Both the position numbers and the translations under genes were made by a program. From Chelativorans petroleitrophicus (lineage in GTDB: Bacteria > Pseudomonadota > Alphaproteobacteria > Rhizobiales > Rhizobiaceae): a stretch of 64,000 nucleotides of DNA. The stretch spans positions 124,001 to 188,000 of the forward strand of contig NZ_JAODNV010000009.1 in assembly GCF_025398195.1 (NCBI RefSeq), read 5' to 3'. Below the pieces are notes generated by a model. That model saw only the letters and a list, made by a program, of their open reading frames with translations. It did not search any database and was not told the origin of the DNA. Positions 1 to 64,000 of this stretch are shown here, one piece after another. The stretch's first letter is position 1. The number at the start of each line of letters is the position of its first letter.

Positions 1-1
1 C

Positions 2-661
2 TTCAATATGACCGTCTTCGACTGGTACGCGGTGCCGGAGATCAAGTCGCTGGCCGATGCAAAGGGCGCCCGCTTCGGCGTCACCCGCTTCGGCTCCTCC
101 ACCGACTATCTCACCCGCTACGCCCTCACCATCCACGACATCGATCCGGACAAGGACGTGCAGATTATCCAGGGTGGCGGTTCCGCGCCGCGGCTGGCGG
201 CCATGGACGCCGGCCAGCTCGACGTCAACATCTTCGCAACCCCGGAGAAATTCATGGCGGCCGACCGCGGGTACAATCTCATCATGAGCCAGAAGGACAT
301 TGCGGAAGACTATCCCTTCCATGTCTTCTACGCCAAGGAGGACTTCCTGCAGTCGAGCCCGAACACGGTCAAGGCGCTCCTGCGCGCCTTCGTAAAGGGC
401 GTGCGTTTCGCCAAGTCCAACAAGGAGCGCGCCGTCGAGGTACTGATCGACCGCGTGGGCTTCGAGGAAGAATACGCTAGCCGCGGCTATGACGACTTCA
501 TCGATGGCATCTACGAGGATGGGCGCCTACCGAGCGAGGCCGGCATGAAGGCCTTCTGGGACATGGGAATCCAGAGCGGCACCTATACGGAGGCATGGCC
601 GCTGGAGCGCTACTGGGACCCCACCTATGTTGACAGCTTCGACGAGTGGAAGCCGGAATGA
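2..661 (+). CDS. ABC transporter substrate-binding protein, NMT1/THI5 or SsuA-like (5' truncated)
   Basis: This is the C-terminal 219 or so residues of a periplasmic solute-binding protein. The frame is open to the left edge of the window, so the signal peptide and first lobe are missing; the ATG at 8 is unlikely to be the true start. Visible features are the hinge-like segment ADAKGARFGVTRFGSSTDY, the QGGG loop followed by RLAAMDAGQLD, and a C-terminal lobe rich in aromatic and acidic residues, as in the family that binds sulfonates, nitrate or pyrimidine precursors. It is followed by an ATPase and two permeases of the same transporter class. The substrate cannot be told from sequence. Confidence in the family is high; only the length is unknown. 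Confidence 0.85.
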   Translation, partial: FNMTVFDWYAVPEIKSLADAKGARFGVTRFGSSTDYLTRYALTIHDIDPDKDVQIIQGGGSAPRLAAMDAGQLDVNIFATPEKFMAADRGYNLIMSQKDIAEDYPFHVFYAKEDFLQSSPNTVKALLRAFVKGVRFAKSNKERAVEVLIDRVGFEEEYASRGYDDFIDGIYEDGRLPSEAGMKAFWDMGIQSGTYTEAWPLERYWDPTYVDSFDEWKPE

Positions 662-776
662 CGAGGACGTGCCGGGACGGTTCCCCGTCCCGGCGCAGCC
701 CGGCGGGCAGCATCCGGGTACAATGGGCAGCCGGCGGGCAGACCGAAAAGCTGCACCGAAAGTGGAGTAGGCACCA

Positions 777-1571
777 ATGGCCGAGATCGAGATCCGCAAT
801 CTGGGAATCGACTACAGGAAACCGAACAGCGACGAAGTGTTCGCGGCGGTTGACGATATCAGCCTCTCCATCGCAGCAGGCGAATTCGTCTCCATCGTCG
901 GCTCGAGCGGCTGCGGCAAGAGCACGCTCCTCCTGTCGGTCGCCGGTCTCGTCAAGATAGCACGCGGCACGATCACGATCGGCGGCCGGCCGGTGTCGGG
1001 GCCCGGACCTGACCGCGCGGTGGTGTTTCAGGACGCCTCCCTCCTGCCGTGGCGGACAGTGCTCGGGAATGTGCGCTTCGGTCTGGAGATGCAGCGCTGG
1101 ACAGGCGGCGACCTCACCGAGCGGGCAATGTCGATGATAAAGCTCGTGGGGCTCGCCCGTTTCGCCGATTATCACCCCCATCAGCTCTCGGGCGGCATGC
1201 GCCAGCGCGTCAACATCGCACGCGCCCTGGCCGTCGATCCGCAAGTGCTTCTGATGGACGAGCCGTTCGGTGCGCTCGATGCGCAGACCCGCGAGATCAT
1301 GGGCGGCGAGCTCCTGCGGATCTGGGAAGGCGACAAGAAGACCGCTCTCTTCGTCACTCATGATATCGACGAGGCGATCTTCCTTTCCGACAAGGTCGTC
1401 GTGATGGGCCGCAACCCCGGCCACATCAAGGAAGTAATCGCCATCGACCTTCCGAGGCCGCGGACGCAGGAAATCCTGGACACGCCCCAGTTCACCGAAT
1501 ACCGGCGCCGGCTGCGGGCACATCTCGCGGCCGACATGGCGGGTATGCACTTCATGGAAGAGGCTGCGTAA
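777..1571 (+). CDS. ABC transporter ATP-binding protein (SsuB/TauB/NrtD class)
   Basis: This 264-residue cytoplasmic ATPase should energise the importer formed with its neighbours. Walker A GSSGCGKST lies near residue 44, the Q-loop VVFQDASLLPW follows, then signature LSGGMRQRVNIARAL, Walker B VLLMDEPFGALD and the switch histidine in FVTHDIDEA. The Q-loop and D-loop forms are typical of the taurine/sulfonate/nitrate class. The ATG at 777 follows a purine-rich stretch (GGAGTAGGCACCA). The stop codon overlaps the start of the first permease by one base (TAATG), so translation is coupled. The 115 bp before it, after the binding-protein gene, holds no other gene that I can see. Confidence 0.93.
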   Translation: MAEIEIRNLGIDYRKPNSDEVFAAVDDISLSIAAGEFVSIVGSSGCGKSTLLLSVAGLVKIARGTITIGGRPVSGPGPDRAVVFQDASLLPWRTVLGNVRFGLEMQRWTGGDLTERAMSMIKLVGLARFADYHPHQLSGGMRQRVNIARALAVDPQVLLMDEPFGALDAQTREIMGGELLRIWEGDKKTALFVTHDIDEAIFLSDKVVVMGRNPGHIKEVIAIDLPRPRTQEILDTPQFTEYRRRLRAHLAADMAGMHFMEEAA

Positions 1572-2383
1572 TGGCGATGGTTGCGACCTCCGCCCGCGAC
1601 ACAGGAAAAAGCCGCGCCGCCCGGAACTGGCGTCCGGACCGATCGACGGTGATCAGCATGCTTTCCGTCGCGGTGTTCTTCATCCTGTGGCAGCTCGCAC
1701 CAGAAATGGGCTGGGTCAATGGCAGGTTCACCAGCCAACCGACCCAGGTCCTCGTTGCCGCAATAGACGTCATCCTCAACGACGACTTCTTCTATCATGC
1801 ACGGATAAGTCTTGCGGAGTTCTCGCTGGGCTTCGCGCTGGCCCTCGTGGTTAGCATTCCGCTGGGCGTGCTGCTCGGCACGTCGCGTACGGCGCGCCAC
1901 CTGATCGATCCACCTCTGATGGCACTTTATGTCGCGCCGACGCTCGTGCTGCTGCCGATTCTGGTCGTTTCGCTCGGCATCGGAATGGCCTCCAAGGTGG
2001 CGATCGTATTTCTGAACGCGCTCTTTCCCATCGTGGTGAACACCATCGCCGGCATGAGCGAGGCGGATCCGCAGCTGATCCGTGCCGCCCGCTCCTTCGG
2101 CGCCAGCAAGCTCGACGTCTTCGTGCGCATTCTCCTGCCAGGTTCGCTGCCGTCGATCCTCACCGGCATCCGCCTTGCCGTCGGGCGCGGCGTGATGGGC
2201 GTCGTGGTCGGTGAGCTTTTCGTCTCGCAGGCGGGCATCGGATACCAGCTCAACACCTACGGCTCGGCCATGCGCATCGACCGGCTTCTGGTCTATGCGC
2301 TCGTGGTCAGCGTGTTCGGCTACCTGCTGACCGTCTCCGTCCGCGCCCTGGAAAACCGCGTGAGCACGTGGAGACCTGAATGA
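1571..2383 (+). CDS. ABC transporter permease (SsuC/TauC class), first of two
   Basis: This 270-residue inner-membrane protein is one half of the translocation pore. A basic N-terminus is followed by about six hydrophobic segments. The EAA-type cytoplasmic loop that docks on the ATPase appears as DPQLIRAARSFGASKLDVFVR, followed by the conserved P-x-ILTGIRLAVGRGVMGVVVGE stretch of this class. It starts directly at the stop of the ATPase gene and overlaps the second permease by 4 bp (ATGA). Most SsuC-type systems use one permease as a homodimer; here two different permeases follow each other, which suggests a heterodimeric pore. Confidence 0.92.
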   Translation: MAMVATSARDTGKSRAARNWRPDRSTVISMLSVAVFFILWQLAPEMGWVNGRFTSQPTQVLVAAIDVILNDDFFYHARISLAEFSLGFALALVVSIPLGVLLGTSRTARHLIDPPLMALYVAPTLVLLPILVVSLGIGMASKVAIVFLNALFPIVVNTIAGMSEADPQLIRAARSFGASKLDVFVRILLPGSLPSILTGIRLAVGRGVMGVVVGELFVSQAGIGYQLNTYGSAMRIDRLLVYALVVSVFGYLLTVSVRALENRVSTWRPE

Positions 2384-3159
2384 TCACGGATGTCTTCATG
2401 CGCCGGCAGGCGCTGATCCTGGGCACGATGTCATTCATCATCATCGGCGTCCTGTGGCAGCTCGTCGTCGATTTCGGGATCGTCAATCCCTTCTTCATTT
2501 CGACGCCCAGCGCCGTCTGGCAGGAGCTGCTCGTCCAGCTTCAGGACGGCTCGCTGCTCGTCAACACTGCCGCGACGCTCTACTCCTTCGCGCTGGCGCT
2601 GGGGCTGGCGGTCGTGGTCGGCATAGGGCTCGGCGTGCTCGCCGGCTGGTTCCGCGATGCCGAAGCGGCACTGGAGCCCTTCATCTGGTTCAAGTATTCG
2701 GCGCCCACTGTGGCCTTCTATCCGCTTTTCGTGGCCTGGCTCGGCTATGGAACGCCGACCATTGTAGCCATCGCCTTCCTGTTTGCGCTGACACCGATCT
2801 ATGCCAACACGCTGTCGGGCATCAAGAATGTGGACCGCGACCTGAAAAGGGTCGCCACGTCCTTCGGCGCACGCCCCCACGACATCTTCTTCCGCATCGC
2901 GCTGCCCGGCGCCGTGCCGGTCATCGTGGCGGGCCTGAGGCTGGGAGTAGGGCGGGCCCTCACGGGCGTGGTCGTGGCGGAACTCTTCGGCGCCAATGCC
3001 GGCCTTGGCTACTCGATCGCCTATTATGCGCAGATGCTGCAGACCAGCCGCATGATGGTGCCGATCGTCACCGTCATCCTTCTCGGCGTCATTCTGACCC
3101 AGGCGCTTTCCTATATCGAGAAGCGCACCGAAGCCTGGCGTGTCGTCCACGACAATTAA
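2380..3159 (+). CDS. ABC transporter permease (SsuC/TauC class), second of two
   Basis: This is the second 259-residue permease of the operon. It has about six transmembrane segments and an EAA loop (DRDLKRVATSFGARPHDIFFR) followed by PVIVAGLRLGVGRALTGVVVAELFG. The divergence from the preceding permease shows the two are old paralogues rather than a recent duplication. The ATG overlaps the preceding stop by 4 bp. The amidohydrolase gene starts 22 bp after its stop, so importer and enzyme are likely co-transcribed. Confidence 0.92.
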   Translation: MITDVFMRRQALILGTMSFIIIGVLWQLVVDFGIVNPFFISTPSAVWQELLVQLQDGSLLVNTAATLYSFALALGLAVVVGIGLGVLAGWFRDAEAALEPFIWFKYSAPTVAFYPLFVAWLGYGTPTIVAIAFLFALTPIYANTLSGIKNVDRDLKRVATSFGARPHDIFFRIALPGAVPVIVAGLRLGVGRALTGVVVAELFGANAGLGYSIAYYAQMLQTSRMMVPIVTVILLGVILTQALSYIEKRTEAWRVVHDN

Positions 3160-3181
3160 TGCAGCTCAGAGGGCAAGGCGT

Positions 3182-4192
3182 ATGAAAATCATCGACTCGC
3201 ATTTCCACTGGTGGCCGCGCTCGGTGCTGGAGCATCTGCACAAGCGCCACGGCTTCCCGCGCGCCGATCCCAATGAGCGCGGTGGCTACACCTACAAGGG
3301 CGCCGGCGGGCGCAGCGGCACCGTGGCGAGTTGGGCCGAATGGTTCGACCTCGACCGCCAGCTCGAAGCCATGGATGCCCTCGGCCACGACATCTCCGTG
3401 GTGCTCTCCATCGGGCCATTGTCGATCGCCTTCTCCGAACTGCCGGTGGAGGAGGGCAGGGACCTCGCCATGATGTGGAACGAGGAGATGGCGGGCGCGC
3501 AGCGACGCTATCCCGGCCGGGTATGGGCGAGCGCGGCGGTCCCGCTCAGCGACACCGGCGCGGCGCTCGACGTACTGGACCACGCCGTCAGCAAGCTGGG
3601 CCTCATGGGCGTCAATCTGCCAGGCAGTGTCGGCCGCGAAGGACGGATCGATGACGAGCGGCTTGAACCCTTCTACAAACGTGTCGAGGAACTGGGCCTG
3701 CCCATATTCCTGCACCCGACCGACGCCGTCTTTGCCGATCTCCTGGAAGGCTACAACGGGGCACTGCACCTGAGTCTCGGCCGCGTCGTCGAGGTGAGCG
3801 TGGCGGCCTCGCGGCTGGTGCTTTCCGGCATCATGGAACGTTACCCCGGCCTGAAGCTTGTGCTCTCGCATACGGGCGGCGCGCTGCCCTACCAGTCGGG
3901 CCGGATGGACAAGAACACGAAGACCGCCGGGCTCCCGCGGCCGGTCAGCACCTATTTGAAGCGCATGTACACCGATACGGTGTCGCCCCACTCCGCCGGC
4001 ATGAAGTTTGCGATCGAGTATTACGGTATCGACAACGTGATGTACGGCACTGACTATCCCTGCTGGGACCCGGCAACCGCTCTGAGGTTGCTGGACGAAA
4101 TCGGCCTCTCTTCCGAGGACAGGGAAAAACTCTTCCACGAGAACGCGATACGCATTCTGGGGCTGAAGGACGCCGCGGCCCAAGCCGCCTGA
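3182..4192 (+). CDS. amidohydrolase 2 family metal-dependent hydrolase/decarboxylase (ACMSD-like)
   Basis: This 336-residue TIM-barrel enzyme belongs to the amidohydrolase_2 (aminocarboxymuconate-semialdehyde decarboxylase) family. Metal ligands are visible: H7 and H9 in IDSHFHW, a further His in IFLHPTD, the LSHTGG strand, and Asp in MYGTDYPCW. Family members hydrolyse or decarboxylate cyclic or carboxylated substrates. I chose the ATG at 3182 because it gives the canonical short N-terminus before the HxH motif and has an AGAGGGCAAGG ribosome site; an ATG at 3140 in the same frame would add 14 unlikely residues. As the last gene of the ABC operon it probably acts on the imported compound. 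Confidence 0.88.
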   Translation: MKIIDSHFHWWPRSVLEHLHKRHGFPRADPNERGGYTYKGAGGRSGTVASWAEWFDLDRQLEAMDALGHDISVVLSIGPLSIAFSELPVEEGRDLAMMWNEEMAGAQRRYPGRVWASAAVPLSDTGAALDVLDHAVSKLGLMGVNLPGSVGREGRIDDERLEPFYKRVEELGLPIFLHPTDAVFADLLEGYNGALHLSLGRVVEVSVAASRLVLSGIMERYPGLKLVLSHTGGALPYQSGRMDKNTKTAGLPRPVSTYLKRMYTDTVSPHSAGMKFAIEYYGIDNVMYGTDYPCWDPATALRLLDEIGLSSEDREKLFHENAIRILGLKDAAAQAA

Positions 4193-4245
4193 AGAACGAT
4201 CCGTGGCAGGGTCTTTCCACGGGCCCGCCGATGAGGCTCAACCGG

Positions 4246-5020
4246 TCAGCCGGCCGGGGTAAGCTCCGGCAGCGTCCTGCCGGCCTCGTTCCATTCTTCA
4301 GGCAGCCTCAGGATGCACGGTACCTTATGGAGGATGTTGGATGACGGCGGACTGTCGATCATCTCGAACACCGCCTCCAGCATGTGAGGCACATCCTGCT
4401 CAGCCATGCCGACATTCTCCGGCAGCCGGGCGGCGAAGGGATCAAAGTCGAAGCAGCCGAAGCGCAGGCCGGATTTTCCGCCGCGTTTGTTGCGCTGCAT
4501 CCACCGGACCACGCCTTCCAGCGTGATGGTGGAATTGACGAAAATTCCGAAGCGCCGCGGCAAGTCCAGCGCCTCGAGCGCCGCTTCGGCCTTTTCCGGC
4601 GCGTAGCCCCTTATGACGAGCTGCTCCTCCGGCACCTCCAGCCCCAGCTCGGCATGCGCCTCGCGGAAGCCGCGCAGCCGCTCCGCCGTATTGTTATCGC
4701 TCAGCCGGCCGCCGATGAAATAGAGCGGCTCGAGTACTCCGAACTCCGTCTGGATGCGGGAGAGGATGACGCGCGTGAGGTCCCGCGCGCCGCTGTAATT
4801 GTCCGAGACGACGGAGGGCGAGCGGCTGCCCGGCAGATCGAGATTGATCGTTCTCACACCCGCCGCCGCACAGAAGTCGCTGATCCGGTCCGGGTCCGTC
4901 GCGCCCGTGGAGATGAGAAGATCCACCTGGTAGGACACCAGCAGTCGCGCGGCCTCCAGCTCCAGCTCGGGCTCGCGCTGGATGCAGGTGATGACGGGAA
5001 ACAGGCCGCGCGTTCGGTCC
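4246..5020 (-). pseudogene. LacI-family regulator, effector domain only (N-terminal DNA-binding half lost)
   Basis: The frame encodes a periplasmic-binding-protein-like effector domain: RGLFPVITCIQ, then LLISTGATDPDR, SDNYSGARDLT and FVNSTITLEGVVRWM, as in sugar-responsive LacI regulators. The open frame begins about 5020 with the strand before RGLFPV. Everything upstream (the HTH, the hinge and the first part of the effector domain) is missing and replaced by kinase sequence on the opposite strand. A GTG at 4938 could start a 230-residue product, but it would have no DNA-binding domain. The 3' end looks natural. I infer a deletion remnant. Confidence 0.8.
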
Positions 5021-5027
5021 CAGCTCC

Positions 5028-5796
5028 ATGGACCACCGGGCCATCGCGCAGGCGGAACGCATCAACGCGACCCACCACAGAGTGCTGGCCCGGCATGTGG
5101 CTCAACGAAGGGGGTCAGTCGGCCGTCGGCGCGGCCATCGAGCAGCTACTGTCGTTTTACCCTGCCGCGCAAGAGGCAGCCCGCATGGCGAAGGAGGTGG
5201 CCCTCTCCCTTCCCGCCTGGCTTTCCGAAAAGGCACGCCAGGGCTCGAAAAACCTCTCGGAAACGGTGCTGCTTGCCCGCGGGCTTGATGTGGTGCCTGA
5301 ATTTCTCGGCAACCGGGCCCCCTTTGCCGATCCGCATGCGCGGGCCGTCATCGCCGGCCTCAGCATGGAGCGGGACGTGGCCAGTCTCGTGGCACTCTAC
5401 ATCGCGGGTGTCTGCGGCCTCGGCTACGGCCTGCGCCAGATCCTCGAGACGCAGGACGCTGCCGGCGTCCGGGTGGAGCGCATCATGATCAGCGGCGGTG
5501 CGGGGCAGGACCCGCTGGGGCGCCAGATCCTCGCCGACGCTACCAGACGGCCCATGCTCGCCAGCCGGGTCGACGAGCCCGTACTGCTCGGCTCGGCCAT
5601 CCTGGGTGCCGTTGCGGCGGGGCTCTATCCGGATATCGTGACCGCGATGCAGGCGATGTCGGGTGTCTCCGCCACCTACACGCCCGCCGCAGGCGTCATC
5701 AACGCCGTGCACGAGAGCCGCTACCGGGCCTTCCTCTCGCTCCAGAAGGCCGCGCGCGACATCCGCACAAGCGAGGCCGGGCGGAAAGTGGAGTAG
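5028..5796 (+). pseudogene. FGGY-family carbohydrate kinase (ribulokinase-like), 5' truncated, internally deleted and frameshifted
   Basis: Two pieces of one kinase are visible. A 20-residue piece (5028-5087) carries the family motif MDHRAIAQAERIN. A second piece, from about 5090 to 5796 in another frame, begins at PGMWLNEGGQSA and runs through GNRAPFADP, the SGGAGQDP nucleotide-binding loop and a complete-looking C-terminus. In intact FGGY ribulokinases (about 540 residues) these motifs lie well over 100 residues apart, so the middle is deleted, and the whole region before MDHRA is gone too. The gene cannot make an active kinase. It abuts the truncated LacI regulator, so an old sugar operon has been removed here. 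Confidence 0.8.
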
Positions 5797-5871
5797 CTGC
5801 CCCCGACGATCACAATTGCGTCCGACCTATAAAGCATAAAACACCGGCAACCTATCTGCAGACAAGAGCGG

Positions 5872-6822
5872 TCATCCCGCCATGGCCTCGGGTCCGGCAC
5901 CACAGACGATTGCACAGACCGTTTCGCCGCTGTTGAATGCAACCCGGCCCTCGCGCAAGGCGGCGATCGCGGCCGCGCCGCTCAAATCGGCTGCAAGCCC
6001 CATCTCGAACCAGAGCCACCGCGCAGCTCTCAGCATCTCATCGTCTTCAACGAGAACGATCTCGTCCACCTTGTCGCGCACGATCTCGAAGATTCGGTCA
6101 TCCGTCTTGGCGCAGGCCATGGTCGCAACCGAAGTCGTGACGGCATCGAGAGCGATGTTCTTTCCCGCTTCAAGAGCGCGCAGCAGAACCGGCGAGCCGG
6201 CGGCCTCCACGCCGATCACGCGCGCCTTCGGCCGCAGTGCTTTCACAGCGGTGGCGACGCCACTGATCAGGCCGCCGCCGCCCATGGCCACCAGAAACAC
6301 ATCGGCTTCCGGAATCTGATCGAGAATTTCGAGGGCAACCGTTCCCTGGCCCGCCACCACCTCACGATCTGCAAAGGGATGGAAATAGGCGGCACCAGTC
6401 CGCTTTACGTGCTCCAGCGCCGCCGCGTTGGCGGCGTCCCACACCGAGCCGACAATATGGATGTCGGCGTTCCATTGCTTCAGCTTCTCAATCTTTGCCG
6501 GCGTTGCATTTTCCGGCAGGTAGATGGTCGTTTGAACGCCGGAGATATAGCCGGCGCGCGCGGTGGCAAGGCCATGATTGCCTCCGGACGCGGTGACGAT
6601 GCCCTTTTCCAGCATCGCCGGATCCATGGACAGGAGCCGGTTGGTCGCTCCGCGCGCCTTGAATGAGCCGGTGACCTGAAGCAGCTCCAGCTTCAGGACC
6701 ACGTTGACGTCCGGGACCGAGACCAAGGATTCCTTCAGATTGTCGGCTGCGATCACCGGGGTCCTGCGAACCTGGCCGGCAATACGCTCTGCTGCGGCGC
6801 GAACGTCATCCAGCCCTATCAT
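5872..6822 (-). CDS. threonine/serine dehydratase-like PLP enzyme (EutB-like)
   Basis: This 316-residue fold-type II PLP enzyme is of the threonine dehydratase family. The Schiff-base lysine is K55 in GSFKARGA. SGGNHG binds the phosphate region and GGGGLISG is the glycine loop. There is no C-terminal ACT domain, so it is of the catabolic type. Together with the next gene it resembles the EutB-EutE/DoeB pair of ectoine and hydroxyectoine catabolism, but the ectoine hydrolase is absent. The start is the ATG at 6822, which overlaps the stop of the upstream gene (TGATG); a TTG at 6825 is less likely. It is the last gene of the amino acid transporter operon. Confidence 0.85.
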   Translation of the reverse strand: MIGLDDVRAAAERIAGQVRRTPVIAADNLKESLVSVPDVNVVLKLELLQVTGSFKARGATNRLLSMDPAMLEKGIVTASGGNHGLATARAGYISGVQTTIYLPENATPAKIEKLKQWNADIHIVGSVWDAANAAALEHVKRTGAAYFHPFADREVVAGQGTVALEILDQIPEADVFLVAMGGGGLISGVATAVKALRPKARVIGVEAAGSPVLLRALEAGKNIALDAVTTSVATMACAKTDDRIFEIVRDKVDEIVLVEDDEMLRAARWLWFEMGLAADLSGAAAIAALREGRVAFNSGETVCAIVCGAGPEAMAG

Positions 6823-7838
6823 CAAAATTCACCCTCATACGGCGCGGCGACCACCACGCAGCAGTTGCCGAGGGTCACGCGCCCCGGCTGTCTGCGGCCG
6901 TACACCATCCCATCGGCGTTGTAATACAGCGTTTCCGGCTGCCGCCAGGGCTGATGCAAAAAGTGAATGCGGCCGGCGACATCACCCGCCTTTACCGTGG
7001 TGCCGAGTTCATGCTCCGCCTCGAACACGCCATCGGCGGTGGCGAAGACATAGCCGTTCGGCCCCGGGATCTTAAGGATTGGCCGGTCGCCGTGGCGGCG
7101 TTCGCTCGCCGATGAGGCTGGAAGAATGCCCAAATGGGAAAGCACGTTGCGCACGCCCCTCCGGCAAATATCGAGCGCTTCCCTGGAAACTGTCCCGGCG
7201 CCGGCCATTTCGGTGCCGACCGTCGTCAGGCCTGCGCGGACCGAAGCAGCGGTGGACGTACGGGGCTCGCCGAGATTGTCGATCACAACGGTCAGCGGCG
7301 CGTCGAAGGCGAGGACCGCTTCGATGTTGCGCCGCTGGTGCTCCGGAGTGGGTGCCGGCTCGACAATGGCACTGGGCAGGATGTTGAGCGAAGAGCCGCC
7401 GGAATGGAGGTCCAGCAGCGCATCGCCCAGAGGATAGATGTAATCGCTGAGATAGGCCGTGATCTGCTCGGTGATGGAGCCGGCGGGATTGCCTGGGAAG
7501 GTGCGGTTGAGGTTGAGCCCGTCTACCGGCGAAGTGCGGCGCCCTGCCATGACAGCCGGCAGATTCAGCGCCGGCAGGATGATCAGGCGGCCGGAAATGG
7601 AGGCGGGGTCGAGATCACGGATAATCTCGCCCAGGGTGATCGGCCCTTCATACTCGTCGCCATGATTGCCGCCCATGAGAATTGCGGTCGGGCCCTCTCC
7701 ATTCTTGATGACGCAGAGCGGTATGCGCGTAGCACCCCAGGCGTCCTCGTGCGGCGAGTGCGGGATATTGATGTAACCTGTCTGCTTGCCGGGCCTGTCG
7801 AAATCCAGGTCGGTGAATGCTGTCGAACTGCGGGCCAT
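6822..7838 (-). CDS. succinylglutamate desuccinylase/aspartoacylase family deacylase (DoeB/EutE-like)
   Basis: This 338-residue zinc carboxypeptidase-fold amidase removes an acyl group from an N-acyl amino acid. Zinc ligands H59 and E62 are in GGNHGDEYEGP and a third His is in DLHSGG. NLNRTFPG carries the substrate-binding Asn-Arg pair. Overall order and length fit N-acetyl-diaminobutyrate deacetylase (DoeB/EutE) better than aspartoacylase or AstE. It sits between an amino acid importer and a PLP dehydratase, so an imported N-acyl amino acid could be deacylated and then dehydrated or eliminated. The exact substrate is an inference. Confidence 0.85.
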   Translation of the reverse strand: MARSSTAFTDLDFDRPGKQTGYINIPHSPHEDAWGATRIPLCVIKNGEGPTAILMGGNHGDEYEGPITLGEIIRDLDPASISGRLIILPALNLPAVMAGRRTSPVDGLNLNRTFPGNPAGSITEQITAYLSDYIYPLGDALLDLHSGGSSLNILPSAIVEPAPTPEHQRRNIEAVLAFDAPLTVVIDNLGEPRTSTAASVRAGLTTVGTEMAGAGTVSREALDICRRGVRNVLSHLGILPASSASERRHGDRPILKIPGPNGYVFATADGVFEAEHELGTTVKAGDVAGRIHFLHQPWRQPETLYYNADGMVYGRRQPGRVTLGNCCVVVAAPYEGEF

Positions 7839-7905
7839 GAGGTGCCTTTGGACTGGATACGAAGGGGATGGACGGGCGGTCAGCGCCCGTCCGCCTTGGA
7901 GCTCT

Positions 7906-8694
7906 TCAGAGCGAAGGGAAGTTCTCCGGTAAGGGCTGCCCCAACCACTTTTCGGTGATCTCGGAGAGCTTGCCGGTGGTCAGGTGATAGAAGACGAAGG
8001 TGTCGAGCCAACGCAGAAGTTCCGGGTTGCCCTGCTGGATGCCGATGTGCGTCGGCGAGTAGCGCAGGATGAACTTCGGCTTGAGCACCACGCCCGGATT
8101 CTTGTCCATCAGATCCTTGGCCACGACATTGGCGGTCGCAAGCAACTGGACCTGACCGGAAAGGAAGGCCGCCGCCGCGGTGGCATCGTCATCGAAGCGC
8201 TGGATGTTGGCATCGGGCGCCGCCGCGGTGAGTTCCAGATCCTGCGTGGTTCCGCGCGCGACGGCAATCGTCTCGGACCCCAGATCCGCAGGACTCGACA
8301 CGGCGATCTCGTCCGGCCCGAAAACGCCTATGGAAAGCGCCGAATAGGGCGACGAGAAAGCGATCTGCTGCGCCCGCTCCGGCGTAGCGCCCATTGCCGA
8401 AATCACCATGTCGAGCCGATCGGTAACCAGATAGGGGATGCGGTTGGCGCCGGTGATCTGCTGCAGTTCAACTTCGACGCCCAGCGCCTCGCCGACAAGA
8501 TTGGCCACATCCACGTCGAGGCCGGTAGGCTGGTTGTTTTCATCGACGAACCCGAAGGGCGGCACGTCGATGGGCACGCCTATCCGCACTTTGCCGGCCG
8601 ACAATATGTCCTGAAGATCGGCGGCTGCGGGGCCCGTAAGGCCCAGCCCCATTGTCAGCAAGGCCGCAGCCGTGATTGCAATTTTCCTCAGCAT
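7906..8694 (-). CDS. amino acid ABC transporter substrate-binding protein
   Basis: This 262-residue periplasmic binding protein belongs to SBP family 3. It has a signal peptide (MLRKIAITAAALL..., cleavage probably near the AAADLQ site), then IGVPIDVPPFGFVDENNQPTGLDVDVA, the typical polar amino acid pocket start. A weak-to-moderate relation to His/Arg/Glu or ectoine binders is plausible. The ATG has a strong GGGAGGAAACC ribosome site. It lies 87 bp downstream of the ATPase gene and is followed by the two catabolic genes. No lipobox is visible. Confidence 0.9.
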   Translation of the reverse strand: MLRKIAITAAALLTMGLGLTGPAAADLQDILSAGKVRIGVPIDVPPFGFVDENNQPTGLDVDVANLVGEALGVEVELQQITGANRIPYLVTDRLDMVISAMGATPERAQQIAFSSPYSALSIGVFGPDEIAVSSPADLGSETIAVARGTTQDLELTAAAPDANIQRFDDDATAAAAFLSGQVQLLATANVVAKDLMDKNPGVVLKPKFILRYSPTHIGIQQGNPELLRWLDTFVFYHLTTGKLSEITEKWLGQPLPENFPSL

Positions 8695-8781
8695 GGTTTC
8701 CTCCCTGGTTGTCTAGAAGCTGTACTCTTGACCGTTCACCCTGCTTCAGATGCAGGCCCCACCGCCGGGCCGCGCACCCGA

Positions 8782-9513
8782 TCAGTGGAGCACGGCCGAA
8801 AGAAAATTCCTCAACTCCGCCGTTCCCGGCTCGCGCAGAATCTGTTCGGCCGGGCCTTCCTCGTGAATCCGTCCCTCATGCATGAAGACCACGCGGTCGG
8901 CGACAGTTCGCGCAAAGTGCATCTCATGCGTGACCAGCATCATCGTCATGCCCTCTTCCGCAAGTTCCTCCAGCACCTTCAGGACTTCGCCCACGAGCTC
9001 GGGATCGAGAGCGGACGTGATCTCGTCGAAGAGCATGATGGTCGGCTGCATGGCGAGCGACCGCGCTATGGCAACCCGCTGCTGCTGGCCGCCAGACAAT
9101 TCGTCCGGATAGGCAAGGAGCTTGTCCTCCAGTCCCACCTTCGCCACCATGCGCCGCGCGACCTCGCTCGCCTCGGCATCGCTCATGCGTCGCACCAGCT
9201 TCAGGGCCAGCTTGACGTTGCGCTCGACGTTCAGGTGCGGGAAAAGATTGTAGCTCTGGAAAACCATACCCACTCGGGCGCGCAGCTTGTTGTGGTCGGC
9301 TCCGGGGGCCGTCACCTCGATACCGTCCACCATGATCCTTCCCGCCTGCACCGGCTCGAGCGCGTTGATGCAGCGCAGCATCGTGGATTTGCCGGAGCCG
9401 GAGCGGCCGATCACGGCAACGATCTCGCCCTTGTCGACCTCCAGCGAAACGCCCTTCAGTACCTCCAGCGATCCGAAGCGCTTCACCACGTTTTCCAGGC
9501 TAACGAGCGACAT
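8782..9513 (-). CDS. amino acid ABC transporter ATP-binding protein (GlnQ/HisP class)
   Basis: This 243-residue ATPase has Walker A GRSGSGKST, Q-loop MVFQSYNLFPH, signature LSGGQQQRVAIARSLA, Walker B IMLFDEITSALDPE and switch His in VTHEMHFAR. All are diagnostic of polar amino acid importers; the usual DEPTSALD is DEITSALD here. The start is the ATG at 9513, which follows an exact AGGAGG; an earlier in-frame start at 9555 lacks this and would extend into the permease. It overlaps the preceding permease by 14 bp. Confidence 0.92.
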   Translation of the reverse strand: MSLVSLENVVKRFGSLEVLKGVSLEVDKGEIVAVIGRSGSGKSTMLRCINALEPVQAGRIMVDGIEVTAPGADHNKLRARVGMVFQSYNLFPHLNVERNVKLALKLVRRMSDAEASEVARRMVAKVGLEDKLLAYPDELSGGQQQRVAIARSLAMQPTIMLFDEITSALDPELVGEVLKVLEELAEEGMTMMLVTHEMHFARTVADRVVFMHEGRIHEEGPAEQILREPGTAELRNFLSAVLH

Positions 9514-10150
9514 GGAGCCTCCTTTCCAGCAACTGGCTGACGTGGCTGAGCCCAAAGCAGATCACGAAGTAGATGCCGGCCGCCGCGAGATAGACCTGCA
9601 GCGGCGCGAAGGTGGCAGCGGCCATGATCTGGCTGGCGCGCGTCAGTTCGATGAATCCGATGAGGGCAGCAAGCGACGTGTTCTTAACCAGCTGCACGAT
9701 GAAGCCGACCGTGGGTGGGATGGAGATGCGGACGGCCTGGGGAATAATGACGTAGGCCAAACGCTGCCTGTAAGTGAGCCCAAGCGATGCGCCCGCCTCC
9801 CACTGACGCAGGGGTACCGATTGCAGCGAGCCACGCCAGATCTCCCCGAAAAACGCGCTGGCGTAGATCGACATCGCAAGCGCCGCCGCGGTCCACGCAT
9901 CCACCGACAGGCCGAACAGCGGCAACCCGAAAAAGAAGACGAACAGCTGCCCCAGAAGCGGCGTGCCCTGGATAAGGTTGATATAACCCACAGTCAGCCA
10001 GTTCAGAGGCCGGATAGGCAGCACCCGGCAGATGGCAACCACCAGTCCGAGAAACCCGCCACCGAGCATGGCCGTCAGCGCGAGGAGGATCGTCCAGCGC
10101 GTGGCGAGCAGAAGGTAACCGAAGTCGGCCAGTGCGAACTCGCGGATCAT
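9500..10150 (-). CDS. amino acid ABC transporter permease (HisM/GlnP class)
   Basis: This 216-residue inner-membrane permease has NLIQGTPLLGQLFVFFFGLP and the EAA loop RQWEAGASLGLTYRQRLAYVIIPQAVR, both typical of the HisMQ family. About five transmembrane segments are apparent. The ATG overlaps the end of the upstream permease by 4 bp and the stop overlaps the ATPase gene. It probably forms a heterodimer with the upstream permease. Confidence 0.92.
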   Translation of the reverse strand: MIREFALADFGYLLLATRWTILLALTAMLGGGFLGLVVAICRVLPIRPLNWLTVGYINLIQGTPLLGQLFVFFFGLPLFGLSVDAWTAAALAMSIYASAFFGEIWRGSLQSVPLRQWEAGASLGLTYRQRLAYVIIPQAVRISIPPTVGFIVQLVKNTSLAALIGFIELTRASQIMAAATFAPLQVYLAAAGIYFVICFGLSHVSQLLERRLHVAR

Positions 10151-10838
10151 CGGCTGGGCCTCCTAACGAAGACGGCCCAGTAGACGAGCGAGAAGAGGCC
10201 GCGGAAACCGACGGTCAACAGAAGATAGGAAAGCGTGATGAGCGTGTAGACCTCGAAGGAGCGGTAGGTTCGCGATTCAATGAAGGCAGCCTGGTGAAAG
10301 AGCTCCGTCGCGCCAATGGCGGACACGATGCTGGTGGCCAGCATCAGCAGCACGAACTGGCTCGCGAGTGCCGGATAGATGGCCTTCACCGCCTGATAGA
10401 GCACGATGTAGCGGAATGTCTGCAGCGCTGTCAGGCCCAGCGCGCGCCCGGCTTCGATCTGACTTCTGGGCAGGGATTCGATCCCCGCGCGGATGATCTC
10501 GGTGCTGTAGGCACCGAGATTGATGGACAGCGCGACCAGCGCGGCCTCGTTCGCGTTAAGCCGGATCCCCAAGGTCGGAAGGCCGAAGAAAACGATGAAC
10601 AGCTGTACCAGGAGAGGCGTGTTGCGGATCAGCTCCACATAGGCCCGCACGGGGTGGGGCCCCCCCCGGGGGGGGCCCCCCCCCGGGGGCCCCCCCCCCC
10701 GCTCAGCACCGCCCCTGCAATACCGATAAGGAGCCCGATCAGCATGGCTGAAACCGAGAGCTGCAAGGTAAGGAGGAGGCCGCTCAGGATCTCGTCTTGA
10801 AATCGCAGGACCGATCTAAATATAAAATTATACTCCAT
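10147..10838 (-). pseudogene. amino acid ABC transporter permease (HisM/GlnP class), interrupted by a G/C-only tract
   Basis: The N-terminal part (from ATG 10838: about 45 residues including the first membrane helix LLLTLQLSVSAMLIGLLIG) and the C-terminal part (from about 10650: AYVELIRNTPLLVQLF, then the EAA loop SQIEAGRALGLTALQTFRYIV and the rest) clearly belong to one permease. They lie in different frames, separated by 50 bp made almost only of G and C runs where about a dozen ordinary codons are expected. The downstream part alone lacks the first helix. I suspect a sequencing or assembly artefact rather than true inactivation, since all downstream genes are intact. Confidence 0.75.
10651..10700. 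repeat. 50-bp run of alternating homopolymeric G and C blocks
   Basis: On the plus strand the block order is G4, T, G4, C8, G8, C9, G5, C11: 49 G/C bases with one T. It is self-complementary at several registers and looks like nothing else in the window. It replaces the loop-coding part of an otherwise normal permease gene and shifts its frame. I know no biological element of this form; a collapsed or low-quality read junction is the simplest explanation. Confidence 0.9.
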
Positions 10839-10988
10839 ATGCGCAGAGCCTCCCTCTCCGCATTCATATGAATTTGAGCCGCATCACCCGGTTACCTGGA
10901 CTATAGCAGCCTCTCCGACTCTGGTGACAATACGGTATGTACGCTTTATATGTGGAGTCAAGGACCAAATCTGAAACGGTCATTCCTG

Positions 10989-11744
10989 ATGTCGGAAAAA
11001 CTCTATTCCGCTCCGGCTCTCGAAAAGGGTCTCGATATTCTCGAGCTTCTCGCCAAGAACGGACCCCTGAGCACGCGCCAGATCGCGGAGAAGCTCGGGC
11101 GTTCGAAGAGCGAGATCTTTCGCGTGGTGCACGTTCTGCTCGCGCGCGGCTATGTGCTGCGCGATCACCGGGGCGAGGGCCTTATGCTCTCCAACAAGCT
11201 GTTCGGGCTCGGCATGCAGACGGCGCGCTCGCGGGATCTGGTGAGTGTCGCCGCGCCCGTGGTGGAGAGGCTCGCCGACGAAATTCACCAGGCCACGCAT
11301 CTCGTCGTGGCACATCGCGGAGAGACGGTTATCATCGCGGCAAGTTCCGGCGGAACCGACATGAATTTCTCGCTCAAGCTTGGCTATCGGCGGCCTCTGG
11401 CGGACGCCCATTCAGGCCTTGTCCTGATGGCGTTCCAGCCCGACCACATGCGCGATCGCATGATCGCCGAAAGCCTCGTTTCGATGCGCAGTCCGCCGGA
11501 CCGTTCCAGCCTTCTGGCGGAGCTTCAAAGCGTTCGGGAGGCCGGCGCGATCATCGCCGAAAGCCGCGACATTTCGGGGCTGACCGATCTGTCCTGCCCG
11601 ATCCTGTCGCCAGAAGGCTACGCTGTCGCCTGTATCACGGTGGTGGCGGTTACCCGCAAGAGCGCCGCTCCCAACTTCGACGCAATTCTCGCCCGCCAGA
11701 AACAGGCCTGCACGGAGATTGCCGAGCAATTGGGGGCATTATGA
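10989..11744 (+). CDS. IclR-family transcriptional regulator
   Basis: This 251-residue regulator has an N-terminal winged helix (SAPALEKGLDILELLAKNGPLSTRQIAEKLGRSKSEIFRVVHVL) and a C-terminal IclR effector domain (VVAHRGETVIIAAS..., SLKLGYRRPLADAHSGLVLMA). I chose the ATG at 10989 because MSEKLYSAP gives the usual short arm before the HTH; an in-frame ATG at 10950 is possible. It is divergent from the amino acid permease at 10838, and the 150-bp intergenic region is AT-rich compared with its surroundings, as expected for a shared promoter. It probably controls the EutB/DoeB/ABC operon. Confidence 0.9.
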   Translation: MSEKLYSAPALEKGLDILELLAKNGPLSTRQIAEKLGRSKSEIFRVVHVLLARGYVLRDHRGEGLMLSNKLFGLGMQTARSRDLVSVAAPVVERLADEIHQATHLVVAHRGETVIIAASSGGTDMNFSLKLGYRRPLADAHSGLVLMAFQPDHMRDRMIAESLVSMRSPPDRSSLLAELQSVREAGAIIAESRDISGLTDLSCPILSPEGYAVACITVVAVTRKSAAPNFDAILARQKQACTEIAEQLGAL

Positions 11745-11766
11745 TGGCAAACAGGATAGAGCCCCC
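11741..11766 (+). other. possible truncated 5' end of a gene formerly coupled to iclR
   Basis: An ATGATG overlaps the IclR stop codon (ATGA), the usual coupling seen in this window, and begins a frame reading MMANRIEPPQ. After about nine codons it runs into the 3' end of the GMC oxidoreductase remnant on the other strand and stops soon after. It could be chance, but the coupled start suggests that the gene that followed iclR was cut here by the same deletion. Confidence 0.3.
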
Positions 11767-12270
11767 TCAAGTGGCCTGCGAACCGGGGAAGGCGTTCTGC
11801 ACCATGTGAGCCGCGCGCTCGGCGATCATGATCGTCGCCGCATGGATATTGGTCGAGGGGATCGAGGGCATCACCGAAGCGTCGGCAATGCGAAGGCCAT
11901 CGAAACCGCGCAAGCGCAGATCGGGCGTGACGACCGCTTGGCGCCCGGTTCCCATCGGACACGTCCCGCAAGGGTGGAAAACCGTGGTCGCCGTCTCCCT
12001 GATGTGCGCGCGAAGATCATCGTCGCTGTCCATCCGCACCGGCAGGACTTTTCGCTCTATGATGCGGGCGAGCGAAGGCTGACGCGCCAGCTTTTCGAGA
12101 ATCCGCAACCCGGCGACGGTGCGCTCCAGATCATTCGCCTCGCCAAAATAATTGGCCTCGATTATCGGAGCGTCGTTTACCGAAAGCCCTCCCAGACGCA
12201 CCCGGCCCCGGCTCTCAGGCCGGCGGAGACAGACGCTGTAGACGAAACCATCCTCGGGGCCGAGGCCGCG
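11767..12270 (-). pseudogene. GMC-family oxidoreductase (choline dehydrogenase-like), C-terminal domain only
   Basis: The frame reads LGPEDGFVYSVCLRRPESRGR and on through HPCGTCPMG, LRIADASVMPSIPSTN and IHAATIMIAERAA, the hallmark C-terminal GMC oxidoreductase segment with the active-site HPCGTC/PSIPSTN pair. The natural stop is at 11767. The FAD-binding N-terminal two thirds (family length about 540 residues) are absent: at about 12270 the sequence changes into a solute-binding-protein gene in another frame. It cannot bind FAD and is a remnant. Confidence 0.82.
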
Positions 12271-12527
12271 CTAAGGGCGACGCGCCGTTGAAGTCGACAT
12301 TATAGGGATAGCCTGTCTCCATCGAAATGGCCGAGGCTTCCGCTTCCCAATAAGGCAGGCGCACCTGCACGCCGGGATCGTCGTAGGCGCTGGGGCGGAT
12401 CGGCCCATTACCATTGAGCGCCGCCCGGCGCGCGGTATCGGGCGAAGACATGTAGCGGATGAAATCCCATGCAAGATCCTTGTTTTGGCTGTTGTCGGGG
12501 ATTCCCATCGCCCAGATTTCGGTCATG
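12271..12527 (-). pseudogene. extracellular solute-binding protein (sugar ABC, family 1), internal fragment
   Basis: About 85 residues, MTEIWAMGIPDNSQNKDLAWDF through the YMSSPDTARR and NGNGPIRPS segments to GYPYNVDFNGASPLA, match the C-terminal lobe of sugar-type binding proteins (the IPKNSKNKELAWEFI motif). The N-terminal three quarters and the last helix are missing. The 3' end runs into the GMC oxidoreductase remnant at about 12270; the 5' end breaks at about 12527 next to a short tandem repeat. A relic only. Confidence 0.72.
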
Positions 12528-12536
12528 GGTAAAGTA

Positions 12537-12559
12537 GGGGGGATGTAGGGGGATGTAGG
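12537..12559. repeat. short tandem repeat at a deletion junction
   Basis: Two near-identical tandem copies of a roughly 10-bp unit (GGGGATGTAG) sit exactly where the truncated solute-binding-protein gene stops being recognisable and the GntR promoter region begins. Short repeats are common at illegitimate deletion end points, but this copy number is too low to prove that. Confidence 0.5.
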
Positions 12560-12632
12560 CAGCGACATTTTCAGCCGTTGACTAGTATGGAAGTATGGTC
12601 ATAAACGGCGCGCGAAAGAACGCGAGTTCAGC

Positions 12633-13331
12633 ATGAATGATGCGCCGCGCACAGTGTGGACCTTAGACCAAAGCGCGCCCCTGGGGCCGCAGCTCTATCG
12701 CATTCTGCGCCAGCGCATCATCAGCGTCGATTTGGCGCCTGGAAGCCGCCTTTCCGAAGCGGAGATCGCTGCGACGTATGAACTGAGCCGGCAGCCTGTG
12801 CGCGAGGCCTTCATCAAGCTTGCCGAAGAGGGCCTCCTGGAAGTGCGACCGCAGCGGGGCACCTTTGTGCGCAAGATTTCGCCGGCCGCAGTCATGGACG
12901 TGCGCTTTGTGCGCGAGGCGATCGAGGCGGATATCGTCCGGCTTGTCGCCGAACAGGCCCACGATGCGCTGGTCAGGGAGCTCGAGGCGCAGCTTCGTGA
13001 ACAGGAAAGGCTGACGGATACAGAGTCCAGCCGCTTCATCCCGCTCGACGAACGCTTCCACAGGACTCTTGCCGAGGCCGCAGGCAAGGCCTATGCCTGG
13101 AAAGTCATCGAGCAGGTGAAGGGGCAGATGGACCGCGTGCGTTATCTGAGCACGCTCCACTTTCCGAAACGTGATCTGGTTGCCCAGCACACGGATATCG
13201 TCCGGGCCATCGCCCGGCGCGATCCGGAGGCTGCGGCCAGCGCCATGCGCGGGCACCTGCGCAAGATCCTGACCGACCTTCCGGCCATCGCCGCGGCGCG
13301 GCCGGACTTTTTTGATAACACGGATGACTAA
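12633..13331 (+). CDS. GntR-family (FadR/FCD subfamily) transcriptional regulator
   Basis: This 232-residue regulator has an N-terminal winged helix (LYRILRQRIISVDLAPGSRLSEAEIAATYELSRQPVREAF) and a C-terminal FCD domain with D/H-type metal-binding positions (LDERFHRTLAEAAG and QHTDIVRAIARRD). It starts at ATG 12633. It lies just ahead of and parallel to the TRAP transporter genes (22 bp gap), so it probably senses the sugar acid they import. The family usually represses in the absence of ligand. Confidence 0.92.
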   Translation: MNDAPRTVWTLDQSAPLGPQLYRILRQRIISVDLAPGSRLSEAEIAATYELSRQPVREAFIKLAEEGLLEVRPQRGTFVRKISPAAVMDVRFVREAIEADIVRLVAEQAHDALVRELEAQLREQERLTDTESSRFIPLDERFHRTLAEAAGKAYAWKVIEQVKGQMDRVRYLSTLHFPKRDLVAQHTDIVRAIARRDPEAAASAMRGHLRKILTDLPAIAAARPDFFDNTDD

Positions 13332-13353
13332 CCCGCAACATGGAGGAAACGGA

Positions 13354-14331
13354 ATGAGACCCTTCAGCAGACTTACCAAAACCCTGATCGCGGGCATTGT
13401 CGGCGCATTGCTGGCCGGCTCGGCTATGGCCCAGGAGCTGACGCTGAAGCTTGGCCATCTCGCCAACGAGCAGAACTCCTGGCATAAGGCTTCGTTGAAA
13501 TTCGGCGAGGAGCTTGCTGCGCTCACGGATGGACGGATCAAGGTCGAGGTCTATCCCAACGACTCGCTCGGCCGTGAAATGGACCTCATCAACGGCATGC
13601 AGCTCGGCACGGTGGAGATGACCATCACCGGTGAGAGCCTGCAAAACTGGGCGCCCATGGCGGCTCTTCTGGCCATTCCCTATGCCTATAAGTCGCTCGA
13701 GGACATGGACGCCATCGCCAGCGGCGAGCTTGGCAAGCAGATCGAGGAGCAGATCATCGAGCGCGCGCAGGTGCGTCCGATCGCCTATTTCGCGCGTGGG
13801 CCCCGCAACCTGACCGCGAACCGGCCGATCACCACGCCCGCGGAGCTAAACCGCATGCGCCTGCGTGTGCCGAACGTGCCGCTCTTCGTCGATGTGTGGA
13901 CGGCGCTCGGCGCGCAGCCGACCCCCATGGCCTTCTCCGAGGTCTTCACCGCGCTGCAGAACGGCACGATCGACGGGCAGGAAAACCCGCTGGCGCTCAT
14001 TCAGTCGGCCTCCTTCAACGAGGTGCAGAGCCACGTGAACCTGACCGAGCATGTACGCTCCTGGATCTATCTCACCATTTCCGAGCAGGTCTGGGACAAG
14101 CTTTCGGAGGAAGACCAGGGCCACGTGATGGAGGCTGCCCGCCGCGCGCAGGCCTATGAGCGCGAGCTGTTCCTGCAGGACGAGGACGCCATCCGCGCCG
14201 ATCTCGAGGCCAAGGGCATGACCTTCGTGGAAGTCGATCAGCAGGCTTTCGCCGACGCCGCGCGTGAGCCTGTGATCAACAGCGTTGACGAAGAGCTTCG
14301 CCCTATCGTCGAGGATCTGTTCAATCGCTGA
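13354..14331 (+). CDS. dctP: TRAP transporter solute-binding protein, DctP family
   Basis: This 325-residue periplasmic protein captures a carboxylate for the TRAP permease. A signal peptide ends at about A26 (GSAMAQ). The body has LKLGHLANEQNSWHKA at the start, the conserved Arg in LRVPNVPLF that salt-bridges the ligand carboxylate, and the NGTIDGQENP motif with its LALIQSASF continuation. The ATG at 13354 follows GGAGGAAACGG; an in-frame ATG at 13312 overlaps the GntR gene and is not needed. Given the GntR and idonate-type dehydrogenase neighbours, a sugar acid is a plausible ligand. Confidence 0.93.
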   Translation: MRPFSRLTKTLIAGIVGALLAGSAMAQELTLKLGHLANEQNSWHKASLKFGEELAALTDGRIKVEVYPNDSLGREMDLINGMQLGTVEMTITGESLQNWAPMAALLAIPYAYKSLEDMDAIASGELGKQIEEQIIERAQVRPIAYFARGPRNLTANRPITTPAELNRMRLRVPNVPLFVDVWTALGAQPTPMAFSEVFTALQNGTIDGQENPLALIQSASFNEVQSHVNLTEHVRSWIYLTISEQVWDKLSEEDQGHVMEAARRAQAYERELFLQDEDAIRADLEAKGMTFVEVDQQAFADAAREPVINSVDEELRPIVEDLFNR

Positions 14332-14402
14332 GGATGAACTCGTGATCTTCCGCGGCGCGGCCCGAGGCTGCTCCGCCTTTGCAGCGGGAAAGGCACGAAG
14401 CT

Positions 14403-14912
14403 ATGCGCGCGTTGGTTCTGTTGACCAGGCTGCTGTCCGAGGCAAGCCGGATCGGAGTGGGCATCGCCTTCTCCGTCCTCATCGCCGTCGTGACGCTTCA
14501 GATCGTGACACGCAGCCTCGGTCTCTATTCGCCCGTCTGGACCGAAGAAGCTTCCCGCTACCTGCTTCTCTACATGACCGCCTTCGGCGTGGGGCTGTCG
14601 CTGCTCACGGGCGAGCTGGTGAATGTCGATCTTCTCCAAGAGGCGGTTCCAGAACGCGTCGCCTGGTGGATGCGGTTTTTCTCGGCGGCCCTCACGGCCG
14701 TTATGGGCGCGGTGATGATCGTTCCGGCGTGGAAGTTCACGGCGATCGGCGCCATGCAGCGCTCCCCAAGCCTTCGCTGGCCGATGGACTACATCCATGC
14801 CAGCATTCTCGTTCTTTCAGTCCTCCTTTTCCTGTTTGCTCTGTCCCGGGTGATCGGAATGCTCGCCGGCACGGACGATGGACGCGCTCAGCCGACCGAG
14901 GAAACTAGTTAG
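14403..14912 (+). CDS. dctQ: TRAP transporter small permease, DctQ family
   Basis: This 169-residue membrane protein has four hydrophobic segments and the family motif WTEEASRYLLLYMTAFG. It pairs with DctM in the inner membrane. I chose the ATG at 14403 for its canonical N-terminus; an ATG at 14379 adds eight polar residues. It is 71 bp after dctP and its stop codon is immediately followed by the dctM ATG. Confidence 0.92.
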   Translation: MRALVLLTRLLSEASRIGVGIAFSVLIAVVTLQIVTRSLGLYSPVWTEEASRYLLLYMTAFGVGLSLLTGELVNVDLLQEAVPERVAWWMRFFSAALTAVMGAVMIVPAWKFTAIGAMQRSPSLRWPMDYIHASILVLSVLLFLFALSRVIGMLAGTDDGRAQPTEETS

Positions 14913-16193
14913 ATGGAATTGCTTCTGCTTCTCGTCACATTTGCCGGCACGCTGGCGCTGGGCGTGCCGGTAGCGGTCTGCCTCGGCCTTTCATCGCTCG
15001 CCTACATCCTCGCGGCGGGCCTTCCGGTGGTCATCATCCCGCAGCGCATGTACGCGGGCATGGACGTTTTCGTGCTCCTGTGCATTCCGGGCTTCATCCT
15101 CGCCGGCAATCTAATGAACTATGGCGGCGTCACCGAGCGTATCATCCGCTTCGCTAATGCGCTGGTGGGCTGGATGCGCGGCGGTCTCGCCATGGCCAAC
15201 GTGGCCGACTCCATGATGTTCGGCGGCATTTCAGGAACGGCCGTGGCCGACGTTGCCGCCACGGGTGGCGTGATGATCCCAGGCATGAAGAAGTCAGGCT
15301 ACCCGGCCGATTTTTCGGCCGCAATCACCGCGGCTTCCTCCACCGTCGGGCCGATGATCCCTCCGAGCGTACCCATGATCATCGTCGGCGCTCTTTCCGG
15401 CATGTCGGTGGGCCAGCTATTCCTGGCCGGCGCGGTTCCGGGTTTGCTGATGGGCATCGGCATGGGCATTACCTGCTATGTGATTGCCGTGCGCCGCAAC
15501 TATCCCCGCCAGCCTTGGAAAGGTTTCGGCGAGCTCTTTGCTTCCTTCTTCTCCGCCTTCTGGGCGCTGGCAATGATCGCGCTCATCATCGTCGGCCTCA
15601 TGTCCGGCATCGCCACGCCGACGGAGACGGCCATTGTGGCGTGCATCTACGCCTTCATCGTTGGCGCGTTCATCTATCGCGAGCTGCCGATCAGCCGCGT
15701 GCCGAAGATCATTGTGGACAGTGCGGTTTCCTCCGCTGGCATTCTGGCGCTGGTCGGCTTCGCGAACGTGTTCGGCTCGATCCTTGCTTCCGAACGCATC
15801 CCGCAGATGCTGGTGAACGCCGTGCTCTCGGTCACGGACAACAAGTATCTTGTCATTCTGCTCATCAACTGCCTGTTGCTCGTGATAGGCATGTTCATGG
15901 AAACGATTGCCGCGCTCATCATCCTGTTCGTGCCGCTGCTGACGCTGGCGACCAGTGTGGGCATAGACCCACTGCATTTCGCCACCTTCGCGGTGCTGAA
16001 CCTGATGATCGGCCTCACGACCCCACCAATAGGCGTCTGCCTGTTCGTGGCGTGCAACATCGCGCGCATCCCGCTGATGCCGGTGATCAAGGCTGTCATT
16101 CCATTCCTGATTTCCAACATCATCGTTCTCTTGCTCGTATCCTACTATCCGCCCTTTGCGACGTGGCTGCCGACCACGCTAATGGGGACTTAG
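14913..16193 (+). CDS. dctM: TRAP transporter large permease, DctM family
   Basis: This 426-residue, highly hydrophobic protein has about twelve membrane segments. Family motifs include GISGTAVADVAATGGVMIPGM, AAITAASSTVGPMIPPSVPMI and GLTTPPIGVCLFVACNIA. It carries the sodium-driven transport pathway of the TRAP system. It begins one base after the dctQ stop, and the dehydrogenase gene follows after 10 bp, so dctPQM and the dehydrogenase form one operon. Confidence 0.95.
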   Translation: MELLLLLVTFAGTLALGVPVAVCLGLSSLAYILAAGLPVVIIPQRMYAGMDVFVLLCIPGFILAGNLMNYGGVTERIIRFANALVGWMRGGLAMANVADSMMFGGISGTAVADVAATGGVMIPGMKKSGYPADFSAAITAASSTVGPMIPPSVPMIIVGALSGMSVGQLFLAGAVPGLLMGIGMGITCYVIAVRRNYPRQPWKGFGELFASFFSAFWALAMIALIIVGLMSGIATPTETAIVACIYAFIVGAFIYRELPISRVPKIIVDSAVSSAGILALVGFANVFGSILASERIPQMLVNAVLSVTDNKYLVILLINCLLLVIGMFMETIAALIILFVPLLTLATSVGIDPLHFATFAVLNLMIGLTTPPIGVCLFVACNIARIPLMPVIKAVIPFLISNIIVLLLVSYYPPFATWLPTTLMGT

Positions 16194-16203
16194 GGAGAGC
16201 CTC

Positions 16204-17250
16204 ATGAAAACCCGCGTCTGCAGGCTTTATGGCCAGCGCGACCTGCGCATTGAGGAGATGGAGACGGGGGAGCCTGGTGCCGAAGAGGTTCTGGTGGTGA
16301 TCGGGGCCGGGGGCATTTGCGGCTCTGATCTTCACTACTATCAGGATGGGGGCTTTGGCCCGATCAAGGTCAGGGAGCCGATCATCCTCGGCCATGAGAT
16401 TGCAGGCACGGTGAAGACCGTGGGCGAGGGAGTCAAAGGCCTTTCACCGGGCGACCGCGTTGCCGTCAATCCCAGCCGGCCCTGCAACGAATGCCGCTTC
16501 TGCCGGGAGGGGTTGCGCCAGCACTGTCTCAACATGCGGTTCTTCGGCTCTGCCCTGCGTTTTCCGCATGAGCAGGGAGGCTTCCGCGATCTGCTTGTGG
16601 CCCAGGCCTTCCAGTGCGAGAAGATCGAGCCAGAAATCACGCTCGCCGAAGCGGCGGTGGCGGAGCCGCTTGCCGTCTGCCTGCATGCAAGAAATCGCGC
16701 GGGCGACATTGCCGGCAAGCGCGTGCTCGTCACGGGCGCAGGCCCGATCGGCGCACTGGTGACGGCAGCCTGCGCCCATGCAGGGGCCAGCGAGATCGTC
16801 GTGACGGATTTGCAGGACGTGCCTCTTAGCGTCGCCCGGCAGATGGGCGCCACACACACAGTGAATGTCCGCATGGACGCCGAAATGCTCGGCCCCTACA
16901 CTGCGGAAAAGGGCGCCTTCGATCTTGCCTTCGAATGCTCCGCCGCTGCCCCAGCGCTGAAAACCGCGATCGAGGCCGTGCGCCCCCAAGGCACGATCGT
17001 GCAGCTCGGCGTGACGGGCGATCTTCCGCTTCCAGTGAACGTCCTCGTGGGCAAGGAAATCAATCTCATCGGCTCGCACCGCTTCGATGCGGAGTTTGCC
17101 GAGGCCGTGCGGCTTATCAACAGCCGCGCGATCGACGTCCGGCCTCTCATCTCGGCAAGCTACCCGCTTGAAGAAGCTCTCACAGCCTTCGAGCATGCAG
17201 GCGACCGCCGCCGGGCGGTCAAGGTTCAGCTCAGCTTTGCCGCGGAATGA
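16204..17250 (+). CDS. zinc-dependent alcohol/polyol dehydrogenase, L-idonate 5-dehydrogenase-like
   Basis: This 348-residue MDR-family dehydrogenase has catalytic zinc ligands in ICGSDLHYYQ and LGHEIAG, and a structural zinc site C-x2-C-x2-C-x7-C in CNECRFCREGLRQHC. The Rossmann motif is TGAGPIGALV followed by VTDLQD, where the Asp favours NAD. The closest family by overall features is L-idonate 5-dehydrogenase, but sorbitol or other polyol/hexonate dehydrogenases cannot be excluded. It sits at the end of the TRAP operon, so it should oxidise the imported sugar acid. Ribosome site AGGGAGAGCC. Confidence 0.88.
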   Translation: MKTRVCRLYGQRDLRIEEMETGEPGAEEVLVVIGAGGICGSDLHYYQDGGFGPIKVREPIILGHEIAGTVKTVGEGVKGLSPGDRVAVNPSRPCNECRFCREGLRQHCLNMRFFGSALRFPHEQGGFRDLLVAQAFQCEKIEPEITLAEAAVAEPLAVCLHARNRAGDIAGKRVLVTGAGPIGALVTAACAHAGASEIVVTDLQDVPLSVARQMGATHTVNVRMDAEMLGPYTAEKGAFDLAFECSAAAPALKTAIEAVRPQGTIVQLGVTGDLPLPVNVLVGKEINLIGSHRFDAEFAEAVRLINSRAIDVRPLISASYPLEEALTAFEHAGDRRRAVKVQLSFAAE

Positions 17251-17375
17251 GGCCTCTTAGAGATCCCGGCCGGCTCCGGCGCAAGGCCGGTGCAATTCCG
17301 CGGAGGGCGCAACAAACGGCTGAGCTTCGTATCGTCGTTGCATGAGCGTCCGGTTTGCAGGGCGCGCACCGGTCT

Positions 17376-17389
17376 TTGATACAGATCAA
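17376..17389. promoter_or_regulatory. FNR/FixK box upstream of the flavodoxin-fold oxidoreductase
   Basis: TTGATACAGATCAA is a perfect TTGAT-N4-ATCAA palindrome. Its centre lies about 67 bp before the ATG at 17450, compatible with class II activation at -41.5 of a start site near 17424. An Fnr-type regulator is encoded at 26103. Confidence 0.8.
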
Positions 17390-17449
17390 GGCGCGGCGGC
17401 CGTGGCGGGGCTATCTTGCCCCGATAAAGCCTTAAGGGCTTGGGGCGCC

Positions 17450-18034
17450 ATGACCCGCCGCATCGTAATCATTCAAGGCCATCCCGATCCGGACCCTAGC
17501 CGCTACTGCCGCGCTCTGGCCGAGGCCTATGCGCAGGGCGCCAAGGCGGCAGGCCATGAGGTGACCATGATCGATCTCGCCGCACTCGATTTCCCGCTTC
17601 TGCGCAAGCAGGAGGATTTCCTGCATGGCTCGATGCCGCGGGAGCTCGAGCCCGCCAAGGAAGCGATCCTGCGGGCCGAACACCTGGTCTTTGTCTTTCC
17701 ACTGTGGCTCGGGACGATGCCTGCCCTGCTCAAAGGCTTCCTCGAACAGGTGATGCGTCCGGGCGTGGCCTTCGCCTATGGCAAGAGCGGCTTTCCGGAA
17801 ACACTCCTTAAAGGCCGCTCGGCGCGCATCATCGTCACCATGGGCATGCCGGCTTTCTTCTATCGTTGGTGGTTTCTGGGGCACGGACTGCGCGGTATGC
17901 GGCGCAACATCCTCAAATTCGTGGGCCTCGGCCCGGTGCGGGAGACCCTTTTCGGCATGATCGAGGCCGTTGGCGACGAAAAGCGCCGCAAATGGCTCGA
18001 TCAGATGCGCCGTCTCGGCGGGCGGGCGACCTGA
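17450..18034 (+). CDS. NAD(P)H-dependent quinone/flavin oxidoreductase, flavodoxin-like fold (KefF/MdaB type)
   Basis: This 194-residue flavodoxin-fold reductase has an N-terminal phosphate-binding stretch (IIQGHPDPDPSRYCRALAEAY) and LVFVFPLWLGTMPALLKGFLEQV, which forms the FMN/quinone pocket. Such enzymes reduce quinones by two electrons. I chose the ATG at 17450 because MTRRIVIIQGHP gives the normal N-terminus; an in-frame ATG at 17342 would include the FNR box inside the coding region. The perfect FNR box upstream marks it as low-oxygen induced. Confidence 0.88.
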   Translation: MTRRIVIIQGHPDPDPSRYCRALAEAYAQGAKAAGHEVTMIDLAALDFPLLRKQEDFLHGSMPRELEPAKEAILRAEHLVFVFPLWLGTMPALLKGFLEQVMRPGVAFAYGKSGFPETLLKGRSARIIVTMGMPAFFYRWWFLGHGLRGMRRNILKFVGLGPVRETLFGMIEAVGDEKRRKWLDQMRRLGGRAT

Positions 18035-18123
18035 GCTCGGCAGCCTGAAGTTCATTGTTGGCTTGCTCCGTGGCGCGAAGTGCCGCTGCACGGTATAAGC
18101 TCACCGGATGAGGGGAGGGACTG

Positions 18124-20232
18124 GTGCAGCCGGACGTCGGAGCGGTTCCGCTGATCGCGCTCGAGGCTGTGGCTTTCGATACGGAGACCACCGGCCTCGA
18201 CACGCACACCGCGCGCCTTGTGCAGATCGGCGGCGTAGCGGTCGCGCGCGGCACGGTACGTCCGGATGAGGCCTTCGAAAGCCTCGTGCGCCCGGGGCTG
18301 CCCGTTCCGCCTGAATCGACCCGCATTCATGGCATCACAGATGAGCAGGTGCACGAGGCGCCGGATTTTGCCTCCGTCTGGTCCAGCTTCGAGACGTTCC
18401 GCTGCGGGCGGCCACTGATCGGCTATGCCCTGGGCTTCGATCTCGCGATCCTGGAGAGGGAGGCGGCACGCGCCGGAATCCGGTGGGAGCGGCCGCGGAC
18501 CCTCTGCGTGCGCACGCTGAGCCGCGTCGTCAATCGCGACCTCGGCGATCACTCGCTCGAGGCGCTCGCCGCCCGGCTCGGCTTTGAGATTACAGGCCGC
18601 CATCAGGCGCTCGGCGACGCCATCGCGGCAGCGAGAGTGTTCACCGGGCTCCTGCCGAGGCTGCAGGCCATGGGTATCCGCACCTTCGCCGAGGCGGAAC
18701 GCGCCTGTCTCGAGCTTGCATCGGAAGAGGAGGCTCAGGCAAGGGCGGGCTGGGCCGCGCCCGTCCTGAGGCCAGCGCCACCTTCCTTCGCCGCCATAGA
18801 TCCCTTCGCTTACCGGCACCGGGTCGGCGATCTCATGACCGCGCCGCCGATCGTGATCCGCCATGACACGCCTCTTCGCGCGGCGATTGAACTGATGGCG
18901 GAAAGACGGGTGGGTTCCGTTCTCATTTCCGAAACGGGGGAGGCGGGACGCCCGGTGGGCGATTACGGCATCCTTTCGGAACGCGACGTGCTGCGCCTGC
19001 TCTCAGCCAATGGCGGGAATGTCATGGAGCGCCAGGCGGGCGAATTCGCCAACAGGCCGCTGATCACCATACGCGCCCAGGCCTTCGCCTATCGCGCGAT
19101 CGGCCGCATGGACAGGCTCGGTATCCGCCATCTCGGCGTGCATGACGAGAAGGATGCGCTGATAGGCGTCATCTCCGCGCGCGACCTCCTGCGTCTGCGC
19201 GCAAGCGCGGCCATCCAGCTCGACGACACGATCAACGCCGCCACATCCGATGCTGAGATGGCCGCCGCCTGGGCCTCCCTTCCTTCCGTTGCGGCGACTT
19301 TGGTGGCGGAGAAGGTCGAGGCACGGACCGTTGCCGAAATTATCAGCGAGGAGCTGCGCGCCATGACGCGCCGGGCGGCGATGCTTGCTGAGGAGGAGAT
19401 GCGGGCTGCCGGGCTGGGCGATCCGCCCGCTCCCTATGCCGTGCTGGTTCTCGGCTCGGCCGGGCGCGGCGAGAGCCTGCTTGCCGCCGATCAGGACAAT
19501 GCGATCGTCTTCGAGCGCGGCGAGCGGGGCGGGCCGGAGGACCGGTGGTTCGGCGCTCTCGGCGGGCGGATCGCCGCCATTCTCGATACGGCCGGGATTC
19601 CCTATTGCAGGGGCGGGGTGATGGCCAAGAATGGAGAATGGCGCGGCTCGCTGGATGTGTGGAGGGAGCGCATCAGCGGATGGATGCGCCGCTCCCGCCC
19701 GCAAGACCTGCTCAACGTCGATATCTTCTTTGACCTTATTCCGGTGTATGGCGAAAGGAGGCTCGGCGAGATCCTTTTCGAAGAAGCCTACGCATTGGGG
19801 CATCGGGATGCGGCGTTTCCGCTGGTGCTTGGCGAGCGGCTTGGCGCTGGACCGGCGCCCTTCACGCTGTTCGGCCGGCTGCGCACGGAGAACGGCCGGA
19901 TCGACCTCAAGCGCTATGCTCTCTTCCCGCTCGTTTCTGCCGCGCGGGCGCTTTCGATCCGCCACGGCATCCGCGCGCACTCCACAAGGGCGCGCCTTGA
20001 AGGTCTCCTTGAGAAGCAGATCGGCAGCCAAACGGCGATCCGCCGTGTGCTCGCCGCGCATGAGTTCGCGCTTTCGCTGATGCTTGCACAGCAGGGTCGC
20101 GACCGCCAGCAGGGCGTGCCGCCATCCAACGCCGTCGAGGTCGCCGCCCTTTCGCGCGACCGCCGGGCCGCGTTGCGGGAAGCCTTGAAGGACCTACAGA
20201 TCGTTCCCGAACTGATGCGCGACCTGATGTGA
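18124..20232 (+). CDS. fusion of DnaQ-type 3'-5' exonuclease, CBS pair and DUF294 nucleotidyltransferase-like domains
   Basis: This 702-residue protein has three parts. Residues about 14-185 are a DEDDh exonuclease: D19 and E21 in FDTETTGL, Asp in GYALGFDLAIL, and H-x4-D in RHQALGDA. Residues about 229-360 are two CBS motifs (YRHRVGDLMTAPP, then LGVHDEKDALIGVISARDLL), which normally bind adenine nucleotides. From about 400 on is a DUF294/GlnD-like nucleotidyltransferase with GSAGRGESLLAADQDNA (near residue 442) and its C-terminal helical domain. The catalytic residues of both enzymes appear intact. The start is GTG after GAGGGGAGGGA. The biological reaction is unknown. Confidence 0.9.
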   Translation: MQPDVGAVPLIALEAVAFDTETTGLDTHTARLVQIGGVAVARGTVRPDEAFESLVRPGLPVPPESTRIHGITDEQVHEAPDFASVWSSFETFRCGRPLIGYALGFDLAILEREAARAGIRWERPRTLCVRTLSRVVNRDLGDHSLEALAARLGFEITGRHQALGDAIAAARVFTGLLPRLQAMGIRTFAEAERACLELASEEEAQARAGWAAPVLRPAPPSFAAIDPFAYRHRVGDLMTAPPIVIRHDTPLRAAIELMAERRVGSVLISETGEAGRPVGDYGILSERDVLRLLSANGGNVMERQAGEFANRPLITIRAQAFAYRAIGRMDRLGIRHLGVHDEKDALIGVISARDLLRLRASAAIQLDDTINAATSDAEMAAAWASLPSVAATLVAEKVEARTVAEIISEELRAMTRRAAMLAEEEMRAAGLGDPPAPYAVLVLGSAGRGESLLAADQDNAIVFERGERGGPEDRWFGALGGRIAAILDTAGIPYCRGGVMAKNGEWRGSLDVWRERISGWMRRSRPQDLLNVDIFFDLIPVYGERRLGEILFEEAYALGHRDAAFPLVLGERLGAGPAPFTLFGRLRTENGRIDLKRYALFPLVSAARALSIRHGIRAHSTRARLEGLLEKQIGSQTAIRRVLAAHEFALSLMLAQQGRDRQQGVPPSNAVEVAALSRDRRAALREALKDLQIVPELMRDLM

Positions 20233-20454
20233 GCCGCGTTGCACCGGATGCCGTGCCGGCTATCTGGGTGATGTTCGGAACAGCCAGAGCTCCACCCGGT
20301 GAACCCGATACCGGCAAGAGCGTTGTCCCATCACAAAGCGTGCCGCATGGCTGAAGCGACATGGGAGGGAACCGCCGAACGGTGCATCACCGCGGGAGCC
20401 TATGGAATCGTGAAAGCGTCGACCGCAGCACAACTGGAAGCCAGCGCGCGAGGT

Positions 20455-23256
20455 ATGGCCCTTATGCCGGGCGACGGCGAGCCGCATCAGAGGACCATAG
20501 AGGACGTGCTGGCAGCGCTCGGCACGGACGCCGGGCAGGGCCTGACCGAGGCCGAAGCCACGGCGCGCCTTGACCGTTTCGGGCTAAACCAGATCCAGGC
20601 CGGGCGGGCAGTTCCGGCCTGGCAAAAGTTTCTCTCCCAGTTCACGGACGTGCTGGTTCTCCTGCTCATCGCGGCCGGCGTGATATCAGTCGTACTCTGG
20701 TTCTTCGAGGGCGGTTCCGCATTGCCCTATGAGGCGATCGCCATCTTCGTCATCGTGCTGCTCAACGGGATCATGGGCTACGTCCAGCAGGCGCGCGCGG
20801 AGAAGGCCGTTCAGGCACTGCGGACCATGTCTGCGCCGCGGGCCACGGTGATCCGTAACGGGGAAAGGCGGCGCATTCCGTCTGCCCGGCTGGTGCCGGG
20901 AGATATCATTCTCCTCGAGGAAGGGGACGCGGTGCCGGCGGATGCGCGGTTGATCGAAACCACCGCGCTGCGGACGACCGAGGCAGCACTGACCGGCGAG
21001 AGCGTGCCAGTTTCCAAGCACACCTTGCCCGTCGCTGCCGGCGCAGTGTTGGGCGACCGGCACAACATGGTCTTCAGCGGCACTGCCGTAGCCTACGGGC
21101 GAGGCAGGGCGGTAGTCACCGCCACCGGCATGCGCACCGAAATGGGCCGCATCGCCGGAATGCTGGAGCAGGCCCCGGAAGAACGCACCCCGCTGCAGGA
21201 CGAGCTCGACCGTGTTGGCCGCTCACTCGGCAAGATCGTGGTGGCTATCGCGGCGATCATGATCGCCACGATACTGCTGGTGGACGATGTCCAGGGCTTT
21301 TCGGCCTTGTTCGACGTGCTCATCCTGGGCGTTGCGCTTGCGGTCGCGGCAGTGCCCGAAGGCCTGCCCGCGATCATGACAACCGTGCTTTCCATCGGCG
21401 TCCAGCGCATGGCGAAACGCAAGGCCATCGTGCGTTACCTCGCAGCGGTCGAAACGCTCGGCTCAGCCGACGTCATCGCCTCGGACAAGACCGGTACACT
21501 CACCAGAAACGAGATGACGGTGCGCCGGATCGTGACTGCGAGCGGCCAAGTGCGGCTCACCGGCAGGGACCATCCGGAAACGGTGCGGGCGGAAAGCGCG
21601 GATTCAGCGTGCATCCACGCGGAGCTGAAGCGCGCGCTGATCGCAGCCGAGCGCGCCAACAACGCTGTGCTGCAGCAAAATGACGGCGATTGGTCGGTGC
21701 AGGGTGATCCCACCGAGGCCGCATTGATCGCCGCAGCCTGGAAGGCGGGCCTCGATTGCGAGGCGCTCAACCATCGCTTCAAGCGGGTCGCCGAAATTCC
21801 GTTCTCGTCGGAACGCAAACTGATGAGCACCATCCACGCCGATGCCGCGCGTGAAAGCGTGCTGCGCGCGTTTACCAAAGGTGCGCCGGACGTTCTGCTC
21901 GCGCGCTGTTCGCACGAGCTGGTGGGCGAGGAAGCAAGACCACTTACGGACGAGCGCCGGGCCGAGATCATGGCGGCCAACGAGGCATTGGCGAGCGAGG
22001 CGCTGCGCACGCTGGGAGTCGCCTTCCGCTCTATCCCCGTGCAGGAAGCGAATGATGTCCCTTCATCCGTGGATGTCGAGAACGACCTCGTCTTTCTCGG
22101 CCTGATCGGAATGATGGACCCGCCACGCGAGGAAGCGCGGCAGGCGGTGGCGGAGGCCAAAGCGGCAGGCATCCGCCCCATCATGATCACGGGCGATCAT
22201 CCGAGGACCGCCGCCGTCATCGCCGCCGAGCTCGGCATCACGGACGATCTGCGCGCGGTGACCGGTGCGGAACTCGAAACGATGCCGGACGACCAATTCG
22301 ACCGCACGGTGAGGGACGTTTCGGTTTATGCTCGTGTCGATCCCGCCCACAAGCTGCGCATCGTCGATGCGCTGCAGCGACAGGGCGCGACCGTCGCCAT
22401 GACCGGTGACGGTATCAACGATGCGCCGGCGCTCAAGGCGGCCGACATCGGTATCGCCATGGGGATCACCGGAACGGACGTGTCGAAGGAAGCCGCCGAT
22501 ATCGTGCTCGCCGACGACAATTTTGCCACCATCGTCGCCGCCGTGGAGGAGGGGCGCGCGATCTTCTCGAACATCAGGAAGTTTCTGCGTTACCTACTTT
22601 CCTCGAACATCGGGGAGGTGATGACGATGTTTTTCGGCGTGGTTCTTGCCGATGTAATTGGTCTGGTGGAGGGCGACGGCGGGCTTGTCCTTCCGCTGCT
22701 CGCCACGCAGATCCTGTGGATCAATCTCGTTACCGACGGAGCTCCCGCCCTTGCGCTCGGCGCGGACCCCGCAAGCACCAGCATCATGAGACGGCCGCCG
22801 CGGCCGCGTGGAGAAGGCGTCATTCCCCGGCGGATGTGGGCGGGCATTCTTCTTGTGGGCACGGTCATGGCAGCGGGTACGCTGGCCGTGATCGACGGTT
22901 CGCTCCCCGGCGGCCTGATCGAGGGCAATGGAAGCGTCGCCTACGCCCAGACCATGGCCTTTACGACGCTTACCCTTTTCCAGCTTTTCAACGTGTTCAA
23001 TGCGCGTTCGGACGAGCGGAGCGCGTTCTCCGGGATCTTTTCCAACCGCTGGCTCTGGGCCGCCCTGGTCCTGTCTCTCATGCTGCATGCTGCGGTCGTG
23101 TACGCGCCTTTCCTGCAGCAGGCGTTCTCCACGGTCAGTCTTAGCGCAGCCGACTGGCTGGTGTGCGCGGCAGTGGCAAGTTCGGTGCTGTGGGTGCGCG
23201 AGTTAAGCAAGCTTGCCATGGCCCGCAGCCGTTTGGATCGCGCCGTCGCTGCTTAA
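20455..23256 (+). CDS. P-type Ca2+-transporting ATPase (type IIA, SERCA-like)
   Basis: This protein of about 933 residues has the phosphorylated Asp in SDKTGTLT (near residue 343), hinge GDGINDAPAL (near 650), TGES in the actuator domain and a KGAPDVLL nucleotide-domain motif. Ion-site helices match SERCA pumps: VAAVPEGLPA in M4, SSNIGEV in M5 and NLVTDGAPALALG in M6, which supports Ca2+ (Mn2+ is possible). About ten membrane segments are expected. I prefer the ATG at 20455, preceded by GCGAGGT; earlier in-frame starts at 20299 and 20347 add an extension with no family counterpart. A universal stress gene follows by 27 bp. About 220 bp before the start hold nothing else recognised. Confidence 0.92.
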   Translation: MALMPGDGEPHQRTIEDVLAALGTDAGQGLTEAEATARLDRFGLNQIQAGRAVPAWQKFLSQFTDVLVLLLIAAGVISVVLWFFEGGSALPYEAIAIFVIVLLNGIMGYVQQARAEKAVQALRTMSAPRATVIRNGERRRIPSARLVPGDIILLEEGDAVPADARLIETTALRTTEAALTGESVPVSKHTLPVAAGAVLGDRHNMVFSGTAVAYGRGRAVVTATGMRTEMGRIAGMLEQAPEERTPLQDELDRVGRSLGKIVVAIAAIMIATILLVDDVQGFSALFDVLILGVALAVAAVPEGLPAIMTTVLSIGVQRMAKRKAIVRYLAAVETLGSADVIASDKTGTLTRNEMTVRRIVTASGQVRLTGRDHPETVRAESADSACIHAELKRALIAAERANNAVLQQNDGDWSVQGDPTEAALIAAAWKAGLDCEALNHRFKRVAEIPFSSERKLMSTIHADAARESVLRAFTKGAPDVLLARCSHELVGEEARPLTDERRAEIMAANEALASEALRTLGVAFRSIPVQEANDVPSSVDVENDLVFLGLIGMMDPPREEARQAVAEAKAAGIRPIMITGDHPRTAAVIAAELGITDDLRAVTGAELETMPDDQFDRTVRDVSVYARVDPAHKLRIVDALQRQGATVAMTGDGINDAPALKAADIGIAMGITGTDVSKEAADIVLADDNFATIVAAVEEGRAIFSNIRKFLRYLLSSNIGEVMTMFFGVVLADVIGLVEGDGGLVLPLLATQILWINLVTDGAPALALGADPASTSIMRRPPRPRGEGVIPRRMWAGILLVGTVMAAGTLAVIDGSLPGGLIEGNGSVAYAQTMAFTTLTLFQLFNVFNARSDERSAFSGIFSNRWLWAALVLSLMLHAAVVYAPFLQQAFSTVSLSAADWLVCAAVASSVLWVRELSKLAMARSRLDRAVAA

Positions 23257-23283
23257 ACCTATATTCAAGGTAAGGAGACAAAG

Positions 23284-24141
23284 ATGAGCTTGGATCGTCC
23301 AAAATCACCGAAGAGAATTCTCCTTGCCACGGATCTGGATCCGCGCTCGGACAGGGCGCTCGACCGCGCGGCGCTTCTTGCCGGCGAATTTTCCGCCGAG
23401 CTGTTTGTGGCGCACGTTCTTGAGGACATTCCTGACGGAGAAGACGCTATACCCTCATGGAGGCGCCCGCCGAGCCTCGTGGATGTCGCACGGCGGCAGC
23501 TTTTGCGTCAGGTCGGTGCAGTGGCACAGAAGGCTACCATCCTGATCGAGCAGGGCGACCCCGCCAAGGCGATTCTGAATGCGGCCGAGCGGGAAGGATG
23601 CGACTTAATCGTGACCGGGGTAGCGAAGGAGGAGCTGTTCGGCCGCTTCAGTCTGGGCGTGACGGTGGACGGAATTCTGCGCGGCACGCGCGTTCCGGTG
23701 CTTGTGGTCAAGAGCCGCGGGGTGAACCCGTATAAGCAGATCGTGGTCGCTACCGACTTTTCTGCATACTCCCGGCAAGCGCTCGATACCGCCGTTGAAT
23801 ATTTTCCGGATCGCAGGCTGACCCTGCTCCATGCCTATGATGCGCCGATGTCTCTGCTGTCATCCGACCCTGACGGCTACCGGCAGGAGCGGCAAGAGGC
23901 CGCGAGAAAGGAATGCGCGGACTTCCTCCGCGATTCGGGGCATGATGTGGACCGGTTCATTGCCTTCGGTGCGCCGGATATCGTGATGCACGACTACGCG
24001 CTGGAGAACGGCACCGATCTCGTGGTCCTCGGCACCCGCGGTCGAAGTGGGATCGGAGAGTTTTTCCTTGGCAGCGTCGCGAAATCGATTGTTCTGGCCG
24101 TACCATGCGATGCTCTGCTGATGCGCCACCGAACGGGCTGA
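23284..24141 (+). CDS. two-domain universal stress protein
   Basis: This 285-residue protein consists of two UspA folds: residues about 8-145 (RILLATDLDPRSDRAL... RGTRVPVLVVKSR) and about 150-283 (QIVVATDFSAYSRQAL... GTRGRSGIGEFFLGSVAKSIV). The second half has the ATP-binding G-x2-G-x9-G(S/T) type motif. The ATG follows AAGGAGACAAAG. It lies 27 bp after the Ca2+ ATPase gene and is probably co-transcribed with it. It is one of three tandem Usp proteins in the oxygen-limitation island. Confidence 0.92.
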   Translation: MSLDRPKSPKRILLATDLDPRSDRALDRAALLAGEFSAELFVAHVLEDIPDGEDAIPSWRRPPSLVDVARRQLLRQVGAVAQKATILIEQGDPAKAILNAAEREGCDLIVTGVAKEELFGRFSLGVTVDGILRGTRVPVLVVKSRGVNPYKQIVVATDFSAYSRQALDTAVEYFPDRRLTLLHAYDAPMSLLSSDPDGYRQERQEAARKECADFLRDSGHDVDRFIAFGAPDIVMHDYALENGTDLVVLGTRGRSGIGEFFLGSVAKSIVLAVPCDALLMRHRTG

Positions 24142-24170
24142 GCAGGCGCATTATGGCAGACACCCCTGCC

Positions 24171-24500
24171 TCATTCGGGCGATTCCTCCACCAGGTGCAC
24201 CACGCCGATCACCTTTTCGAGCGGAAGCATGAAGGCAAGCCCTTTTCCAGGGGCGTTCAGTTCGGCCGCCTCCTCGACGGCCTGCAAAACCGTATCCTTC
24301 AGATCAGCGGGAACGACGGTCAGGACGATCTCCTTTTCTGGCTCGATCTGAATGCCGAAAACCCGTTGCTGCTCGTTGCGCCCGATGCCGCGGCCGAAAA
24401 GAACCGTGCCGCCATGGGCACCCGCATTCATCGTCGCTTCGAGGATCGTGTCGCCCCAACCCCTGCGGACTATGCTTACGATCAGATACGGCTCCAGCAT
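24171..24500 (-). CDS. PII-like signalling protein
   Basis: This 109-residue protein has the ferredoxin-like PII fold: LEPYLIVSIVRRGWGDTILEATMNAGAHGGTVLFGRG, then EKEIVLTVVP. The residues matching the T-loop of GlnB/GlnK are replaced (IGRNEQQRVFGIQI) and no uridylylation tyrosine is seen, so it is a PII-like protein and not a classical GlnK. The ATG at 24500 has an excellent AAAGGAG; an upstream in-frame TTG at 24575 would overlap the DUF1538 gene. It is the last gene of a three-gene operon with two DUF1538 membrane proteins, just as GlnK follows AmtB, so it may gate them. Confidence 0.87.
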   Translation of the reverse strand: MLEPYLIVSIVRRGWGDTILEATMNAGAHGGTVLFGRGIGRNEQQRVFGIQIEPEKEIVLTVVPADLKDTVLQAVEEAAELNAPGKGLAFMLPLEKVIGVVHLVEESPE

Positions 24501-24504
24501 CTCG

Positions 24505-25236
24505 TCACTCCTTTGCGACTTTCCGCCTGATGAGCAGGCCGAGAATGGTGACTGATATGATAGGGGCCACCGCAATGAGCGCCACCAGACCGAGGCCGTG
24601 CGTCACCGGGCTCTGATCGTCCATCGCGGCGGAGGCCCCCAGAGCGAGCGCAAGAAGAAAGGTGTTGGCGAGCGGTCCCGTCGCCACACCGCTGGCATCG
24701 ATGGCGATCGCCACGAAATCCCTGTCACTCATCGCGATGATGAGAACAGCAATGATGTAGCCGGGCAGAAGCAGGTGAAGAATCGGAATGCCGAACTTAA
24801 TCCGCAGAAGCCCAAGCGTGACCCAGACGGCGACGCCTAAACAGACGGCGTAGAGCACCATGATGCCCGGTATTCCTCCGTGAGACACCTCATCCACCTG
24901 GTCGGCCAGGATGCGGACGGCAGGCTCGCCCCAGGTGGTCGTAAATCCCAGGAACAGGCCGATGCCGATCAGCATCCACATATTCTGCATGGCGCCTACG
25001 GCTTCGCCGATCGCGCGCCCGAAGGGCAGAAAGCCGATGCTCACGCCGAGCAGGAATAGGAAAAGCCCCGCGGCGGCCAGCGCCGTTCCAAGAAGGATAT
25101 CCTTCACCTCGCGCCGCGGCAGCCGCAGCATGAACACCTGGAACGCGACGAACAGCGCGGCGAGCGGCAGGATTGCCACGGCGATACTGAGCGCCGTTTC
25201 CGCAATCTGATCCAGGAATGTGCCGTTCAGCTCCAC
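24505..25236 (-). CDS. DUF1538 family membrane protein (second of pair)
   Basis: This 243-residue protein has about seven hydrophobic segments. The conserved central stretch is FTTTWGEPAVRILADQVDEVSHGGIPG; the acidic and polar residues inside the membrane (E, D, Q) are shared with the partner protein. The start is GTG, inside the last codons of the upstream DUF1538 gene (10-bp overlap). The function of the family is not established. The paired layout and the downstream PII-like protein suggest a transporter or channel of two halves under small-molecule control. Confidence 0.87.
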   Translation of the reverse strand: MELNGTFLDQIAETALSIAVAILPLAALFVAFQVFMLRLPRREVKDILLGTALAAAGLFLFLLGVSIGFLPFGRAIGEAVGAMQNMWMLIGIGLFLGFTTTWGEPAVRILADQVDEVSHGGIPGIMVLYAVCLGVAVWVTLGLLRIKFGIPILHLLLPGYIIAVLIIAMSDRDFVAIAIDASGVATGPLANTFLLALALGASAAMDDQSPVTHGLGLVALIAVAPIISVTILGLLIRRKVAKE

Positions 25237-25922
25237 AGGATCCCCATCAACAGAACAGACAGGATCGCGCCGACGGATGCGAGGCCGGATATGCCGAAAC
25301 CGTCCCCGACGGCGGTGCGGCCGGCCAGAACCGAACTTAAACCCATGGCGATCGAGATCAGTACCGGCGCGGTCAAAACCCCGGTGGTAACGCTGCCGGC
25401 ATCGAAGGCGAGCGCGACGAATTCTTCAGGTGCTGCAAGCGCAAGGCCAAGCATCAAGCCATAGGCGACAAGCACCAAACCCTTTACCGGCCAGCCGAAG
25501 AGAATGCGCAAACTCGCAATCACGGTGAGAACGGCCACCCCGGTGGCGATGACGTAAAGCACCGCCATCCCGGGAATGTCGCCTTGCGAGGCCTCGTCCA
25601 CCTGTCCGGCAAGAACCAGCACATCGGGCTCTGCCACCGTCGTAGCAAAGCCCAACGAGAAAGCGACAGCCACGATCAGGCTGATAGAGCTCTTCTTCGG
25701 TAGTTCAGCGCCGATGAACCGGCCCATCGGCAGAATCCCGAGATCGACTCCGAGAAGCAGAAGCAGCATGCCCGCGCCTGCCAGGGCGGCGCCTGCGAGG
25801 AACTGGAGGAACAGCCCGAGCGGAGCGTGGACGAGCGTGACCTGCAGCAGGCACACCACACCGACCAGTGGCGCAACCGCTTTCAAAACCTCGATGACCT
25901 TGTCCCTTGTCCTGAAGGCCAT
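25227..25922 (-). CDS. DUF1538 family membrane protein (first of pair)
   Basis: This 231-residue protein has about seven membrane segments and the same signature as its neighbour, FATTVAEPDVLVLAGQVDEASQGDIPG, so the two are paralogous halves. The ATG at 25922 was preferred over a TTG at 25943. It begins the operon DUF1538-DUF1538-PII. The 180 bp between it and the divergent fnr gene must hold both promoters; I saw no FNR box there. Confidence 0.87.
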   Translation of the reverse strand: MAFRTRDKVIEVLKAVAPLVGVVCLLQVTLVHAPLGLFLQFLAGAALAGAGMLLLLLGVDLGILPMGRFIGAELPKKSSISLIVAVAFSLGFATTVAEPDVLVLAGQVDEASQGDIPGMAVLYVIATGVAVLTVIASLRILFGWPVKGLVLVAYGLMLGLALAAPEEFVALAFDAGSVTTGVLTAPVLISIAMGLSSVLAGRTAVGDGFGISGLASVGAILSVLLMGILWS

Positions 25923-26102
25923 GCCACGGACAATCCGCTGCAAACCGGAGGCTCAATGGTCGCGTGAATATTGGCAAATTGCAACGAAAGGGTCATTTTG
26001 CCGCTGTCGGGGGGCGCTGTGCAGGGTCGCACGGCCATTTGGTCGCACGACCGGTTCGCAAAATTGTGGTAAGAACCCCGTAGAAACAGACGAGCAGCCG
26101 CT

Positions 26103-26825
26103 GTGCAGCAACAAGAGCTATACAAGTGCGGAGTTCCCGCTGCATGCATCTTCTGTGACGCACGGAGGAGAGGGATGTGCGGCGCGCTGGAGCCGCACCA
26201 GCTTGCGAAACTGTCGAAATATTCCGTCCGGAAGAACGCAAGCAGCGGAAAGGAACTCTATTCCGCGACCGACAGGACGGGCGGCTTCTCGAACATCCTT
26301 TCGGGCGTCGTCAAGCTCAGCAGAACGCTGTCGGACGGCCGCCAGCAGATCGTCGGCCTTCAGTTCCCACCGGATTTTCTGGGCCGCCCCTTCAAGTCCG
26401 GAAACGCCATCACGGCCGAGGCGGTGACGGAGGTCGTGCTCTGCTCGCTTCCGCAGGCTGCGGTGGAAAGGATGATAGCGGAATCGCCCAGCCTGGAGCA
26501 TCGGCTCTATGAGCAATCCCTGCGAGAGCTGGACGAAGCGCGCGAACTGATGGTGACGCTGGGGCGGAAGACAGCGGCGGAAAAGGTCGCGAGCTTTCTG
26601 ATAATGATCGCCCGGCACCTGGACCCGGCGAGCCAGGAGCGCAAGTCGACCGCCTTCGACCTGCCGCTCACGCGCATGGACATCGCCGATTATCTGGGCC
26701 TGACGATCGAAACCGTCAGCCGCCAGCTCACGCAGCTCAGAAGCGCGAACATCATTCAGATCGTCAACAAGCATCACATCATTGTTCCGAACCTGGCCCG
26801 CCTGGCTGCCCGGGCTGGAGATTAG
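26103..26825 (+). CDS. fnrN: Crp/Fnr-family regulator, FnrN type with N-terminal iron-sulfur cysteines
   Basis: This 240-residue regulator has an N-terminal cysteine cluster C-x2-C-x7-C in ACIFCDARRRGMCGAL, with a further Cys at position 9 and a central one in EVVLCSLP, the arrangement that ligates an oxygen-labile [4Fe-4S] cluster. A cyclic-nucleotide-like barrel follows, then an HTH with LTIETVSRQLTQLRSANII, whose E-x2-S-R recognises TTGAT half sites. The GTG start at 26103 is needed to include the cysteines. An in-frame ATG at 26175 has a much better ribosome site but would remove most of them. It probably activates the FNR boxes of this island. Confidence 0.88.
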   Translation: MQQQELYKCGVPAACIFCDARRRGMCGALEPHQLAKLSKYSVRKNASSGKELYSATDRTGGFSNILSGVVKLSRTLSDGRQQIVGLQFPPDFLGRPFKSGNAITAEAVTEVVLCSLPQAAVERMIAESPSLEHRLYEQSLRELDEARELMVTLGRKTAAEKVASFLIMIARHLDPASQERKSTAFDLPLTRMDIADYLGLTIETVSRQLTQLRSANIIQIVNKHHIIVPNLARLAARAGD

Positions 26826-27327
26826 GCATTGGCCATCCTCCGGCGAGCGGGAGAACGTGCTCGCGCTCGAATGCCACGTGACGCCGCACCGACCTGAAAA
26901 AGGTGCGCAGCATGAAACCCAACGCTTCGGGATTTTCGACCCCAGCCCCATGGCCTATAAAGAAAAGTCTCTCGGATATCTCTTCGGCCAGCGCCTCGTC
27001 TTCGACATGCTCCACGCGCAGACGTGCGAGCGTCCTTTGCCCTTCCACGCGAAAAGCGGCTTCCTTGCAGAACGCTGGATAGACAACGTCTTCCTCAAAG
27101 GCATGGGCCATCTGCAGGGCGGGAAGCAGCGTCTCCGCCATCCACAGGCACTGAGCCCTGTCGACAAGGCTGGGCAGACTGTCAGCAATCGCTTCAAGTG
27201 CTGTGCACAGGTCCAGCTTTATCCAGAAATGTGCGTTGCTTCCCTTGCACAACAGGCACCGCTGCGCCGCGCATCTGCTCGCGAAGGGGCAGCTTTCATA
27301 GGGGGCGTTGATCGGCGGCCAGGTCAA
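26779..27327 (-). CDS. hemerythrin-like (HHE) domain protein with N-terminal cysteine cluster
   Basis: This protein of about 182 residues is predicted all-helical. It carries iron-ligand motifs of hemerythrin-like proteins: H-x3-E in AHAFEEDVVYP, H-x3-E in VEHVEDE, and H...E-H in RRHVAFEREHVLP. The N-terminus has a separate cluster, CPFASRCAAQRCLLC (C-x5-C-x4-C-x2-C), which could bind metal. The start is uncertain: TTG at 27327 is the best candidate and has no clear ribosome site. It is convergent with fnrN, overlapping its 3' end by 47 bp, and follows hemN closely. Binding of O2 or NO, or iron storage, is an inference. Confidence 0.7.
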   Translation of the reverse strand: MTWPPINAPYESCPFASRCAAQRCLLCKGSNAHFWIKLDLCTALEAIADSLPSLVDRAQCLWMAETLLPALQMAHAFEEDVVYPAFCKEAAFRVEGQRTLARLRVEHVEDEALAEEISERLFFIGHGAGVENPEALGFMLRTFFRSVRRHVAFEREHVLPLAGGWPMPNLQPGQPGGPGSEQ

Positions 27328-27362
27328 GACGGACTCGTTGGTTCCGGAGGCTCTGCCATCAC

Positions 27363-28739
27363 CTAGACGGCAACCGAATGACGCGCATTGCCCTTGGCAA
27401 GATACGCATCGAAGCGGGCAGCGACGGCACGCACCAGCACCCGGGCCTCCGCCGGTATATGGTAAAGATCGCCGCTTTGGGTGATCAGGTCGGGTTCCTC
27501 CGCCGCCAGAGCTTCAGCTTCTGCGACGAGCCGGAGCCCGATCCCGCCGAAGCGGCTTTCCGCCTCCGCGCGCGAGAAGGCGAGATCGCACATGAGGCGT
27601 TCGATCACCCAGGCGCGGGCGCGGTCCTCCTCGGAGAGCGCGATGCCACGCGCGGTTGCAAGCCCGCCATTCTCCACCTGGCTGCTGTAGATGTTGATGG
27701 CCGGCGTATTCTGCGCGTAACCCTGCCTGAAACGCGAAACCGAGGACGGCCCGAGGCCGATCAGCGTCTCGCATCCGTCATCCGTGTAGCCCTGGAAATT
27801 GCGGCGCAGACGGCCGGCCCTTGCCGCAGCCGCAAGCGTATCGTCGGGCTTAGCGAAATGATCGAAGCCGATCGGCTGATAGCCCGCCTTTTCGATCAAC
27901 CCCCCCGCAAGCTGCTGCTGCGCCAGGCGCGCCTCGGGGCCAGGAAGCGCTGCTTCATCGATCATCGTCTGGTGCTTCTTGAACCAAGGCACATGCGCAT
28001 AGCCGAACAGCGCGATGCGGTCCGGCGAGAGAAGAAGCGCCTGGTCAATGGTTGACTCGAGGCTTTCCATTGTCTGATGAGGCAGGCCGTAAAGCAGATC
28101 GAGATTGAGCGAGCGAACACCGCGGGCGCGCACGCCTTCCACCACCGTCTGCGTCAGCGCGAAGCTTTGCTCGCGGTTGATCGCCTTCTGCACCTTGGGG
28201 TCGAAGTCCTGCACGCCGAGGCTCGCCCGTGTCATGCCGATCGCGGCGAAAGCATCGAGCCGGCCTTCATCCATATCGCTGGGATCGAGCTCGACACTGA
28301 TGTCGGCCTCTTCCACAAAGTCGAAGGCGCCGCGCAGGGCGGCATTGAGCGCAAGGACATCTTCCGGCTTCAGGATCGTGGGCGAGCCGCCGCCAAAATG
28401 CAGCGCGCGAACACGCGCGCCCCCGACCAGCCTTCCGACCGTGGCAATCTCCTGCCTGAGCGCTTCTAGGAAAGCGGCCACAGGCTCATAGCGCCGGGTC
28501 ATCTTCGTGTGGCAGGCGCAGAACCAGCAGAGCCGATCGCAGAAGGGAATGTGCACGTAAAGCGAGATCTCTTCCCCTGACTGCACCTGTCCCAGCCAGG
28601 CGCGGAATTCCGCAGCGCCCACGCCCGAATGAAAATGCGGAGCTGTCGGGTAGCTCGTATAGCGCGGCAAGGACGCTGAAATGCGCTGCTTCAAGCCTTT
28701 GGGCGCTATGCCGATCACCTGTTCGCCTGCTCTTTGCAT
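27363..28739 (-). CDS. hemN: oxygen-independent coproporphyrinogen III oxidase
   Basis: This 458-residue radical-SAM enzyme converts coproporphyrinogen III to protoporphyrinogen IX without oxygen. The cluster motif C-x3-C-x2-C-x-C is in IPFCDRLCWFCACHTK (near residue 68), preceded by RYTSYPTAPHF, which is diagnostic of bacterial HemN. GGGSPTIL is the SAM glycine motif. The ATG at 28739 follows AAAGGGGATTTCG; an earlier in-frame start at 28793 would cover the FNR box. The box TTGACGCGGATCAA ends 54 bp upstream of the ATG, a classic arrangement for anaerobic hemN. Confidence 0.95.
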   Translation of the reverse strand: MQRAGEQVIGIAPKGLKQRISASLPRYTSYPTAPHFHSGVGAAEFRAWLGQVQSGEEISLYVHIPFCDRLCWFCACHTKMTRRYEPVAAFLEALRQEIATVGRLVGGARVRALHFGGGSPTILKPEDVLALNAALRGAFDFVEEADISVELDPSDMDEGRLDAFAAIGMTRASLGVQDFDPKVQKAINREQSFALTQTVVEGVRARGVRSLNLDLLYGLPHQTMESLESTIDQALLLSPDRIALFGYAHVPWFKKHQTMIDEAALPGPEARLAQQQLAGGLIEKAGYQPIGFDHFAKPDDTLAAAARAGRLRRNFQGYTDDGCETLIGLGPSSVSRFRQGYAQNTPAINIYSSQVENGGLATARGIALSEEDRARAWVIERLMCDLAFSRAEAESRFGGIGLRLVAEAEALAAEEPDLITQSGDLYHIPAEARVLVRAVAARFDAYLAKGNARHSVAV

Positions 28740-28792
28740 CGAAATCCCCTTTGCTGTCAGCGCAAGATGTACACCGACAGCCGCACCGTGCA

Positions 28793-28806
28793 TTGACGCG
28801 GATCAA
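28793..28806. promoter_or_regulatory. FNR/FixK box upstream of hemN
   Basis: TTGACGCGGATCAA, a TTGAC-N4-ATCAA palindrome, lies 54 bp before the hemN ATG on the minus strand. hemN is a well-established FNR-regulon member in proteobacteria, which supports the call. Confidence 0.82.
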
Positions 28807-28910
28807 GGAAGGAGCATTTGATCAGGAATAATCATGGGCCGGCATAAGTAAGGCAGGAAGTTTTATCCGCGTCTTATCCAAATCTTCGCCTATACGCGGA
28901 AGCAAAATCG

Positions 28911-28924
28911 TTGACGCAGATCAA
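28911..28924. promoter_or_regulatory. FNR/FixK box in the hemN-carbamate kinase intergenic region
   Basis: TTGACGCAGATCAA is a TTGAC-N4-ATCAA box. It is nearer to the plus-strand carbamate kinase (ATG 29103, about 180 bp away) than needed for hemN, which has its own box. The 363-bp gap 28740-29102 holds these two boxes and no gene that I can support; the distance implies a leader of more than 100 nt for the kinase if this box drives it. Confidence 0.72.
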
Positions 28925-29102
28925 ACAGGCAAAAGCAGAATCTGGTAATCAAAAAAACAGGTATTGGCGAACCGGACGACGTGTAGGCAGCGAGGATTAA
29001 GCTTATACGCCTTATCGCGTCACGGCCGGCGTCATGGCCGCAACCGGAAGCCCGCATGCACACCATCAAGGCAGTGCTCGTTGCTACCGTAGGAGGCTGA
29101 AA

Positions 29103-30014
29103 ATGCGCGTCGTCGTGGCAATTGGCGGAAGCGCGCTGCTCAAACGGGGTCAGCCGATGACGGCGGAGGTGCAGCGCGCCAATGTGCGTGTGGCCGCGGA
29201 GGCGCTGGCCGATCTTGCCCGTGACCATGAGATCGTGGTCGCGCACGGCAACGGCCCGCAAGTGGGGCTGCTTGCGCTGCAGGCCGCCGCCTACAAGGGC
29301 GTCGAACCCTATCCGCTTGATATCATCAGTGCCGAGAGCGTCGGCATGATCGGCTATCTGCTCGAGCAGGAAATGGTAAACGCGATGCCGCCGGGCGCCC
29401 GCTGCGCCACGCTTCTCACCCAGATCGAGGTCGATCCGGACGATCCCGCCTTCAAAAGGCCGCGCAAGACGATCGGCCCGCTCTACGACGAGGTGGAAGC
29501 GCACCGGCTGCGCGACGAGAAGAAATGGCCCATGTGCGAGGAGAGTGCGGGCAACTGGCGCCGCGTCGTTCCTTCGCCCACGCCGCGCCGGATCATTGAG
29601 ATCGGGGTGATCCGGCTACTGGTCGAGGCGGGCGTTACCGTGATTTGTGCCGGGGGCGGGGGCATTCCCGTCGTCCGCAACTGCGACGGCGAGCTGGAAG
29701 GCGTCGAAGCCGTCATCGACAAGGATCACGCCGCCGGACTCCTTGCCTCGGAGGTGGAAGCCGATGCGTTCCTGATGCTCACGAATGTGGAGGCGGTCTT
29801 TTCGGATTGGGGCACGCCGGCTGAGCGTCCGATCCGCGAGACCACGCCCGTCGAACTTTCCGCCATGACCTTCGCCGCAGACTCCATGGGCCCGAAGGTG
29901 GAGGCCGCCTGCGCCTTTGCCGCAACGCGTGGAAAGATGGCCGGGATCGGCCGCCTGCAGGATGCGCGCGCCATCCTCGAAGGCCGGGCGGGCACCCGGG
30001 TGAGAGCAAGCTGA
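29103..30014 (+). CDS. arcC: carbamate kinase
   Basis: This 303-residue amino acid kinase-fold enzyme makes ATP from carbamoyl phosphate and ADP. Characteristic stretches are VVAIGGSALLKRGQ, VVAHGNGPQVGLLALQ, KTIGPLYD, RRVVPSPTPRRIIE and ICAGGGGIPVV, then VIDKDHAAGLLA. The ATG at 29103 follows TAGGAGGCTGAAA; an in-frame ATG at 29034 is less likely. No arginine deiminase, ornithine carbamoyltransferase or antiporter gene is nearby, so the source of carbamoyl phosphate is elsewhere. The FNR box at 28911 suggests induction under low oxygen for substrate-level ATP formation. Confidence 0.94.
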   Translation: MRVVVAIGGSALLKRGQPMTAEVQRANVRVAAEALADLARDHEIVVAHGNGPQVGLLALQAAAYKGVEPYPLDIISAESVGMIGYLLEQEMVNAMPPGARCATLLTQIEVDPDDPAFKRPRKTIGPLYDEVEAHRLRDEKKWPMCEESAGNWRRVVPSPTPRRIIEIGVIRLLVEAGVTVICAGGGGIPVVRNCDGELEGVEAVIDKDHAAGLLASEVEADAFLMLTNVEAVFSDWGTPAERPIRETTPVELSAMTFAADSMGPKVEAACAFAATRGKMAGIGRLQDARAILEGRAGTRVRAS

Positions 30015-30062
30015 GCAGGCCTTTCGAACGAACAGCGGAAATATCCGCAATCCGGCTGGCTC

Positions 30063-30905
30063 CTAATGCGCCATGAAAAGAACTGTCGGGACGTCATCCA
30101 GCAGCGAGCGGGTGACGCCGCCGAGTAAATCCTGGCGGAAGCGCGAATGAACGAAGGCACCCATGACCAGCATGTCAATCTGCTCGTCCGCCACGAACAT
30201 TCGCATTCTGGCCGCGGCATCGCCGCGGATCGCGGCCAGCGTCTCGCTGCGCGGCTCGTGGATGCCATGCTGGATGAGATAGGTGGCGAGATCGGCGCCA
30301 GGGGCCATCCGCGACAGATCCTTTTCCCCCGTCACGGTGAGAATGAACACCTTCGCCGCCTTCTTCAGGAAAGGGAGCGCGCTTGAGACGGCGCGCGCGG
30401 CGCGGCTGCTGCCGTCCCATGCCACGGCGATGCGATCCGGCGGCGCGTTTCCACCGGTCTTCGGCACGACCAGCAGAGGCCTGCCGCCTTCGAAGAGCGC
30501 ATCCTCGATCGCGTTCTTCTGCGCGAAATCCTGGCCCTCTGAGGCATCGAGAACGGCGAGGTCGTTCACGCGCGCCAGACGCACGAACCGGCCCGTGCGG
30601 GTCTCCAGCGGAGACATGGTGTGCTCGGCCATGCAGGCCACGCCCGCCTTTCTCACGAATGCGCCGGCATCCTGAGCCGTCTGCCTACTGATGTCCTCGA
30701 GGCGCTGTATCTCCTCCCTCAGGAAGCCCGCAGCGACACCCCCCGTGCGGGTGATCGGCATGTAAAAGGCAGGCGGAAGCACGCATACCGTGAGGCAGGC
30801 TCCATATTCCTTGGCGAGTTCGATAGCGTAGGTGAGGGCAGGGGAGGGTGCGAATTCCTCGCATGCCGCCATTCCCACGAGAATGCATTTCGGCTGGACT
30901 GTCAT
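30063..30905 (-). CDS. two-domain universal stress protein
   Basis: This 280-residue protein has two UspA-like halves. The second half has IAVAWDGSSRAARAVSSALPFL, typical of tandem Usp proteins, and ends MGAFVHSRFRQDLLGGVTRSLLDDVP, which includes the G-G-V-T-R-S ATP-site variant. The ATG at 30905 was chosen for its canonical N-terminus; a start at 31010 would overlap the upstream gene. It follows the next Usp gene in the same direction by 73 bp and is convergent with carbamate kinase. Confidence 0.9.
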   Translation of the reverse strand: MTVQPKCILVGMAACEEFAPSPALTYAIELAKEYGACLTVCVLPPAFYMPITRTGGVAAGFLREEIQRLEDISRQTAQDAGAFVRKAGVACMAEHTMSPLETRTGRFVRLARVNDLAVLDASEGQDFAQKNAIEDALFEGGRPLLVVPKTGGNAPPDRIAVAWDGSSRAARAVSSALPFLKKAAKVFILTVTGEKDLSRMAPGADLATYLIQHGIHEPRSETLAAIRGDAAARMRMFVADEQIDMLVMGAFVHSRFRQDLLGGVTRSLLDDVPTVLFMAH

Positions 30906-30978
30906 AATTTCTGTCCTGGTTCGTTGGTCCCGCGCCTGACGCGCCTGGTCACGTTCGTGCTCCTGGAGCAGGCTGCGG

Positions 30979-31812
30979 CTAACGCGCCATGAAGACGGGC
31001 AGATCTGCATTGCCGATCATGGACCGCGTCACGCCCCCGAAGATGAGGTCGCGCAGCCGCGAGTGCCCGTAGGCGCCGATGACGATCATGTCGGCCGCCG
31101 TGTCGACCGCGTGCGTGCGCAGCGCGTCGGCAACCGGCTGGCCGCCGCTCGGAAGCCTATCGACAACCGCCTTTACGCCGTGGCGCGCGAGATAGGCGGC
31201 AATGTCCGCTCCGGGCTCGATCTGCAGCCCGTCTTCCCTGCCGCGCGGATCGACCATCGCTATATGGACCTCCTCGGCTCCCGCCAGCAACGGAAGAGCC
31301 TCATGCACGGCGCGGCTCGCTTCCAGTCCGCCGTCCCAGCCGACAAGCACCCGCTTCGGCCTGACGGTGGGACGCTTGCCGTCCGGGACAAACAGCACCG
31401 GAATCTGCGCCTGATAGAGAGCGCCTTTAAGGACTGGCGTTCTCAGATTGTCATCCGCAGCGAGCACGGGGCCGATCACCGTTAGGTCGGCACATCGGGC
31501 GCGATGGCCCACCGCCTCGTCGATCCACGCCCTGTCGAGATACTCCCCGCCGACATCGGCGGAGAGCTGCGTGACGGCCAGCAGGGCTTTCACCTCCTCC
31601 ACGCGCTCACGCAGCCGTTCGATGTCTTCCTGGCGCTCCTCGAGCCAGGCCGCATTGACGACGGCCGCGTATTCGGACGCCGGAGGCGGTGCGGAAATGG
31701 CAAGGACGAGCACTGCCAGATGCGCCTCCGCTTCGCGGGCCAGTTCGATCGCCAGGATCAAATCGCCGTCGGAATGATCGACGCCGATCACGCTGAGCAC
31801 CGTCTTGATCAT
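30979..31812 (-). CDS. two-domain universal stress protein
   Basis: This 277-residue protein has an N-terminal UspA half (VLSVIGVDHSDGDLILAIELAREAEAH) and a C-terminal half (RVLVGWDGGLEASRAVHEALPLL... IGAYGHSRLRDLIFGGVTRSMI). It is paralogous to the downstream gene; together they form a two-gene Usp operon. An imperfect FNR box (31881) lies 69 bp upstream and a perfect one (31914) about 100 bp upstream, so it is probably induced by the Fnr-type regulator. Usp proteins are known FNR/FixK targets in rhizobia and pseudomonads. Confidence 0.91.
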   Translation of the reverse strand: MIKTVLSVIGVDHSDGDLILAIELAREAEAHLAVLVLAISAPPPASEYAAVVNAAWLEERQEDIERLRERVEEVKALLAVTQLSADVGGEYLDRAWIDEAVGHRARCADLTVIGPVLAADDNLRTPVLKGALYQAQIPVLFVPDGKRPTVRPKRVLVGWDGGLEASRAVHEALPLLAGAEEVHIAMVDPRGREDGLQIEPGADIAAYLARHGVKAVVDRLPSGGQPVADALRTHAVDTAADMIVIGAYGHSRLRDLIFGGVTRSMIGNADLPVFMAR

Positions 31813-31880
31813 TGTCAGGTTCTCCTAGGACAGGAACCGTCCGCCCTGATGCTTTTTACGCCCGGCGAAGGGGAGGCGAA

Positions 31881-31894
31881 TTGCGCTGGATCAA
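31881..31894. promoter_or_regulatory. imperfect FNR-like box upstream of the Usp operon
   Basis: TTGCGCTGGATCAA has one good half site (ATCAA) and one mismatched half (TTGCG). It lies 69 bp from the minus-strand usp ATG. It could serve usp while the better box at 31914 serves the divergent gene, or be chance. Confidence 0.4.
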
Positions 31895-31913
31895 CCGCCT
31901 TCATCAAAATTGA

Positions 31914-31927
31914 TTGACGCTGGTCAA
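31914..31927. promoter_or_regulatory. FNR/FixK box upstream of the 129-residue protein gene
   Basis: TTGACGCTGGTCAA is a perfect inverted repeat TTGAC-N4-GTCAA. It ends 59 bp before the ATG at 31986, a suitable distance for activation, and also lies in the divergent promoter of the Usp operon. Confidence 0.72.
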
Positions 31928-31985
31928 GGAATGAAGCTCGGCAAGGTGCGAAGGTGGCAGCAATCACCGCTCAAGGAGAGACGCC

Positions 31986-32375
31986 ATGGAAACGGCCAAA
32001 AGAAAGCCCGGAAAGAACTTCCGTCATGTCCGGATGGAGCTCGCGCGCGAGAGGGAGCACCCCCAGGGCAACAGCGCCTACGGATACGATCTCGTTGTTC
32101 CGCTCGGCCCGGACGGCAGCCTCGATTCCATGGAGTGGGCGAAGCACCAGGCGGATTGCCGCGTGCGCCGCTTCCGGCCTGGCGAGAAGGATCAGATCGG
32201 AAGGTTACGTCGCAAGCCTGGCGGTCAATGGTATTTCGACTATGGCGAGGGCGAGGACGACGACGAGATCGGCTTCCGCCTAAGCGACGAGCGTTTCGTG
32301 CCGGGCGAATATGTCTCGATCAACAGCGACGGGAAGATGCGCACCTACCAGATCAAGCTCGTTGAGCCGGTCTGA
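31986..32375 (+). CDS. conserved-looking hypothetical protein, FNR-box controlled
   Basis: I do not recognise this 129-residue soluble protein. It is rich in charged residues, with a basic N-terminus (METAKRKPGKNFRHVRMELARE), a middle with a tryptophan and a single cysteine (SMEWAKHQADCRVRRFRPGE), a WYFDYGEGEDDDEIGF acidic stretch and a beta-rich end (FVPGEYVSINSDGKMRTYQIKLVEPV). No signal peptide or membrane segment is visible. A strong ribosome site (AAGGAGAGACGCC), high-GC codon use and the FNR box upstream say it is real and low-oxygen induced. Function unknown. Confidence 0.8.
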   Translation: METAKRKPGKNFRHVRMELAREREHPQGNSAYGYDLVVPLGPDGSLDSMEWAKHQADCRVRRFRPGEKDQIGRLRRKPGGQWYFDYGEGEDDDEIGFRLSDERFVPGEYVSINSDGKMRTYQIKLVEPV

Positions 32376-32409
32376 GGCCGCAGTTTTCCGTTGATGCCGA
32401 CTGGCCGGT

Positions 32410-33693
32410 TTAACTCGCCGTCATCCGCAGGAACTCGAGCACCATAGCTGCCGTCCAGGTGAAGCGGCGGCCGCCACAAGGCTCGCCGGTCATCGGATCG
32501 TAATATTCGGCAAAGCCCGATTGCGTGATGAGATCGAGGCTCGAGCGCGTGATGCGCTCCGCGATGGCGGTTTCGCCCCGCGCCTGCAGGCCGTCGACGA
32601 TCATGTAGTTGATGACGAGCCAGACCGGCCCGCGCCAATAGCGCTTAGATTCGAAGCGCAGATCGGCGGGATCGTGCGAGGGCACGATGAATTTCGCTGC
32701 CGCAGCCTGCCTTTCGATCGTACGCGCGATCTCGCGCGCACGATCGTCGGGAATTTGGGCAAAGACCGGCAGGATGCCGCCGATCGAGGCGCTTTCGACA
32801 AGCTTGCCTGTGGTCCGGTCCCGGCAGAGATACTGCCCATGCCGTACGCTCCAAAGGCTTTCCAGGGCGGCAAGCCCGGCGGAAACGCGCTCGCGGTTGG
32901 CCACGGCGATCTCCGCTTCGCCCAGGGTATCGGCAAGGTCCGCCAGATCGGCAGAGGAGCGGATCAGGATGGCATTGAAGCCCGGATCGACGATCTGGAA
33001 GGGCGAGGCGTCGTGAAGCTTCGCATTGTCCCAGCCGAGGCTCCGGAAATGCTGCACTAGCCAGAGATAGCGCTCATATTGCTCCTTGGTTGGGCGATGC
33101 GCCGGGTCGGCATGCTGAAGGTCCCGCCGGGTGAAGGGCATGATGCCTTCGGTCGGCACGCGCTCGAAGGCCTCGTCCCAGTCGATGGAGTTGTCGCGGC
33201 CCGCCTCCCAGGGATGAAGGATCGCGACAAGACCTTCCCCTTTGGGATCGCGGTTTGCGTAGAACCAGCGGTGCCAGGCCTCGATCTTCGGTAGAAGGGC
33301 CTTCGCGCGCCGCGCCGCCATTCCCCTGTCGGCCGCGCGCTCATAGAGGCGCTTCACGGCGAAGCCCGCCACTGCAGGCTGGGTGATGCCGGACGTGGCC
33401 ACCGGCCGGTTTGTCCCCCAGACATCGGGGCCGGGGAAATAGCCGTCCGAATAAACGTGGAAGACGATGTGCGGCACCATACCGTCCGGCCACTGATGCG
33501 CAAAAAGCGTCTCGATTTCGGTCCAGGCGCGTTCTTCGTCGTAATGGCTCTGGCCAATGGCGGTAAAGCAGGAATCCCAGTTCCACTGGAAGGGATAGAG
33601 CCCCTTGGTGGGTACAGTATAGCCGCCCTGGTCGTTCTCCTTCAGAACCTCCACGGCGTGGTCGAAGATCTTCGATGGATCGATGGTGCTCAT
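32410..33693 (-). CDS. GH63-like glycoside hydrolase (mannosylglycerate hydrolase MGH1-like)
   Basis: This 427-residue (alpha/alpha)6-barrel hydrolase has QWNWDSCFTAIG near the start, WEAGRDNSIDWDEAF with the likely general-acid Asp, KRYWRGPVWLVINYM, and FAEYYDPMTGEPCGG followed by FTWTAA with the likely base Glu. These match the MGH1/GH63 group that acts on glucosyl- or mannosylglycerate and on short alpha-glucosides. No signal peptide, so it acts in the cytoplasm on an imported sugar. It is the last gene of the sugar ABC operon, 58 bp after the ATPase gene. Confidence 0.85.
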   Translation of the reverse strand: MSTIDPSKIFDHAVEVLKENDQGGYTVPTKGLYPFQWNWDSCFTAIGQSHYDEERAWTEIETLFAHQWPDGMVPHIVFHVYSDGYFPGPDVWGTNRPVATSGITQPAVAGFAVKRLYERAADRGMAARRAKALLPKIEAWHRWFYANRDPKGEGLVAILHPWEAGRDNSIDWDEAFERVPTEGIMPFTRRDLQHADPAHRPTKEQYERYLWLVQHFRSLGWDNAKLHDASPFQIVDPGFNAILIRSSADLADLADTLGEAEIAVANRERVSAGLAALESLWSVRHGQYLCRDRTTGKLVESASIGGILPVFAQIPDDRAREIARTIERQAAAAKFIVPSHDPADLRFESKRYWRGPVWLVINYMIVDGLQARGETAIAERITRSSLDLITQSGFAEYYDPMTGEPCGGRRFTWTAAMVLEFLRMTAS

Positions 33694-33751
33694 ATGAGAA
33701 TTCTCTTGTTATCCGTTGTCGCGGCCCTGCGGGGCCGGTGAAGGGTGTCGT

Positions 33752-34792
33752 TCAGATCGCCGCGCCCGTCTCAGGGTCGAACCACCGCGCACGGCCGGGT
33801 TTCGGCACGAGGCTCAGCGTGTCGCCCGGCGAGACGTTAAGCTCCGAGTCCACCACAGCGCGGAAGGGTGCGCCGCCAACCTTGCAGCTCAGCAGGATAT
33901 GGGCGCCAAGGGGCTCGACCAGACGGACCGTGGCGGCAAGCCCGCCGGGGCCGATATCCAGATCCTCAGGCCGGATGGCGAATTCGAGGATATCCCGCGA
34001 TGCATCGGGGCCGTCGAAGCTCACGCCTGCGACCCGCCACTTGCCGCTTCCATTCTTCGCCGCCGGCAGGAAGTTCATGGGTGGATTGCCGATAAAGCTG
34101 CCGACGAAGCGTGTGGCCGGGTTGCGATATACCTCGATCGGGGTTGCGGCCTGCACGATGCGGCCGGCGTTCATGACCGAGATGCGGTCGGCGAGGCTCA
34201 TCGCCTCCACCTGATCGTGGGTGACATAGATGGTCGTGGTCTTGCTCTCGGCCAGCACGCCCTTGAGCTCGGCGCGCATTTCGAGCCTGAGCAGCGCGTC
34301 GAGATTGGACAGCGGCTCGTCCATCAGGATCACGTCCGGCTCCATGGCTAGCGCCCGGGCCACGGCCACGCGCTGGCGCTGGCCGCCGGAAAGCTGGCCG
34401 GAATAGCGCTTCAAGAGCTGCCCGATCTGCATCAACTCGGCGGTGCGGTTGACGCGCCGGTCGATTTCCGCCTGCGGCAGCTTCTTCATGCGCAGCCCGA
34501 AGGCGATGTTCTCGAACACGGTCAGGTGCGGAAAGACCGCATAATTCTGGAACACCATGGCGATGCCACGCCCGCGCGGCGGAAGGGTGTCGACGCGGCG
34601 CCCGCCGATCCACACCTCCCCCTGGCTTGCCTGCTCGAGCCCCGCAATGATGCGCAGAAGCGTGGTCTTGCCGCAGCCGGAGGCGCCCAGCAGCACCATG
34701 AACTCCTGATCCCTGATCGTGAGGTCGATCGAGTGGAGCGCCTGGAAACTCCCGAAGCTCTTGGCGACGTTCTTGATGACGATTTCGGCCAT
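33752..34792 (-). CDS. sugar ABC transporter ATP-binding protein (UgpC/MalK class)
   Basis: This 346-residue ATPase has Walker A GASGCGKTT, Q-loop MVFQNYAVFPH, signature LSGGQRQRVAVARALA, Walker B VILMDEPLSNLDA and switch His in VTHDQVEAM. A C-terminal TOBE/regulatory domain of about 110 residues follows, as in carbohydrate importers. It lies 9 bp after the second permease gene and powers the transporter encoded upstream. Confidence 0.94.
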   Translation of the reverse strand: MAEIVIKNVAKSFGSFQALHSIDLTIRDQEFMVLLGASGCGKTTLLRIIAGLEQASQGEVWIGGRRVDTLPPRGRGIAMVFQNYAVFPHLTVFENIAFGLRMKKLPQAEIDRRVNRTAELMQIGQLLKRYSGQLSGGQRQRVAVARALAMEPDVILMDEPLSNLDALLRLEMRAELKGVLAESKTTTIYVTHDQVEAMSLADRISVMNAGRIVQAATPIEVYRNPATRFVGSFIGNPPMNFLPAAKNGSGKWRVAGVSFDGPDASRDILEFAIRPEDLDIGPGGLAATVRLVEPLGAHILLSCKVGGAPFRAVVDSELNVSPGDTLSLVPKPGRARWFDPETGAAI

Positions 34793-34801
34793 TGAAGTCT
34801 C

Positions 34802-35647
34802 CTAGCGGTTCGCGATGCCCCACATGGCGAAGAGGTACCTTCGCACGGCGAAGATGAAGATCAGGGCGGGGATCACCAGCGCCGCACCGCCCGCGAATTT
34901 CAGGTGCAGCGGAGAGACATTGAGGTTCTGTACGAGGAAGGCAGTGAGCGTCCGGTTGTGGATCGTCAGCACCGCCGCGGCAAAGACCTCGTTCCAGGAA
35001 ATGATGAAGGCGAAGACGGCCGAGGCCACGATGCCGGGCAGCACCAGCGGCAGCACCACCTTGCGGAAGGCCTGCCAGCGGTTGCAACCGAGCGTCCAAG
35101 CGGCTTCCTCCAGTTCCACCGGAATGCCGGAAAAGAGCGAAAAGGTGATGAGAACCGCGAAGGGTAGCGCAAGAACCGTATGGACGATCGCAAGGCCGAT
35201 CTGCGTGTCGTCAAGCCCCGTGCGGATGAAAAGCACGGCGAGCGGCAGGGCCAAGAGCGGCAGGGGAAAGGCACGGGTCATCACCACCAGCAGGCGGAAC
35301 GCCTCCTTGCCCGGAAAATCGAAGCGCGATAGCGCGTAGCCCGCCGGCGCGCCAATACCGATGGACAGGATCATCGTGAGCACGGCGACGATGATCGAAT
35401 TGAGGAGCGCATCGAGGACACCGGCAAAGTTGAGGAAGAAACTGATCGAACCGAAGTCGAAGGAGGGGATGCCCGTCTTCGGAAAGCCGCTCACCTCCTG
35501 CGGCGAGGACAGCGTGTTGACGAAGAGAAGGTAGATCGGAACGAGCACCCATACGCAGAGAACGACGACGGCGGCACCGAACAAGAAGCGTCCTGCCGAA
35601 CGGACCTCGACCCTGCGGGCAGTATCTGTCCCGGCGACGGCCGTCAT
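34802..35647 (-). CDS. sugar ABC transporter permease (MalG class)
   Basis: This 281-residue permease has about six membrane segments and the EAA loop IPVELEEAAWTLGCNRWQAFRKVVLPLVLPG. The ATG at 35647 was chosen because it overlaps the stop of the preceding permease by 4 bp (ATGA) and gives a normal N-terminus; a start at 35770 would lie inside the other permease gene. Confidence 0.92.
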   Translation of the reverse strand: MTAVAGTDTARRVEVRSAGRFLFGAAVVVLCVWVLVPIYLLFVNTLSSPQEVSGFPKTGIPSFDFGSISFFLNFAGVLDALLNSIIVAVLTMILSIGIGAPAGYALSRFDFPGKEAFRLLVVMTRAFPLPLLALPLAVLFIRTGLDDTQIGLAIVHTVLALPFAVLITFSLFSGIPVELEEAAWTLGCNRWQAFRKVVLPLVLPGIVASAVFAFIISWNEVFAAAVLTIHNRTLTAFLVQNLNVSPLHLKFAGGAALVIPALIFIFAVRRYLFAMWGIANR

Positions 35648-36489
35648 AGCGTAGCTCCTTTCGGAACGCGCAGCGCCCGCAGATAAACAAGCGTCGCCGC
35701 AACGGAGATGATGAGGATCACCAGCGCGTAGGCCGAGGCGACGCTGCGGTTCTGCAGCGCGAACTGCCACTGGAACGTCTCACCCATGAGCACCGGCAGT
35801 GTGGTGCCGCCCAGAGCAATCACGACGGCGAAGACCTCGAAGGCGAGCAGCGTGCGCAGGATGAGCGCCGTCTGCAGGCTGGGACGCAGGAGCGGGAGCG
35901 TGATCTTGAGGAAACGCTTCCACGGCCCCGCGCCGAAGACCTCCGCAGCCTCATAGTATTCCTTCGGAATGAGGCCCATGCCCGCAACGAGGATCACCAT
36001 CATGATCGCGGTGGCGCGCCAGACCTCGGCCATCACCACGGCGAGAAAGATGACCCAGATGCTTTGATAACCGAGGAAAAGGATCGGCTGATCGATGATC
36101 CCGAGACCGACCAGCAGCGAATTGAGAAAGCCCGACTGCTCGAAGATCGCGAGCCAGATGATGCCCGCCGCTAGATCCGAGAGGCCGAGCGGGATCGAGA
36201 AGATGTAGAGGATCGTGCCGCGCCCTCTTTCGAGCGTGCTGACGATCGAGGCCATCGAGAGCGCCAGCGCAAGCTGGATGGGCACCACAACGGCGGCGAG
36301 AAGAAGCGTCCAGCCGAGTGCCGGGCGGAATTTCCAATGGGTCGCCATCGTCTGAATGTGCTGCAGTGTAAAGCCTTCCGGCCCCGTGAATGCGAGCAGC
36401 GCAATCTCCACGAACGGATAAACGAAGAAGACCAGCAGAAACAGCGTAGCCGGCAGGAGCAGGAGATAGGGCAGGGCTTTGTTTGGCAT
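35644..36489 (-). CDS. sugar ABC transporter permease (MalF class)
   Basis: This 281-residue permease has about six membrane segments and the EAA loop IPKEYYEAAEVFGAGPWKRFLKITLPLLRPS. The ATG at 36489 (MPNKALPYLLLLPATLFLL) gives the normal N-terminus; an in-frame ATG at 36534 adds 15 residues. It lies about 170 bp downstream of the binding-protein gene, across a strong hairpin. Confidence 0.92.
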   Translation of the reverse strand: MPNKALPYLLLLPATLFLLVFFVYPFVEIALLAFTGPEGFTLQHIQTMATHWKFRPALGWTLLLAAVVVPIQLALALSMASIVSTLERGRGTILYIFSIPLGLSDLAAGIIWLAIFEQSGFLNSLLVGLGIIDQPILFLGYQSIWVIFLAVVMAEVWRATAIMMVILVAGMGLIPKEYYEAAEVFGAGPWKRFLKITLPLLRPSLQTALILRTLLAFEVFAVVIALGGTTLPVLMGETFQWQFALQNRSVASAYALVILIISVAATLVYLRALRVPKGATL

Positions 36490-36616
36490 GGTCTTCGATC
36501 GCTCCCAGATCCCTTCAGTGCTCCACAGAAACACGGAAAGGACCCAAGCTATTGTTTTTTGAGCATTCCGGACGGAACATTCTGGTATCCGCCTTTCCCG
36601 GAATGGCGCCCGGCCA

Positions 36617-36648
36617 TGCCGCCGGCCAGATAGTGAAGGCCGGCGGCA
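36617..36648 (-). promoter_or_regulatory. strong intra-operon hairpin between binding-protein and permease genes
   Basis: An 11-bp perfect inverted repeat (TGCCGCCGGCC / GGCCGGCGGCA) around a 10-base loop lies 12 bp downstream of the binding-protein stop. No T run follows in the direction of transcription, so it is not a classical terminator. Hairpins in this position protect the 3' end of binding-protein mRNA and give it excess over the permeases. Confidence 0.7.
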
Positions 36649-36660
36649 ATGGTTGATGGC

Positions 36661-37929
36661 CTATTCGACTGGGCAGGGGCCGTCCGACGGCTCGTCCGGC
36701 AGCCAGCAGGGAGCGTTCGCCTGCTCCAGGATGCCGCGCAGCGTCTGAGCCTGCTGGTCGAGCACGTCGCGGACCGGCTGGCCAGCCAGCACGATGCGCT
36801 CGAATGTGTCGGTGTAGACCTGGTTGAACTGCCCACCGAGATCGCCGAGACCGACGGGAAGAAGCGCCGGCAGCGCGTCGTCGGCGGCCGTCATTTTTTG
36901 GATTGCGGGGCCGAGCGCCTGGGCCGAGGCCGGCAGGTCTTCCGGCAATGTGGTCTCGACGGTCGGGAAGAAGTTGGTGGCAAGCAGCGTCGCAACCTGC
37001 GTCTCCGGCTGCATCATGTACTGAACGACGCGCTTGGCTTCATCCACGTCCGGCGCCGTCTTCGGTACGGCGAGGCCCGCCAGCACAGGCATAAAGCCGC
37101 GACCCTCCGGCCCCGCCGGCGCGGGAAAAGCCACGAAGTCATCCGGGCGCTGATTGAAAGCTTCCGCGAGCCTGGCGATGTGATCGAAGGCCACCCACAC
37201 ATCGCCGCTCAGGAGCGGTTCCTGCATGAAGGAATAGGTGGTCGAAGCCGGGTTGGTGTACTGCCACAGCTCCTTGAACATGTTCCAGCCCTGCTCGGCC
37301 TCGGCGGAGGCGAACTTCGTCACCATCGAGTTGGAGTAGGAGGGCAGGAGGAAGCCCTGGAAGAAACGGTGCTTCAGCCCCTGCGGCCCTGCCGGGAAGC
37401 CGAATTTCGGCGAACCGGTCTGCTCCGCCAGCGCCTTAGCCCAGGCCACGAGCTGGTCGTAGGTGAGCGCGTCGAGGTCAGCTCCCTCGGGCAGGTATTC
37501 GAGCGCCTGCTTGTTGGCCGCCATTACATAGTTGGCCTGCATCCAGGGCAGGTATTTCTGCTCTTCCGTGCCGAGCTTTCCAAGCTCCAGAAAGGCCGGA
37601 ATGACCTCGACTCCACCGAGATCCACATCCGACAGATCCACCCACTGGTCCGTGTAGGTGGCAAGTTCGCCGTGCAGCGCGCCGACGAGGCCGATCGTGC
37701 CCTTATCGGCCTGGAACTCAGCCTCGAGGCGCGTGATGAAGGGGCCCGGCTCCTGCGGCTGGAAATCGACCTCTCCGTCGAACCCGGACAGCACCTGCTC
37801 GCGCATGCGCTGGGTTTCCTCGATGGGCGCCGCCTGGTTCGACCAGAACAGCACCTGCGCCCCGGCGGCCGGTGCTGTGAGCGACAGGGCGACGGCCGCG
37901 CCTGCCAATATGGATATGTGTCTGGGCAT
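36661..37929 (-). CDS. sugar ABC transporter substrate-binding protein (family 1)
   Basis: This 422-residue periplasmic protein has a signal peptide (HISILAGAAVALSLTAPAAGA), then QVLFWSNQAAP. C-terminal-lobe features include PGKEGRG-like PAPAGPEGRGFMPVLAGLAVPK and DEAKRVVQYMMQPETQ, as in family 1 sugar binders. Four or so cysteines occur near the C-terminus (ANAPCWLPDEPSDGPCPVE), probably one disulfide. The ATG at 37929 follows GGGAGGAAAGAAA. The gene lies 31 bp after lacI in the same operon. Ligand unknown; the glycosidase downstream suggests a short glycoside. Confidence 0.9.
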   Translation of the reverse strand: MPRHISILAGAAVALSLTAPAAGAQVLFWSNQAAPIEETQRMREQVLSGFDGEVDFQPQEPGPFITRLEAEFQADKGTIGLVGALHGELATYTDQWVDLSDVDLGGVEVIPAFLELGKLGTEEQKYLPWMQANYVMAANKQALEYLPEGADLDALTYDQLVAWAKALAEQTGSPKFGFPAGPQGLKHRFFQGFLLPSYSNSMVTKFASAEAEQGWNMFKELWQYTNPASTTYSFMQEPLLSGDVWVAFDHIARLAEAFNQRPDDFVAFPAPAGPEGRGFMPVLAGLAVPKTAPDVDEAKRVVQYMMQPETQVATLLATNFFPTVETTLPEDLPASAQALGPAIQKMTAADDALPALLPVGLGDLGGQFNQVYTDTFERIVLAGQPVRDVLDQQAQTLRGILEQANAPCWLPDEPSDGPCPVE

Positions 37930-37960
37930 TTTCTTTCCTCCCTTGCTAGGTGTTCCCGGA

Positions 37961-39004
37961 TCAAAGTTTCGATAACGGCGCCGGACCATGGCTGGCCCGT
38001 GCGACCAGTGTCGGCCGTACGAGACGGGTGAGCGGTTCATCGGCTCTTTTCTCGATGACCGAGACCAGCATGCGAGCGATCTCGCGTGCCGAACTGCGCG
38101 TATGCGTGTCGAATGTCGTGAGCCCCGGCGGGGCGTAGGCCGAGGCCGTGATGTTGTCGAAGCCGACCACCGAAAGATCGCGCGGGATCGAAATGCCCGC
38201 GCGCGCCGCTTCCTCCATCACCGTCAGCGCCAACTCGTCGAAGAGGCCGAGAATGGCGGTCGGGCGCTCCGGACGCTGGAGAAGGCCATTGATGGCGGCC
38301 ACGATCGCACCCCGGTCGAAGCGGGGCGCGGCGGCAACCTCCAGCCTAACGGACGGATCGCCGCGTTTTTCGATGGCCTCCCGCAGGCCGCGCTCGCGCA
38401 GGTGGCGGAAGGTCATGGGGTCCGTGATGCTTATGAGCCCGAAACGGCGGTGGCCGAGCTCGTAGAGCATGTCGAAGGCTTCGGCGAAGGCGGCGCCTCC
38501 ATCCGAATCCAGCCAGTTGTGCGCCGAGTTACCGTTGAGCAGCCGTCCATGGCCGATGAAGGGAATATTGCGCTCCATGAGGTAGCGGAGGCGTTCGTCG
38601 TTTTCCGCCACGCGCGGCACCACGACGCCGTCCACCCGGCCGGACTCCACCGCGTGCTTGAGCACGTCGAGCTCGGACTGACCGGGCTGCGCCGTGGCGA
38701 TCAGGAGATCGTAGCCGTGCTCCACAAGACCTTCGCCCAGCCCGGTGATGAAGTCGCCAAGATAGGAGTCCACGAAATTGGGGCCGCGGATCGGCAGAAC
38801 GAAGCCCACGAAACCGCTGCGGCCCGACACAAGCTGACGGGCGGCTACATTGGGCACATAGCCGCGTGCCCGGGCCGCCTCAAGCACTCGCTGACGCGTC
38901 TTGAGAGCGATGGCCTCGTGGCCTGCCAGCGCACGCGACACCGTCGTTACCGAAATGTCGAGCGCTTTGGCCAGTTCCTTGAGAGTCACTCCGCGTGGCG
39001 CCAA
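37961..39004 (-). CDS. LacI-family transcriptional regulator
   Basis: This 347-residue repressor has the HTH VTLKELAKALDISVTTVSRAL, hinge RGYVPNVAARQLVSG, and a periplasmic-binding-like effector domain (GFVLPIRGPNFVDSYLGDF... VVGFDNITASAYAPPGLTT). The start appears to be TTG at 39004, preceded by GGGAGGAACG; a GTG five codons later is the alternative. It is the first gene of the sugar ABC operon and probably represses itself and the operon through the palindrome at 39059. Confidence 0.93.
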   Translation of the reverse strand: MAPRGVTLKELAKALDISVTTVSRALAGHEAIALKTRQRVLEAARARGYVPNVAARQLVSGRSGFVGFVLPIRGPNFVDSYLGDFITGLGEGLVEHGYDLLIATAQPGQSELDVLKHAVESGRVDGVVVPRVAENDERLRYLMERNIPFIGHGRLLNGNSAHNWLDSDGGAAFAEAFDMLYELGHRRFGLISITDPMTFRHLRERGLREAIEKRGDPSVRLEVAAAPRFDRGAIVAAINGLLQRPERPTAILGLFDELALTVMEEAARAGISIPRDLSVVGFDNITASAYAPPGLTTFDTHTRSSAREIARMLVSVIEKRADEPLTRLVRPTLVARASHGPAPLSKL

Positions 39005-39058
39005 ACGTTCCTCCCAACTTTCCTGAGGGGAACTGTAGAGCGTTTAATCGACTTTTGC

Positions 39059-39066
39059 AAACGTTT
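39059..39066. promoter_or_regulatory. putative LacI-type operator
   Basis: AAACGTTT with the central CG typical of LacI/GalR operators, inside TTTTGCAAACGTTTTAAA, lies 55 bp before the lacI start. A second, partial copy (AAACGTT, 39003-39009) overlaps the start codon. The 275-bp gap 39005-39279 holds this operator and presumably the divergent promoters of lacI and the GntR gene; nothing else was seen. Confidence 0.6.
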
Positions 39067-39279
39067 TAAATTCCACCTTCGGACATCGCCAATGGCTTGG
39101 CGCGGGTGCCTATCACACAAAGTCCCGGGCCCGGTTGGTCAGAAGCTTTCAACGAGACCGGGCGACTCAGGAATGACAAGCGTCGAGACGATAGTCCGCA
39201 GCGATCCGTCCGCCTTCCGCACAGGATCGGCGCTTGACAAGAAAACTCAAGGCTGACCAAATACGAAACCAATAGAAAA

Positions 39280-40068
39280 ATGGTTCCCCTTCAGGGGCGG
39301 AACAGGGCCGGCAGTTTGAGCTCGAAATCCAATTCGTCCATCGCGTTGGGAACGCTGCGCGTGCTCGTGCAGCAGCACCGCGACGACGCGGAATGGCAGC
39401 TTCCCCCTGAGCGCGAGCTGGCGCTTTCCATGGGGCTTGGCCGCCGCGCCGTCCGCAGGGCGTTGGAAGTACTCGAGGCCGAAGGCCTTATCTGGCGGCA
39501 GCAAGGGAAGGGGACCTTTATAGGGCGTCGTCCCGCTATTCAGCCGCATGCTTTCGGCAAGCTCGTCGAGCGCATCAGCCCGTCGGAGGTTATGGAGGCA
39601 CGCCTCCAAATGGAACCGGCGATGGCACGCATGGCCGCATTCCGCAGTTCCAGCGAGGATATCGCAGCGCTCGACAGGCTTGCGAAGAAGATACAGGCAG
39701 CTTCCGACGACGACGGCTGGGAGCTTTGGGACAGCGCCTTTCACCGGCGCATCGCCGAATGTGCGGGCAACGGGCTGATGCTCGCGCTGTTCGACGTGGT
39801 GCAGCAGGCTCGCCAGGAGCCAAACTGGCGACGGCTCAGATCAAAGGCGCGTACGCCTGAGCAGCGCGACCGCGCTTACCGGGATCATGAGGAGATCGTA
39901 CAGGCCATCGCGAACCGGGACGGTGCCGCCGCGGAGCGGGCGATGCGGCGGCATCTGAGCACGCTCAACGCCGACCTTCTGTCCATTCTGCTGGGCAGCG
40001 ACGATGCGGAGGACGCGGTCGAAGGGATCGGGCCAGGGCGACCAGAAGAGCTGCAGTCGCATGAGTGA
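39280..40068 (+). CDS. GntR-family (FadR/FCD) transcriptional regulator
   Basis: This 262-residue regulator has a winged helix (QLPPERELALSMGLGRRAVRRALEVLEAEGLIWRQQGKGTFIG) and an FCD effector domain (LQMEPAMARMAAFRSS, WDSAFHRRIAECAGN, DHEEIVQAIANRDGAAAERAMRRHL, with the usual His ligands). The unusually Ser-rich first 20 residues suggest a disordered arm. It starts at ATG 39280. It precedes a solute-binding-protein remnant and gamma-glutamyltransferase, and may have controlled a peptide transporter that is now lost. Confidence 0.9.
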   Translation: MVPLQGRNRAGSLSSKSNSSIALGTLRVLVQQHRDDAEWQLPPERELALSMGLGRRAVRRALEVLEAEGLIWRQQGKGTFIGRRPAIQPHAFGKLVERISPSEVMEARLQMEPAMARMAAFRSSSEDIAALDRLAKKIQAASDDDGWELWDSAFHRRIAECAGNGLMLALFDVVQQARQEPNWRRLRSKARTPEQRDRAYRDHEEIVQAIANRDGAAAERAMRRHLSTLNADLLSILLGSDDAEDAVEGIGPGRPEELQSHE

Positions 40069-40285
40069 ATCCGTCGGCTCCGTGCCTTCGCTCGGGCGCA
40101 GGCAGGGGCGGCTTGCCACCATCAAGGGCGCCACGCCTGACACCCAGGCGAGGACAGCGCTTTACGAGGAGGCGCAGAAAATCCTGCAGGACGAGCTGCC
40201 CATCATCTACATCTACCACCAGCCCTGGCCTTTCGTGCTCTCCGGCGACGGCCTGCGTGATGCGCTCGACCCTCGCGACAACTGA
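40061..40285 (+). pseudogene. dipeptide/oligopeptide-binding protein (SBP family 5), C-terminal fragment
   Basis: An open frame starts at ATG 40061, overlapping the end of the GntR gene. Only the last 55 residues or so are recognisable: TPDTQARTALYEEAQKILQDELPIIYIYHQPWPFVLS, the typical C-terminal segment of DppA-like proteins, normally about 530 residues long. The first 20 codons are not family sequence, so the break is near 40120. The fragment is followed by 26 bp and then an intact gamma-glutamyltransferase gene. Confidence 0.75.
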
Positions 40286-40311
40286 TAACGAATAGACGGA
40301 GCAAATAGTCC

Positions 40312-42108
40312 ATGTTCACCACACGGCCGGAGATCCTCGGCACATTCGGCGTCGTCACCACCACCCATTGGCTCGCCTCCGCCTCCGGGATGGCAATACT
40401 GGAACGCGGCGGCAACGCCTTCGACGCCGCAGTTGCCGCTGGCTTCGTGCTGCAGGTGGTGGAGCCGCACCTTGTCGGCCCCGGCGGCGAGGTGCCGATC
40501 ATCTTCCACTCCGCACGTACCGGCAAAACGCAGGTTCTCTGCGGGCAGGGAACGGCGCCCAAGGCGGCAACGATCGAATACTACACACGCGAAGGGCTGA
40601 AGCTCATCCCGGGCAATGGCCTGCTCGCTACCGTCGTTCCGGGCGCTTTCGACGCCTGGATGCAGCTGCTCCGCGATTTCGGCACCTTGCCCCTCTCCGA
40701 TGTGCTCGCCCCAGCGATCTACTATGCCGAAAAAGGCCATCCGCTTTTGCCGCGCGTGGCAAACACAATCGCCGGCCTGAAGGAGTTCTTCGAGCGCGAG
40801 TGGCCCACCTCCGCCGCTTTCTATACACCGGGCGGACGGGTGCCGCAGGCACGCCAGCTTTTCCGCAATGAGGCGCTGGCGGGCACATGGCGGCGTATCA
40901 TCCGCGAGGCCGAAAGCGGCGGCGGCAGCCGCGAGAAGCAGATCGAGAGGGCGAGGGATGCCTTCTACCGCGGCTTCGTCGCCGAGGAGATCGAGCGCTT
41001 CGCCCGCAGCAACGAGGTGATGGATGAAAGCGGCGAGCGCCACTGCGGCGTAATTACGGCCGACGACATGGCCGGCTGGCAGGCCACCTACGAGGAGCCG
41101 CTCACATATGACTACCACGGCTACACGATCCACAAGATCGGCCCGTGGGGCCAGGGCCCGGTGTTCCTGCAAACGCTGGCGCTGCTCAAGGGCTTCGATC
41201 TTTCGGCAATGGACGCGCGGGGGGCTGAATTCGTCCACACGCTTACCGAGGCGATGAAGCTCGCCTTTGCCGATCGCGAATTCTATTACGGCGACCCCCG
41301 CTTCATCGACGTTCCGATCAAGAAGCTCCTGTCCGACGCCTACAATGACGAGAGGCGCAAGCTCATCGGCCACGATGCCTCGCTCGACCTGCGGCCGGGC
41401 TCCATTCCAGGATATGAGGCTCAGATGGAGCGTATGCGGGAAGTGCTGGAGCGGCTTTCGTGCATTTCCAGCCAGGACGCCGCATCCGCCGAGCCGACTC
41501 TGGCCGACATGCGTTCCGCCCGCCGGGGCGATACCGTGCATCTCGATGTGATCGACGCCGAAGGCAACATGGTCGCTGCCATGCCTTCGGGCGGTTGGTT
41601 CCAGTCCTCGCCCTACATCCCCTCGCTCGGCTTCATGCTCAACAGCCGAGCGCAGATGTTCTGGCTGGAGCCGGGCCTGCCCGGCAGCCTCGAGCCGGGA
41701 AAGCGGCCGCGCACCACGCTCACTCCGAGCCTCGCCTACAAGGACGGCAAGCCATACATGGTTTTCGGCACGCCGGGCGGCGACCAGCAGGAGCAGTGGC
41801 AGCTCCTCTTCTTCCTGCGCCACGTCCACCACGGTCTCAATCTGCAGGAATCGATCGACATGCCGATGTCGCACACCTCCCATTTCCCCAATTCCTTTCA
41901 CCCGCGTGACCGGAAGCCGGGGCACCTTGCCGTCGAGGAGAATTTGGGAGCCGAAACCATCGAGGCGCTCAAGGCGCGCGGACATAAGCTGGAGATCGCG
42001 CCCGAATGGACCATCGGCCGAATGGTCGCCGCAGCCCGCGGCGAGGACGGAATTTTGCGCGCAGCCGCAACGCCGCGGCTGATGCAGGCCTATGCAATCG
42101 GCCGTTGA
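40312..42108 (+). CDS. ggt: gamma-glutamyltransferase family protein
   Basis: This 598-residue Ntn-hydrolase hydrolyses or transfers gamma-glutamyl groups of glutathione or other gamma-glutamyl compounds. Visible are TTHWLASASGMAILERGGNAFDAAVAAGFVLQVVEPHLVGPGGE, and the autoprocessing Thr (about residue 408) in RRGDTVHLDVIDAEGN, followed by MPSGGWFQSSPYIP and GKRPRTTLTP; the FGTPGGDQQ loop is near the end. There is no signal peptide, so it is a cytoplasmic type. It lies after the peptide-binding-protein remnant and 87 bp before a TSUP exporter. Confidence 0.93.
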   Translation: MFTTRPEILGTFGVVTTTHWLASASGMAILERGGNAFDAAVAAGFVLQVVEPHLVGPGGEVPIIFHSARTGKTQVLCGQGTAPKAATIEYYTREGLKLIPGNGLLATVVPGAFDAWMQLLRDFGTLPLSDVLAPAIYYAEKGHPLLPRVANTIAGLKEFFEREWPTSAAFYTPGGRVPQARQLFRNEALAGTWRRIIREAESGGGSREKQIERARDAFYRGFVAEEIERFARSNEVMDESGERHCGVITADDMAGWQATYEEPLTYDYHGYTIHKIGPWGQGPVFLQTLALLKGFDLSAMDARGAEFVHTLTEAMKLAFADREFYYGDPRFIDVPIKKLLSDAYNDERRKLIGHDASLDLRPGSIPGYEAQMERMREVLERLSCISSQDAASAEPTLADMRSARRGDTVHLDVIDAEGNMVAAMPSGGWFQSSPYIPSLGFMLNSRAQMFWLEPGLPGSLEPGKRPRTTLTPSLAYKDGKPYMVFGTPGGDQQEQWQLLFFLRHVHHGLNLQESIDMPMSHTSHFPNSFHPRDRKPGHLAVEENLGAETIEALKARGHKLEIAPEWTIGRMVAAARGEDGILRAAATPRLMQAYAIGR

Positions 42109-42194
42109 GGCCGGTAACGCCGCTTGACGCTATCCCTTCGGTACTTCAAAGGGCGGCTGGCTACAGCTCCGCCATCCTTCAGCGAGACAATTTC

Positions 42195-42950
42195 ATGTCA
42201 ATTCTCACAGTCCTTCTGCTTTTTGCCGCCGGTTTCCTGTCAGGCGTCGTGAACGCCGTGGCGGGGGGCGGGACCTTCATCACCTTCGGCGCGATGACGC
42301 TTGGAGGCGTGCCGCCCATTTCAGCCAATGCGACCTCCTCGCTGACACAGTTTCCGGGCTATGTGACCTCGACGCTCGCATATTGGAGCGACATCAAGAC
42401 GATGTGGAGGAAGGCACTTCTTCTGATGGCCGTCTCGGTTCTGGGAGCGCTGGGGGGATCCCTGATCCTGCTTTCGCTGGACAATCCATCCTTCCGCGCT
42501 CTGGTGCCCTGGCTTCTGATTGCCGCGACGGCACTTTTTGCGGCCGGTCCATGGCTCAAGCCCAAGCCCCGCGAGACCGATACGGTCACGCCGCTGGGCC
42601 GGATGGCGGGCCCCTTCATCCAGTTTCTTACGTCGATCTATGGCGGCTTCTTCGGCGCCGGGCTCGGCATCATGATGCTGGCGACCTTGGGCATTGCCGA
42701 AAAGGGCAGCTACCACCGGCTGAACGCGCTCAAAAACCTGCTTTCCATCGTGATCGCCGCCGTCGCCATCGTGATCTTCACCATGGGCGGCGTGGTGAGC
42801 TGGATTCATGTGCTGGTGATGGTGCCGGGCGTTGCCCTGGGCGGATATATGGGCGTCTGGACGGCAAAGCGGCTGCCGCAATCCGTCATGCGGCTGTTCG
42901 TGATCTTTGTCGGCCTGTTCCTCGCCTTCTATTACTTCACTATCGGATGA
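42195..42950 (+). CDS. TSUP family membrane protein (TauE/SafE)
   Basis: This 251-residue protein has about eight membrane segments. The first repeat has LLLFAAGFLSGVVNAVAGGGTFITFGAM and the second SIYGGFFGAGLGIMMLATLG, the two half-motifs of TauE/SafE transporters that move sulfite, sulfoacetate or other anions. The ATG at 42195 gives the normal N-terminus; the open frame extends to 42006 but overlaps ggt. Downstream of gamma-glutamyltransferase it may export sulfur waste, which is an inference. Confidence 0.9.
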   Translation: MSILTVLLLFAAGFLSGVVNAVAGGGTFITFGAMTLGGVPPISANATSSLTQFPGYVTSTLAYWSDIKTMWRKALLLMAVSVLGALGGSLILLSLDNPSFRALVPWLLIAATALFAAGPWLKPKPRETDTVTPLGRMAGPFIQFLTSIYGGFFGAGLGIMMLATLGIAEKGSYHRLNALKNLLSIVIAAVAIVIFTMGGVVSWIHVLVMVPGVALGGYMGVWTAKRLPQSVMRLFVIFVGLFLAFYYFTIG

Positions 42951-43059
42951 GCCTTTCCAACCGGCAATTCTGTCCAGCGGCATCGCCGCAACCGCGCCGG
43001 AGCGGATGAGCGGCTATCCGTCTCATTGTATGGTAGCCTTCTCGTGATTCGGTAACGGG

Positions 43060-46000
43060 GTGGCCGACGTGAGAAAGATTGCCGCTACCTTCCTCGCCGC
43101 AGCAGCCGCTCTGGCCGTACTGCTTTTCCTTCTCCCCGCTCTCGTTTCGACGGATTGGGCCCGCTCTGAATTAAGCCGCCAGTTGTCCGCCGCAAGCGGC
43201 ATGAGCATCCGGCTGGACGGGCCCGTGCGGCTGTCGCTCCTCCCCAGGGTGGCGATCGTCGCCGAAAATATTTCGCTGTCGACCGGTGCCGGGGATCTTT
43301 CGATAGCCGTCCCCCGCTTTTCGTCGGCCATAACGCTGTCCTCGCTGTGGTCCGACAGGCTTGAGATCCAGGCCCTCACCCTGAAAGAACCAAGCATCGA
43401 GCTGCATGCCGCCTCTCCGGAAGCTGCCCAAACGGACCCGTTCGCGTCTCTAGTCGACACGCTCGAGCGGCTGGCCGTGAACCGCATCACCGTCGAGAAC
43501 GGCCGGTTCACTTCCTACGATACGGCCGGCAATGCGACCGCCTTCTCGGCGATCGATGCGGACCTCAGAGTACCGGACCTCGACGGCGAAGCCACCTTCA
43601 CGCTCGCCGCGACCAAAGACGCCCAGCGCGTCGAGCTGAGCGGCACGCTATCGGCGCTCAGGCCCGTGCTCCAATACCAACCGGCAGCGCTTTCGATCAA
43701 AGCGCGGCTGGAGCCGGCGCCCATGCCGGGGCTGGGCGAGATCACCGCGGCGGGGAACATTGAGCTGAACGCAGATGGCGGCTATCGGATTCAGGATGGC
43801 CGCTTCGATATCGGCGGGCAGAGCTTTACACTCGATGCTCAGTTTCGCCCCGGAGAGCGGCATCACTTCTATGCGGACCTGACGGCGGGGCGCATCGATA
43901 TGAGCGCGTTCACCGGCGAAGAGGCAAACGCCGACGAAGGCCAGGAACCGGGCGGCGTGAAGGAGCCGGACCTCCTGATACTCACGGGTTTCGACGCGGA
44001 TGTCAGTATCGTGATCGATGAACTCGCCAATGGCGACATGAGGGCGTCCGACCTCATTTTCACGGCAACGCTCCGCGACGGCCTTCTCGAGGCGCGGCTC
44101 GAAAATCTGGCTTTCGATGCGGGAAGCCTCTCCGCCACGGTCTCGACAAACGCGGGCGAGGTGCCGCCGGTCGTCCGGGGCACGGTCGTCAGCTCCGGGC
44201 TCGACATCGCTTCCCTGGCGAATCTCGCCGGGCAGACAGTGCCGCTTTCCGGCGCGCTCACCGTGAATACGGGATTTGCCTTCAGCGGGCTCAGCGAAGC
44301 TGCCATACGCCAGACGGTGAATCTGCGGGGGACGGTGGGCATTCAGGGCGGCACCCTTCGCCTCGAAGAGCTGACTGACGGCAAGCTCGCCGCCGCCGAC
44401 AGCGTCACCGGGCTCGATGGGACGGTGGAGATCCGCGACATCGAGGAGCCCGTCGGCGTTTCCGGAAACCTGGTCTGGCGGGGGCAGGCGGTAGCCTTCG
44501 AAGCGGAATTTTCGCCAAGCGACTTCCTCTCAAGCCCCTCGCTTGCCGAGGCCGCGGGCCAGATGAGTCTCGCCGTCTCGTCGGAGCTTCTCCGGGCGAG
44601 CGCAAACGGCGTGGCCGCCGGCAGCGGCGCCTTCAGGGGCAAGATCTCGGTCGATACCCCATCGGCCGACAGGCTCATGCAGTGGCTAGCGCAGTCCGGC
44701 TCTGACGGCCTGCAGGCCTTCTCCTTCAGCGGCGATGTTGACGCGAGCCCCGCGCGCTTTTCCTTCAGCAATGCCTCTCTGTCGCTGAACGGCGTGGCGG
44801 GCAAGGGCCAGGGGACGGTGGAGCTCAGCATCCCGCTCACGATCCGGACCTCGCTTCAATTCGCGAAGCTTGATTTCGCGGCGCTGACGGGGGGAGGCGA
44901 CGCGGGTGCCGGCCGGCAATCCGGACCGTCCACTGATACCGACACTCCGGTCGATCTTTCCTTCCTCAGGGATTTCGATGCCAGGATCGAGATCGCGGCG
45001 GATCAGATCGGATACGGGAAGGTCTTTGCCGGCCCCATGGCAACGACGCTGACGATTGCCGAAGGCAAAGCCCATCTCAACGCCCCGGCAAGCCCGTTCT
45101 ACGGCGGCACGGTCGCCGCGGAGGTGATGGCGGACGGGTCGGGCGACATGCCTTCCATCAGCCTCAGCGCCGCGATTTCTGGCGCCGCAGCGGCCGCCTT
45201 GCTCCGCGACGCGGCGGATTTCGATCGGGTCGAGGGAATCATCGCCACCAATGTGACGGTCGTAGGCAGCGGAAACACGACCCGGGCGCTCGCGCGGTCT
45301 CTCAACGGAAGCGCGGCCCTGAGGATCAACGACGGCGCCATCCGCGGCATCGATATCGCCGACGTCTACAACAACCTCGTCGGGCTTCTCTCGAAAGGCT
45401 TCCAGCAGGACGAAAACCGCAAGACGGCCTTCACCGAACTCAGCGCCACTTTCGCTATCGAAAACGGCGTGGCGCAGACCTCCGATATCAGCCTCTTGGG
45501 TCCGCTCGTGCGGATGGAGGGCGCAGGCAAGATCGACCTTGCGGAGGAAACCATCGACATGCGCCTCAACCCGCGGGTCGTGGCCTCCCTGACGGGCCAG
45601 GGCGGCGACATCAACGCGGAGGGCATCGGAGTCCCGGTCATTGTCGAGGGCGCACTCTCGGCTCCGCGCATCTATCCGGACCTCTCCACATTGATGAAGG
45701 ACCCGAAGGGAGCCCTGGAGATGTTCGAGCGCTTCGGTCTGCCGACGGGGAAGCTCGGGCTCGACCATCTCCTCCCCGATCAGGGCGGATCGGAAGGCGC
45801 TGGCGGCGCGGCCGACCTCATCGGCGACCTGATCAAGGGCAAGACGGGTGAGGGCGGCGCTCCATCCGGCATCACCAACATCATCACCGATGTTCTTTCA
45901 GGGCCTGGGAAGGCGGACCCATCGGCATCCCCCCGGCCTCAGGATGACGGAAATGCGGTCAGATCGATCATCGACGGCTTGCTCAAGACGCCCGCACCTG

Positions 46001-46122
46001 CGCCAGCGGAAGCGCCCGGTACAGCGGCTGGTGCTGCCCAGAGCCCTGAAGGCGCGGAAGCAGCGCCTCAATCGACCAGAGAAGAGAATCTGCACCGTCT
46101 AATGGAGCAGTTCCTTCGGTGA
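43060..46122 (+). CDS. AsmA-family protein
   Basis: This 1020-residue protein has one N-terminal membrane helix (FLAAAAALAVLLFLLPALVS) and a long periplasmic part. The AsmA features are GMSIRLDGPVRLSLLPRVAIVAENISLS near the start and, near residue 810, the AsmA_2-type IEDGVAQ-like IENGVAQTSDISLLGPLVRMEGAGKIDLAEETIDMRLNPRV. The last 60 residues are Pro/Ala-rich. Family members span the periplasm as bridges for lipids and affect outer membrane assembly. The start is GTG at 43060; a GTG three codons later is an alternative. Confidence 0.9.
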   Translation: MADVRKIAATFLAAAAALAVLLFLLPALVSTDWARSELSRQLSAASGMSIRLDGPVRLSLLPRVAIVAENISLSTGAGDLSIAVPRFSSAITLSSLWSDRLEIQALTLKEPSIELHAASPEAAQTDPFASLVDTLERLAVNRITVENGRFTSYDTAGNATAFSAIDADLRVPDLDGEATFTLAATKDAQRVELSGTLSALRPVLQYQPAALSIKARLEPAPMPGLGEITAAGNIELNADGGYRIQDGRFDIGGQSFTLDAQFRPGERHHFYADLTAGRIDMSAFTGEEANADEGQEPGGVKEPDLLILTGFDADVSIVIDELANGDMRASDLIFTATLRDGLLEARLENLAFDAGSLSATVSTNAGEVPPVVRGTVVSSGLDIASLANLAGQTVPLSGALTVNTGFAFSGLSEAAIRQTVNLRGTVGIQGGTLRLEELTDGKLAAADSVTGLDGTVEIRDIEEPVGVSGNLVWRGQAVAFEAEFSPSDFLSSPSLAEAAGQMSLAVSSELLRASANGVAAGSGAFRGKISVDTPSADRLMQWLAQSGSDGLQAFSFSGDVDASPARFSFSNASLSLNGVAGKGQGTVELSIPLTIRTSLQFAKLDFAALTGGGDAGAGRQSGPSTDTDTPVDLSFLRDFDARIEIAADQIGYGKVFAGPMATTLTIAEGKAHLNAPASPFYGGTVAAEVMADGSGDMPSISLSAAISGAAAAALLRDAADFDRVEGIIATNVTVVGSGNTTRALARSLNGSAALRINDGAIRGIDIADVYNNLVGLLSKGFQQDENRKTAFTELSATFAIENGVAQTSDISLLGPLVRMEGAGKIDLAEETIDMRLNPRVVASLTGQGGDINAEGIGVPVIVEGALSAPRIYPDLSTLMKDPKGALEMFERFGLPTGKLGLDHLLPDQGGSEGAGGAADLIGDLIKGKTGEGGAPSGITNIITDVLSGPGKADPSASPRPQDDGNAVRSIIDGLLKTPAPAPAEAPGTAAGAAQSPEGAEAAPQSTREENLHRLMEQFLR

Positions 46123-46176
46123 ACGTTGCACCGTACCACGGAGAGGCGGAGTCTGGCACGCTGTCTTCCGTTGCTG

Positions 46177-46320
46177 CTAACGCACCGCGATCGCCCAGAT
46201 GAAGCAGGCCGAGGCTGCAATGGATGCGACCGTGCGCACCGTGTTCCAGAACGTCCATTCGCGCAGATAGCGCGTCCAGCCCGCATCGCTTCCAGAAACA
46301 GCCGATCGTCGCGACCCTTG
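46177..46320 (-). pseudogene. DUF1772 (anthrone oxygenase-like) membrane protein, C-terminal fragment
   Basis: A short minus-strand frame reads GWTRYLREWTFWNTVRTVAS and then IAASACFIWAIAVR with a stop at 46177. The W-x2-Y-x3-W-x2-W-N-x-VRT pattern followed by a membrane helix is the characteristic end of DUF1772 proteins, normally about 150 residues. A stop codon occurs just upstream at about 46321. The rest of the 436-bp gap 46123-46558 holds only frames I cannot assign. Confidence 0.55.
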
Positions 46321-46558
46321 TCACCACGTCGTGGCAGTGAGGCCCGGACCACCTCCAGCGCCAATGCCAATCCTTCTCTGTCATCTCCGTGGATATCGCC
46401 GGCCTCAAAATCAGTCGGCTCCCCATGAATCAGACAAATCCCCTCAGAGGAATCCTCGCCTCTCTTCATGCGGCAATCCGTCCACACAGCCTAAGGCATC
46501 TATGGGGAAGATTCAGTGAAGCTCGGCTGAGAGCTTCGCCCCTCAGCGTTAGGATCAG

Positions 46559-47923
46559 CTACAAAGCAAAAAGGGCGTCTAGATGTGGCTGCATCTCGGG
46601 CGCCAGGGAGAAATTTTTCAACGCGTCGTATTGCGGCGAGGGTGCGAGTGATTTCAGCTTTGAGAAAAATGCAGCCTCGACCTCGGAACCGTTCAGCCCA
46701 TCGAAGGGGCCGTCAAAGGAGAGCCGGGCCAATTTCCTTTCATTGCTATATGCCGTTACGATTGCCGGAAATACACCACGAGACAGGTGAATCTGTTCGA
46801 GCTCGTCGCTGCCATCAAGCTCGACTTTGTCCATGAAGGCCAGCACGCGTTCATCATGAATCGCCTCATCCTCGAAGTCTTCGAGCACGGACCTTCCGCG
46901 CACAAAGGCGCTGGCAACAGCAAAGGGAAGGCTGAAGCGGGCAGCGAGATGATTGCTGATCGCACGGGTCGAAAGAGAGGCCGCGCTCGATGTTTTGATC
47001 TGGACATGCAGGCGCGATACCTCCTCCGGGCGCAAAGTTCGACTTAGTTCAATGGCAGCGCGGATCGCTGACTGACATCCGAAATTGGCCGGATAGAGCT
47101 TGATGGAATAGGCCTCCAAGCCACGGTCGATTGGATGGATATCGAGGTAGGCGGGGTCGGCCGTACCTGCGCCGAAGCTCGCCAGCCAGCCGCGATCGCC
47201 GGTAAGCGGTTGTTCAGGTCCGTATGCGCCAGCCTGAGCTAACAGGGCGCAGTGAATGGCGTGACGCGCCGAAAATCCCACTGACAGGTCCTTGTCCGGG
47301 CTGTAGCTTCCCATTTTTGGTGACATGGCCGAGAGAAGCCCAGCGGGCAGGCTGGAGGCGGCAATGCCGAGCGCGGCCAAGGCTGCATCTTCATCTGCGC
47401 CGATGAGGGTGGCGCATCCCAGCGCCGCGGCCACCGGAGCCGTCAGAGAGGTAGTCCGGAATCCTAGGCCGTTTGCACGATGACCCCTTCCAAGCGTCTC
47501 CGCCAAGCCGATATTGGCGGCGAAAGCGACCCAGAGCGCTTGGAGCACTGCGTTGCTGGATGCGCGCCGCATCTCCGCAAGCGCCATCACAGCCGGCACG
47601 ATGATCACCGCTGCATGGCCATTGTTCCGGCCGTTGATCAGAACTTCCTGGTAATCGAGCGCCTCTGCCGCATTGCCGTTGAGAAATGCTGCGTCGGGAC
47701 CGGCTGCACGTGCAGGGGACCCCCAGACGGCACAACCGGTAGCATTGGTGGAAATGCCCGCCAGGTCAAAACGCGTTCCTCCTACCTGCCGGCTCCTCGC
47801 GTAGCTGGCGATCGCGATCGTATCGGAAACGAGTTGCCCAATGACCCGTTTGGCGGAAGAAGGCATTTCCGAGTGTTGCAGCGTCAGGTGCCGCGCGACC
47901 CATTCCCTGTCCGTGATCGTCAT
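46559..47923 (-). CDS. MmgE/PrpD family protein
   Basis: This 454-residue protein belongs to the family of 2-methylcitrate dehydratase, cis-aconitate decarboxylase and iminodisuccinate epimerase. It has the N-terminal ...SDTIAIASYARSR helix, then AAFLNGNAAEALDYQEV, NNGHAAVIIVPAVMALAE and LTAPVAAALGCATLIGADEDAALAALGIAAS. The usual ...LDFDD-like Asp is replaced by LDYQEV in this copy, so it may not be a classic methylcitrate dehydratase. Its ATG overlaps the stop of an ABC ATPase gene (ATGA), so it should act on the compound brought in by that transporter. Substrate unknown. Confidence 0.85.
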   Translation of the reverse strand: MTITDREWVARHLTLQHSEMPSSAKRVIGQLVSDTIAIASYARSRQVGGTRFDLAGISTNATGCAVWGSPARAAGPDAAFLNGNAAEALDYQEVLINGRNNGHAAVIIVPAVMALAEMRRASSNAVLQALWVAFAANIGLAETLGRGHRANGLGFRTTSLTAPVAAALGCATLIGADEDAALAALGIAASSLPAGLLSAMSPKMGSYSPDKDLSVGFSARHAIHCALLAQAGAYGPEQPLTGDRGWLASFGAGTADPAYLDIHPIDRGLEAYSIKLYPANFGCQSAIRAAIELSRTLRPEEVSRLHVQIKTSSAASLSTRAISNHLAARFSLPFAVASAFVRGRSVLEDFEDEAIHDERVLAFMDKVELDGSDELEQIHLSRGVFPAIVTAYSNERKLARLSFDGPFDGLNGSEVEAAFFSKLKSLAPSPQYDALKNFSLAPEMQPHLDALFAL

Positions 47924-48963
47924 TGCATTCCTTTCAGTGTTGTCTCGCTGGGCGGCACCAGTCCGCGGTTTGCAACATGGCAGGCAACCCTCGCTCCGTC
48001 AGGCCAATGCCTGAGCTCCGGCATTTTCTCGCGGCAGATCGCCTCCGCGATCGGGCATCGCGTATGGAACGGGCAGCCCGAAGGCGGATTGATCGGAGAC
48101 GGGATGTCACCGCCAATCGGAGGACTGCGATGTTCGCGTTCGATGCGCGGGTTGCTGGAAAGCACCGACGAGATGAGGGCACGCGTGTAGGGGTGCCGAG
48201 GATTCTCGAACAGAATGTCGCGCGGTGCGTATTCAACCAGACGTCCTAAATAGAGAACAATGATGTCGTCGGAAACATAGCGAACGACCGCAAGATCATG
48301 GCTGATGAAAAGCAGCGACAAGCCCATCTCTTCCTGCAACTGCTTGAGCAGCGTCAGGACTTGCGCCTGTACGGAAACATCAAGCGCTGACACGGCCTCG
48401 TCACAGATGAGCAGCTTTGGGCTGAGAACAATTGCACGGGCTATTCCAACCCGCTGTGCCTGACCGCCGGAAAGCTGATGCGGGTAACGCTCAGCAAACT
48501 CTGGCCTGAGCCCCACACGGCCCATTGTCTCGATGACGATCTTTCGCCGCTCCACCTTGCCTAGGTCACGTCGATGCGTAAGCAGTGGCTCGGCGATCAG
48601 ATCGGCAACCTGCATTCTCGGGTTGAGAGAAGCGAGCGGGTCCTGAAACACCATCTGTATGTCCGGGCGCATATGCCGGAACGCCTCTTCGGTCATTTGG
48701 GTTATGTCGTGGCCCCGCCAGACAATCTTCCCCCCGCTCAGAGACTGAAGCCGCAGGAACGCTCTCGCCATCGACGATTTTCCAGAGCCTGACTCGCCCA
48801 CCACGCCCAAGCTGCGACCCGGGGCGATATCGAGATCCACATCCCTTAGTGCTCTGAGCTCGTCGGGCCGCCGGAAAGGTCCCCGTGAAATACGATAGGT
48901 CACCGACAGGTTGCGAACCCGTAGGCCTTCCTCGCTCCCTTCGCTGGGCGACATGTTAATCAT
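47920..48963 (-). CDS. dipeptide-type ABC transporter ATP-binding protein (DppF/OppF class)
   Basis: This 347-residue ATPase has Walker A GESGSGKSS, Q-loop MVFQDPLASLNPRM, signature LSGGQAQRVGIARAIV, Walker B LLICDEAVSALDVS, switch His in ISHDLAVV and the C-terminal cysteine cluster (GCPFHTRCP...C...C) typical of OppF/DppF, which can carry a [4Fe-4S] cluster. The ATG at 48963 overlaps the stop of the partner ATPase by 4 bp; the longer open frame to 49095 is not likely used. Confidence 0.93.
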   Translation of the reverse strand: MINMSPSEGSEEGLRVRNLSVTYRISRGPFRRPDELRALRDVDLDIAPGRSLGVVGESGSGKSSMARAFLRLQSLSGGKIVWRGHDITQMTEEAFRHMRPDIQMVFQDPLASLNPRMQVADLIAEPLLTHRRDLGKVERRKIVIETMGRVGLRPEFAERYPHQLSGGQAQRVGIARAIVLSPKLLICDEAVSALDVSVQAQVLTLLKQLQEEMGLSLLFISHDLAVVRYVSDDIIVLYLGRLVEYAPRDILFENPRHPYTRALISSVLSSNPRIEREHRSPPIGGDIPSPINPPSGCPFHTRCPIAEAICREKMPELRHWPDGARVACHVANRGLVPPSETTLKGMQ

Positions 48964-49946
48964 GAGGCCAACCCCTGGCTGCCGGAAATCGGAAAATGAC
49001 AGGCCTGCCGTTGACGGCCGGTCCGGGCCGTTAACTCCGGGAACACATCTCGGCAGACATTCTGGGCACGAGAGCAGCGTGGCGCGAACATGCATCCCTT
49101 GCGAGCCTGTCGGCCGTCAGGGGGATAGCCGGGAATCGGCGAGAGGGCTGAGAGTGGACGATAGAGATCCGGCATGCTGGCCAGCAAGCCCTGCGTATAG
49201 GGATGAGTGGGCGACAAGAGGACCTCCTCGGTGGTCCCTTCTTCGACAATGTTTCCCGCGTAGATCACGATCACCCGGTCCGACAATCGCGAAACGACGC
49301 CCATATCATGGGTAATCAGTGCGATGGCAATTCCTTCGTCGCGCCGCAGCTCATCAAGCAGATCAAGAACCTGGAGCTGAACAGTCACATCGAGTGCAGT
49401 CGTCGGCTCGTCCGCGATCAAGAGCCGCGGATTGCACGAAATCGACATGGCGATCATCACCCGTTGGCGCATTCCTCCGGACAGTTCATGCGGATACATG
49501 TCCAGCCTGCGCTTGGCATCCGGAATATGAACGCGGTCAAGTAAGCGAAGGGCTTCAGCGCGCGCGGCACCATGATCCAGACCGCGGTGCAGGCGCAGCA
49601 TCTCGGTCAGTTGCGACGCGATCGTGCGAAAGGGATGGAGCGCGGTCATCGGATCCTGGAATACAAAGGCCAGCGCCCGCCCGCGAATCCTGTTGAGCTC
49701 GCTCTCGTCTGCTCCGATGAGGTTGCGGCCAAGGAAGCGGGCTTCTCCGGAGACCTGTCCGTTCGGGGGTAATAGCCCCGCGATGGACATGAATATCTGG
49801 CTCTTTCCGGATCCCGATTCGCCAACAATGCCAAGAACCTCTCCCCTGCTGATGGAGAAGCTCACACGGTCAACAGCAAGGACTGTACCCGAAGACGTGG
49901 TAAATCGCGTAGTGAGGTTGTCGACGCACAGCAGCGGTTCCTTCAT
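48960..49946 (-). CDS. dipeptide-type ABC transporter ATP-binding protein (DppD/OppD class)
   Basis: This 328-residue ATPase has Walker A GESGSGKSQ, Q-loop FVFQDPMTALHPF, signature LSGGMRQRVMIAMSIS, Walker B LLIADEPTTALDVT, switch His in ITHDMGVV and the C-terminal cysteine motif GCMFAPRCSRA. It begins at the ATG at 49946, divergent from the permease and binding-protein genes of the same transporter, with a 170-bp promoter region between. Confidence 0.93.
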   Translation of the reverse strand: MKEPLLCVDNLTTRFTTSSGTVLAVDRVSFSISRGEVLGIVGESGSGKSQIFMSIAGLLPPNGQVSGEARFLGRNLIGADESELNRIRGRALAFVFQDPMTALHPFRTIASQLTEMLRLHRGLDHGAARAEALRLLDRVHIPDAKRRLDMYPHELSGGMRQRVMIAMSISCNPRLLIADEPTTALDVTVQLQVLDLLDELRRDEGIAIALITHDMGVVSRLSDRVIVIYAGNIVEEGTTEEVLLSPTHPYTQGLLASMPDLYRPLSALSPIPGYPPDGRQARKGCMFAPRCSRAQNVCRDVFPELTARTGRQRQACHFPISGSQGLAS

Positions 49947-50116
49947 TCGCCACGAACCCGGAAAGCCTTTCGCCTGGTAAGGAGGATTTGCCGAGGTCCA
50001 TAGCACGCGCTGCATGCTCCGCAAACTTTGAAGGTGATCGGCGTTTGCATCTTGGTCAGAAATCAGAAAGATAGCGGCGTCTTGCTATTGGTCCCCTCTG
50101 ACAGTTTTTCAGGCTC

Positions 50117-51055
50117 ATGTCCGCAACCTTCGTCGTGACGAAAATCCTGCGTCTGCTCCTCACGGTCTGGGCTGCTGCCACACTAGTTTTCGTCATGTTG
50201 CGGCTTGCCGGAGATCCGGTGGCCGCAATGGTTCCATCGGATGCCCCGCAATTCGTGATTGACAGATATCGCGAGCGTCTTGGACTGGACCAACCCCTCG
50301 TCGTTCAATACCTCGCATATCTCTGGGGACTGGTGGGCGGCGACTTCGGCCTTTCCTTCAGAACCGGGGGACCGGCATGGGACATCGTGGCACCGCGCGT
50401 CGTACCGACCCTGATCCTAACCGGAAGCGCTACTCTGATCGCGGTTTTCGTCGGTATTCCGGTTGGAATGGTGGCCGCGGCGCGACGAGATACCGTGATC
50501 GACCGGTTGGTGATGAGCTTCTCGGTATTGGCGTTCGCAATGCCCAATTTCTTCCTGGGCATACTGCTCATCCTGATATTCACGCTCAATTTGAAGCTTC
50601 TGCCCAGCGGCGGCTTCGACCATCCGGTGAGCCTGATCATGCCTGCCCTTACGCTTGGACTGGCTTCTGCAGGCGCCTATGCGCGGCTCGCGCGCTCTTC
50701 CATGCTGGAAGTTCTCTCCTCACCCTTCATACGCACCGCCCGTGCGAACGGGATTCCAACAATGAGGCGCCTGACGCACCATGTCCTGCGCGCCATACTC
50801 GTCCCGCTGGTCACCCTTGTCGGCTTCAGTGTCGGCAGCATGATTACGGGTGCCGTGGTCACCGAAACGGTATTCGCCTGGCCCGGCCTAGGGCGTCTGC
50901 TTGTCGTTTCCGTCGCACAGCGCGACCTCGCCGTTGTCCAGCTTATCGTTATCCTGGCCGCCGCAGCTATGGCTTTCTCGAACATGATCGTGGATCTTCT
51001 TTATGGCTGGCTTGATCCAAGGATTGGATCGCAGCGGCAAAAAGGCGGAAACTAG
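50117..51055 (+). CDS. dipeptide-type ABC transporter permease (DppB class)
   Basis: This 312-residue permease has about six membrane segments. VTKILRLLLTVWAAATLVFVMLRLAGDP and RERLGLDQPLVVQYLAYL are typical of DppB N-termini, and the EAA-type region is PFIRTARANGIPTMRRLTHHVLR followed by TGAVVTETVFAWPGLGRLLV. The first ATG at 50117 is used. The partner permease gene starts 2 bp after its stop. Confidence 0.93.
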   Translation: MSATFVVTKILRLLLTVWAAATLVFVMLRLAGDPVAAMVPSDAPQFVIDRYRERLGLDQPLVVQYLAYLWGLVGGDFGLSFRTGGPAWDIVAPRVVPTLILTGSATLIAVFVGIPVGMVAAARRDTVIDRLVMSFSVLAFAMPNFFLGILLILIFTLNLKLLPSGGFDHPVSLIMPALTLGLASAGAYARLARSSMLEVLSSPFIRTARANGIPTMRRLTHHVLRAILVPLVTLVGFSVGSMITGAVVTETVFAWPGLGRLLVVSVAQRDLAVVQLIVILAAAAMAFSNMIVDLLYGWLDPRIGSQRQKGGN

Positions 51056-51057
51056 CC

Positions 51058-51885
51058 GTGAGAGCCCGTCTTCCCCTGATCGTGCCAGGCATCCTGCTCA
51101 GCCTGGTCATCCTGTTTGCCTTGTTCGGAAACATGCTTACCGAACACAGCTACGACGCATCCAATCTCCTGGACAGAAACAGGCCGCCGGTATTCCTGGG
51201 AGGGGATTGGAAATACCCCCTTGGGACCGACGGACTCGGTCGCGATCTATTGGCTCGGCTGGTCTTCGGCACCCGTATCAGCATCGGGCTGGCATTCGTC
51301 GGAACGATCATCGGTGCTCTGGTCGGTACCGTCCTTGGGCTGATCGCGGCTCGCATGCAGAATTTCGTGGGCGGACTGATCGGTGCAGCCATCGATCTGC
51401 AAGCCGCCATTCCTTTCATGATTGTCGCGCTTGCGGCGCTCGCCATATTGGGCAATTCTCTTGTGCTGTTTGTTTCGATCCTCAGCATCTACGGATGGGA
51501 AACCTACGCACGGTTAGTGCGCGGCAACGCCCTTTCGGCTCACACCTTACCCTTTGTGGAGGCAGCGCGGACGATCGGCGTAAGCCCGGTGATGATCGAT
51601 GTCCGACATATCCTGCCGACGGTTCTTAACGTGGTGGTTGTGCAACTGACCCTGAACTTTCCCCAGACGATCTTGCTTGAAACGGGACTGAGCTTTCTGG
51701 GCTTGGGGATACAGCCGCCACTGACCAGCCTCGGACAACTGCTCGGAGAAGGGCGGGATAGCCTGAGCCGCGCATGGTGGCTCTCGGTCCTGCCGGGCAC
51801 GCTCATTTTCGTGACGACGCTTTCGGTTAGCCTTCTCGGTGACGCATTGAGGGACCGACTCGACCCGACCTTGAGGAGACAATAG
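51058..51885 (+). CDS. dipeptide-type ABC transporter permease (DppC class)
   Basis: This 275-residue permease has six membrane segments; the hallmarks are YPLGTDGLGRDLLARLVFGTRIS, the EAA-type loop PFVEAARTIGVSPVMIDVRHILP and LETGLSFLGLGIQPPLTSLGQLLGEGRD. The start is GTG, 2 bp after the dppB stop. The binding-protein gene follows after about 140 bp, where a separate ribosome site (AATAGGAGCAGAGA) and perhaps a promoter occur. Confidence 0.93.
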   Translation: MRARLPLIVPGILLSLVILFALFGNMLTEHSYDASNLLDRNRPPVFLGGDWKYPLGTDGLGRDLLARLVFGTRISIGLAFVGTIIGALVGTVLGLIAARMQNFVGGLIGAAIDLQAAIPFMIVALAALAILGNSLVLFVSILSIYGWETYARLVRGNALSAHTLPFVEAARTIGVSPVMIDVRHILPTVLNVVVVQLTLNFPQTILLETGLSFLGLGIQPPLTSLGQLLGEGRDSLSRAWWLSVLPGTLIFVTTLSVSLLGDALRDRLDPTLRRQ

Positions 51886-52026
51886 GGCTTCGTTGATCTC
51901 CACGACGGTCGGCGACACTCTTTGGTGAAGACTTCCGTATGCCTGTCCTGGTCTATATTATCTCGGCCCGAGCGGGGATCTCCATCAGATCGCCGACATT
52001 CCCAATCCGTTGAATAGGAGCAGAGA

Positions 52027-53598
52027 ATGATGATTTGGAGGGCGGTCATCACCATGATCGTGGCCGGCCTGTTTGCCATGCCGGCGCTGGCCCAGAACAA
52101 CAGGCCGGGCATTGTTGTTGCGGTTCCTGGACTTTATCGCAGTCTGGAGCCGATCGACGGGAACTCGACTGATTCGCAGCGAATCATCAGCAATGTCTAT
52201 GATCCCATAATCGACCGGAACTATGCCGAGGATCCCGAGGGTGGCGAGCTGCGCGAGGCTCTCGTGACGAAGTGGGAGCGGGTGAACGATCTCACCTGGC
52301 GCTTCACTATCCGCGACGGCGTCAAGTTCCACAATGGTCAAACGATGACGGCCGAGGATGTGGCCTTCACGCTCTCCGCCGAGCGAATCTGGGGCGAGAA
52401 CGCCTTGGTGCCCGCGGGGACAAGATATACGGAATCTTTTGCGCGTGTGGAGGCCATCGATGAAAAAACGGTCGAGGTTGAGACCACGATCCCTGACCCC
52501 AACTTGCCATATCGCTTCGTGACGCCGCTGGGGATGGTTGTTCCGAAAGCACACTATCTGGAGGTGGGTGTCGAGAAATTCGGTCAGATGCCGATCGGCA
52601 CCGGCCCTTACAAGGTAGTGGAGTTCGATCCCGCAAGCCACGTCAAGCTTGAAGCCTTTGACGACTACTGGGGTGGCCAGCCCCCGCTCAAGAGTGTGGA
52701 GTTTCGTATAGTTCCAGAGTTTTCTGCGCGCCTGGCGGGAATGGTTTCCGGCGAGTTCGACATTATGGTCAACGTGCCGGTGGACGAGATCGACACTGTG
52801 CAATCCTACGACAATTTGACCTATGTCAGCCGTCCTGGCGACAGCTACGTGATGCTGGCATACAACACCCTCCAGCTGCCCGAGTTTGGGCATAATCCAG
52901 TCGCCGATGTGAACCTTCGCTACGCCATGACGGCGGCGATCGATCGGGAATCGCTGGTCAGAAGCCTCTGGGGTGATGCCACGTTCGCGCCGGCGCCATT
53001 CAACTTTCCCGACTCTCCGGCTTTCTACGACACCAGCATAAAGCCTTTGATCGATTACGACCCGGAGGCAGCAAAGGAGTATCTCGCCAAGTCCAGCTAC
53101 AAGGGCGAGGAAGTGACAATCAATGTTGTGCGGGGCGCCTACCCCAATTTCGACCTCGCCGTGGAGTATATGGCCGAGCAGTGGCGCAATCTCGGAATCA
53201 ACATCCGGCTCAATATCGTTGACAGCTTCCCGCTCGCCCTCAAGCATCCGTTTGGACTTCTAAATATGTCCATGTCCACGACCTTCGACGGGACTCCAAC
53301 ACGAGCGATCTGGGGTTTCTGGGGGCCGGACTCTGCTCGCGCCACGCGCGAGGCCGACCGAAGCTGGACACCGCCCGCTGAATTTGTGGAGATTGGCAAG
53401 CAATATCTCGCTGAGCCCGATCTCGAGAAGAAAAAAGCGCTCTTCCGCCAGATGGTCGAGATTTGGGAGAAAGAGCAGCCCGCACTAATGCTCTGGCGCA
53501 GTGTGGTGAATTGGGCGGTCTCGAACAGGCTGGAGTGGACGACGATCAACTCCAACGCCATGCTGTTCGGGCCAGGCTTCATCAAGGTGAAAGAGTAG
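52027..53598 (+). CDS. dipeptide-type ABC transporter substrate-binding protein (SBP family 5)
   Basis: This 523-residue periplasmic protein has a signal peptide (IWRAVITMIVAGLFAMPALA, cleavage before QNN). The SBP_bac_5 features are LVTKWERVNDLTWRFTIRDGVKFHNGQTMTAEDVAFTLSA, MPIGTGPYKVVEFDP and RYAMTAAIDRESLVRSLWG. It captures the ligand for the two permeases before it and the two divergent ATPases. Family members bind peptides, glycosides, opines or chelates, so the name dipeptide is only a class label. Confidence 0.93.
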   Translation: MMIWRAVITMIVAGLFAMPALAQNNRPGIVVAVPGLYRSLEPIDGNSTDSQRIISNVYDPIIDRNYAEDPEGGELREALVTKWERVNDLTWRFTIRDGVKFHNGQTMTAEDVAFTLSAERIWGENALVPAGTRYTESFARVEAIDEKTVEVETTIPDPNLPYRFVTPLGMVVPKAHYLEVGVEKFGQMPIGTGPYKVVEFDPASHVKLEAFDDYWGGQPPLKSVEFRIVPEFSARLAGMVSGEFDIMVNVPVDEIDTVQSYDNLTYVSRPGDSYVMLAYNTLQLPEFGHNPVADVNLRYAMTAAIDRESLVRSLWGDATFAPAPFNFPDSPAFYDTSIKPLIDYDPEAAKEYLAKSSYKGEEVTINVVRGAYPNFDLAVEYMAEQWRNLGINIRLNIVDSFPLALKHPFGLLNMSMSTTFDGTPTRAIWGFWGPDSARATREADRSWTPPAEFVEIGKQYLAEPDLEKKKALFRQMVEIWEKEQPALMLWRSVVNWAVSNRLEWTTINSNAMLFGPGFIKVKE

Positions 53599-53624
53599 CC
53601 GGGTCTGGTTCCTGACAGTCCGAT

Positions 53625-53658
53625 GCCGAGGCTGTACACTGCTTGTAACAGCCTCGGC
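53625..53658 (+). terminator. strong hairpin after the binding-protein gene, probable terminator
   Basis: A perfect 11-bp stem (GCCGAGGCTGT / ACAGCCTCGGC) around a 12-base loop starts 26 bp after the binding-protein stop and is followed by GTTTCCTC. The T run is short, so termination may be partial or may only protect the mRNA end. It closes the dppBC-binding-protein operon. Confidence 0.72.
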
Positions 53659-53739
53659 GTTTCCTCACATCACCCTCCGAATCAAGGATGGGCGGATACG
53701 AAATTCGAAGCTCTTGGAGCCGGAAGTTGTCCGGACAGA

Positions 53740-54027
53740 CGGATCGGTCTACGCCCGCAAGGCGATTACACGCAACGGGGAATGACATTGCAGCCTTATC
53801 TCAAGGCCAATCTCTGGCATGACTTCGACGCCGAGGACACAATCGATTTCGACCCGACGCCCATCGTCACAGAACGGGGAGGCACCTCCCTCGAGATCGG
53901 CGGCGGTGTCGTCGCAAAGCTCACGGAAACGGTCAGCCTCTTCGCGACTGCGGACTACACGACCGACCTCGACGGCGAGAGAAGGCGCGTCTTTGAAGGT
54001 AACCTTGGAGTGAACATCAGGTGGTGA
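53740..54027 (+). pseudogene. autotransporter beta-barrel, C-terminal fragment
   Basis: The frame ends TLQPYLKANLWHDFDAEDTI, then TERGGTSLEIGGGVVAKLTETVSLFATADYTTDLDGE and finally FEGNLGVNIRW and a stop. Alternating hydrophobic strands and a C-terminal aromatic residue are the outer-membrane sorting signature of autotransporter barrels. Only the last 85 residues or so remain from a domain of about 270. The sequence before about 53740 is not recognisable and no passenger domain exists. Confidence 0.72.
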
Positions 54028-54102
54028 ACCCACCGCCTTGCAAGAGTTGAAGGCATGACTTGCGCCAGGAGATATCCCTAGACGGCATTCCTCGCGAATG
54101 CC

Positions 54103-54285
54103 TTGGCTTCATTGCGCCTGTCCGAAAAGCAGCTAGCACGGACGCTGGGCCTTTCGCTTCCAACTATTCGATGGCTGGAGCGGTCCGGAGCACCCGTATA
54201 TCTGCGCCTTGCCGTGGCGGCGCTAGTCGACAGACTCGATCCCGATGCGGTTCTGTCCTGCCCACCATCAAGTGCTCAAGAGTAG
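54103..54285 (+). CDS. small helix-turn-helix-like ORF or remnant
   Basis: A 60-residue frame with only a TTG start reads LRLSEKQLARTLGLSLPTIRWLERSGAPVYLRLAVAALVDRLDPDAV. The first half looks like a helix-turn-helix with a LARTLGLSLPTIRWLE recognition unit. No ribosome site and a stop shortly upstream. It lies between two clear gene relics, so it is probably itself a relic; whether it is expressed is unknown. Confidence 0.35.
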   Translation: MASLRLSEKQLARTLGLSLPTIRWLERSGAPVYLRLAVAALVDRLDPDAVLSCPPSSAQE

Positions 54286-54292
54286 GGGATCA

Positions 54293-54632
54293 TACTGCGC
54301 CTTCTGCGATTTGCAGGAACTCACCGGAATTCTGGCGCGCCTTCACAATGAGCGCGGAATACCCTTGCCCAGGCCAAGGAACAGATGTTCCGGCGGATGC
54401 TGACCGTTTTTTCCAACAGGGGATACTCCGACGGTCATCCGTTGGAGACCCGCCGTGCGTAAACATGGTGGCCATGCCCGTGCGCATGTCGGGTCAGCTG
54501 ACCGCAATCATCGGATGCAGCTTCTACCGGTCGGTCGTTCCTGAACATGAGGTGTTTCAGAAGATCGTGCGTCCGCTCTCCGACCTCATCGCCGGCATAG
54601 AGAGATATTTCCACGGACGGTGGCGTGGCTGA
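54293..54632 (+). pseudogene. IclR-family regulator effector domain, decayed by frameshifts
   Basis: Three successive frames carry one IclR C-terminal domain: YCAFCDLQELTGILARLHNE, then AQAKEQMFRRMLTVFSNRGYSDGHP, then CVNMVAMPVRMSGQLTAIIG followed by HEVFQKIVRPLSDLIAGIERYF. Order and spacing follow the family (the tRxRGY, siAvPv and final helix positions), so this is one gene with two frameshifts and no HTH. It lies at the end of the 53.7-54.6 kb scar. Confidence 0.65.
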
Positions 54633-54755
54633 TCTGCCGCCTCCGGCCCAGCAGGCAACGTCCTGAACACCTCTGCGGAAATCTCTATTCCGGAGCGCCT
54701 TCAGTGGATGTCTTTTCCGTCCGAATTGCGCAACGCCAATAAGTAGATGCTGCGC

Positions 54756-55193
54756 TCAGCCGAGTTCCTGGGCCAGCCCAATGAGAAGCCCACCGGGGCC
54801 ACGGATGTAGCAGAGCCGATATGCATCCTCATATCGAACGACTTCGCCGACAAGCTGCGCGCCGCGTTTTCCGAGCCGATCGAGCGTCTCGTCGAGATCG
54901 TCCACGGCAAACATGACGCGCAGATAGCCCAAGGCGTTGACGGGTGCGTTGCTATGATCCGCCACGACGGGCGGCCTGATGAAGCGGGAAAGCTCCAGCC
55001 GGCTGTGGCCGTCGGGCGTACGCATCATGGCAATCTCGACGCACTGGTCGCCGAGCCCGGTGACGCGTCCGGCCCACTCTCCCTCGATCATCCCTCTTCC
55101 TTCGAGCTCGAGGCCGAGCTCGCGAAAGAACGCGACCACCTCTTCGAGATCGTCGACCACGATTCCGACGTTGTCCATCCGTTTGAGCGCCAT
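54756..55193 (-). CDS. VOC family protein (glyoxalase/dioxygenase-like)
   Basis: This 145-residue vicinal-oxygen-chelate protein has two beta-alpha-beta-beta-beta modules: RMDNVGIVVDDLEEVVAFFRELGLELEGR... and ALGYLRVMFAVDDLDETLDRLGKRGAQLVGEV, ending RLCYIRGPGGLLIGLAQELG. A metal-binding Glu or His set is only partly visible, with no His in the first strand, so catalysis is uncertain. The ATG has a GGAGGAGGAGAC ribosome site. Confidence 0.88.
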   Translation of the reverse strand: MALKRMDNVGIVVDDLEEVVAFFRELGLELEGRGMIEGEWAGRVTGLGDQCVEIAMMRTPDGHSRLELSRFIRPPVVADHSNAPVNALGYLRVMFAVDDLDETLDRLGKRGAQLVGEVVRYEDAYRLCYIRGPGGLLIGLAQELG

Positions 55194-55368
55194 GTGTCTC
55201 CTCCTCCCTCCGGCAATGGTCGACGCTTATCGAACATCGGTCAATGCACGATGGAGCGGCAGTTTAAGCGATCCCAGCGAGCGATGATGCGGCGCCGATC
55301 AAACTGTGGAGGACGCTCCGGATAAACTCGGGGATCTCCAGTCGGATTATTCCCTTTAGGAGCAAAGC

Positions 55369-55941
55369 TCAGGCTTGGCGTGGATAGACGGATAGAACAC
55401 GCTCTATGAAATCCTTGAATTCCGCCATGTAGCTGCGCAGGAAGTCCTCGGTGGATGCGACACTGACTTCTCCATCGTCTGAGACCAGACCCGGCGTGAA
55501 CTGGATGTAGGCTTCCACGGCATTCATCATGGGCGAGTTGCAGAAACTCAGAATGCTCTTGAGATGCTGCTGCCCTACAGCCGTTCCGATCGAGCCAGGC
55601 GAAGTCCCTATGATGGCCGAAGGCTTTCTGGTAAAGGAGTTCTGGCCGTAGGGTCGGCTTGCCCAGTCAATGGCATTCTTCAAGCCGCCAGGGATCGAGC
55701 GATTGTATTCCGGCGTGACGAACAGAACCGCATCCACCGCGGCGATTGCGTCTTTCAGTTTCCTCGCCACCTCCGGATAGTCCGAATCATAATCGTAGCT
55801 GTAGAGGGGGAGTTCGCCGAAGGGGATCTCTCGCATCGCGAGTTCCGAGGGAGCCAATCTGACAAGCGCCTTGGCAAGCTTTCGATTGAGCGATCCTTTT
55901 GCAAGGCTGCCTACAAGGTAACCCACCGTGAAATCCGACAT
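55369..55941 (-). CDS. NADPH-dependent FMN reductase family protein
   Basis: This 190-residue flavodoxin-fold reductase has GYLVGSLAKGSLNRKLAKALVRLAP near the N-terminus (FMN phosphate loop) and FVTPEYNRSIPGGLKNAIDWASRP, the diagnostic motif of the NADPH-dependent FMN/chromate/azo reductase family. It may reduce FMN for a monooxygenase or detoxify quinones. It lies between the VOC gene and a flavin monooxygenase-like gene, all on the minus strand. Confidence 0.92.
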   Translation of the reverse strand: MSDFTVGYLVGSLAKGSLNRKLAKALVRLAPSELAMREIPFGELPLYSYDYDSDYPEVARKLKDAIAAVDAVLFVTPEYNRSIPGGLKNAIDWASRPYGQNSFTRKPSAIIGTSPGSIGTAVGQQHLKSILSFCNSPMMNAVEAYIQFTPGLVSDDGEVSVASTEDFLRSYMAEFKDFIERVLSVYPRQA

Positions 55942-56092
55942 TTGGTCCTCCCTCAGGCGAATTGATCACCAGCCAGCCCGCAGTCTCAGGCCATCAGGAA
56001 TGTTGGCAGCAACCCCGAAGGCGCTGCAGCACCCACAATCGAGGGGAACCATTTTCACCTCGCTCATGTTCCAAGACGCCCTTGGCCGCCTT

Positions 56093-57220
56093 CTATTCCA
56101 GCAGCCCCAAAAACGCAGCAAGTTCCCGGGCCGCCGCTCCTCCTGCCCGATTTGCGCCGATCGTCGATGCCGACGGGCCATACCCGACAAGGTGGATGCG
56201 CGGGTCCTTGGCAACCTGTGTCGCCAAACGTCCTGTCATAATAATTCCGCCGTTGTCTCCCCGAAGCTGTAGCGGCGCCAGATGGTCGAGCGAACTTCGA
56301 AAGCCTGTACACCAGAGGATCACGTCGGCCTCTATCTCCCTCCCGTCGGCCCAGCGCACGCCGGTCTCGGTAATCTCGGAAAACATAGGATGCCGTACGA
56401 GCACGCCGCGCTTGCGCATCTCCTCGATTCTGGGCGTCACAGGAATGCCCGTGACAGAGACGACGGACGTCGGGGGCAACCCTTGCCTCACCCTCTCCTC
56501 GACAATCGCCACAGCCGCCCGGCCCGCTTCTTGCGTGAAAGGTCCTTGCCGGAATTCCGGCTCACGGCGTGTCACCCAGGTGGTACGGGCGACCCGGGAT
56601 ATCTCGTCAAGCAGCTGGATGGCGGAGATGCCGGCGCCCACAATAATCACATGCTTCCCGGCAAACTCCTCAGGAGTACGGTAGTCCTTGGTGTGGATCT
56701 GCCGACCTTTGAAACGTTCTCTACCCGGATAATCGGGGATATGGGGCGTCTCCCATGTTCCGGTTGCGTTTATGATGCCACGCGCGGAAAAGAGGCCCGC
56801 ATCGGTCTCCACACGGAGTCTTTCGCCCCTGTCGCAGACAACTCTTACCTCGACAGGTCGATGGATGCGCAGACCGAAGGTTTTTTCGTAGGTTTCATAA
56901 TAGCGCGGCACAACAGTGGATGCCTGCACCTCGCCGCTGGCATCGACATCGATCACATCGGCAAGCTTGAGGCCAGGCAGGTCATGGATATGATTGGCAG
57001 CCGCCAGTGTCAGAGAAGGCCAGCGGAATTGCCATGCGCCACCCGGGCGCGGCGACCGGTCGAAGGTGACGAAGTTTTTGTCCGGTTCGAGACCCAGGCG
57101 GCGCAGATGATAGGCTGATGACAACCCTGCTTGTCCGGCGCCGATGACAACAATGTCGACCTTGATAGCGACTGCTGCGCCTCGTGGAGACGCCGCTGAT
57201 TGGTAATCGGTGTTCTTCAT
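56093..57220 (-). CDS. flavin-containing NAD(P)-binding oxidoreductase (FMO/CzcO-like)
   Basis: This 375-residue flavoprotein has two Rossmann dinucleotide motifs: FAD in VVIGAGQAGLSSAYHLRRLGL and NAD(P)H in VIIVGAGISAIQLLDEISR. NATGTWETPHIPDYPG is the typical FMO-like linker, and YPGRERFKGRQIHTKDYR continues it. FMO-like enzymes oxygenate N or S atoms or ketones. The ATG at 57220 follows an unremarkable leader. The FMN reductase gene lies 150 bp downstream on the same strand. Confidence 0.88.
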   Translation of the reverse strand: MKNTDYQSAASPRGAAVAIKVDIVVIGAGQAGLSSAYHLRRLGLEPDKNFVTFDRSPRPGGAWQFRWPSLTLAAANHIHDLPGLKLADVIDVDASGEVQASTVVPRYYETYEKTFGLRIHRPVEVRVVCDRGERLRVETDAGLFSARGIINATGTWETPHIPDYPGRERFKGRQIHTKDYRTPEEFAGKHVIIVGAGISAIQLLDEISRVARTTWVTRREPEFRQGPFTQEAGRAAVAIVEERVRQGLPPTSVVSVTGIPVTPRIEEMRKRGVLVRHPMFSEITETGVRWADGREIEADVILWCTGFRSSLDHLAPLQLRGDNGGIIMTGRLATQVAKDPRIHLVGYGPSASTIGANRAGGAAARELAAFLGLLE

Positions 57221-57355
57221 TCGTGGGGTGTATCATTTTTTCATCGGCACCGCTTGCACAGACCAGAGGAGCCATCATCCCATCATGGGAACGGCGTTTT
57301 TAGGCTCCTCCTGCGGAATCAAGATGACGCCCCGCCGGCCGCAACCGTGCTTCGC

Positions 57356-58120
57356 TTATTCCGCCACGCCGAGATAGGCATTGATGACGGCGGGGTCGTT
57401 CAGCACCTCGCCGGGCGTACCTAAAGCGATCGTACGTCCGTAATCGAGCACCTGAAGCCGGTCGGCAAGGTCGGCGACCATCTGCATGTCATGCTCGATC
57501 CAGATCATCGCCAGGCCGAGTTCGTGCTTGATGCGCAGGAGGAAGCGCGCCAGATCCTCTCGCTCGTCGCGGTTAAGCCCGGCGGAGGGCTCATCAAGCA
57601 GCAGGAATTTGGGCTCCATCGCGAGCGCCCGGGCAAACCCCGCAAGCTTCTGAATGCCGAAGGGGAGCCCGCCCACTGGGGCGTGGCGGTAGCGCTCCAG
57701 CTCGACGAATTCGATGATCCGTTCCACCGCTTCCCTATGCTCGAGCTCCTGCCGCCGTACTGACGGCAGGAAAAGAGCTTCCGCGAGCGGCCCGGTGGTA
57801 AAGCGCGCATGCCGGCCGGTCAGAAGATTGTCGACCACGCTCATGTCCCGGAAGAGTTCGCCATGCTGGAAGGTTCTTGCCAGCCCGGCTCGAGCGATCG
57901 CATGCGGGGGAAGTCCGGTGATGTCGCGGCCGCGGAAGCGGACCCTCCCCTGGCTGGGGCGGTAGATGCCGCTGATGCAGTTGAACACGCTTGTCTTGCC
58001 AGCGCCGTTTGGGCCAATCAGGGCGAACAGCTCACCCGGCTCCACACTCAGCGAGACGTTCTCCAAAACCGTCAGCCCGCCAAAGCGCAGGACAAGACCG
58101 GAAACTTCCAGCTCAGCCAT
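57356..58120 (-). CDS. livG: branched-chain-type ABC transporter ATP-binding protein (LivG class)
   Basis: This 254-residue ATPase has Walker A GPNGAGKTS, the LivG-type ARTFQHGELFRDMSVVDNLLTGRH, signature GGLPFGIQKLAGFARALA, Walker B LLLDEPSAGLNRDE and switch IEHDMQMV. The signature sequence is atypical (GGLPFGIQK where LSGGQ is usual), which is common in LivG. The ATG at 58120 follows GGAGGTGGT and overlaps the end of livF by 8 bp. It is the last gene of the operon. Confidence 0.92.
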   Translation of the reverse strand: MAELEVSGLVLRFGGLTVLENVSLSVEPGELFALIGPNGAGKTSVFNCISGIYRPSQGRVRFRGRDITGLPPHAIARAGLARTFQHGELFRDMSVVDNLLTGRHARFTTGPLAEALFLPSVRRQELEHREAVERIIEFVELERYRHAPVGGLPFGIQKLAGFARALAMEPKFLLLDEPSAGLNRDEREDLARFLLRIKHELGLAMIWIEHDMQMVADLADRLQVLDYGRTIALGTPGEVLNDPAVINAYLGVAE

Positions 58121-58913
58121 ACCACCTCCGGCTGCGCCTGTACTGCTTGACATCGCGATAGCTTCGCCGGCTGCCCCCCGCATGGCCCAGATAGAACTCC
58201 TGTATGTCCGCATGGCCAAGCAGGCGCTGGGCATCGCCGTCCAGCACCACGCGGCCGTTCTCCAGCACGTAACCGTAGTCGGCGATCCTGAGCGCCACGC
58301 TCGCGCTCTGCTCCACCAAAAGAATGCTGATGCCGAGCTCGTCGCGAATCTGCACCAGACTTTCCGTCAGCTTGCCGACAGCTACGGGCGCCAGACCAAG
58401 CGAAAGCTCATCGATCAGAAGCAGGTCCGGCGCGCACATGAGACCCGAGGCGATCGCCAGCATCTGCCGCTCCCCGCCCGAAAGCAGGCCCGCCTCGCGG
58501 CGCTTCAGCTCCGCAAGCCGCGGGAAGAAGTGATAGACGACCTCCTCCATGGAGCGTCCATCGGCCGTACCGCGGCGCCGCGGTACGACAGCGAGATTCT
58601 CCGCCACGGACAGGTTTGGGAATACCTTGTCGCGTTCCGGAACGATCGCCAGCCCGCGCCACGTGATCTCGTGCGGCGGCCGGTTTTCCAGATGCGCGCC
58701 GCGGAAGAGAATGGTTCCCTCGGTCACGCGCGCGTCGTCGAGCCCGAGAAAACCGGATATGGCGCGCAGCGTCGTGGTCTTGCCCGCCCCGTTGGTGCCG
58801 AGGATGGCGACGATCTGGCCCTCGCTCACCTTCAGGCTCACGCCCTGTATGGCCGTGATCGCCCGCTGATAGACGACCTCCAGCTTGTCGACGGCAAGCA
58901 GCGGCACGGTCAT
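58113..58913 (-). CDS. livF: branched-chain-type ABC transporter ATP-binding protein (LivF class)
   Basis: This 266-residue ATPase has Walker A GTNGAGKTT, Q-loop-type IVPERDKVFPNLSVAENLAV, signature LSGGERQMLAIASGLM, Walker B LLLIDELSLGLAPV and VEQSASVALRIADYGYVLENGRVVLDG. The C-terminus extends by about 25 residues beyond the usual end. It starts at ATG 58913, overlapping livM by 4 bp. Confidence 0.93.
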   Translation of the reverse strand: MTVPLLAVDKLEVVYQRAITAIQGVSLKVSEGQIVAILGTNGAGKTTTLRAISGFLGLDDARVTEGTILFRGAHLENRPPHEITWRGLAIVPERDKVFPNLSVAENLAVVPRRRGTADGRSMEEVVYHFFPRLAELKRREAGLLSGGERQMLAIASGLMCAPDLLLIDELSLGLAPVAVGKLTESLVQIRDELGISILLVEQSASVALRIADYGYVLENGRVVLDGDAQRLLGHADIQEFYLGHAGGSRRSYRDVKQYRRSRRWYG

Positions 58914-59989
58914 GGCCGCTCTCCAAGCGCTGTCTGACGGAAGGGCCAGAGGAGGAAGTAATTGCGCACGCGGCGCCAGATGCCGACCAGCCCCTGCGGT
59001 TCGAAAACGAGAAAGAGGATCATGACGATGCCGAAAGCGGCATAGTTGACGGCAAAGACGGAACCCGCGAGGCGGTCCGCTCCCGGGAGGGCGGCCATGG
59101 CACCTTCGATCACATAGGGAAAGAGCGTGACAAACAGAGCGCCGAGCAGCGCCCCGAGCAAGCTGCCCATCCCGCCGATGATGATCATGGCAACGTACTG
59201 GATCGTGAGATAGAGGGAGAAAGCCTCGATCGATACGAAGCCGCGGTAATAGGCGAAGAGCGCCCCCGCCATCGCCGTTATGGCCGACGTGATGACGAAG
59301 GCGAGCAGCTTGTAGCGGGCGATGCCGATGCCGAGTGCTTCGGCCACGGTCTCGTTGGAATGGATCGCGCGCCAGGCACGGCCGGAACGCGAGCGCATGA
59401 GGTTGATGCAGATGAGGAGCGTCAGCGCGGCAGCGGCCAGCAGCACGAAATACCAGACGCGGGGTGCATAGATTTCATAGCCGAAAACCACCGGCGGATC
59501 GACGAGGATGCCGGTCGAGAAGCCGCGCCGCGTTTCGTATTCGCCGCCAAGATAAACGACGAGGAAGTGCAGCGCCAGGGTGGAAACGGCGAGATAGAGT
59601 CCGCGCAGGCGGAGCGACGGCAGACCGAACACGACGCCGAGCAGGGCGCCCGCTAGGGCAGCGCTCGGCAGCGTGACCCAGAAGGGTGCGCCGAACTCCT
59701 TGTAGAGAATGCCTGTGGTGAAGGCGCCCGCGGCAAGAAGGCCGGCATGACCGAGGCTTATCTGGCCGGCGATGCCGGTAAGCAGCATTAGGGCGAGCGC
59801 ACCGATCGCGGCCAGGAACACTTGCGTGGCCAGATCGACATAGAAGGGCGAGACGGCGAAAGGAAAGACAAGCAGAACGAGCGCGAAGGCGGCCGCCGAG
59901 GTTTTGGCAAGTCGCGTTTCGATCAGGCGGAACTCATCGGCATAGGAGCGGCGGAAATGACCGCTCGCAGAGGGGAGAGGCTTAGACAC
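58910..59989 (-). CDS. livM: branched-chain-type ABC transporter permease (LivM class)
   Basis: This 359-residue membrane protein has about nine hydrophobic segments. LivM hallmarks are ALMLLTGIAGQISLGHAGLLAAGAFTTGILY, RGLYLAVSTLALHFLVVYLGGEYETRRGFSTGI and the EAA-like loop GRAWRAIHSNETVAEALGIGIARYK. It overlaps livH and livF by a few bases. It forms the pore with LivH. Confidence 0.93.
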   Translation of the reverse strand: MSKPLPSASGHFRRSYADEFRLIETRLAKTSAAAFALVLLVFPFAVSPFYVDLATQVFLAAIGALALMLLTGIAGQISLGHAGLLAAGAFTTGILYKEFGAPFWVTLPSAALAGALLGVVFGLPSLRLRGLYLAVSTLALHFLVVYLGGEYETRRGFSTGILVDPPVVFGYEIYAPRVWYFVLLAAAALTLLICINLMRSRSGRAWRAIHSNETVAEALGIGIARYKLLAFVITSAITAMAGALFAYYRGFVSIEAFSLYLTIQYVAMIIIGGMGSLLGALLGALFVTLFPYVIEGAMAALPGADRLAGSVFAVNYAAFGIVMILFLVFEPQGLVGIWRRVRNYFLLWPFRQTALGERP

Positions 59990-60854
59990 GGTCGAGCTCC
60001 TCGCGCGTCCCGAAAAGACCCCAGGGCCGGATCACGAGCATCGCGATCAGGACGATGAAGGGCACCACGTCCGCCAGAAGCGGATCGATGAAGCGTATCA
60101 CGCCGACTTCCGCCGCCGCGATGATGAGCGCGCCCAGAAGCGCGCCGGCCAGGCTATCGAGCCCACCCACCAGCGCTGCGGGGAATGCCTTCAGGCCGAT
60201 CATCACCATGGTGCTGTCGAGCCCCGAATCGAGCGCGATCAAGATGCCCGCGAGCGCACCGGTGAAGGTGGAAAGCCCCCAGGCCAGCGCGAAGACGGCG
60301 TGCAGGTTGATGCCGCGCTGTGCGGCCAAAAGCGGGTCCTGCCCGGCCGCGCGCATGCGCATGCCCCAGCGGCCGAAGCGCAGAAACAGAAACAGCCCGC
60401 CATAGACCACCACTGTCGCCATGATCAGGAGAGCGGCGTAGAGGGAGATGCGCGCGTCACCCGGGAGGGTGATGACGGGATTGCCCCATCCAAGCATCGC
60501 CCGCGGATGATACTGCTGGGCCGACCAGATCAGGATGACCGCACCGCGGATCAGTATGCCGAGCGCCACGGTTGTCAGAACCGCCGCCAGCACCATCTCG
60601 CCCGTCATACGCCGCATGAGGAACAGATAGACCATACCGCCCACGGCGAGGCTCATGAGGGCCGCAATGACGACCGCCATAACCGGGCTCATGGAGAACG
60701 CCGAGGCCGTCGCCACCAGCATGTAGGCGCCGAGCATCATCAGCTCGCCGTGGGCGAGGTTGAGCACCCGGCTTACCCGATAGATCAGCACATAGCCGCA
60801 GGCGATCAGCGCATAGATCGCCGCCAGCACGAGAATGTTGACCGCAAGCTGCAA
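59982..60854 (-). CDS. livH: branched-chain-type ABC transporter permease (LivH class)
   Basis: This 290-residue membrane protein has about eight hydrophobic segments. LivH hallmarks are ALIACGYVLIYRVSRVLNLAHGELMMLGAYM, the EAA-like WGMRMRAAGQDPLLAAQRGIN and VGGLDSLAGALLGALIIAAAEV. It starts at ATG 60854, 45 bp after the binding-protein stop, and overlaps livM by 8 bp. Confidence 0.93.
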   Translation of the reverse strand: MQLAVNILVLAAIYALIACGYVLIYRVSRVLNLAHGELMMLGAYMLVATASAFSMSPVMAVVIAALMSLAVGGMVYLFLMRRMTGEMVLAAVLTTVALGILIRGAVILIWSAQQYHPRAMLGWGNPVITLPGDARISLYAALLIMATVVVYGGLFLFLRFGRWGMRMRAAGQDPLLAAQRGINLHAVFALAWGLSTFTGALAGILIALDSGLDSTMVMIGLKAFPAALVGGLDSLAGALLGALIIAAAEVGVIRFIDPLLADVVPFIVLIAMLVIRPWGLFGTREELDRV

Positions 60855-60899
60855 GGGTGCCCGTCCAATCGCTTGGTTTCAGCCTTAGTGGAACCGGAA

Positions 60900-62066
60900 C
60901 TATTCGACGTCGAAGGTCGTCCAGCCGGACACCGTCTCGATGCCTTCACTCTCCGGATTCCAACGATAGACCTTGTAGTGCTGCTGCGTGCGGAAGTGGT
61001 TCTCCTCGGTCCATTCGAGCGAGCCCCCGCGCAGACCCTTGGTATCGACGCTCAAGCCCGACATAGCTTCGCGAACCGAGTCGGCGGAGCCGGGATCCTC
61101 AGCCGAGGCAAGCGCCGCCTCGATCACCATGCCCGCGATCCAGCCTTCGGTCATCTGATTCGCCGGATACTCGGCGCCTGCGGCCTGAGCGGCATCGGTG
61201 ATCTCCTGCATCACCGGAAGATCCTCGGCAAAGAGCGCGTTTGCGCCCAGCACGTAGAAGCCAGGATCCTTCACCCGCTCCAGCTCGCTCTCGGCCTCCA
61301 GATGCGCCCAGGCCAAGTAGTTGCCCTCCCAACCGAGACGGCGCAGCGCCTCGAATGTCTTAATCTGCGAGCCCCAGGGTGCCCAGGACCAGACCCATTC
61401 GGCGCCTGCGCTGCTGATGTTGCTGGCGAAGGGCGAATAGTCCGGGGCAGGCGGCGGCGTGATCTCCTTGGCCACCGACGTCATGCCCATCCCTTTGGCC
61501 AGGTTCTCGGCATAATCGATCTCACCGCGCGAGACCGGGATCGCCATAGCCTGGAAGCCGATCTTCACCTCCGTGCCGGCCGTCTCCTTGATAAAGTTCA
61601 GAGCCGCACGGCTATCATATTCGGTGCCGAAAGCTGTGGTGCAGAAGAGATTCGGATCGGCCGGCGGGAAAACCTCCGGCGGACACGCCGCAGCCGTGAA
61701 AAGAAGCGGCACGCCCGCCCTCTTCGCCTCGGCAATGGTCGGCGCATAGGTGGAGGAGAGGCTCGCATTCAGGAGCATGACCACGCCGTCCTGCGTCAGG
61801 AAACGCTTGGCATTGGCGGCCGCCCGCGAAGGCTCCGACGCGTCGTCCTGGAGCAGAAGCTCGATCTGTCTGCCGTTGACGCCGCCCGCTTTGTTGAGCC
61901 GGTCAATATAGAGCCGCAATCCCTCGACCGCAGGCGCGTAGGTGCCGGCCACCGGCCCGGTCAGCGCACCTGTAAGGCCGATCTTCAAAGCGTCCTGCGC
62001 AAGGGCAGGGGGAGCGGCAAGTACCGTTGCCAGTCCCACGAGGATGCTCCAGTTCATCGTCTTCAT
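60900..62066 (-). CDS. livK: branched-chain-type ABC transporter substrate-binding protein (LivK class)
   Basis: This 388-residue periplasmic protein has a signal peptide (MNWSILVGLATVLAAPPALA, cleavage before QDALKIGLTGALTGPVA). The body is of Leu/Ile/Val-binding type, but the pocket residues differ enough that aromatic or other carboxylates are equally possible. The ATG at 62066 follows AGGGAGGAACAGCA; an earlier start at 62096 is unlikely. It lies between a fatty-acid CoA ligase gene and livH. Confidence 0.92.
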   Translation of the reverse strand: MKTMNWSILVGLATVLAAPPALAQDALKIGLTGALTGPVAGTYAPAVEGLRLYIDRLNKAGGVNGRQIELLLQDDASEPSRAAANAKRFLTQDGVVMLLNASLSSTYAPTIAEAKRAGVPLLFTAAACPPEVFPPADPNLFCTTAFGTEYDSRAALNFIKETAGTEVKIGFQAMAIPVSRGEIDYAENLAKGMGMTSVAKEITPPPAPDYSPFASNISSAGAEWVWSWAPWGSQIKTFEALRRLGWEGNYLAWAHLEAESELERVKDPGFYVLGANALFAEDLPVMQEITDAAQAAGAEYPANQMTEGWIAGMVIEAALASAEDPGSADSVREAMSGLSVDTKGLRGGSLEWTEENHFRTQQHYKVYRWNPESEGIETVSGWTTFDVE

Positions 62067-62120
62067 TGCTGTTCCTCCCTGTCGCCGCGGTTCCACATCC
62101 GCGCATTCACATCAAGCAAA

Positions 62121-63992
62121 TCAGCCGGCGCCCACGGCGGCGGCAACCAGCCGTTCCTCCCGGTCGTCGTACATCTCGTCCACGAGCGCCTTGAATCTCT
62201 CGTACATGAGGGCGCGCTTCACCTTGCGCGTCGGCGTGACGGGCTCGCCGTCCTCCTCCGGGTCCAGCATTTTCGGCAGGATCCGGAAGTCCTTGATCTG
62301 CTCCACCCGCGCAAGCTTCTCGTTGCCGCGAGCGATCTCCGCCCGGATGAGCTCGCGCGTGCGCGGATTTTCCGCAAGGTTGGTGAAGCCGGAGTAGGGG
62401 ATGTCGTTGGCGCGCGCCCAGTCGGCCACCATGTCGAAATCGATCTCGACCAGCGCGGTCAGATATTTGCGGCCGTGGCCAAAAACCACGACCTCACTCA
62501 GATATGGGCTCGCCCGCATCACGTTCTCGATGTAGGCCGGCGATATGGTTTTGCCTCCCGAGGTGACGATGAAGTCGCGCGCCCGGTCAATCAGGCGCAG
62601 ATTGCCGTCTTCCCACGTGCCGATGTCACCGGTGCGCAGCCATCCATCCTCGGTGAAGGCGGCTCTGGTCGCCTCCTCATTGTTCCAGTAGCCCTCGAAA
62701 AGATCGGGGCTGCGCACGTGAATTTCGCCGTCCTCGGCAAGCCGCACCTCCCATCCCACAGGAACGGTGCCCACCGTACCCGGCCTCGCATAGGGTCCCT
62801 GCTGTCCGGCTACGATGCCGCCTGCCGTCTCCGTCTGTCCGTACATTTCGAGCACGTTGATGCCGTAGATCTGCCACAGCGCGGCGGTCTCGCTCGGCAG
62901 CGGCGCCCCGCCGGAAATGACAAGCTCCAGCTTGTCGAAACCGAGCTTGTTGAGAATGGGGCGGAAGACCGCAGCCCAGGCAGCCGCGAAGGCCGCATTG
63001 TCGATTGCCGAGCGCTTGCCCTCCCAGCGCGCCTGTGCCGCGCGGCGAGCCACCTTCATGGCGAATTCGTAGGCTCCCCGCTTCACGCCCGTGGAGTTGG
63101 AGATGCCGATCAGGATCTGCGAGGCGAATTTCTGCAGATAACGCGGCACGGTGAACAGCACCGTCGGCGCCACCTCGAAGAAGGTTGTCGAGAGATCCTC
63201 GATATCCTCGCCATAATGGGGAACGAGCCGGGAGAAGAGCGGCATCGTTATCGCAATGTCCCGGCCGAGCACATGGCACAGCGGCAGGAAGACGACCGTG
63301 CGCTGCTCCTTGGTCAGCATCGGATAATGGGTGATGATGTTGTAGGTCGCGGCAAGATGCTTGCCATGGGCGATGACTGCCCCTTTGGGCGCGCCTGTCG
63401 TGCCCGAAGTGTAGACGATGAAGGCGGGTGCGGCGGGATCGAGCTTCGCGACCTGCTTCTCAAGCCAGCCGAGGTCTGCCGTTTCCGTTTCGACAATCCG
63501 CGCATAGGTCAGGAGGCGCGGGTCGTCATAGGCAAACAGCGCCGTGTCGTCGATGACCACAATGTAGCGGAGCGCCATCAGCCGCTCGGCTACACTGAGG
63601 ATCTTGTCGACATATTCCTGATCTTCGGCGACGAAAAGCACTGCGCCGCCGTCGCGCATCTGGTATTCGAGCTCCTCCGCCGAAGCTGTCGGATAGATAC
63701 CGTAGGTCACACAGCCGATCGCCTGGGCAGCGAGATCGGCGATCACCCACTCCTCGCAAGGATCGCCCATGATGGCGACCCTGTCTCCCGGCGCGAGCCC
63801 CAATTTCTGGAAGGCAGCGGCACAACGTGCTACGGCTTCGGCATAAGCCTTCCAGCTTCTTTCTCGATAAAGGCCGCGATGTTTTGAGCGGAAAGCGATC
63901 CCGTCCGGCTCCGCTCTGGCCCGCTCGCAAAGCAGTGCCGGCGCCGTGGTGCGGCGCAGCCTCTCGTACTCGGCCAAATGCGCGTGCGTCAT
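62121..63992 (-). CDS. AMP-dependent acyl-CoA synthetase (long-chain or aromatic acyl-CoA ligase)
   Basis: This 623-residue ANL-superfamily ligase has the phosphate loop YTSGTTGAPKGAVI, A5 motif MYGQTETAG, A7 GWLRTGDIG, A8 DRARDFIVTSGGKTISP and the A10 lysine TPTRKVKRALM. The length fits FadD/FACS-type enzymes. It activates an acid with CoA. As first gene of an operon with livKHMFG, it probably activates the acid imported by that transporter. The ATG at 63992 is the best start, eight bases from the window end, so a longer N-terminus cannot be fully excluded. Confidence 0.92.
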   Translation of the reverse strand: MTHAHLAEYERLRRTTAPALLCERARAEPDGIAFRSKHRGLYRERSWKAYAEAVARCAAAFQKLGLAPGDRVAIMGDPCEEWVIADLAAQAIGCVTYGIYPTASAEELEYQMRDGGAVLFVAEDQEYVDKILSVAERLMALRYIVVIDDTALFAYDDPRLLTYARIVETETADLGWLEKQVAKLDPAAPAFIVYTSGTTGAPKGAVIAHGKHLAATYNIITHYPMLTKEQRTVVFLPLCHVLGRDIAITMPLFSRLVPHYGEDIEDLSTTFFEVAPTVLFTVPRYLQKFASQILIGISNSTGVKRGAYEFAMKVARRAAQARWEGKRSAIDNAAFAAAWAAVFRPILNKLGFDKLELVISGGAPLPSETAALWQIYGINVLEMYGQTETAGGIVAGQQGPYARPGTVGTVPVGWEVRLAEDGEIHVRSPDLFEGYWNNEEATRAAFTEDGWLRTGDIGTWEDGNLRLIDRARDFIVTSGGKTISPAYIENVMRASPYLSEVVVFGHGRKYLTALVEIDFDMVADWARANDIPYSGFTNLAENPRTRELIRAEIARGNEKLARVEQIKDFRILPKMLDPEEDGEPVTPTRKVKRALMYERFKALVDEMYDDREERLVAAAVGAG

Positions 63993-64000
63993 AGCCTGCA

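Follow-up and report, generated by a model that had tools for sequence, protein, structure and literature searches.

Does a tight group of FNR-type palindromes in Chelativorans petroleitrophicus belong to a low-oxygen regulon, and is the regulator encoded between them its reader? The question arose from a stretch of 64 kb (in the following, the window), for which four exact copies of the box TTGAY-N4-RTCAA and no fifth had been predicted. A pattern scan agrees: positions 17376, 28793, 28911, and 31914 are the only four. The proposed imperfect copy at 31881 is present as well; it reads TTGCGCTGGATCAA and departs from the pattern twice. In 100 shuffles of the window, the mean number of exact boxes was 0.10 and the largest was 2, so that none reached four. 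A scan with one mismatch adds 31805, 52816, and 53536, but its yield is close to random expectation (seven sites in all compared to a shuffle mean of 2.95; 3 of 100 shuffles reach seven).

A comparison with genome density, suggested in the original prediction, was made with the exact pattern. The genome contains 12 such boxes in 3,959,353 bases, compared to 3 for a reversed-pattern control. Because the boxes are this few, the occurrence of four within 14.6 kb is improbable: the probability that some four of 12 uniformly placed sites fall within 14,552 bp is P = 9.6e-5. Genome-wide, 240 one-mismatch sites were found versus 76 for the control, and this surplus of weak sites leaves room for more targets. 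The remaining exact boxes were annotated by eye, without family searches. L001, L005, and L012 lie within long ORFs, and L002 and L003 are two copies of the palindrome TTGACAGCTGTCAA flanking a ParA-like gene. Possible promoter sites are L004, which precedes a SorC-like regulator if this gene begins at the later of its starts, L006 close to an IS21-type gene, and L007 between ORFs. The features of the island are listed in the table; the starts of the reductase (17450, not 17342), hemN (28739), and carbamate kinase (29103) were set from aligned orthologues of sister species.

Table. Boxes and genes of the island (positions in the window)
Feature	Position	Strand	Remarks
Exact FNR box TTGATACAGATCAA	17376..17389	+	74 bp before reductase start; sister boxes at -69, -68, -71
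Flavodoxin-fold NAD(P)H reductase	17450..18034	+	First gene of probable operon; Pfam Flavodoxin_2, E 4.8e-37
Exonuclease-CBS-DUF294 fusion	18124..20232	+	Pfam RNase_T, CBS, DUF294, DUF294_C; 89 bases after reductase
Ca-type P-type ATPase	20299..23256	+	Pfam cation ATPase domains; 66 bases after exonuclease-CBS-DUF294
Double universal stress protein	23284..24141	+	Pfam Usp, two stretches; 27 bases after Ca-ATPase
fnrN, Fe-S oxygen-sensing Crp/Fnr regulator	26103..26825	+	Cys15, 18, 26, 114
Hemerythrin-like protein	26779..27327	-	Pfam Hemerythrin, E 4.6e-10; 35 bases after hemN, same strand
hemN, oxygen-independent coproporphyrinogen III oxidase	27363..28739	-	TIGR00538, 418.5 bits (cut-off 324.95)
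Exact FNR box of hemN	28793..28806	-	67 bp before start; sister hemN boxes at -67, -67, -66
Exact FNR box	28911..28924	.	Between hemN (-185) and arcC (-192)
Remnant of arcB (ornithine carbamoyltransferase) 3' end	29007..29102	+	Named by eye; two pieces align with L291 10740-10792 and 10940-10990
Carbamate kinase arcC	29103..30014	+	Open frame intact; NF009008, 448 bits (cut-off 361)
Universal stress protein, second gene of pair	30063..31010	-	Pfam Usp, E 1.5e-11
Universal stress protein, first gene of pair	30979..31812	-	Pfam Usp, E 1.3e-12
Imperfect box	31881..31894	-	82 bp before usp start
Exact FNR box of unk129	31914..31927	+	72 bp before start; sisters at -73, -73, -73, -76, -68, -68
unk129, 129-aa protein of unnamed family	31986..32375	+	Box 31914 lies 72 bp upstream

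The boxes had been proposed to stand in front of low-oxygen genes. This holds for the exact boxes of the reductase, hemN, and unk129 and for the imperfect box of the usp pair, whose distances to the orthologous starts are kept in sister species; it is not supported for box 28911 and carbamate kinase, as no conserved counterpart of this box was found in the sisters. Box 28911 may be a former promoter site of an arc operon. The 14-mer of the imperfect box is the same in the sisters L287 and L290 and differs by one base in L293, and it probably serves the usp pair. In class II FNR promoters, the -10 element lies about 20-23 nt after the box. Following 34 boxes, the motif TANNNT occurs nine times at 20-23 nt and six times across the other 33 spacings tested; where it follows a box at all, 9 of 15 cases therefore fall at this distance, and for 25 of the 34 boxes the motif is absent there. 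Of the three window promoters tested, only that at 17376 contains TANNNT at class II spacing (TATCTT, 22 nt after the box).

The fusion protein and the Ca-ATPase had been regarded as non-boxed members of the module. Both genes are probably part of the operon behind box 17376, which would make this designation inappropriate; for the Ca-ATPase, whose best NCBIfam model is PMR1-type and under its cut-off, membership is putative. The fusion gene adjoins the reductase in the sisters L287, L289, and L294 and, as a broken match, in L293. The double Usp gene would belong to the same operon as the Ca-ATPase. A pair of DUF1538 membrane proteins (24505-25943), followed by a PII-like protein (Pfam), had been counted among the same members. 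No site within two mismatches precedes this operon, and its membership in the regulon finds no support. The pair resembles UmpAB, described in the available part of PMC5484666 as a two-component Na+(Li+,K+)/H+ antiporter of paired DUF1538 proteins; here a PII-like protein follows and a box is lacking.

The hemerythrin-like gene is probably a downstream member of the hemN transcription unit, comparable to the genes behind box 17376. A hemerythrin-like match was found by tblastn beside fnrN in 69 of 80 loci of relatives. A search for an arcABC operon failed: no full arcA or arcB accompanies arcC. The sole match to arcA spans positions 255-408 of 408 and lies truncated beside an arcD-like start, and arcB is reduced to scraps. 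Carbamate kinase is the survivor of a broken arginine deiminase operon. The cco operon is a usual FNR target; in the 16 kb examined around it, no exact box and a single one-mismatch site were detected.

The prediction that the island encodes its likely regulator is supported. All 101 homologues compared share the cysteines of FnrN (CX2CX7C plus Cys114), which are absent from the FixK proteins of the sisters. The best NCBIfam match is the FnrL model with 217.6 bits, below its cut-off of 300. The four cysteines speak against an assignment as FixK; the FixK model yielded 120.5 bits. No box within two mismatches precedes fnrN itself. Among relatives, an exact box within 300 bp was found for 53 of 80 fnrN, 48 of 53 hemN, and 55 of 67 hemerythrin-like genes, and on sequence grounds FnrN probably reads the boxes of the island. 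The named relatives of fnrN are mostly from Mesorhizobium and other Hyphomicrobiales; the best are only 63% identical, so that no recent donor is visible.

None of the 15 sister genomes contains an ortholog of fnrN (best identity about 31%), and seven encode a FixK-like protein. Related boxed genes are thus under different regulators, and since boxed genes occur in the sisters without fnrN, FnrN as such is not required by the boxes. That the island as a whole arrived by horizontal transfer was considered and is unsupported, because the sisters carry orthologues of the exonuclease-CBS-DUF294 fusion, unk129, and usp, many with boxes. Amino-acid identities are 71-84% for near-whole matches of the fusion (56-59% in the broken match of G012) and 66-73% for unk129. 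The G+C content is 0.637 inside the island and 0.624 in the rest of the window.

The protein unk129 matches no model of Pfam, NCBIfam, or PHROGs. Homologues occur in 72 of 385 genomes of the class, its own included. As controls for the box counts, we used permuted dyads and distance bins: an exact box lies at most 1.2 kb upstream of 28 of 60 homologues, compared to a mean of 0.22 for 59 control dyads. Three of these 60 contain a stop in the automatic translation; they were omitted from the protein listing and kept in the counts. Usp genes lie near 13 of the 28 boxed homologues and near 19 of the 32 unboxed ones, so they are not more frequent beside the boxed group. A single-sequence AlphaFold model, consisting mostly of strands, is poor (mean pLDDT 63.4). 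Foldseek returned 639 weak matches to it, none with an E-value of 0.001 or better, and a profile of the family gave nothing convincing among PDB sequences (best E 0.2).

What is read directly from the DNA are the sites and how they cluster, the conservation of where they lie and how they are spaced, and the cysteines. With good confidence, though from sequence data, we interpret the locus as a low-oxygen stress and redox island run by its own oxygen sensor FnrN. FnrN would hold an oxygen-labile [4Fe-4S] cluster that is kept when oxygen falls. The cluster-bearing protein would dimerise, bind the boxes, and, positioned near -41.5, recruit RNA polymerase by class II activation. In this way it would turn on the operon of reductase, exonuclease-CBS-DUF294, Ca-ATPase, and Usp; hemN and the hemerythrin-like gene for haem synthesis without oxygen and for oxygen or NO handling; and the usp pair together with unk129. 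Cluster chemistry, binding, activation, and operon structure are what we infer.

It is rather unlikely that a different Crp/Fnr protein of the cell is the main reader of the boxes, with FnrN as one of several. Two further strong HTH_Crp_2 matches exist in the genome (at C54 and C68), FixK-like proteins are the neighbouring regulators in sister species, and the sites of FNR, FixK, and DNR are very similar according to the accessible text of PMC2908626. However, the C54 and C68 proteins share just 23-29% identity with FnrN and 31-32% with the FixK of sister species, a search of the genome gave no FixK ortholog, and FnrN is encoded inside the island. An island in decay, in which the boxes would be leftovers from a once larger regulon and have little effect today, might account for the arcB scraps, for the truncated arcA, and for the eight boxes outside the island, a number similar to the 6-15 in sister genomes without full-length FixK. 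We regard this as very improbable, as the open frames of the reductase, hemN, usp, unk129, and fnrN are intact, boxes are conserved, and the cysteines are invariant. Several genomic sites, being within ORFs or by the partition gene, need not be FNR sites; yet that the palindromes of the island cluster by chance is hardly credible given the low probability of the cluster and the conserved placement in sisters.

Several known systems come close to the preferred reading, control by FnrN. In the portions available of Dufour et al. 2010 (PMC2908626), core FNR targets of alphaproteobacteria include hemN, usp, and cbb3 genes; hemN, a usp gene, and fnr are listed with neighbouring locus tags RSP0697-0699, and FNR/FnrL regulons differ between close species. 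hemN, usp, and fnr are together in both cases. In contrast to that core regulon, the island lacks an exact box at cco or fnrN and adds the reductase, the exonuclease-CBS-DUF294 fusion, and unk129, the last with the reserve that it may be among the hypothetical proteins in the table of that paper. For Rhizobiales, excerpts of PMC4999443 and PMC7888657 describe Fe-S FnrN with cysteines, FixK without them, a common anaerobox, clustering, and FnrN-FixK replacement; in the present genome FnrN stands by itself, and in sister species a FixK-like protein is found next to the related boxed genes. In Bradyrhizobium diazoefficiens, Usp, CBS-domain, and hypothetical proteins are induced by microoxia, some of them FixK2-dependent (PMC6515984, in part); the likeness is one of parts list, in another organism with another regulator. 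The hypothetical proteins blr0497, RPA1672, and RPA4239 are published FixK targets.

The island is thus mostly ordinary FNR/FixK biology, an arrangement of a known kind, plus one promising orphan family. It is a clear-cut case of an FnrN regulon whose sites are clustered and singles out a conserved, often boxed protein family without a model in the libraries searched. Tentatively, and with confidence somewhat short of even, we propose that the unk129 family forms a dedicated and widely distributed component of the low-oxygen response in alphaproteobacteria, which occurs alongside usp, flavodoxin-fold reductase, bacteriohemerythrin, or cbb3 genes and is read by FnrN or FixK depending on lineage. 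The island of the genus would have kept its boxes, the regulator being FixK (with a separate sensor) or FnrN (with its own Fe-S sensor). Sisters with boxed genes beside FixK are a natural experiment on how bacteria alter the oxygen concentration that turns on a set of genes. If this proposal is true, one set of genes would have different oxygen thresholds depending on whether FnrN or FixK is used.

The FnrN island is real, statistically clear and of a known kind, and the original prediction was mostly upheld, with details changed. A pattern scan of the window for the FNR palindrome TTGAY-N4-RTCAA yielded precisely the four exact boxes that had been proposed, all of them real, and no others. 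The entire genome contains 12 exact boxes. The occurrence of four within 14.6 kb is unlikely under a model of uniformly placed sites (P = 9.6e-5). Genome-wide, 240 one-mismatch boxes compare with 76 for a reversed control, so weaker FNR targets may exist outside the island. Inspection by eye placed three of the other eight exact boxes within long ORFs and three at possible promoter sites, and identified one palindrome common to both flanks of a ParA-like gene. This palindrome, TTGACAGCTGTCAA (L002 and L003 1501-1514, contig C8), was also found in sister genomes, i.e. those of the same genus; it fits the FNR pattern, yet probably serves in plasmid partition or control.

Genes of the island and distances of their boxes. 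Distances (nt) refer to gene starts fixed by orthologues.
Feature	Coordinates (strand)	Box	Distance	Distances in sisters
Reductase, flavodoxin-fold	17450..18034 (+)	17376	-74	-69, -68, -71 (three sisters)
Exonuclease-CBS-DUF294	18124..20232 (+)
Ca-ATPase	20299..23256
Usp	23284..24141
DUF1538 pair and PII-like protein	24171-25943	no box
fnrN	26103..26825 (+)
Hemerythrin-like gene	26779..27327 (-)
hemN	27363..28739 (-)	28793	-67	-67, -67, -66 (three sisters)
arcC (carbamate kinase)	29103..30014 (+)	
usp gene, divergent from unk129		31881 (imperfect)	-82
unk129 (129 aa, unnamed family)	31986..32375 (+)	31914	-72	-73, -73, -73, -76, -68, -68 (six sisters)

With respect to the predicted box placement, the spacings before reductase, hemN and unk129 are kept in the sisters; for box 28911, no conserved counterpart was found among them. 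The imperfect copy at 31881 proved to be conserved: its 14-mer is identical in two sister loci and differs by one base in a third. The sister counterparts lie at -81 if translation is taken to begin at an ATG located 3 or 6 bases before the aligned start. Since they are kept before usp, each of the two divergent genes, usp and unk129, seems to possess its own site. Class II activation follows the -41.5 rule. The spacing to a -10 element was analyzed for 34 boxes (26 before unk129, four before reductase and four before hemN genes). The motif TANNNT occurs nine times at 20-23 nt after the box and six times at the remaining 33 spacings taken together. This fits class II activation, but 25 of the 34 boxes lack the motif at 20-23 nt, and many of the 34 sequences are related. 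Within the window, only box 17376 is followed by it at this distance (TATCTT).

The regulator expected inside the island is FnrN. The product of the gene at 26103 comprises 240 residues with Crp-type domains; FnrL is the top-scoring model, with a score under the model cut-off, and the four cluster cysteines are invariant in 101/101 homologues. The best 80 of 520 confirmed named matches are mostly from Mesorhizobium and other Hyphomicrobiales, with identities of up to 63%. Among these 80, fnrN, the hemerythrin-like gene and hemN are commonly grouped and boxed: the 300 bp upstream contain an exact box for fnrN in 53/80, for the hemerythrin-like gene in 55/67, and for hemN in 48/53 cases. Upstream of our fnrN, no site was found even at two mismatches, which argues that it is probably not autoregulated via a box. 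In contrast, the fnrN of Rhizobium leguminosarum is autoregulated in this way, according to PMC7888657. In G038, a genome of the same order, one locus (L204 3452-11230) combines fnrN, unk129 and a hemerythrin-like gene with five exact boxes.

The sister genomes have the island genes, many of them boxed, and an fnrN ortholog was found in 0/15. In three sisters (G003, G005, G012) there is a divergent FnrL-like match with an identity of about 31%; the single protein read, from G005, has by eye just two N-terminal cysteines, and the 20-kb locus around its gene carries seven exact boxes (L304 7148-18275). Seven of the 15 sisters (G001, G003, G005, G006, G010, G012, G014) encode a FixK-like protein that shares 60-100% identity with the one from G006, and in five of these its gene is located a few kb from boxed island genes (L287, L289, L293, L295, L296). 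The G006 protein is devoid of cluster cysteines; FixK is its best model, scoring under the cut-off. No FixK-like protein of this kind was found in our genome. The number of exact boxes is 18-58 in the seven FixK sisters, 6-15 in the other eight and 12 in our genome (seven versus eight: one-sided Mann-Whitney P = 0.0007, relatedness ignored). For G014, the 18 exact boxes compare with a control count of 12, and G004, one of the eight, has a FixK-like fragment of 92 residues. Published work states that FixK replaced FnrN in Caulobacterales with reuse of the sites (PMC4999443), and that FNR and FixK target sets overlap (PMC2908626). Given this replacement and overlap, the difference in regulator between our genome and the sisters looks like a within-genus case of a known process.

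Genes without a box had also been proposed as possible members of the module. For exonuclease-CBS-DUF294 and Ca-ATPase this is probable, as they belong to four genes on one strand (17450-24141; gaps of 89, 66 and 27 bases) led by the boxed reductase; for the DUF1538 pair with PII it is not supported, no box being detected at up to two mismatches. The reductase and exonuclease-CBS-DUF294 genes are likewise neighbors in G005, G006 and G010 (G012: broken match); in these four genomes, no Ca-ATPase or Usp gene was seen after them. The exonuclease, CBS and DUF294 domains form a single fused protein, whose two halves correspond to separate neighboring frames in many genomes of the class. The hemerythrin-like gene follows hemN after 35 bases. 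The DUF1538 pair resembles the UmpAB Na+/H+ antiporters (PMC5484666). In the 16 kb examined around the cco operon, on another contig, there is no exact box; a one-mismatch site lies inside an upstream ORF.

The carbamate kinase gene arcC has an intact frame and stands alone. In G006, arcA, an arcB-like gene (by eye) and arcC are followed by the gene of a Ca-type ATPase that shares 73% identity with the one in the window. Ahead of our arcC, the segment 29007-29102 can be aligned, in two pieces, to the end of the G006 arcB-like gene. The sole arcA match in our genome is a C-terminal piece about 74 kb away on the same contig (L316 1382-2247; C69, at about 78 kb), adjoining an arcD-like start (by eye). 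Both segments are remnants of an arginine deiminase operon.

unk129 has no match in Pfam, NCBIfam or PHROGs; 15 family members gave two weak CDC48_2 matches in Pfam (best E 0.036). Homologues occur in 72 of 385 class-sample genomes, ours included, and loci from 60 of the other 71 were examined. In 28/60, the 1.2 kb upstream contain an exact box; the 59 permuted control dyads average 0.22, and the two commonest of them reach 5. Box density per kb is 0.844 at 0-300 bp upstream, 0.282 at 301-1200 bp, and 0-0.050 in other bins. A Usp match is found within 3 kb in 32/60 (no control). In G238, a class member, unk129, exonuclease-CBS-DUF294 and Usp occur together with five exact boxes (L219 6769-16199); the same parts are therefore assembled in a distant genus, too. 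Matches were also found in 40 plasmid records, which leave the gene unannotated or call it a "hypothetical protein". Of nine such loci inspected, six carry an exact box at most 1 kb upstream of the gene (Nitratireductor rhodophyticola, -98; Nitratireductor sp. OM-1, -100 and -65; Bosea, -66; Mesorhizobium, -63; Terrarubrum, -150; Bradyrhizobium, -889); none was found at this distance in Shinella, Azospirillum and Sphingobium. Neighbors include cbb3 oxidase, FixLJ and a Crp/Fnr gene in one of these loci, cbb3 oxidase in another, Usp and bacteriohemerythrin in a further one, and an NAD(P)H-dependent oxidoreductase in two. Hypothetical FixK targets mentioned in PMC2908626 and PMC6515984 could belong to the same family. 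The unk129 family is the most rewarding lead of the island.
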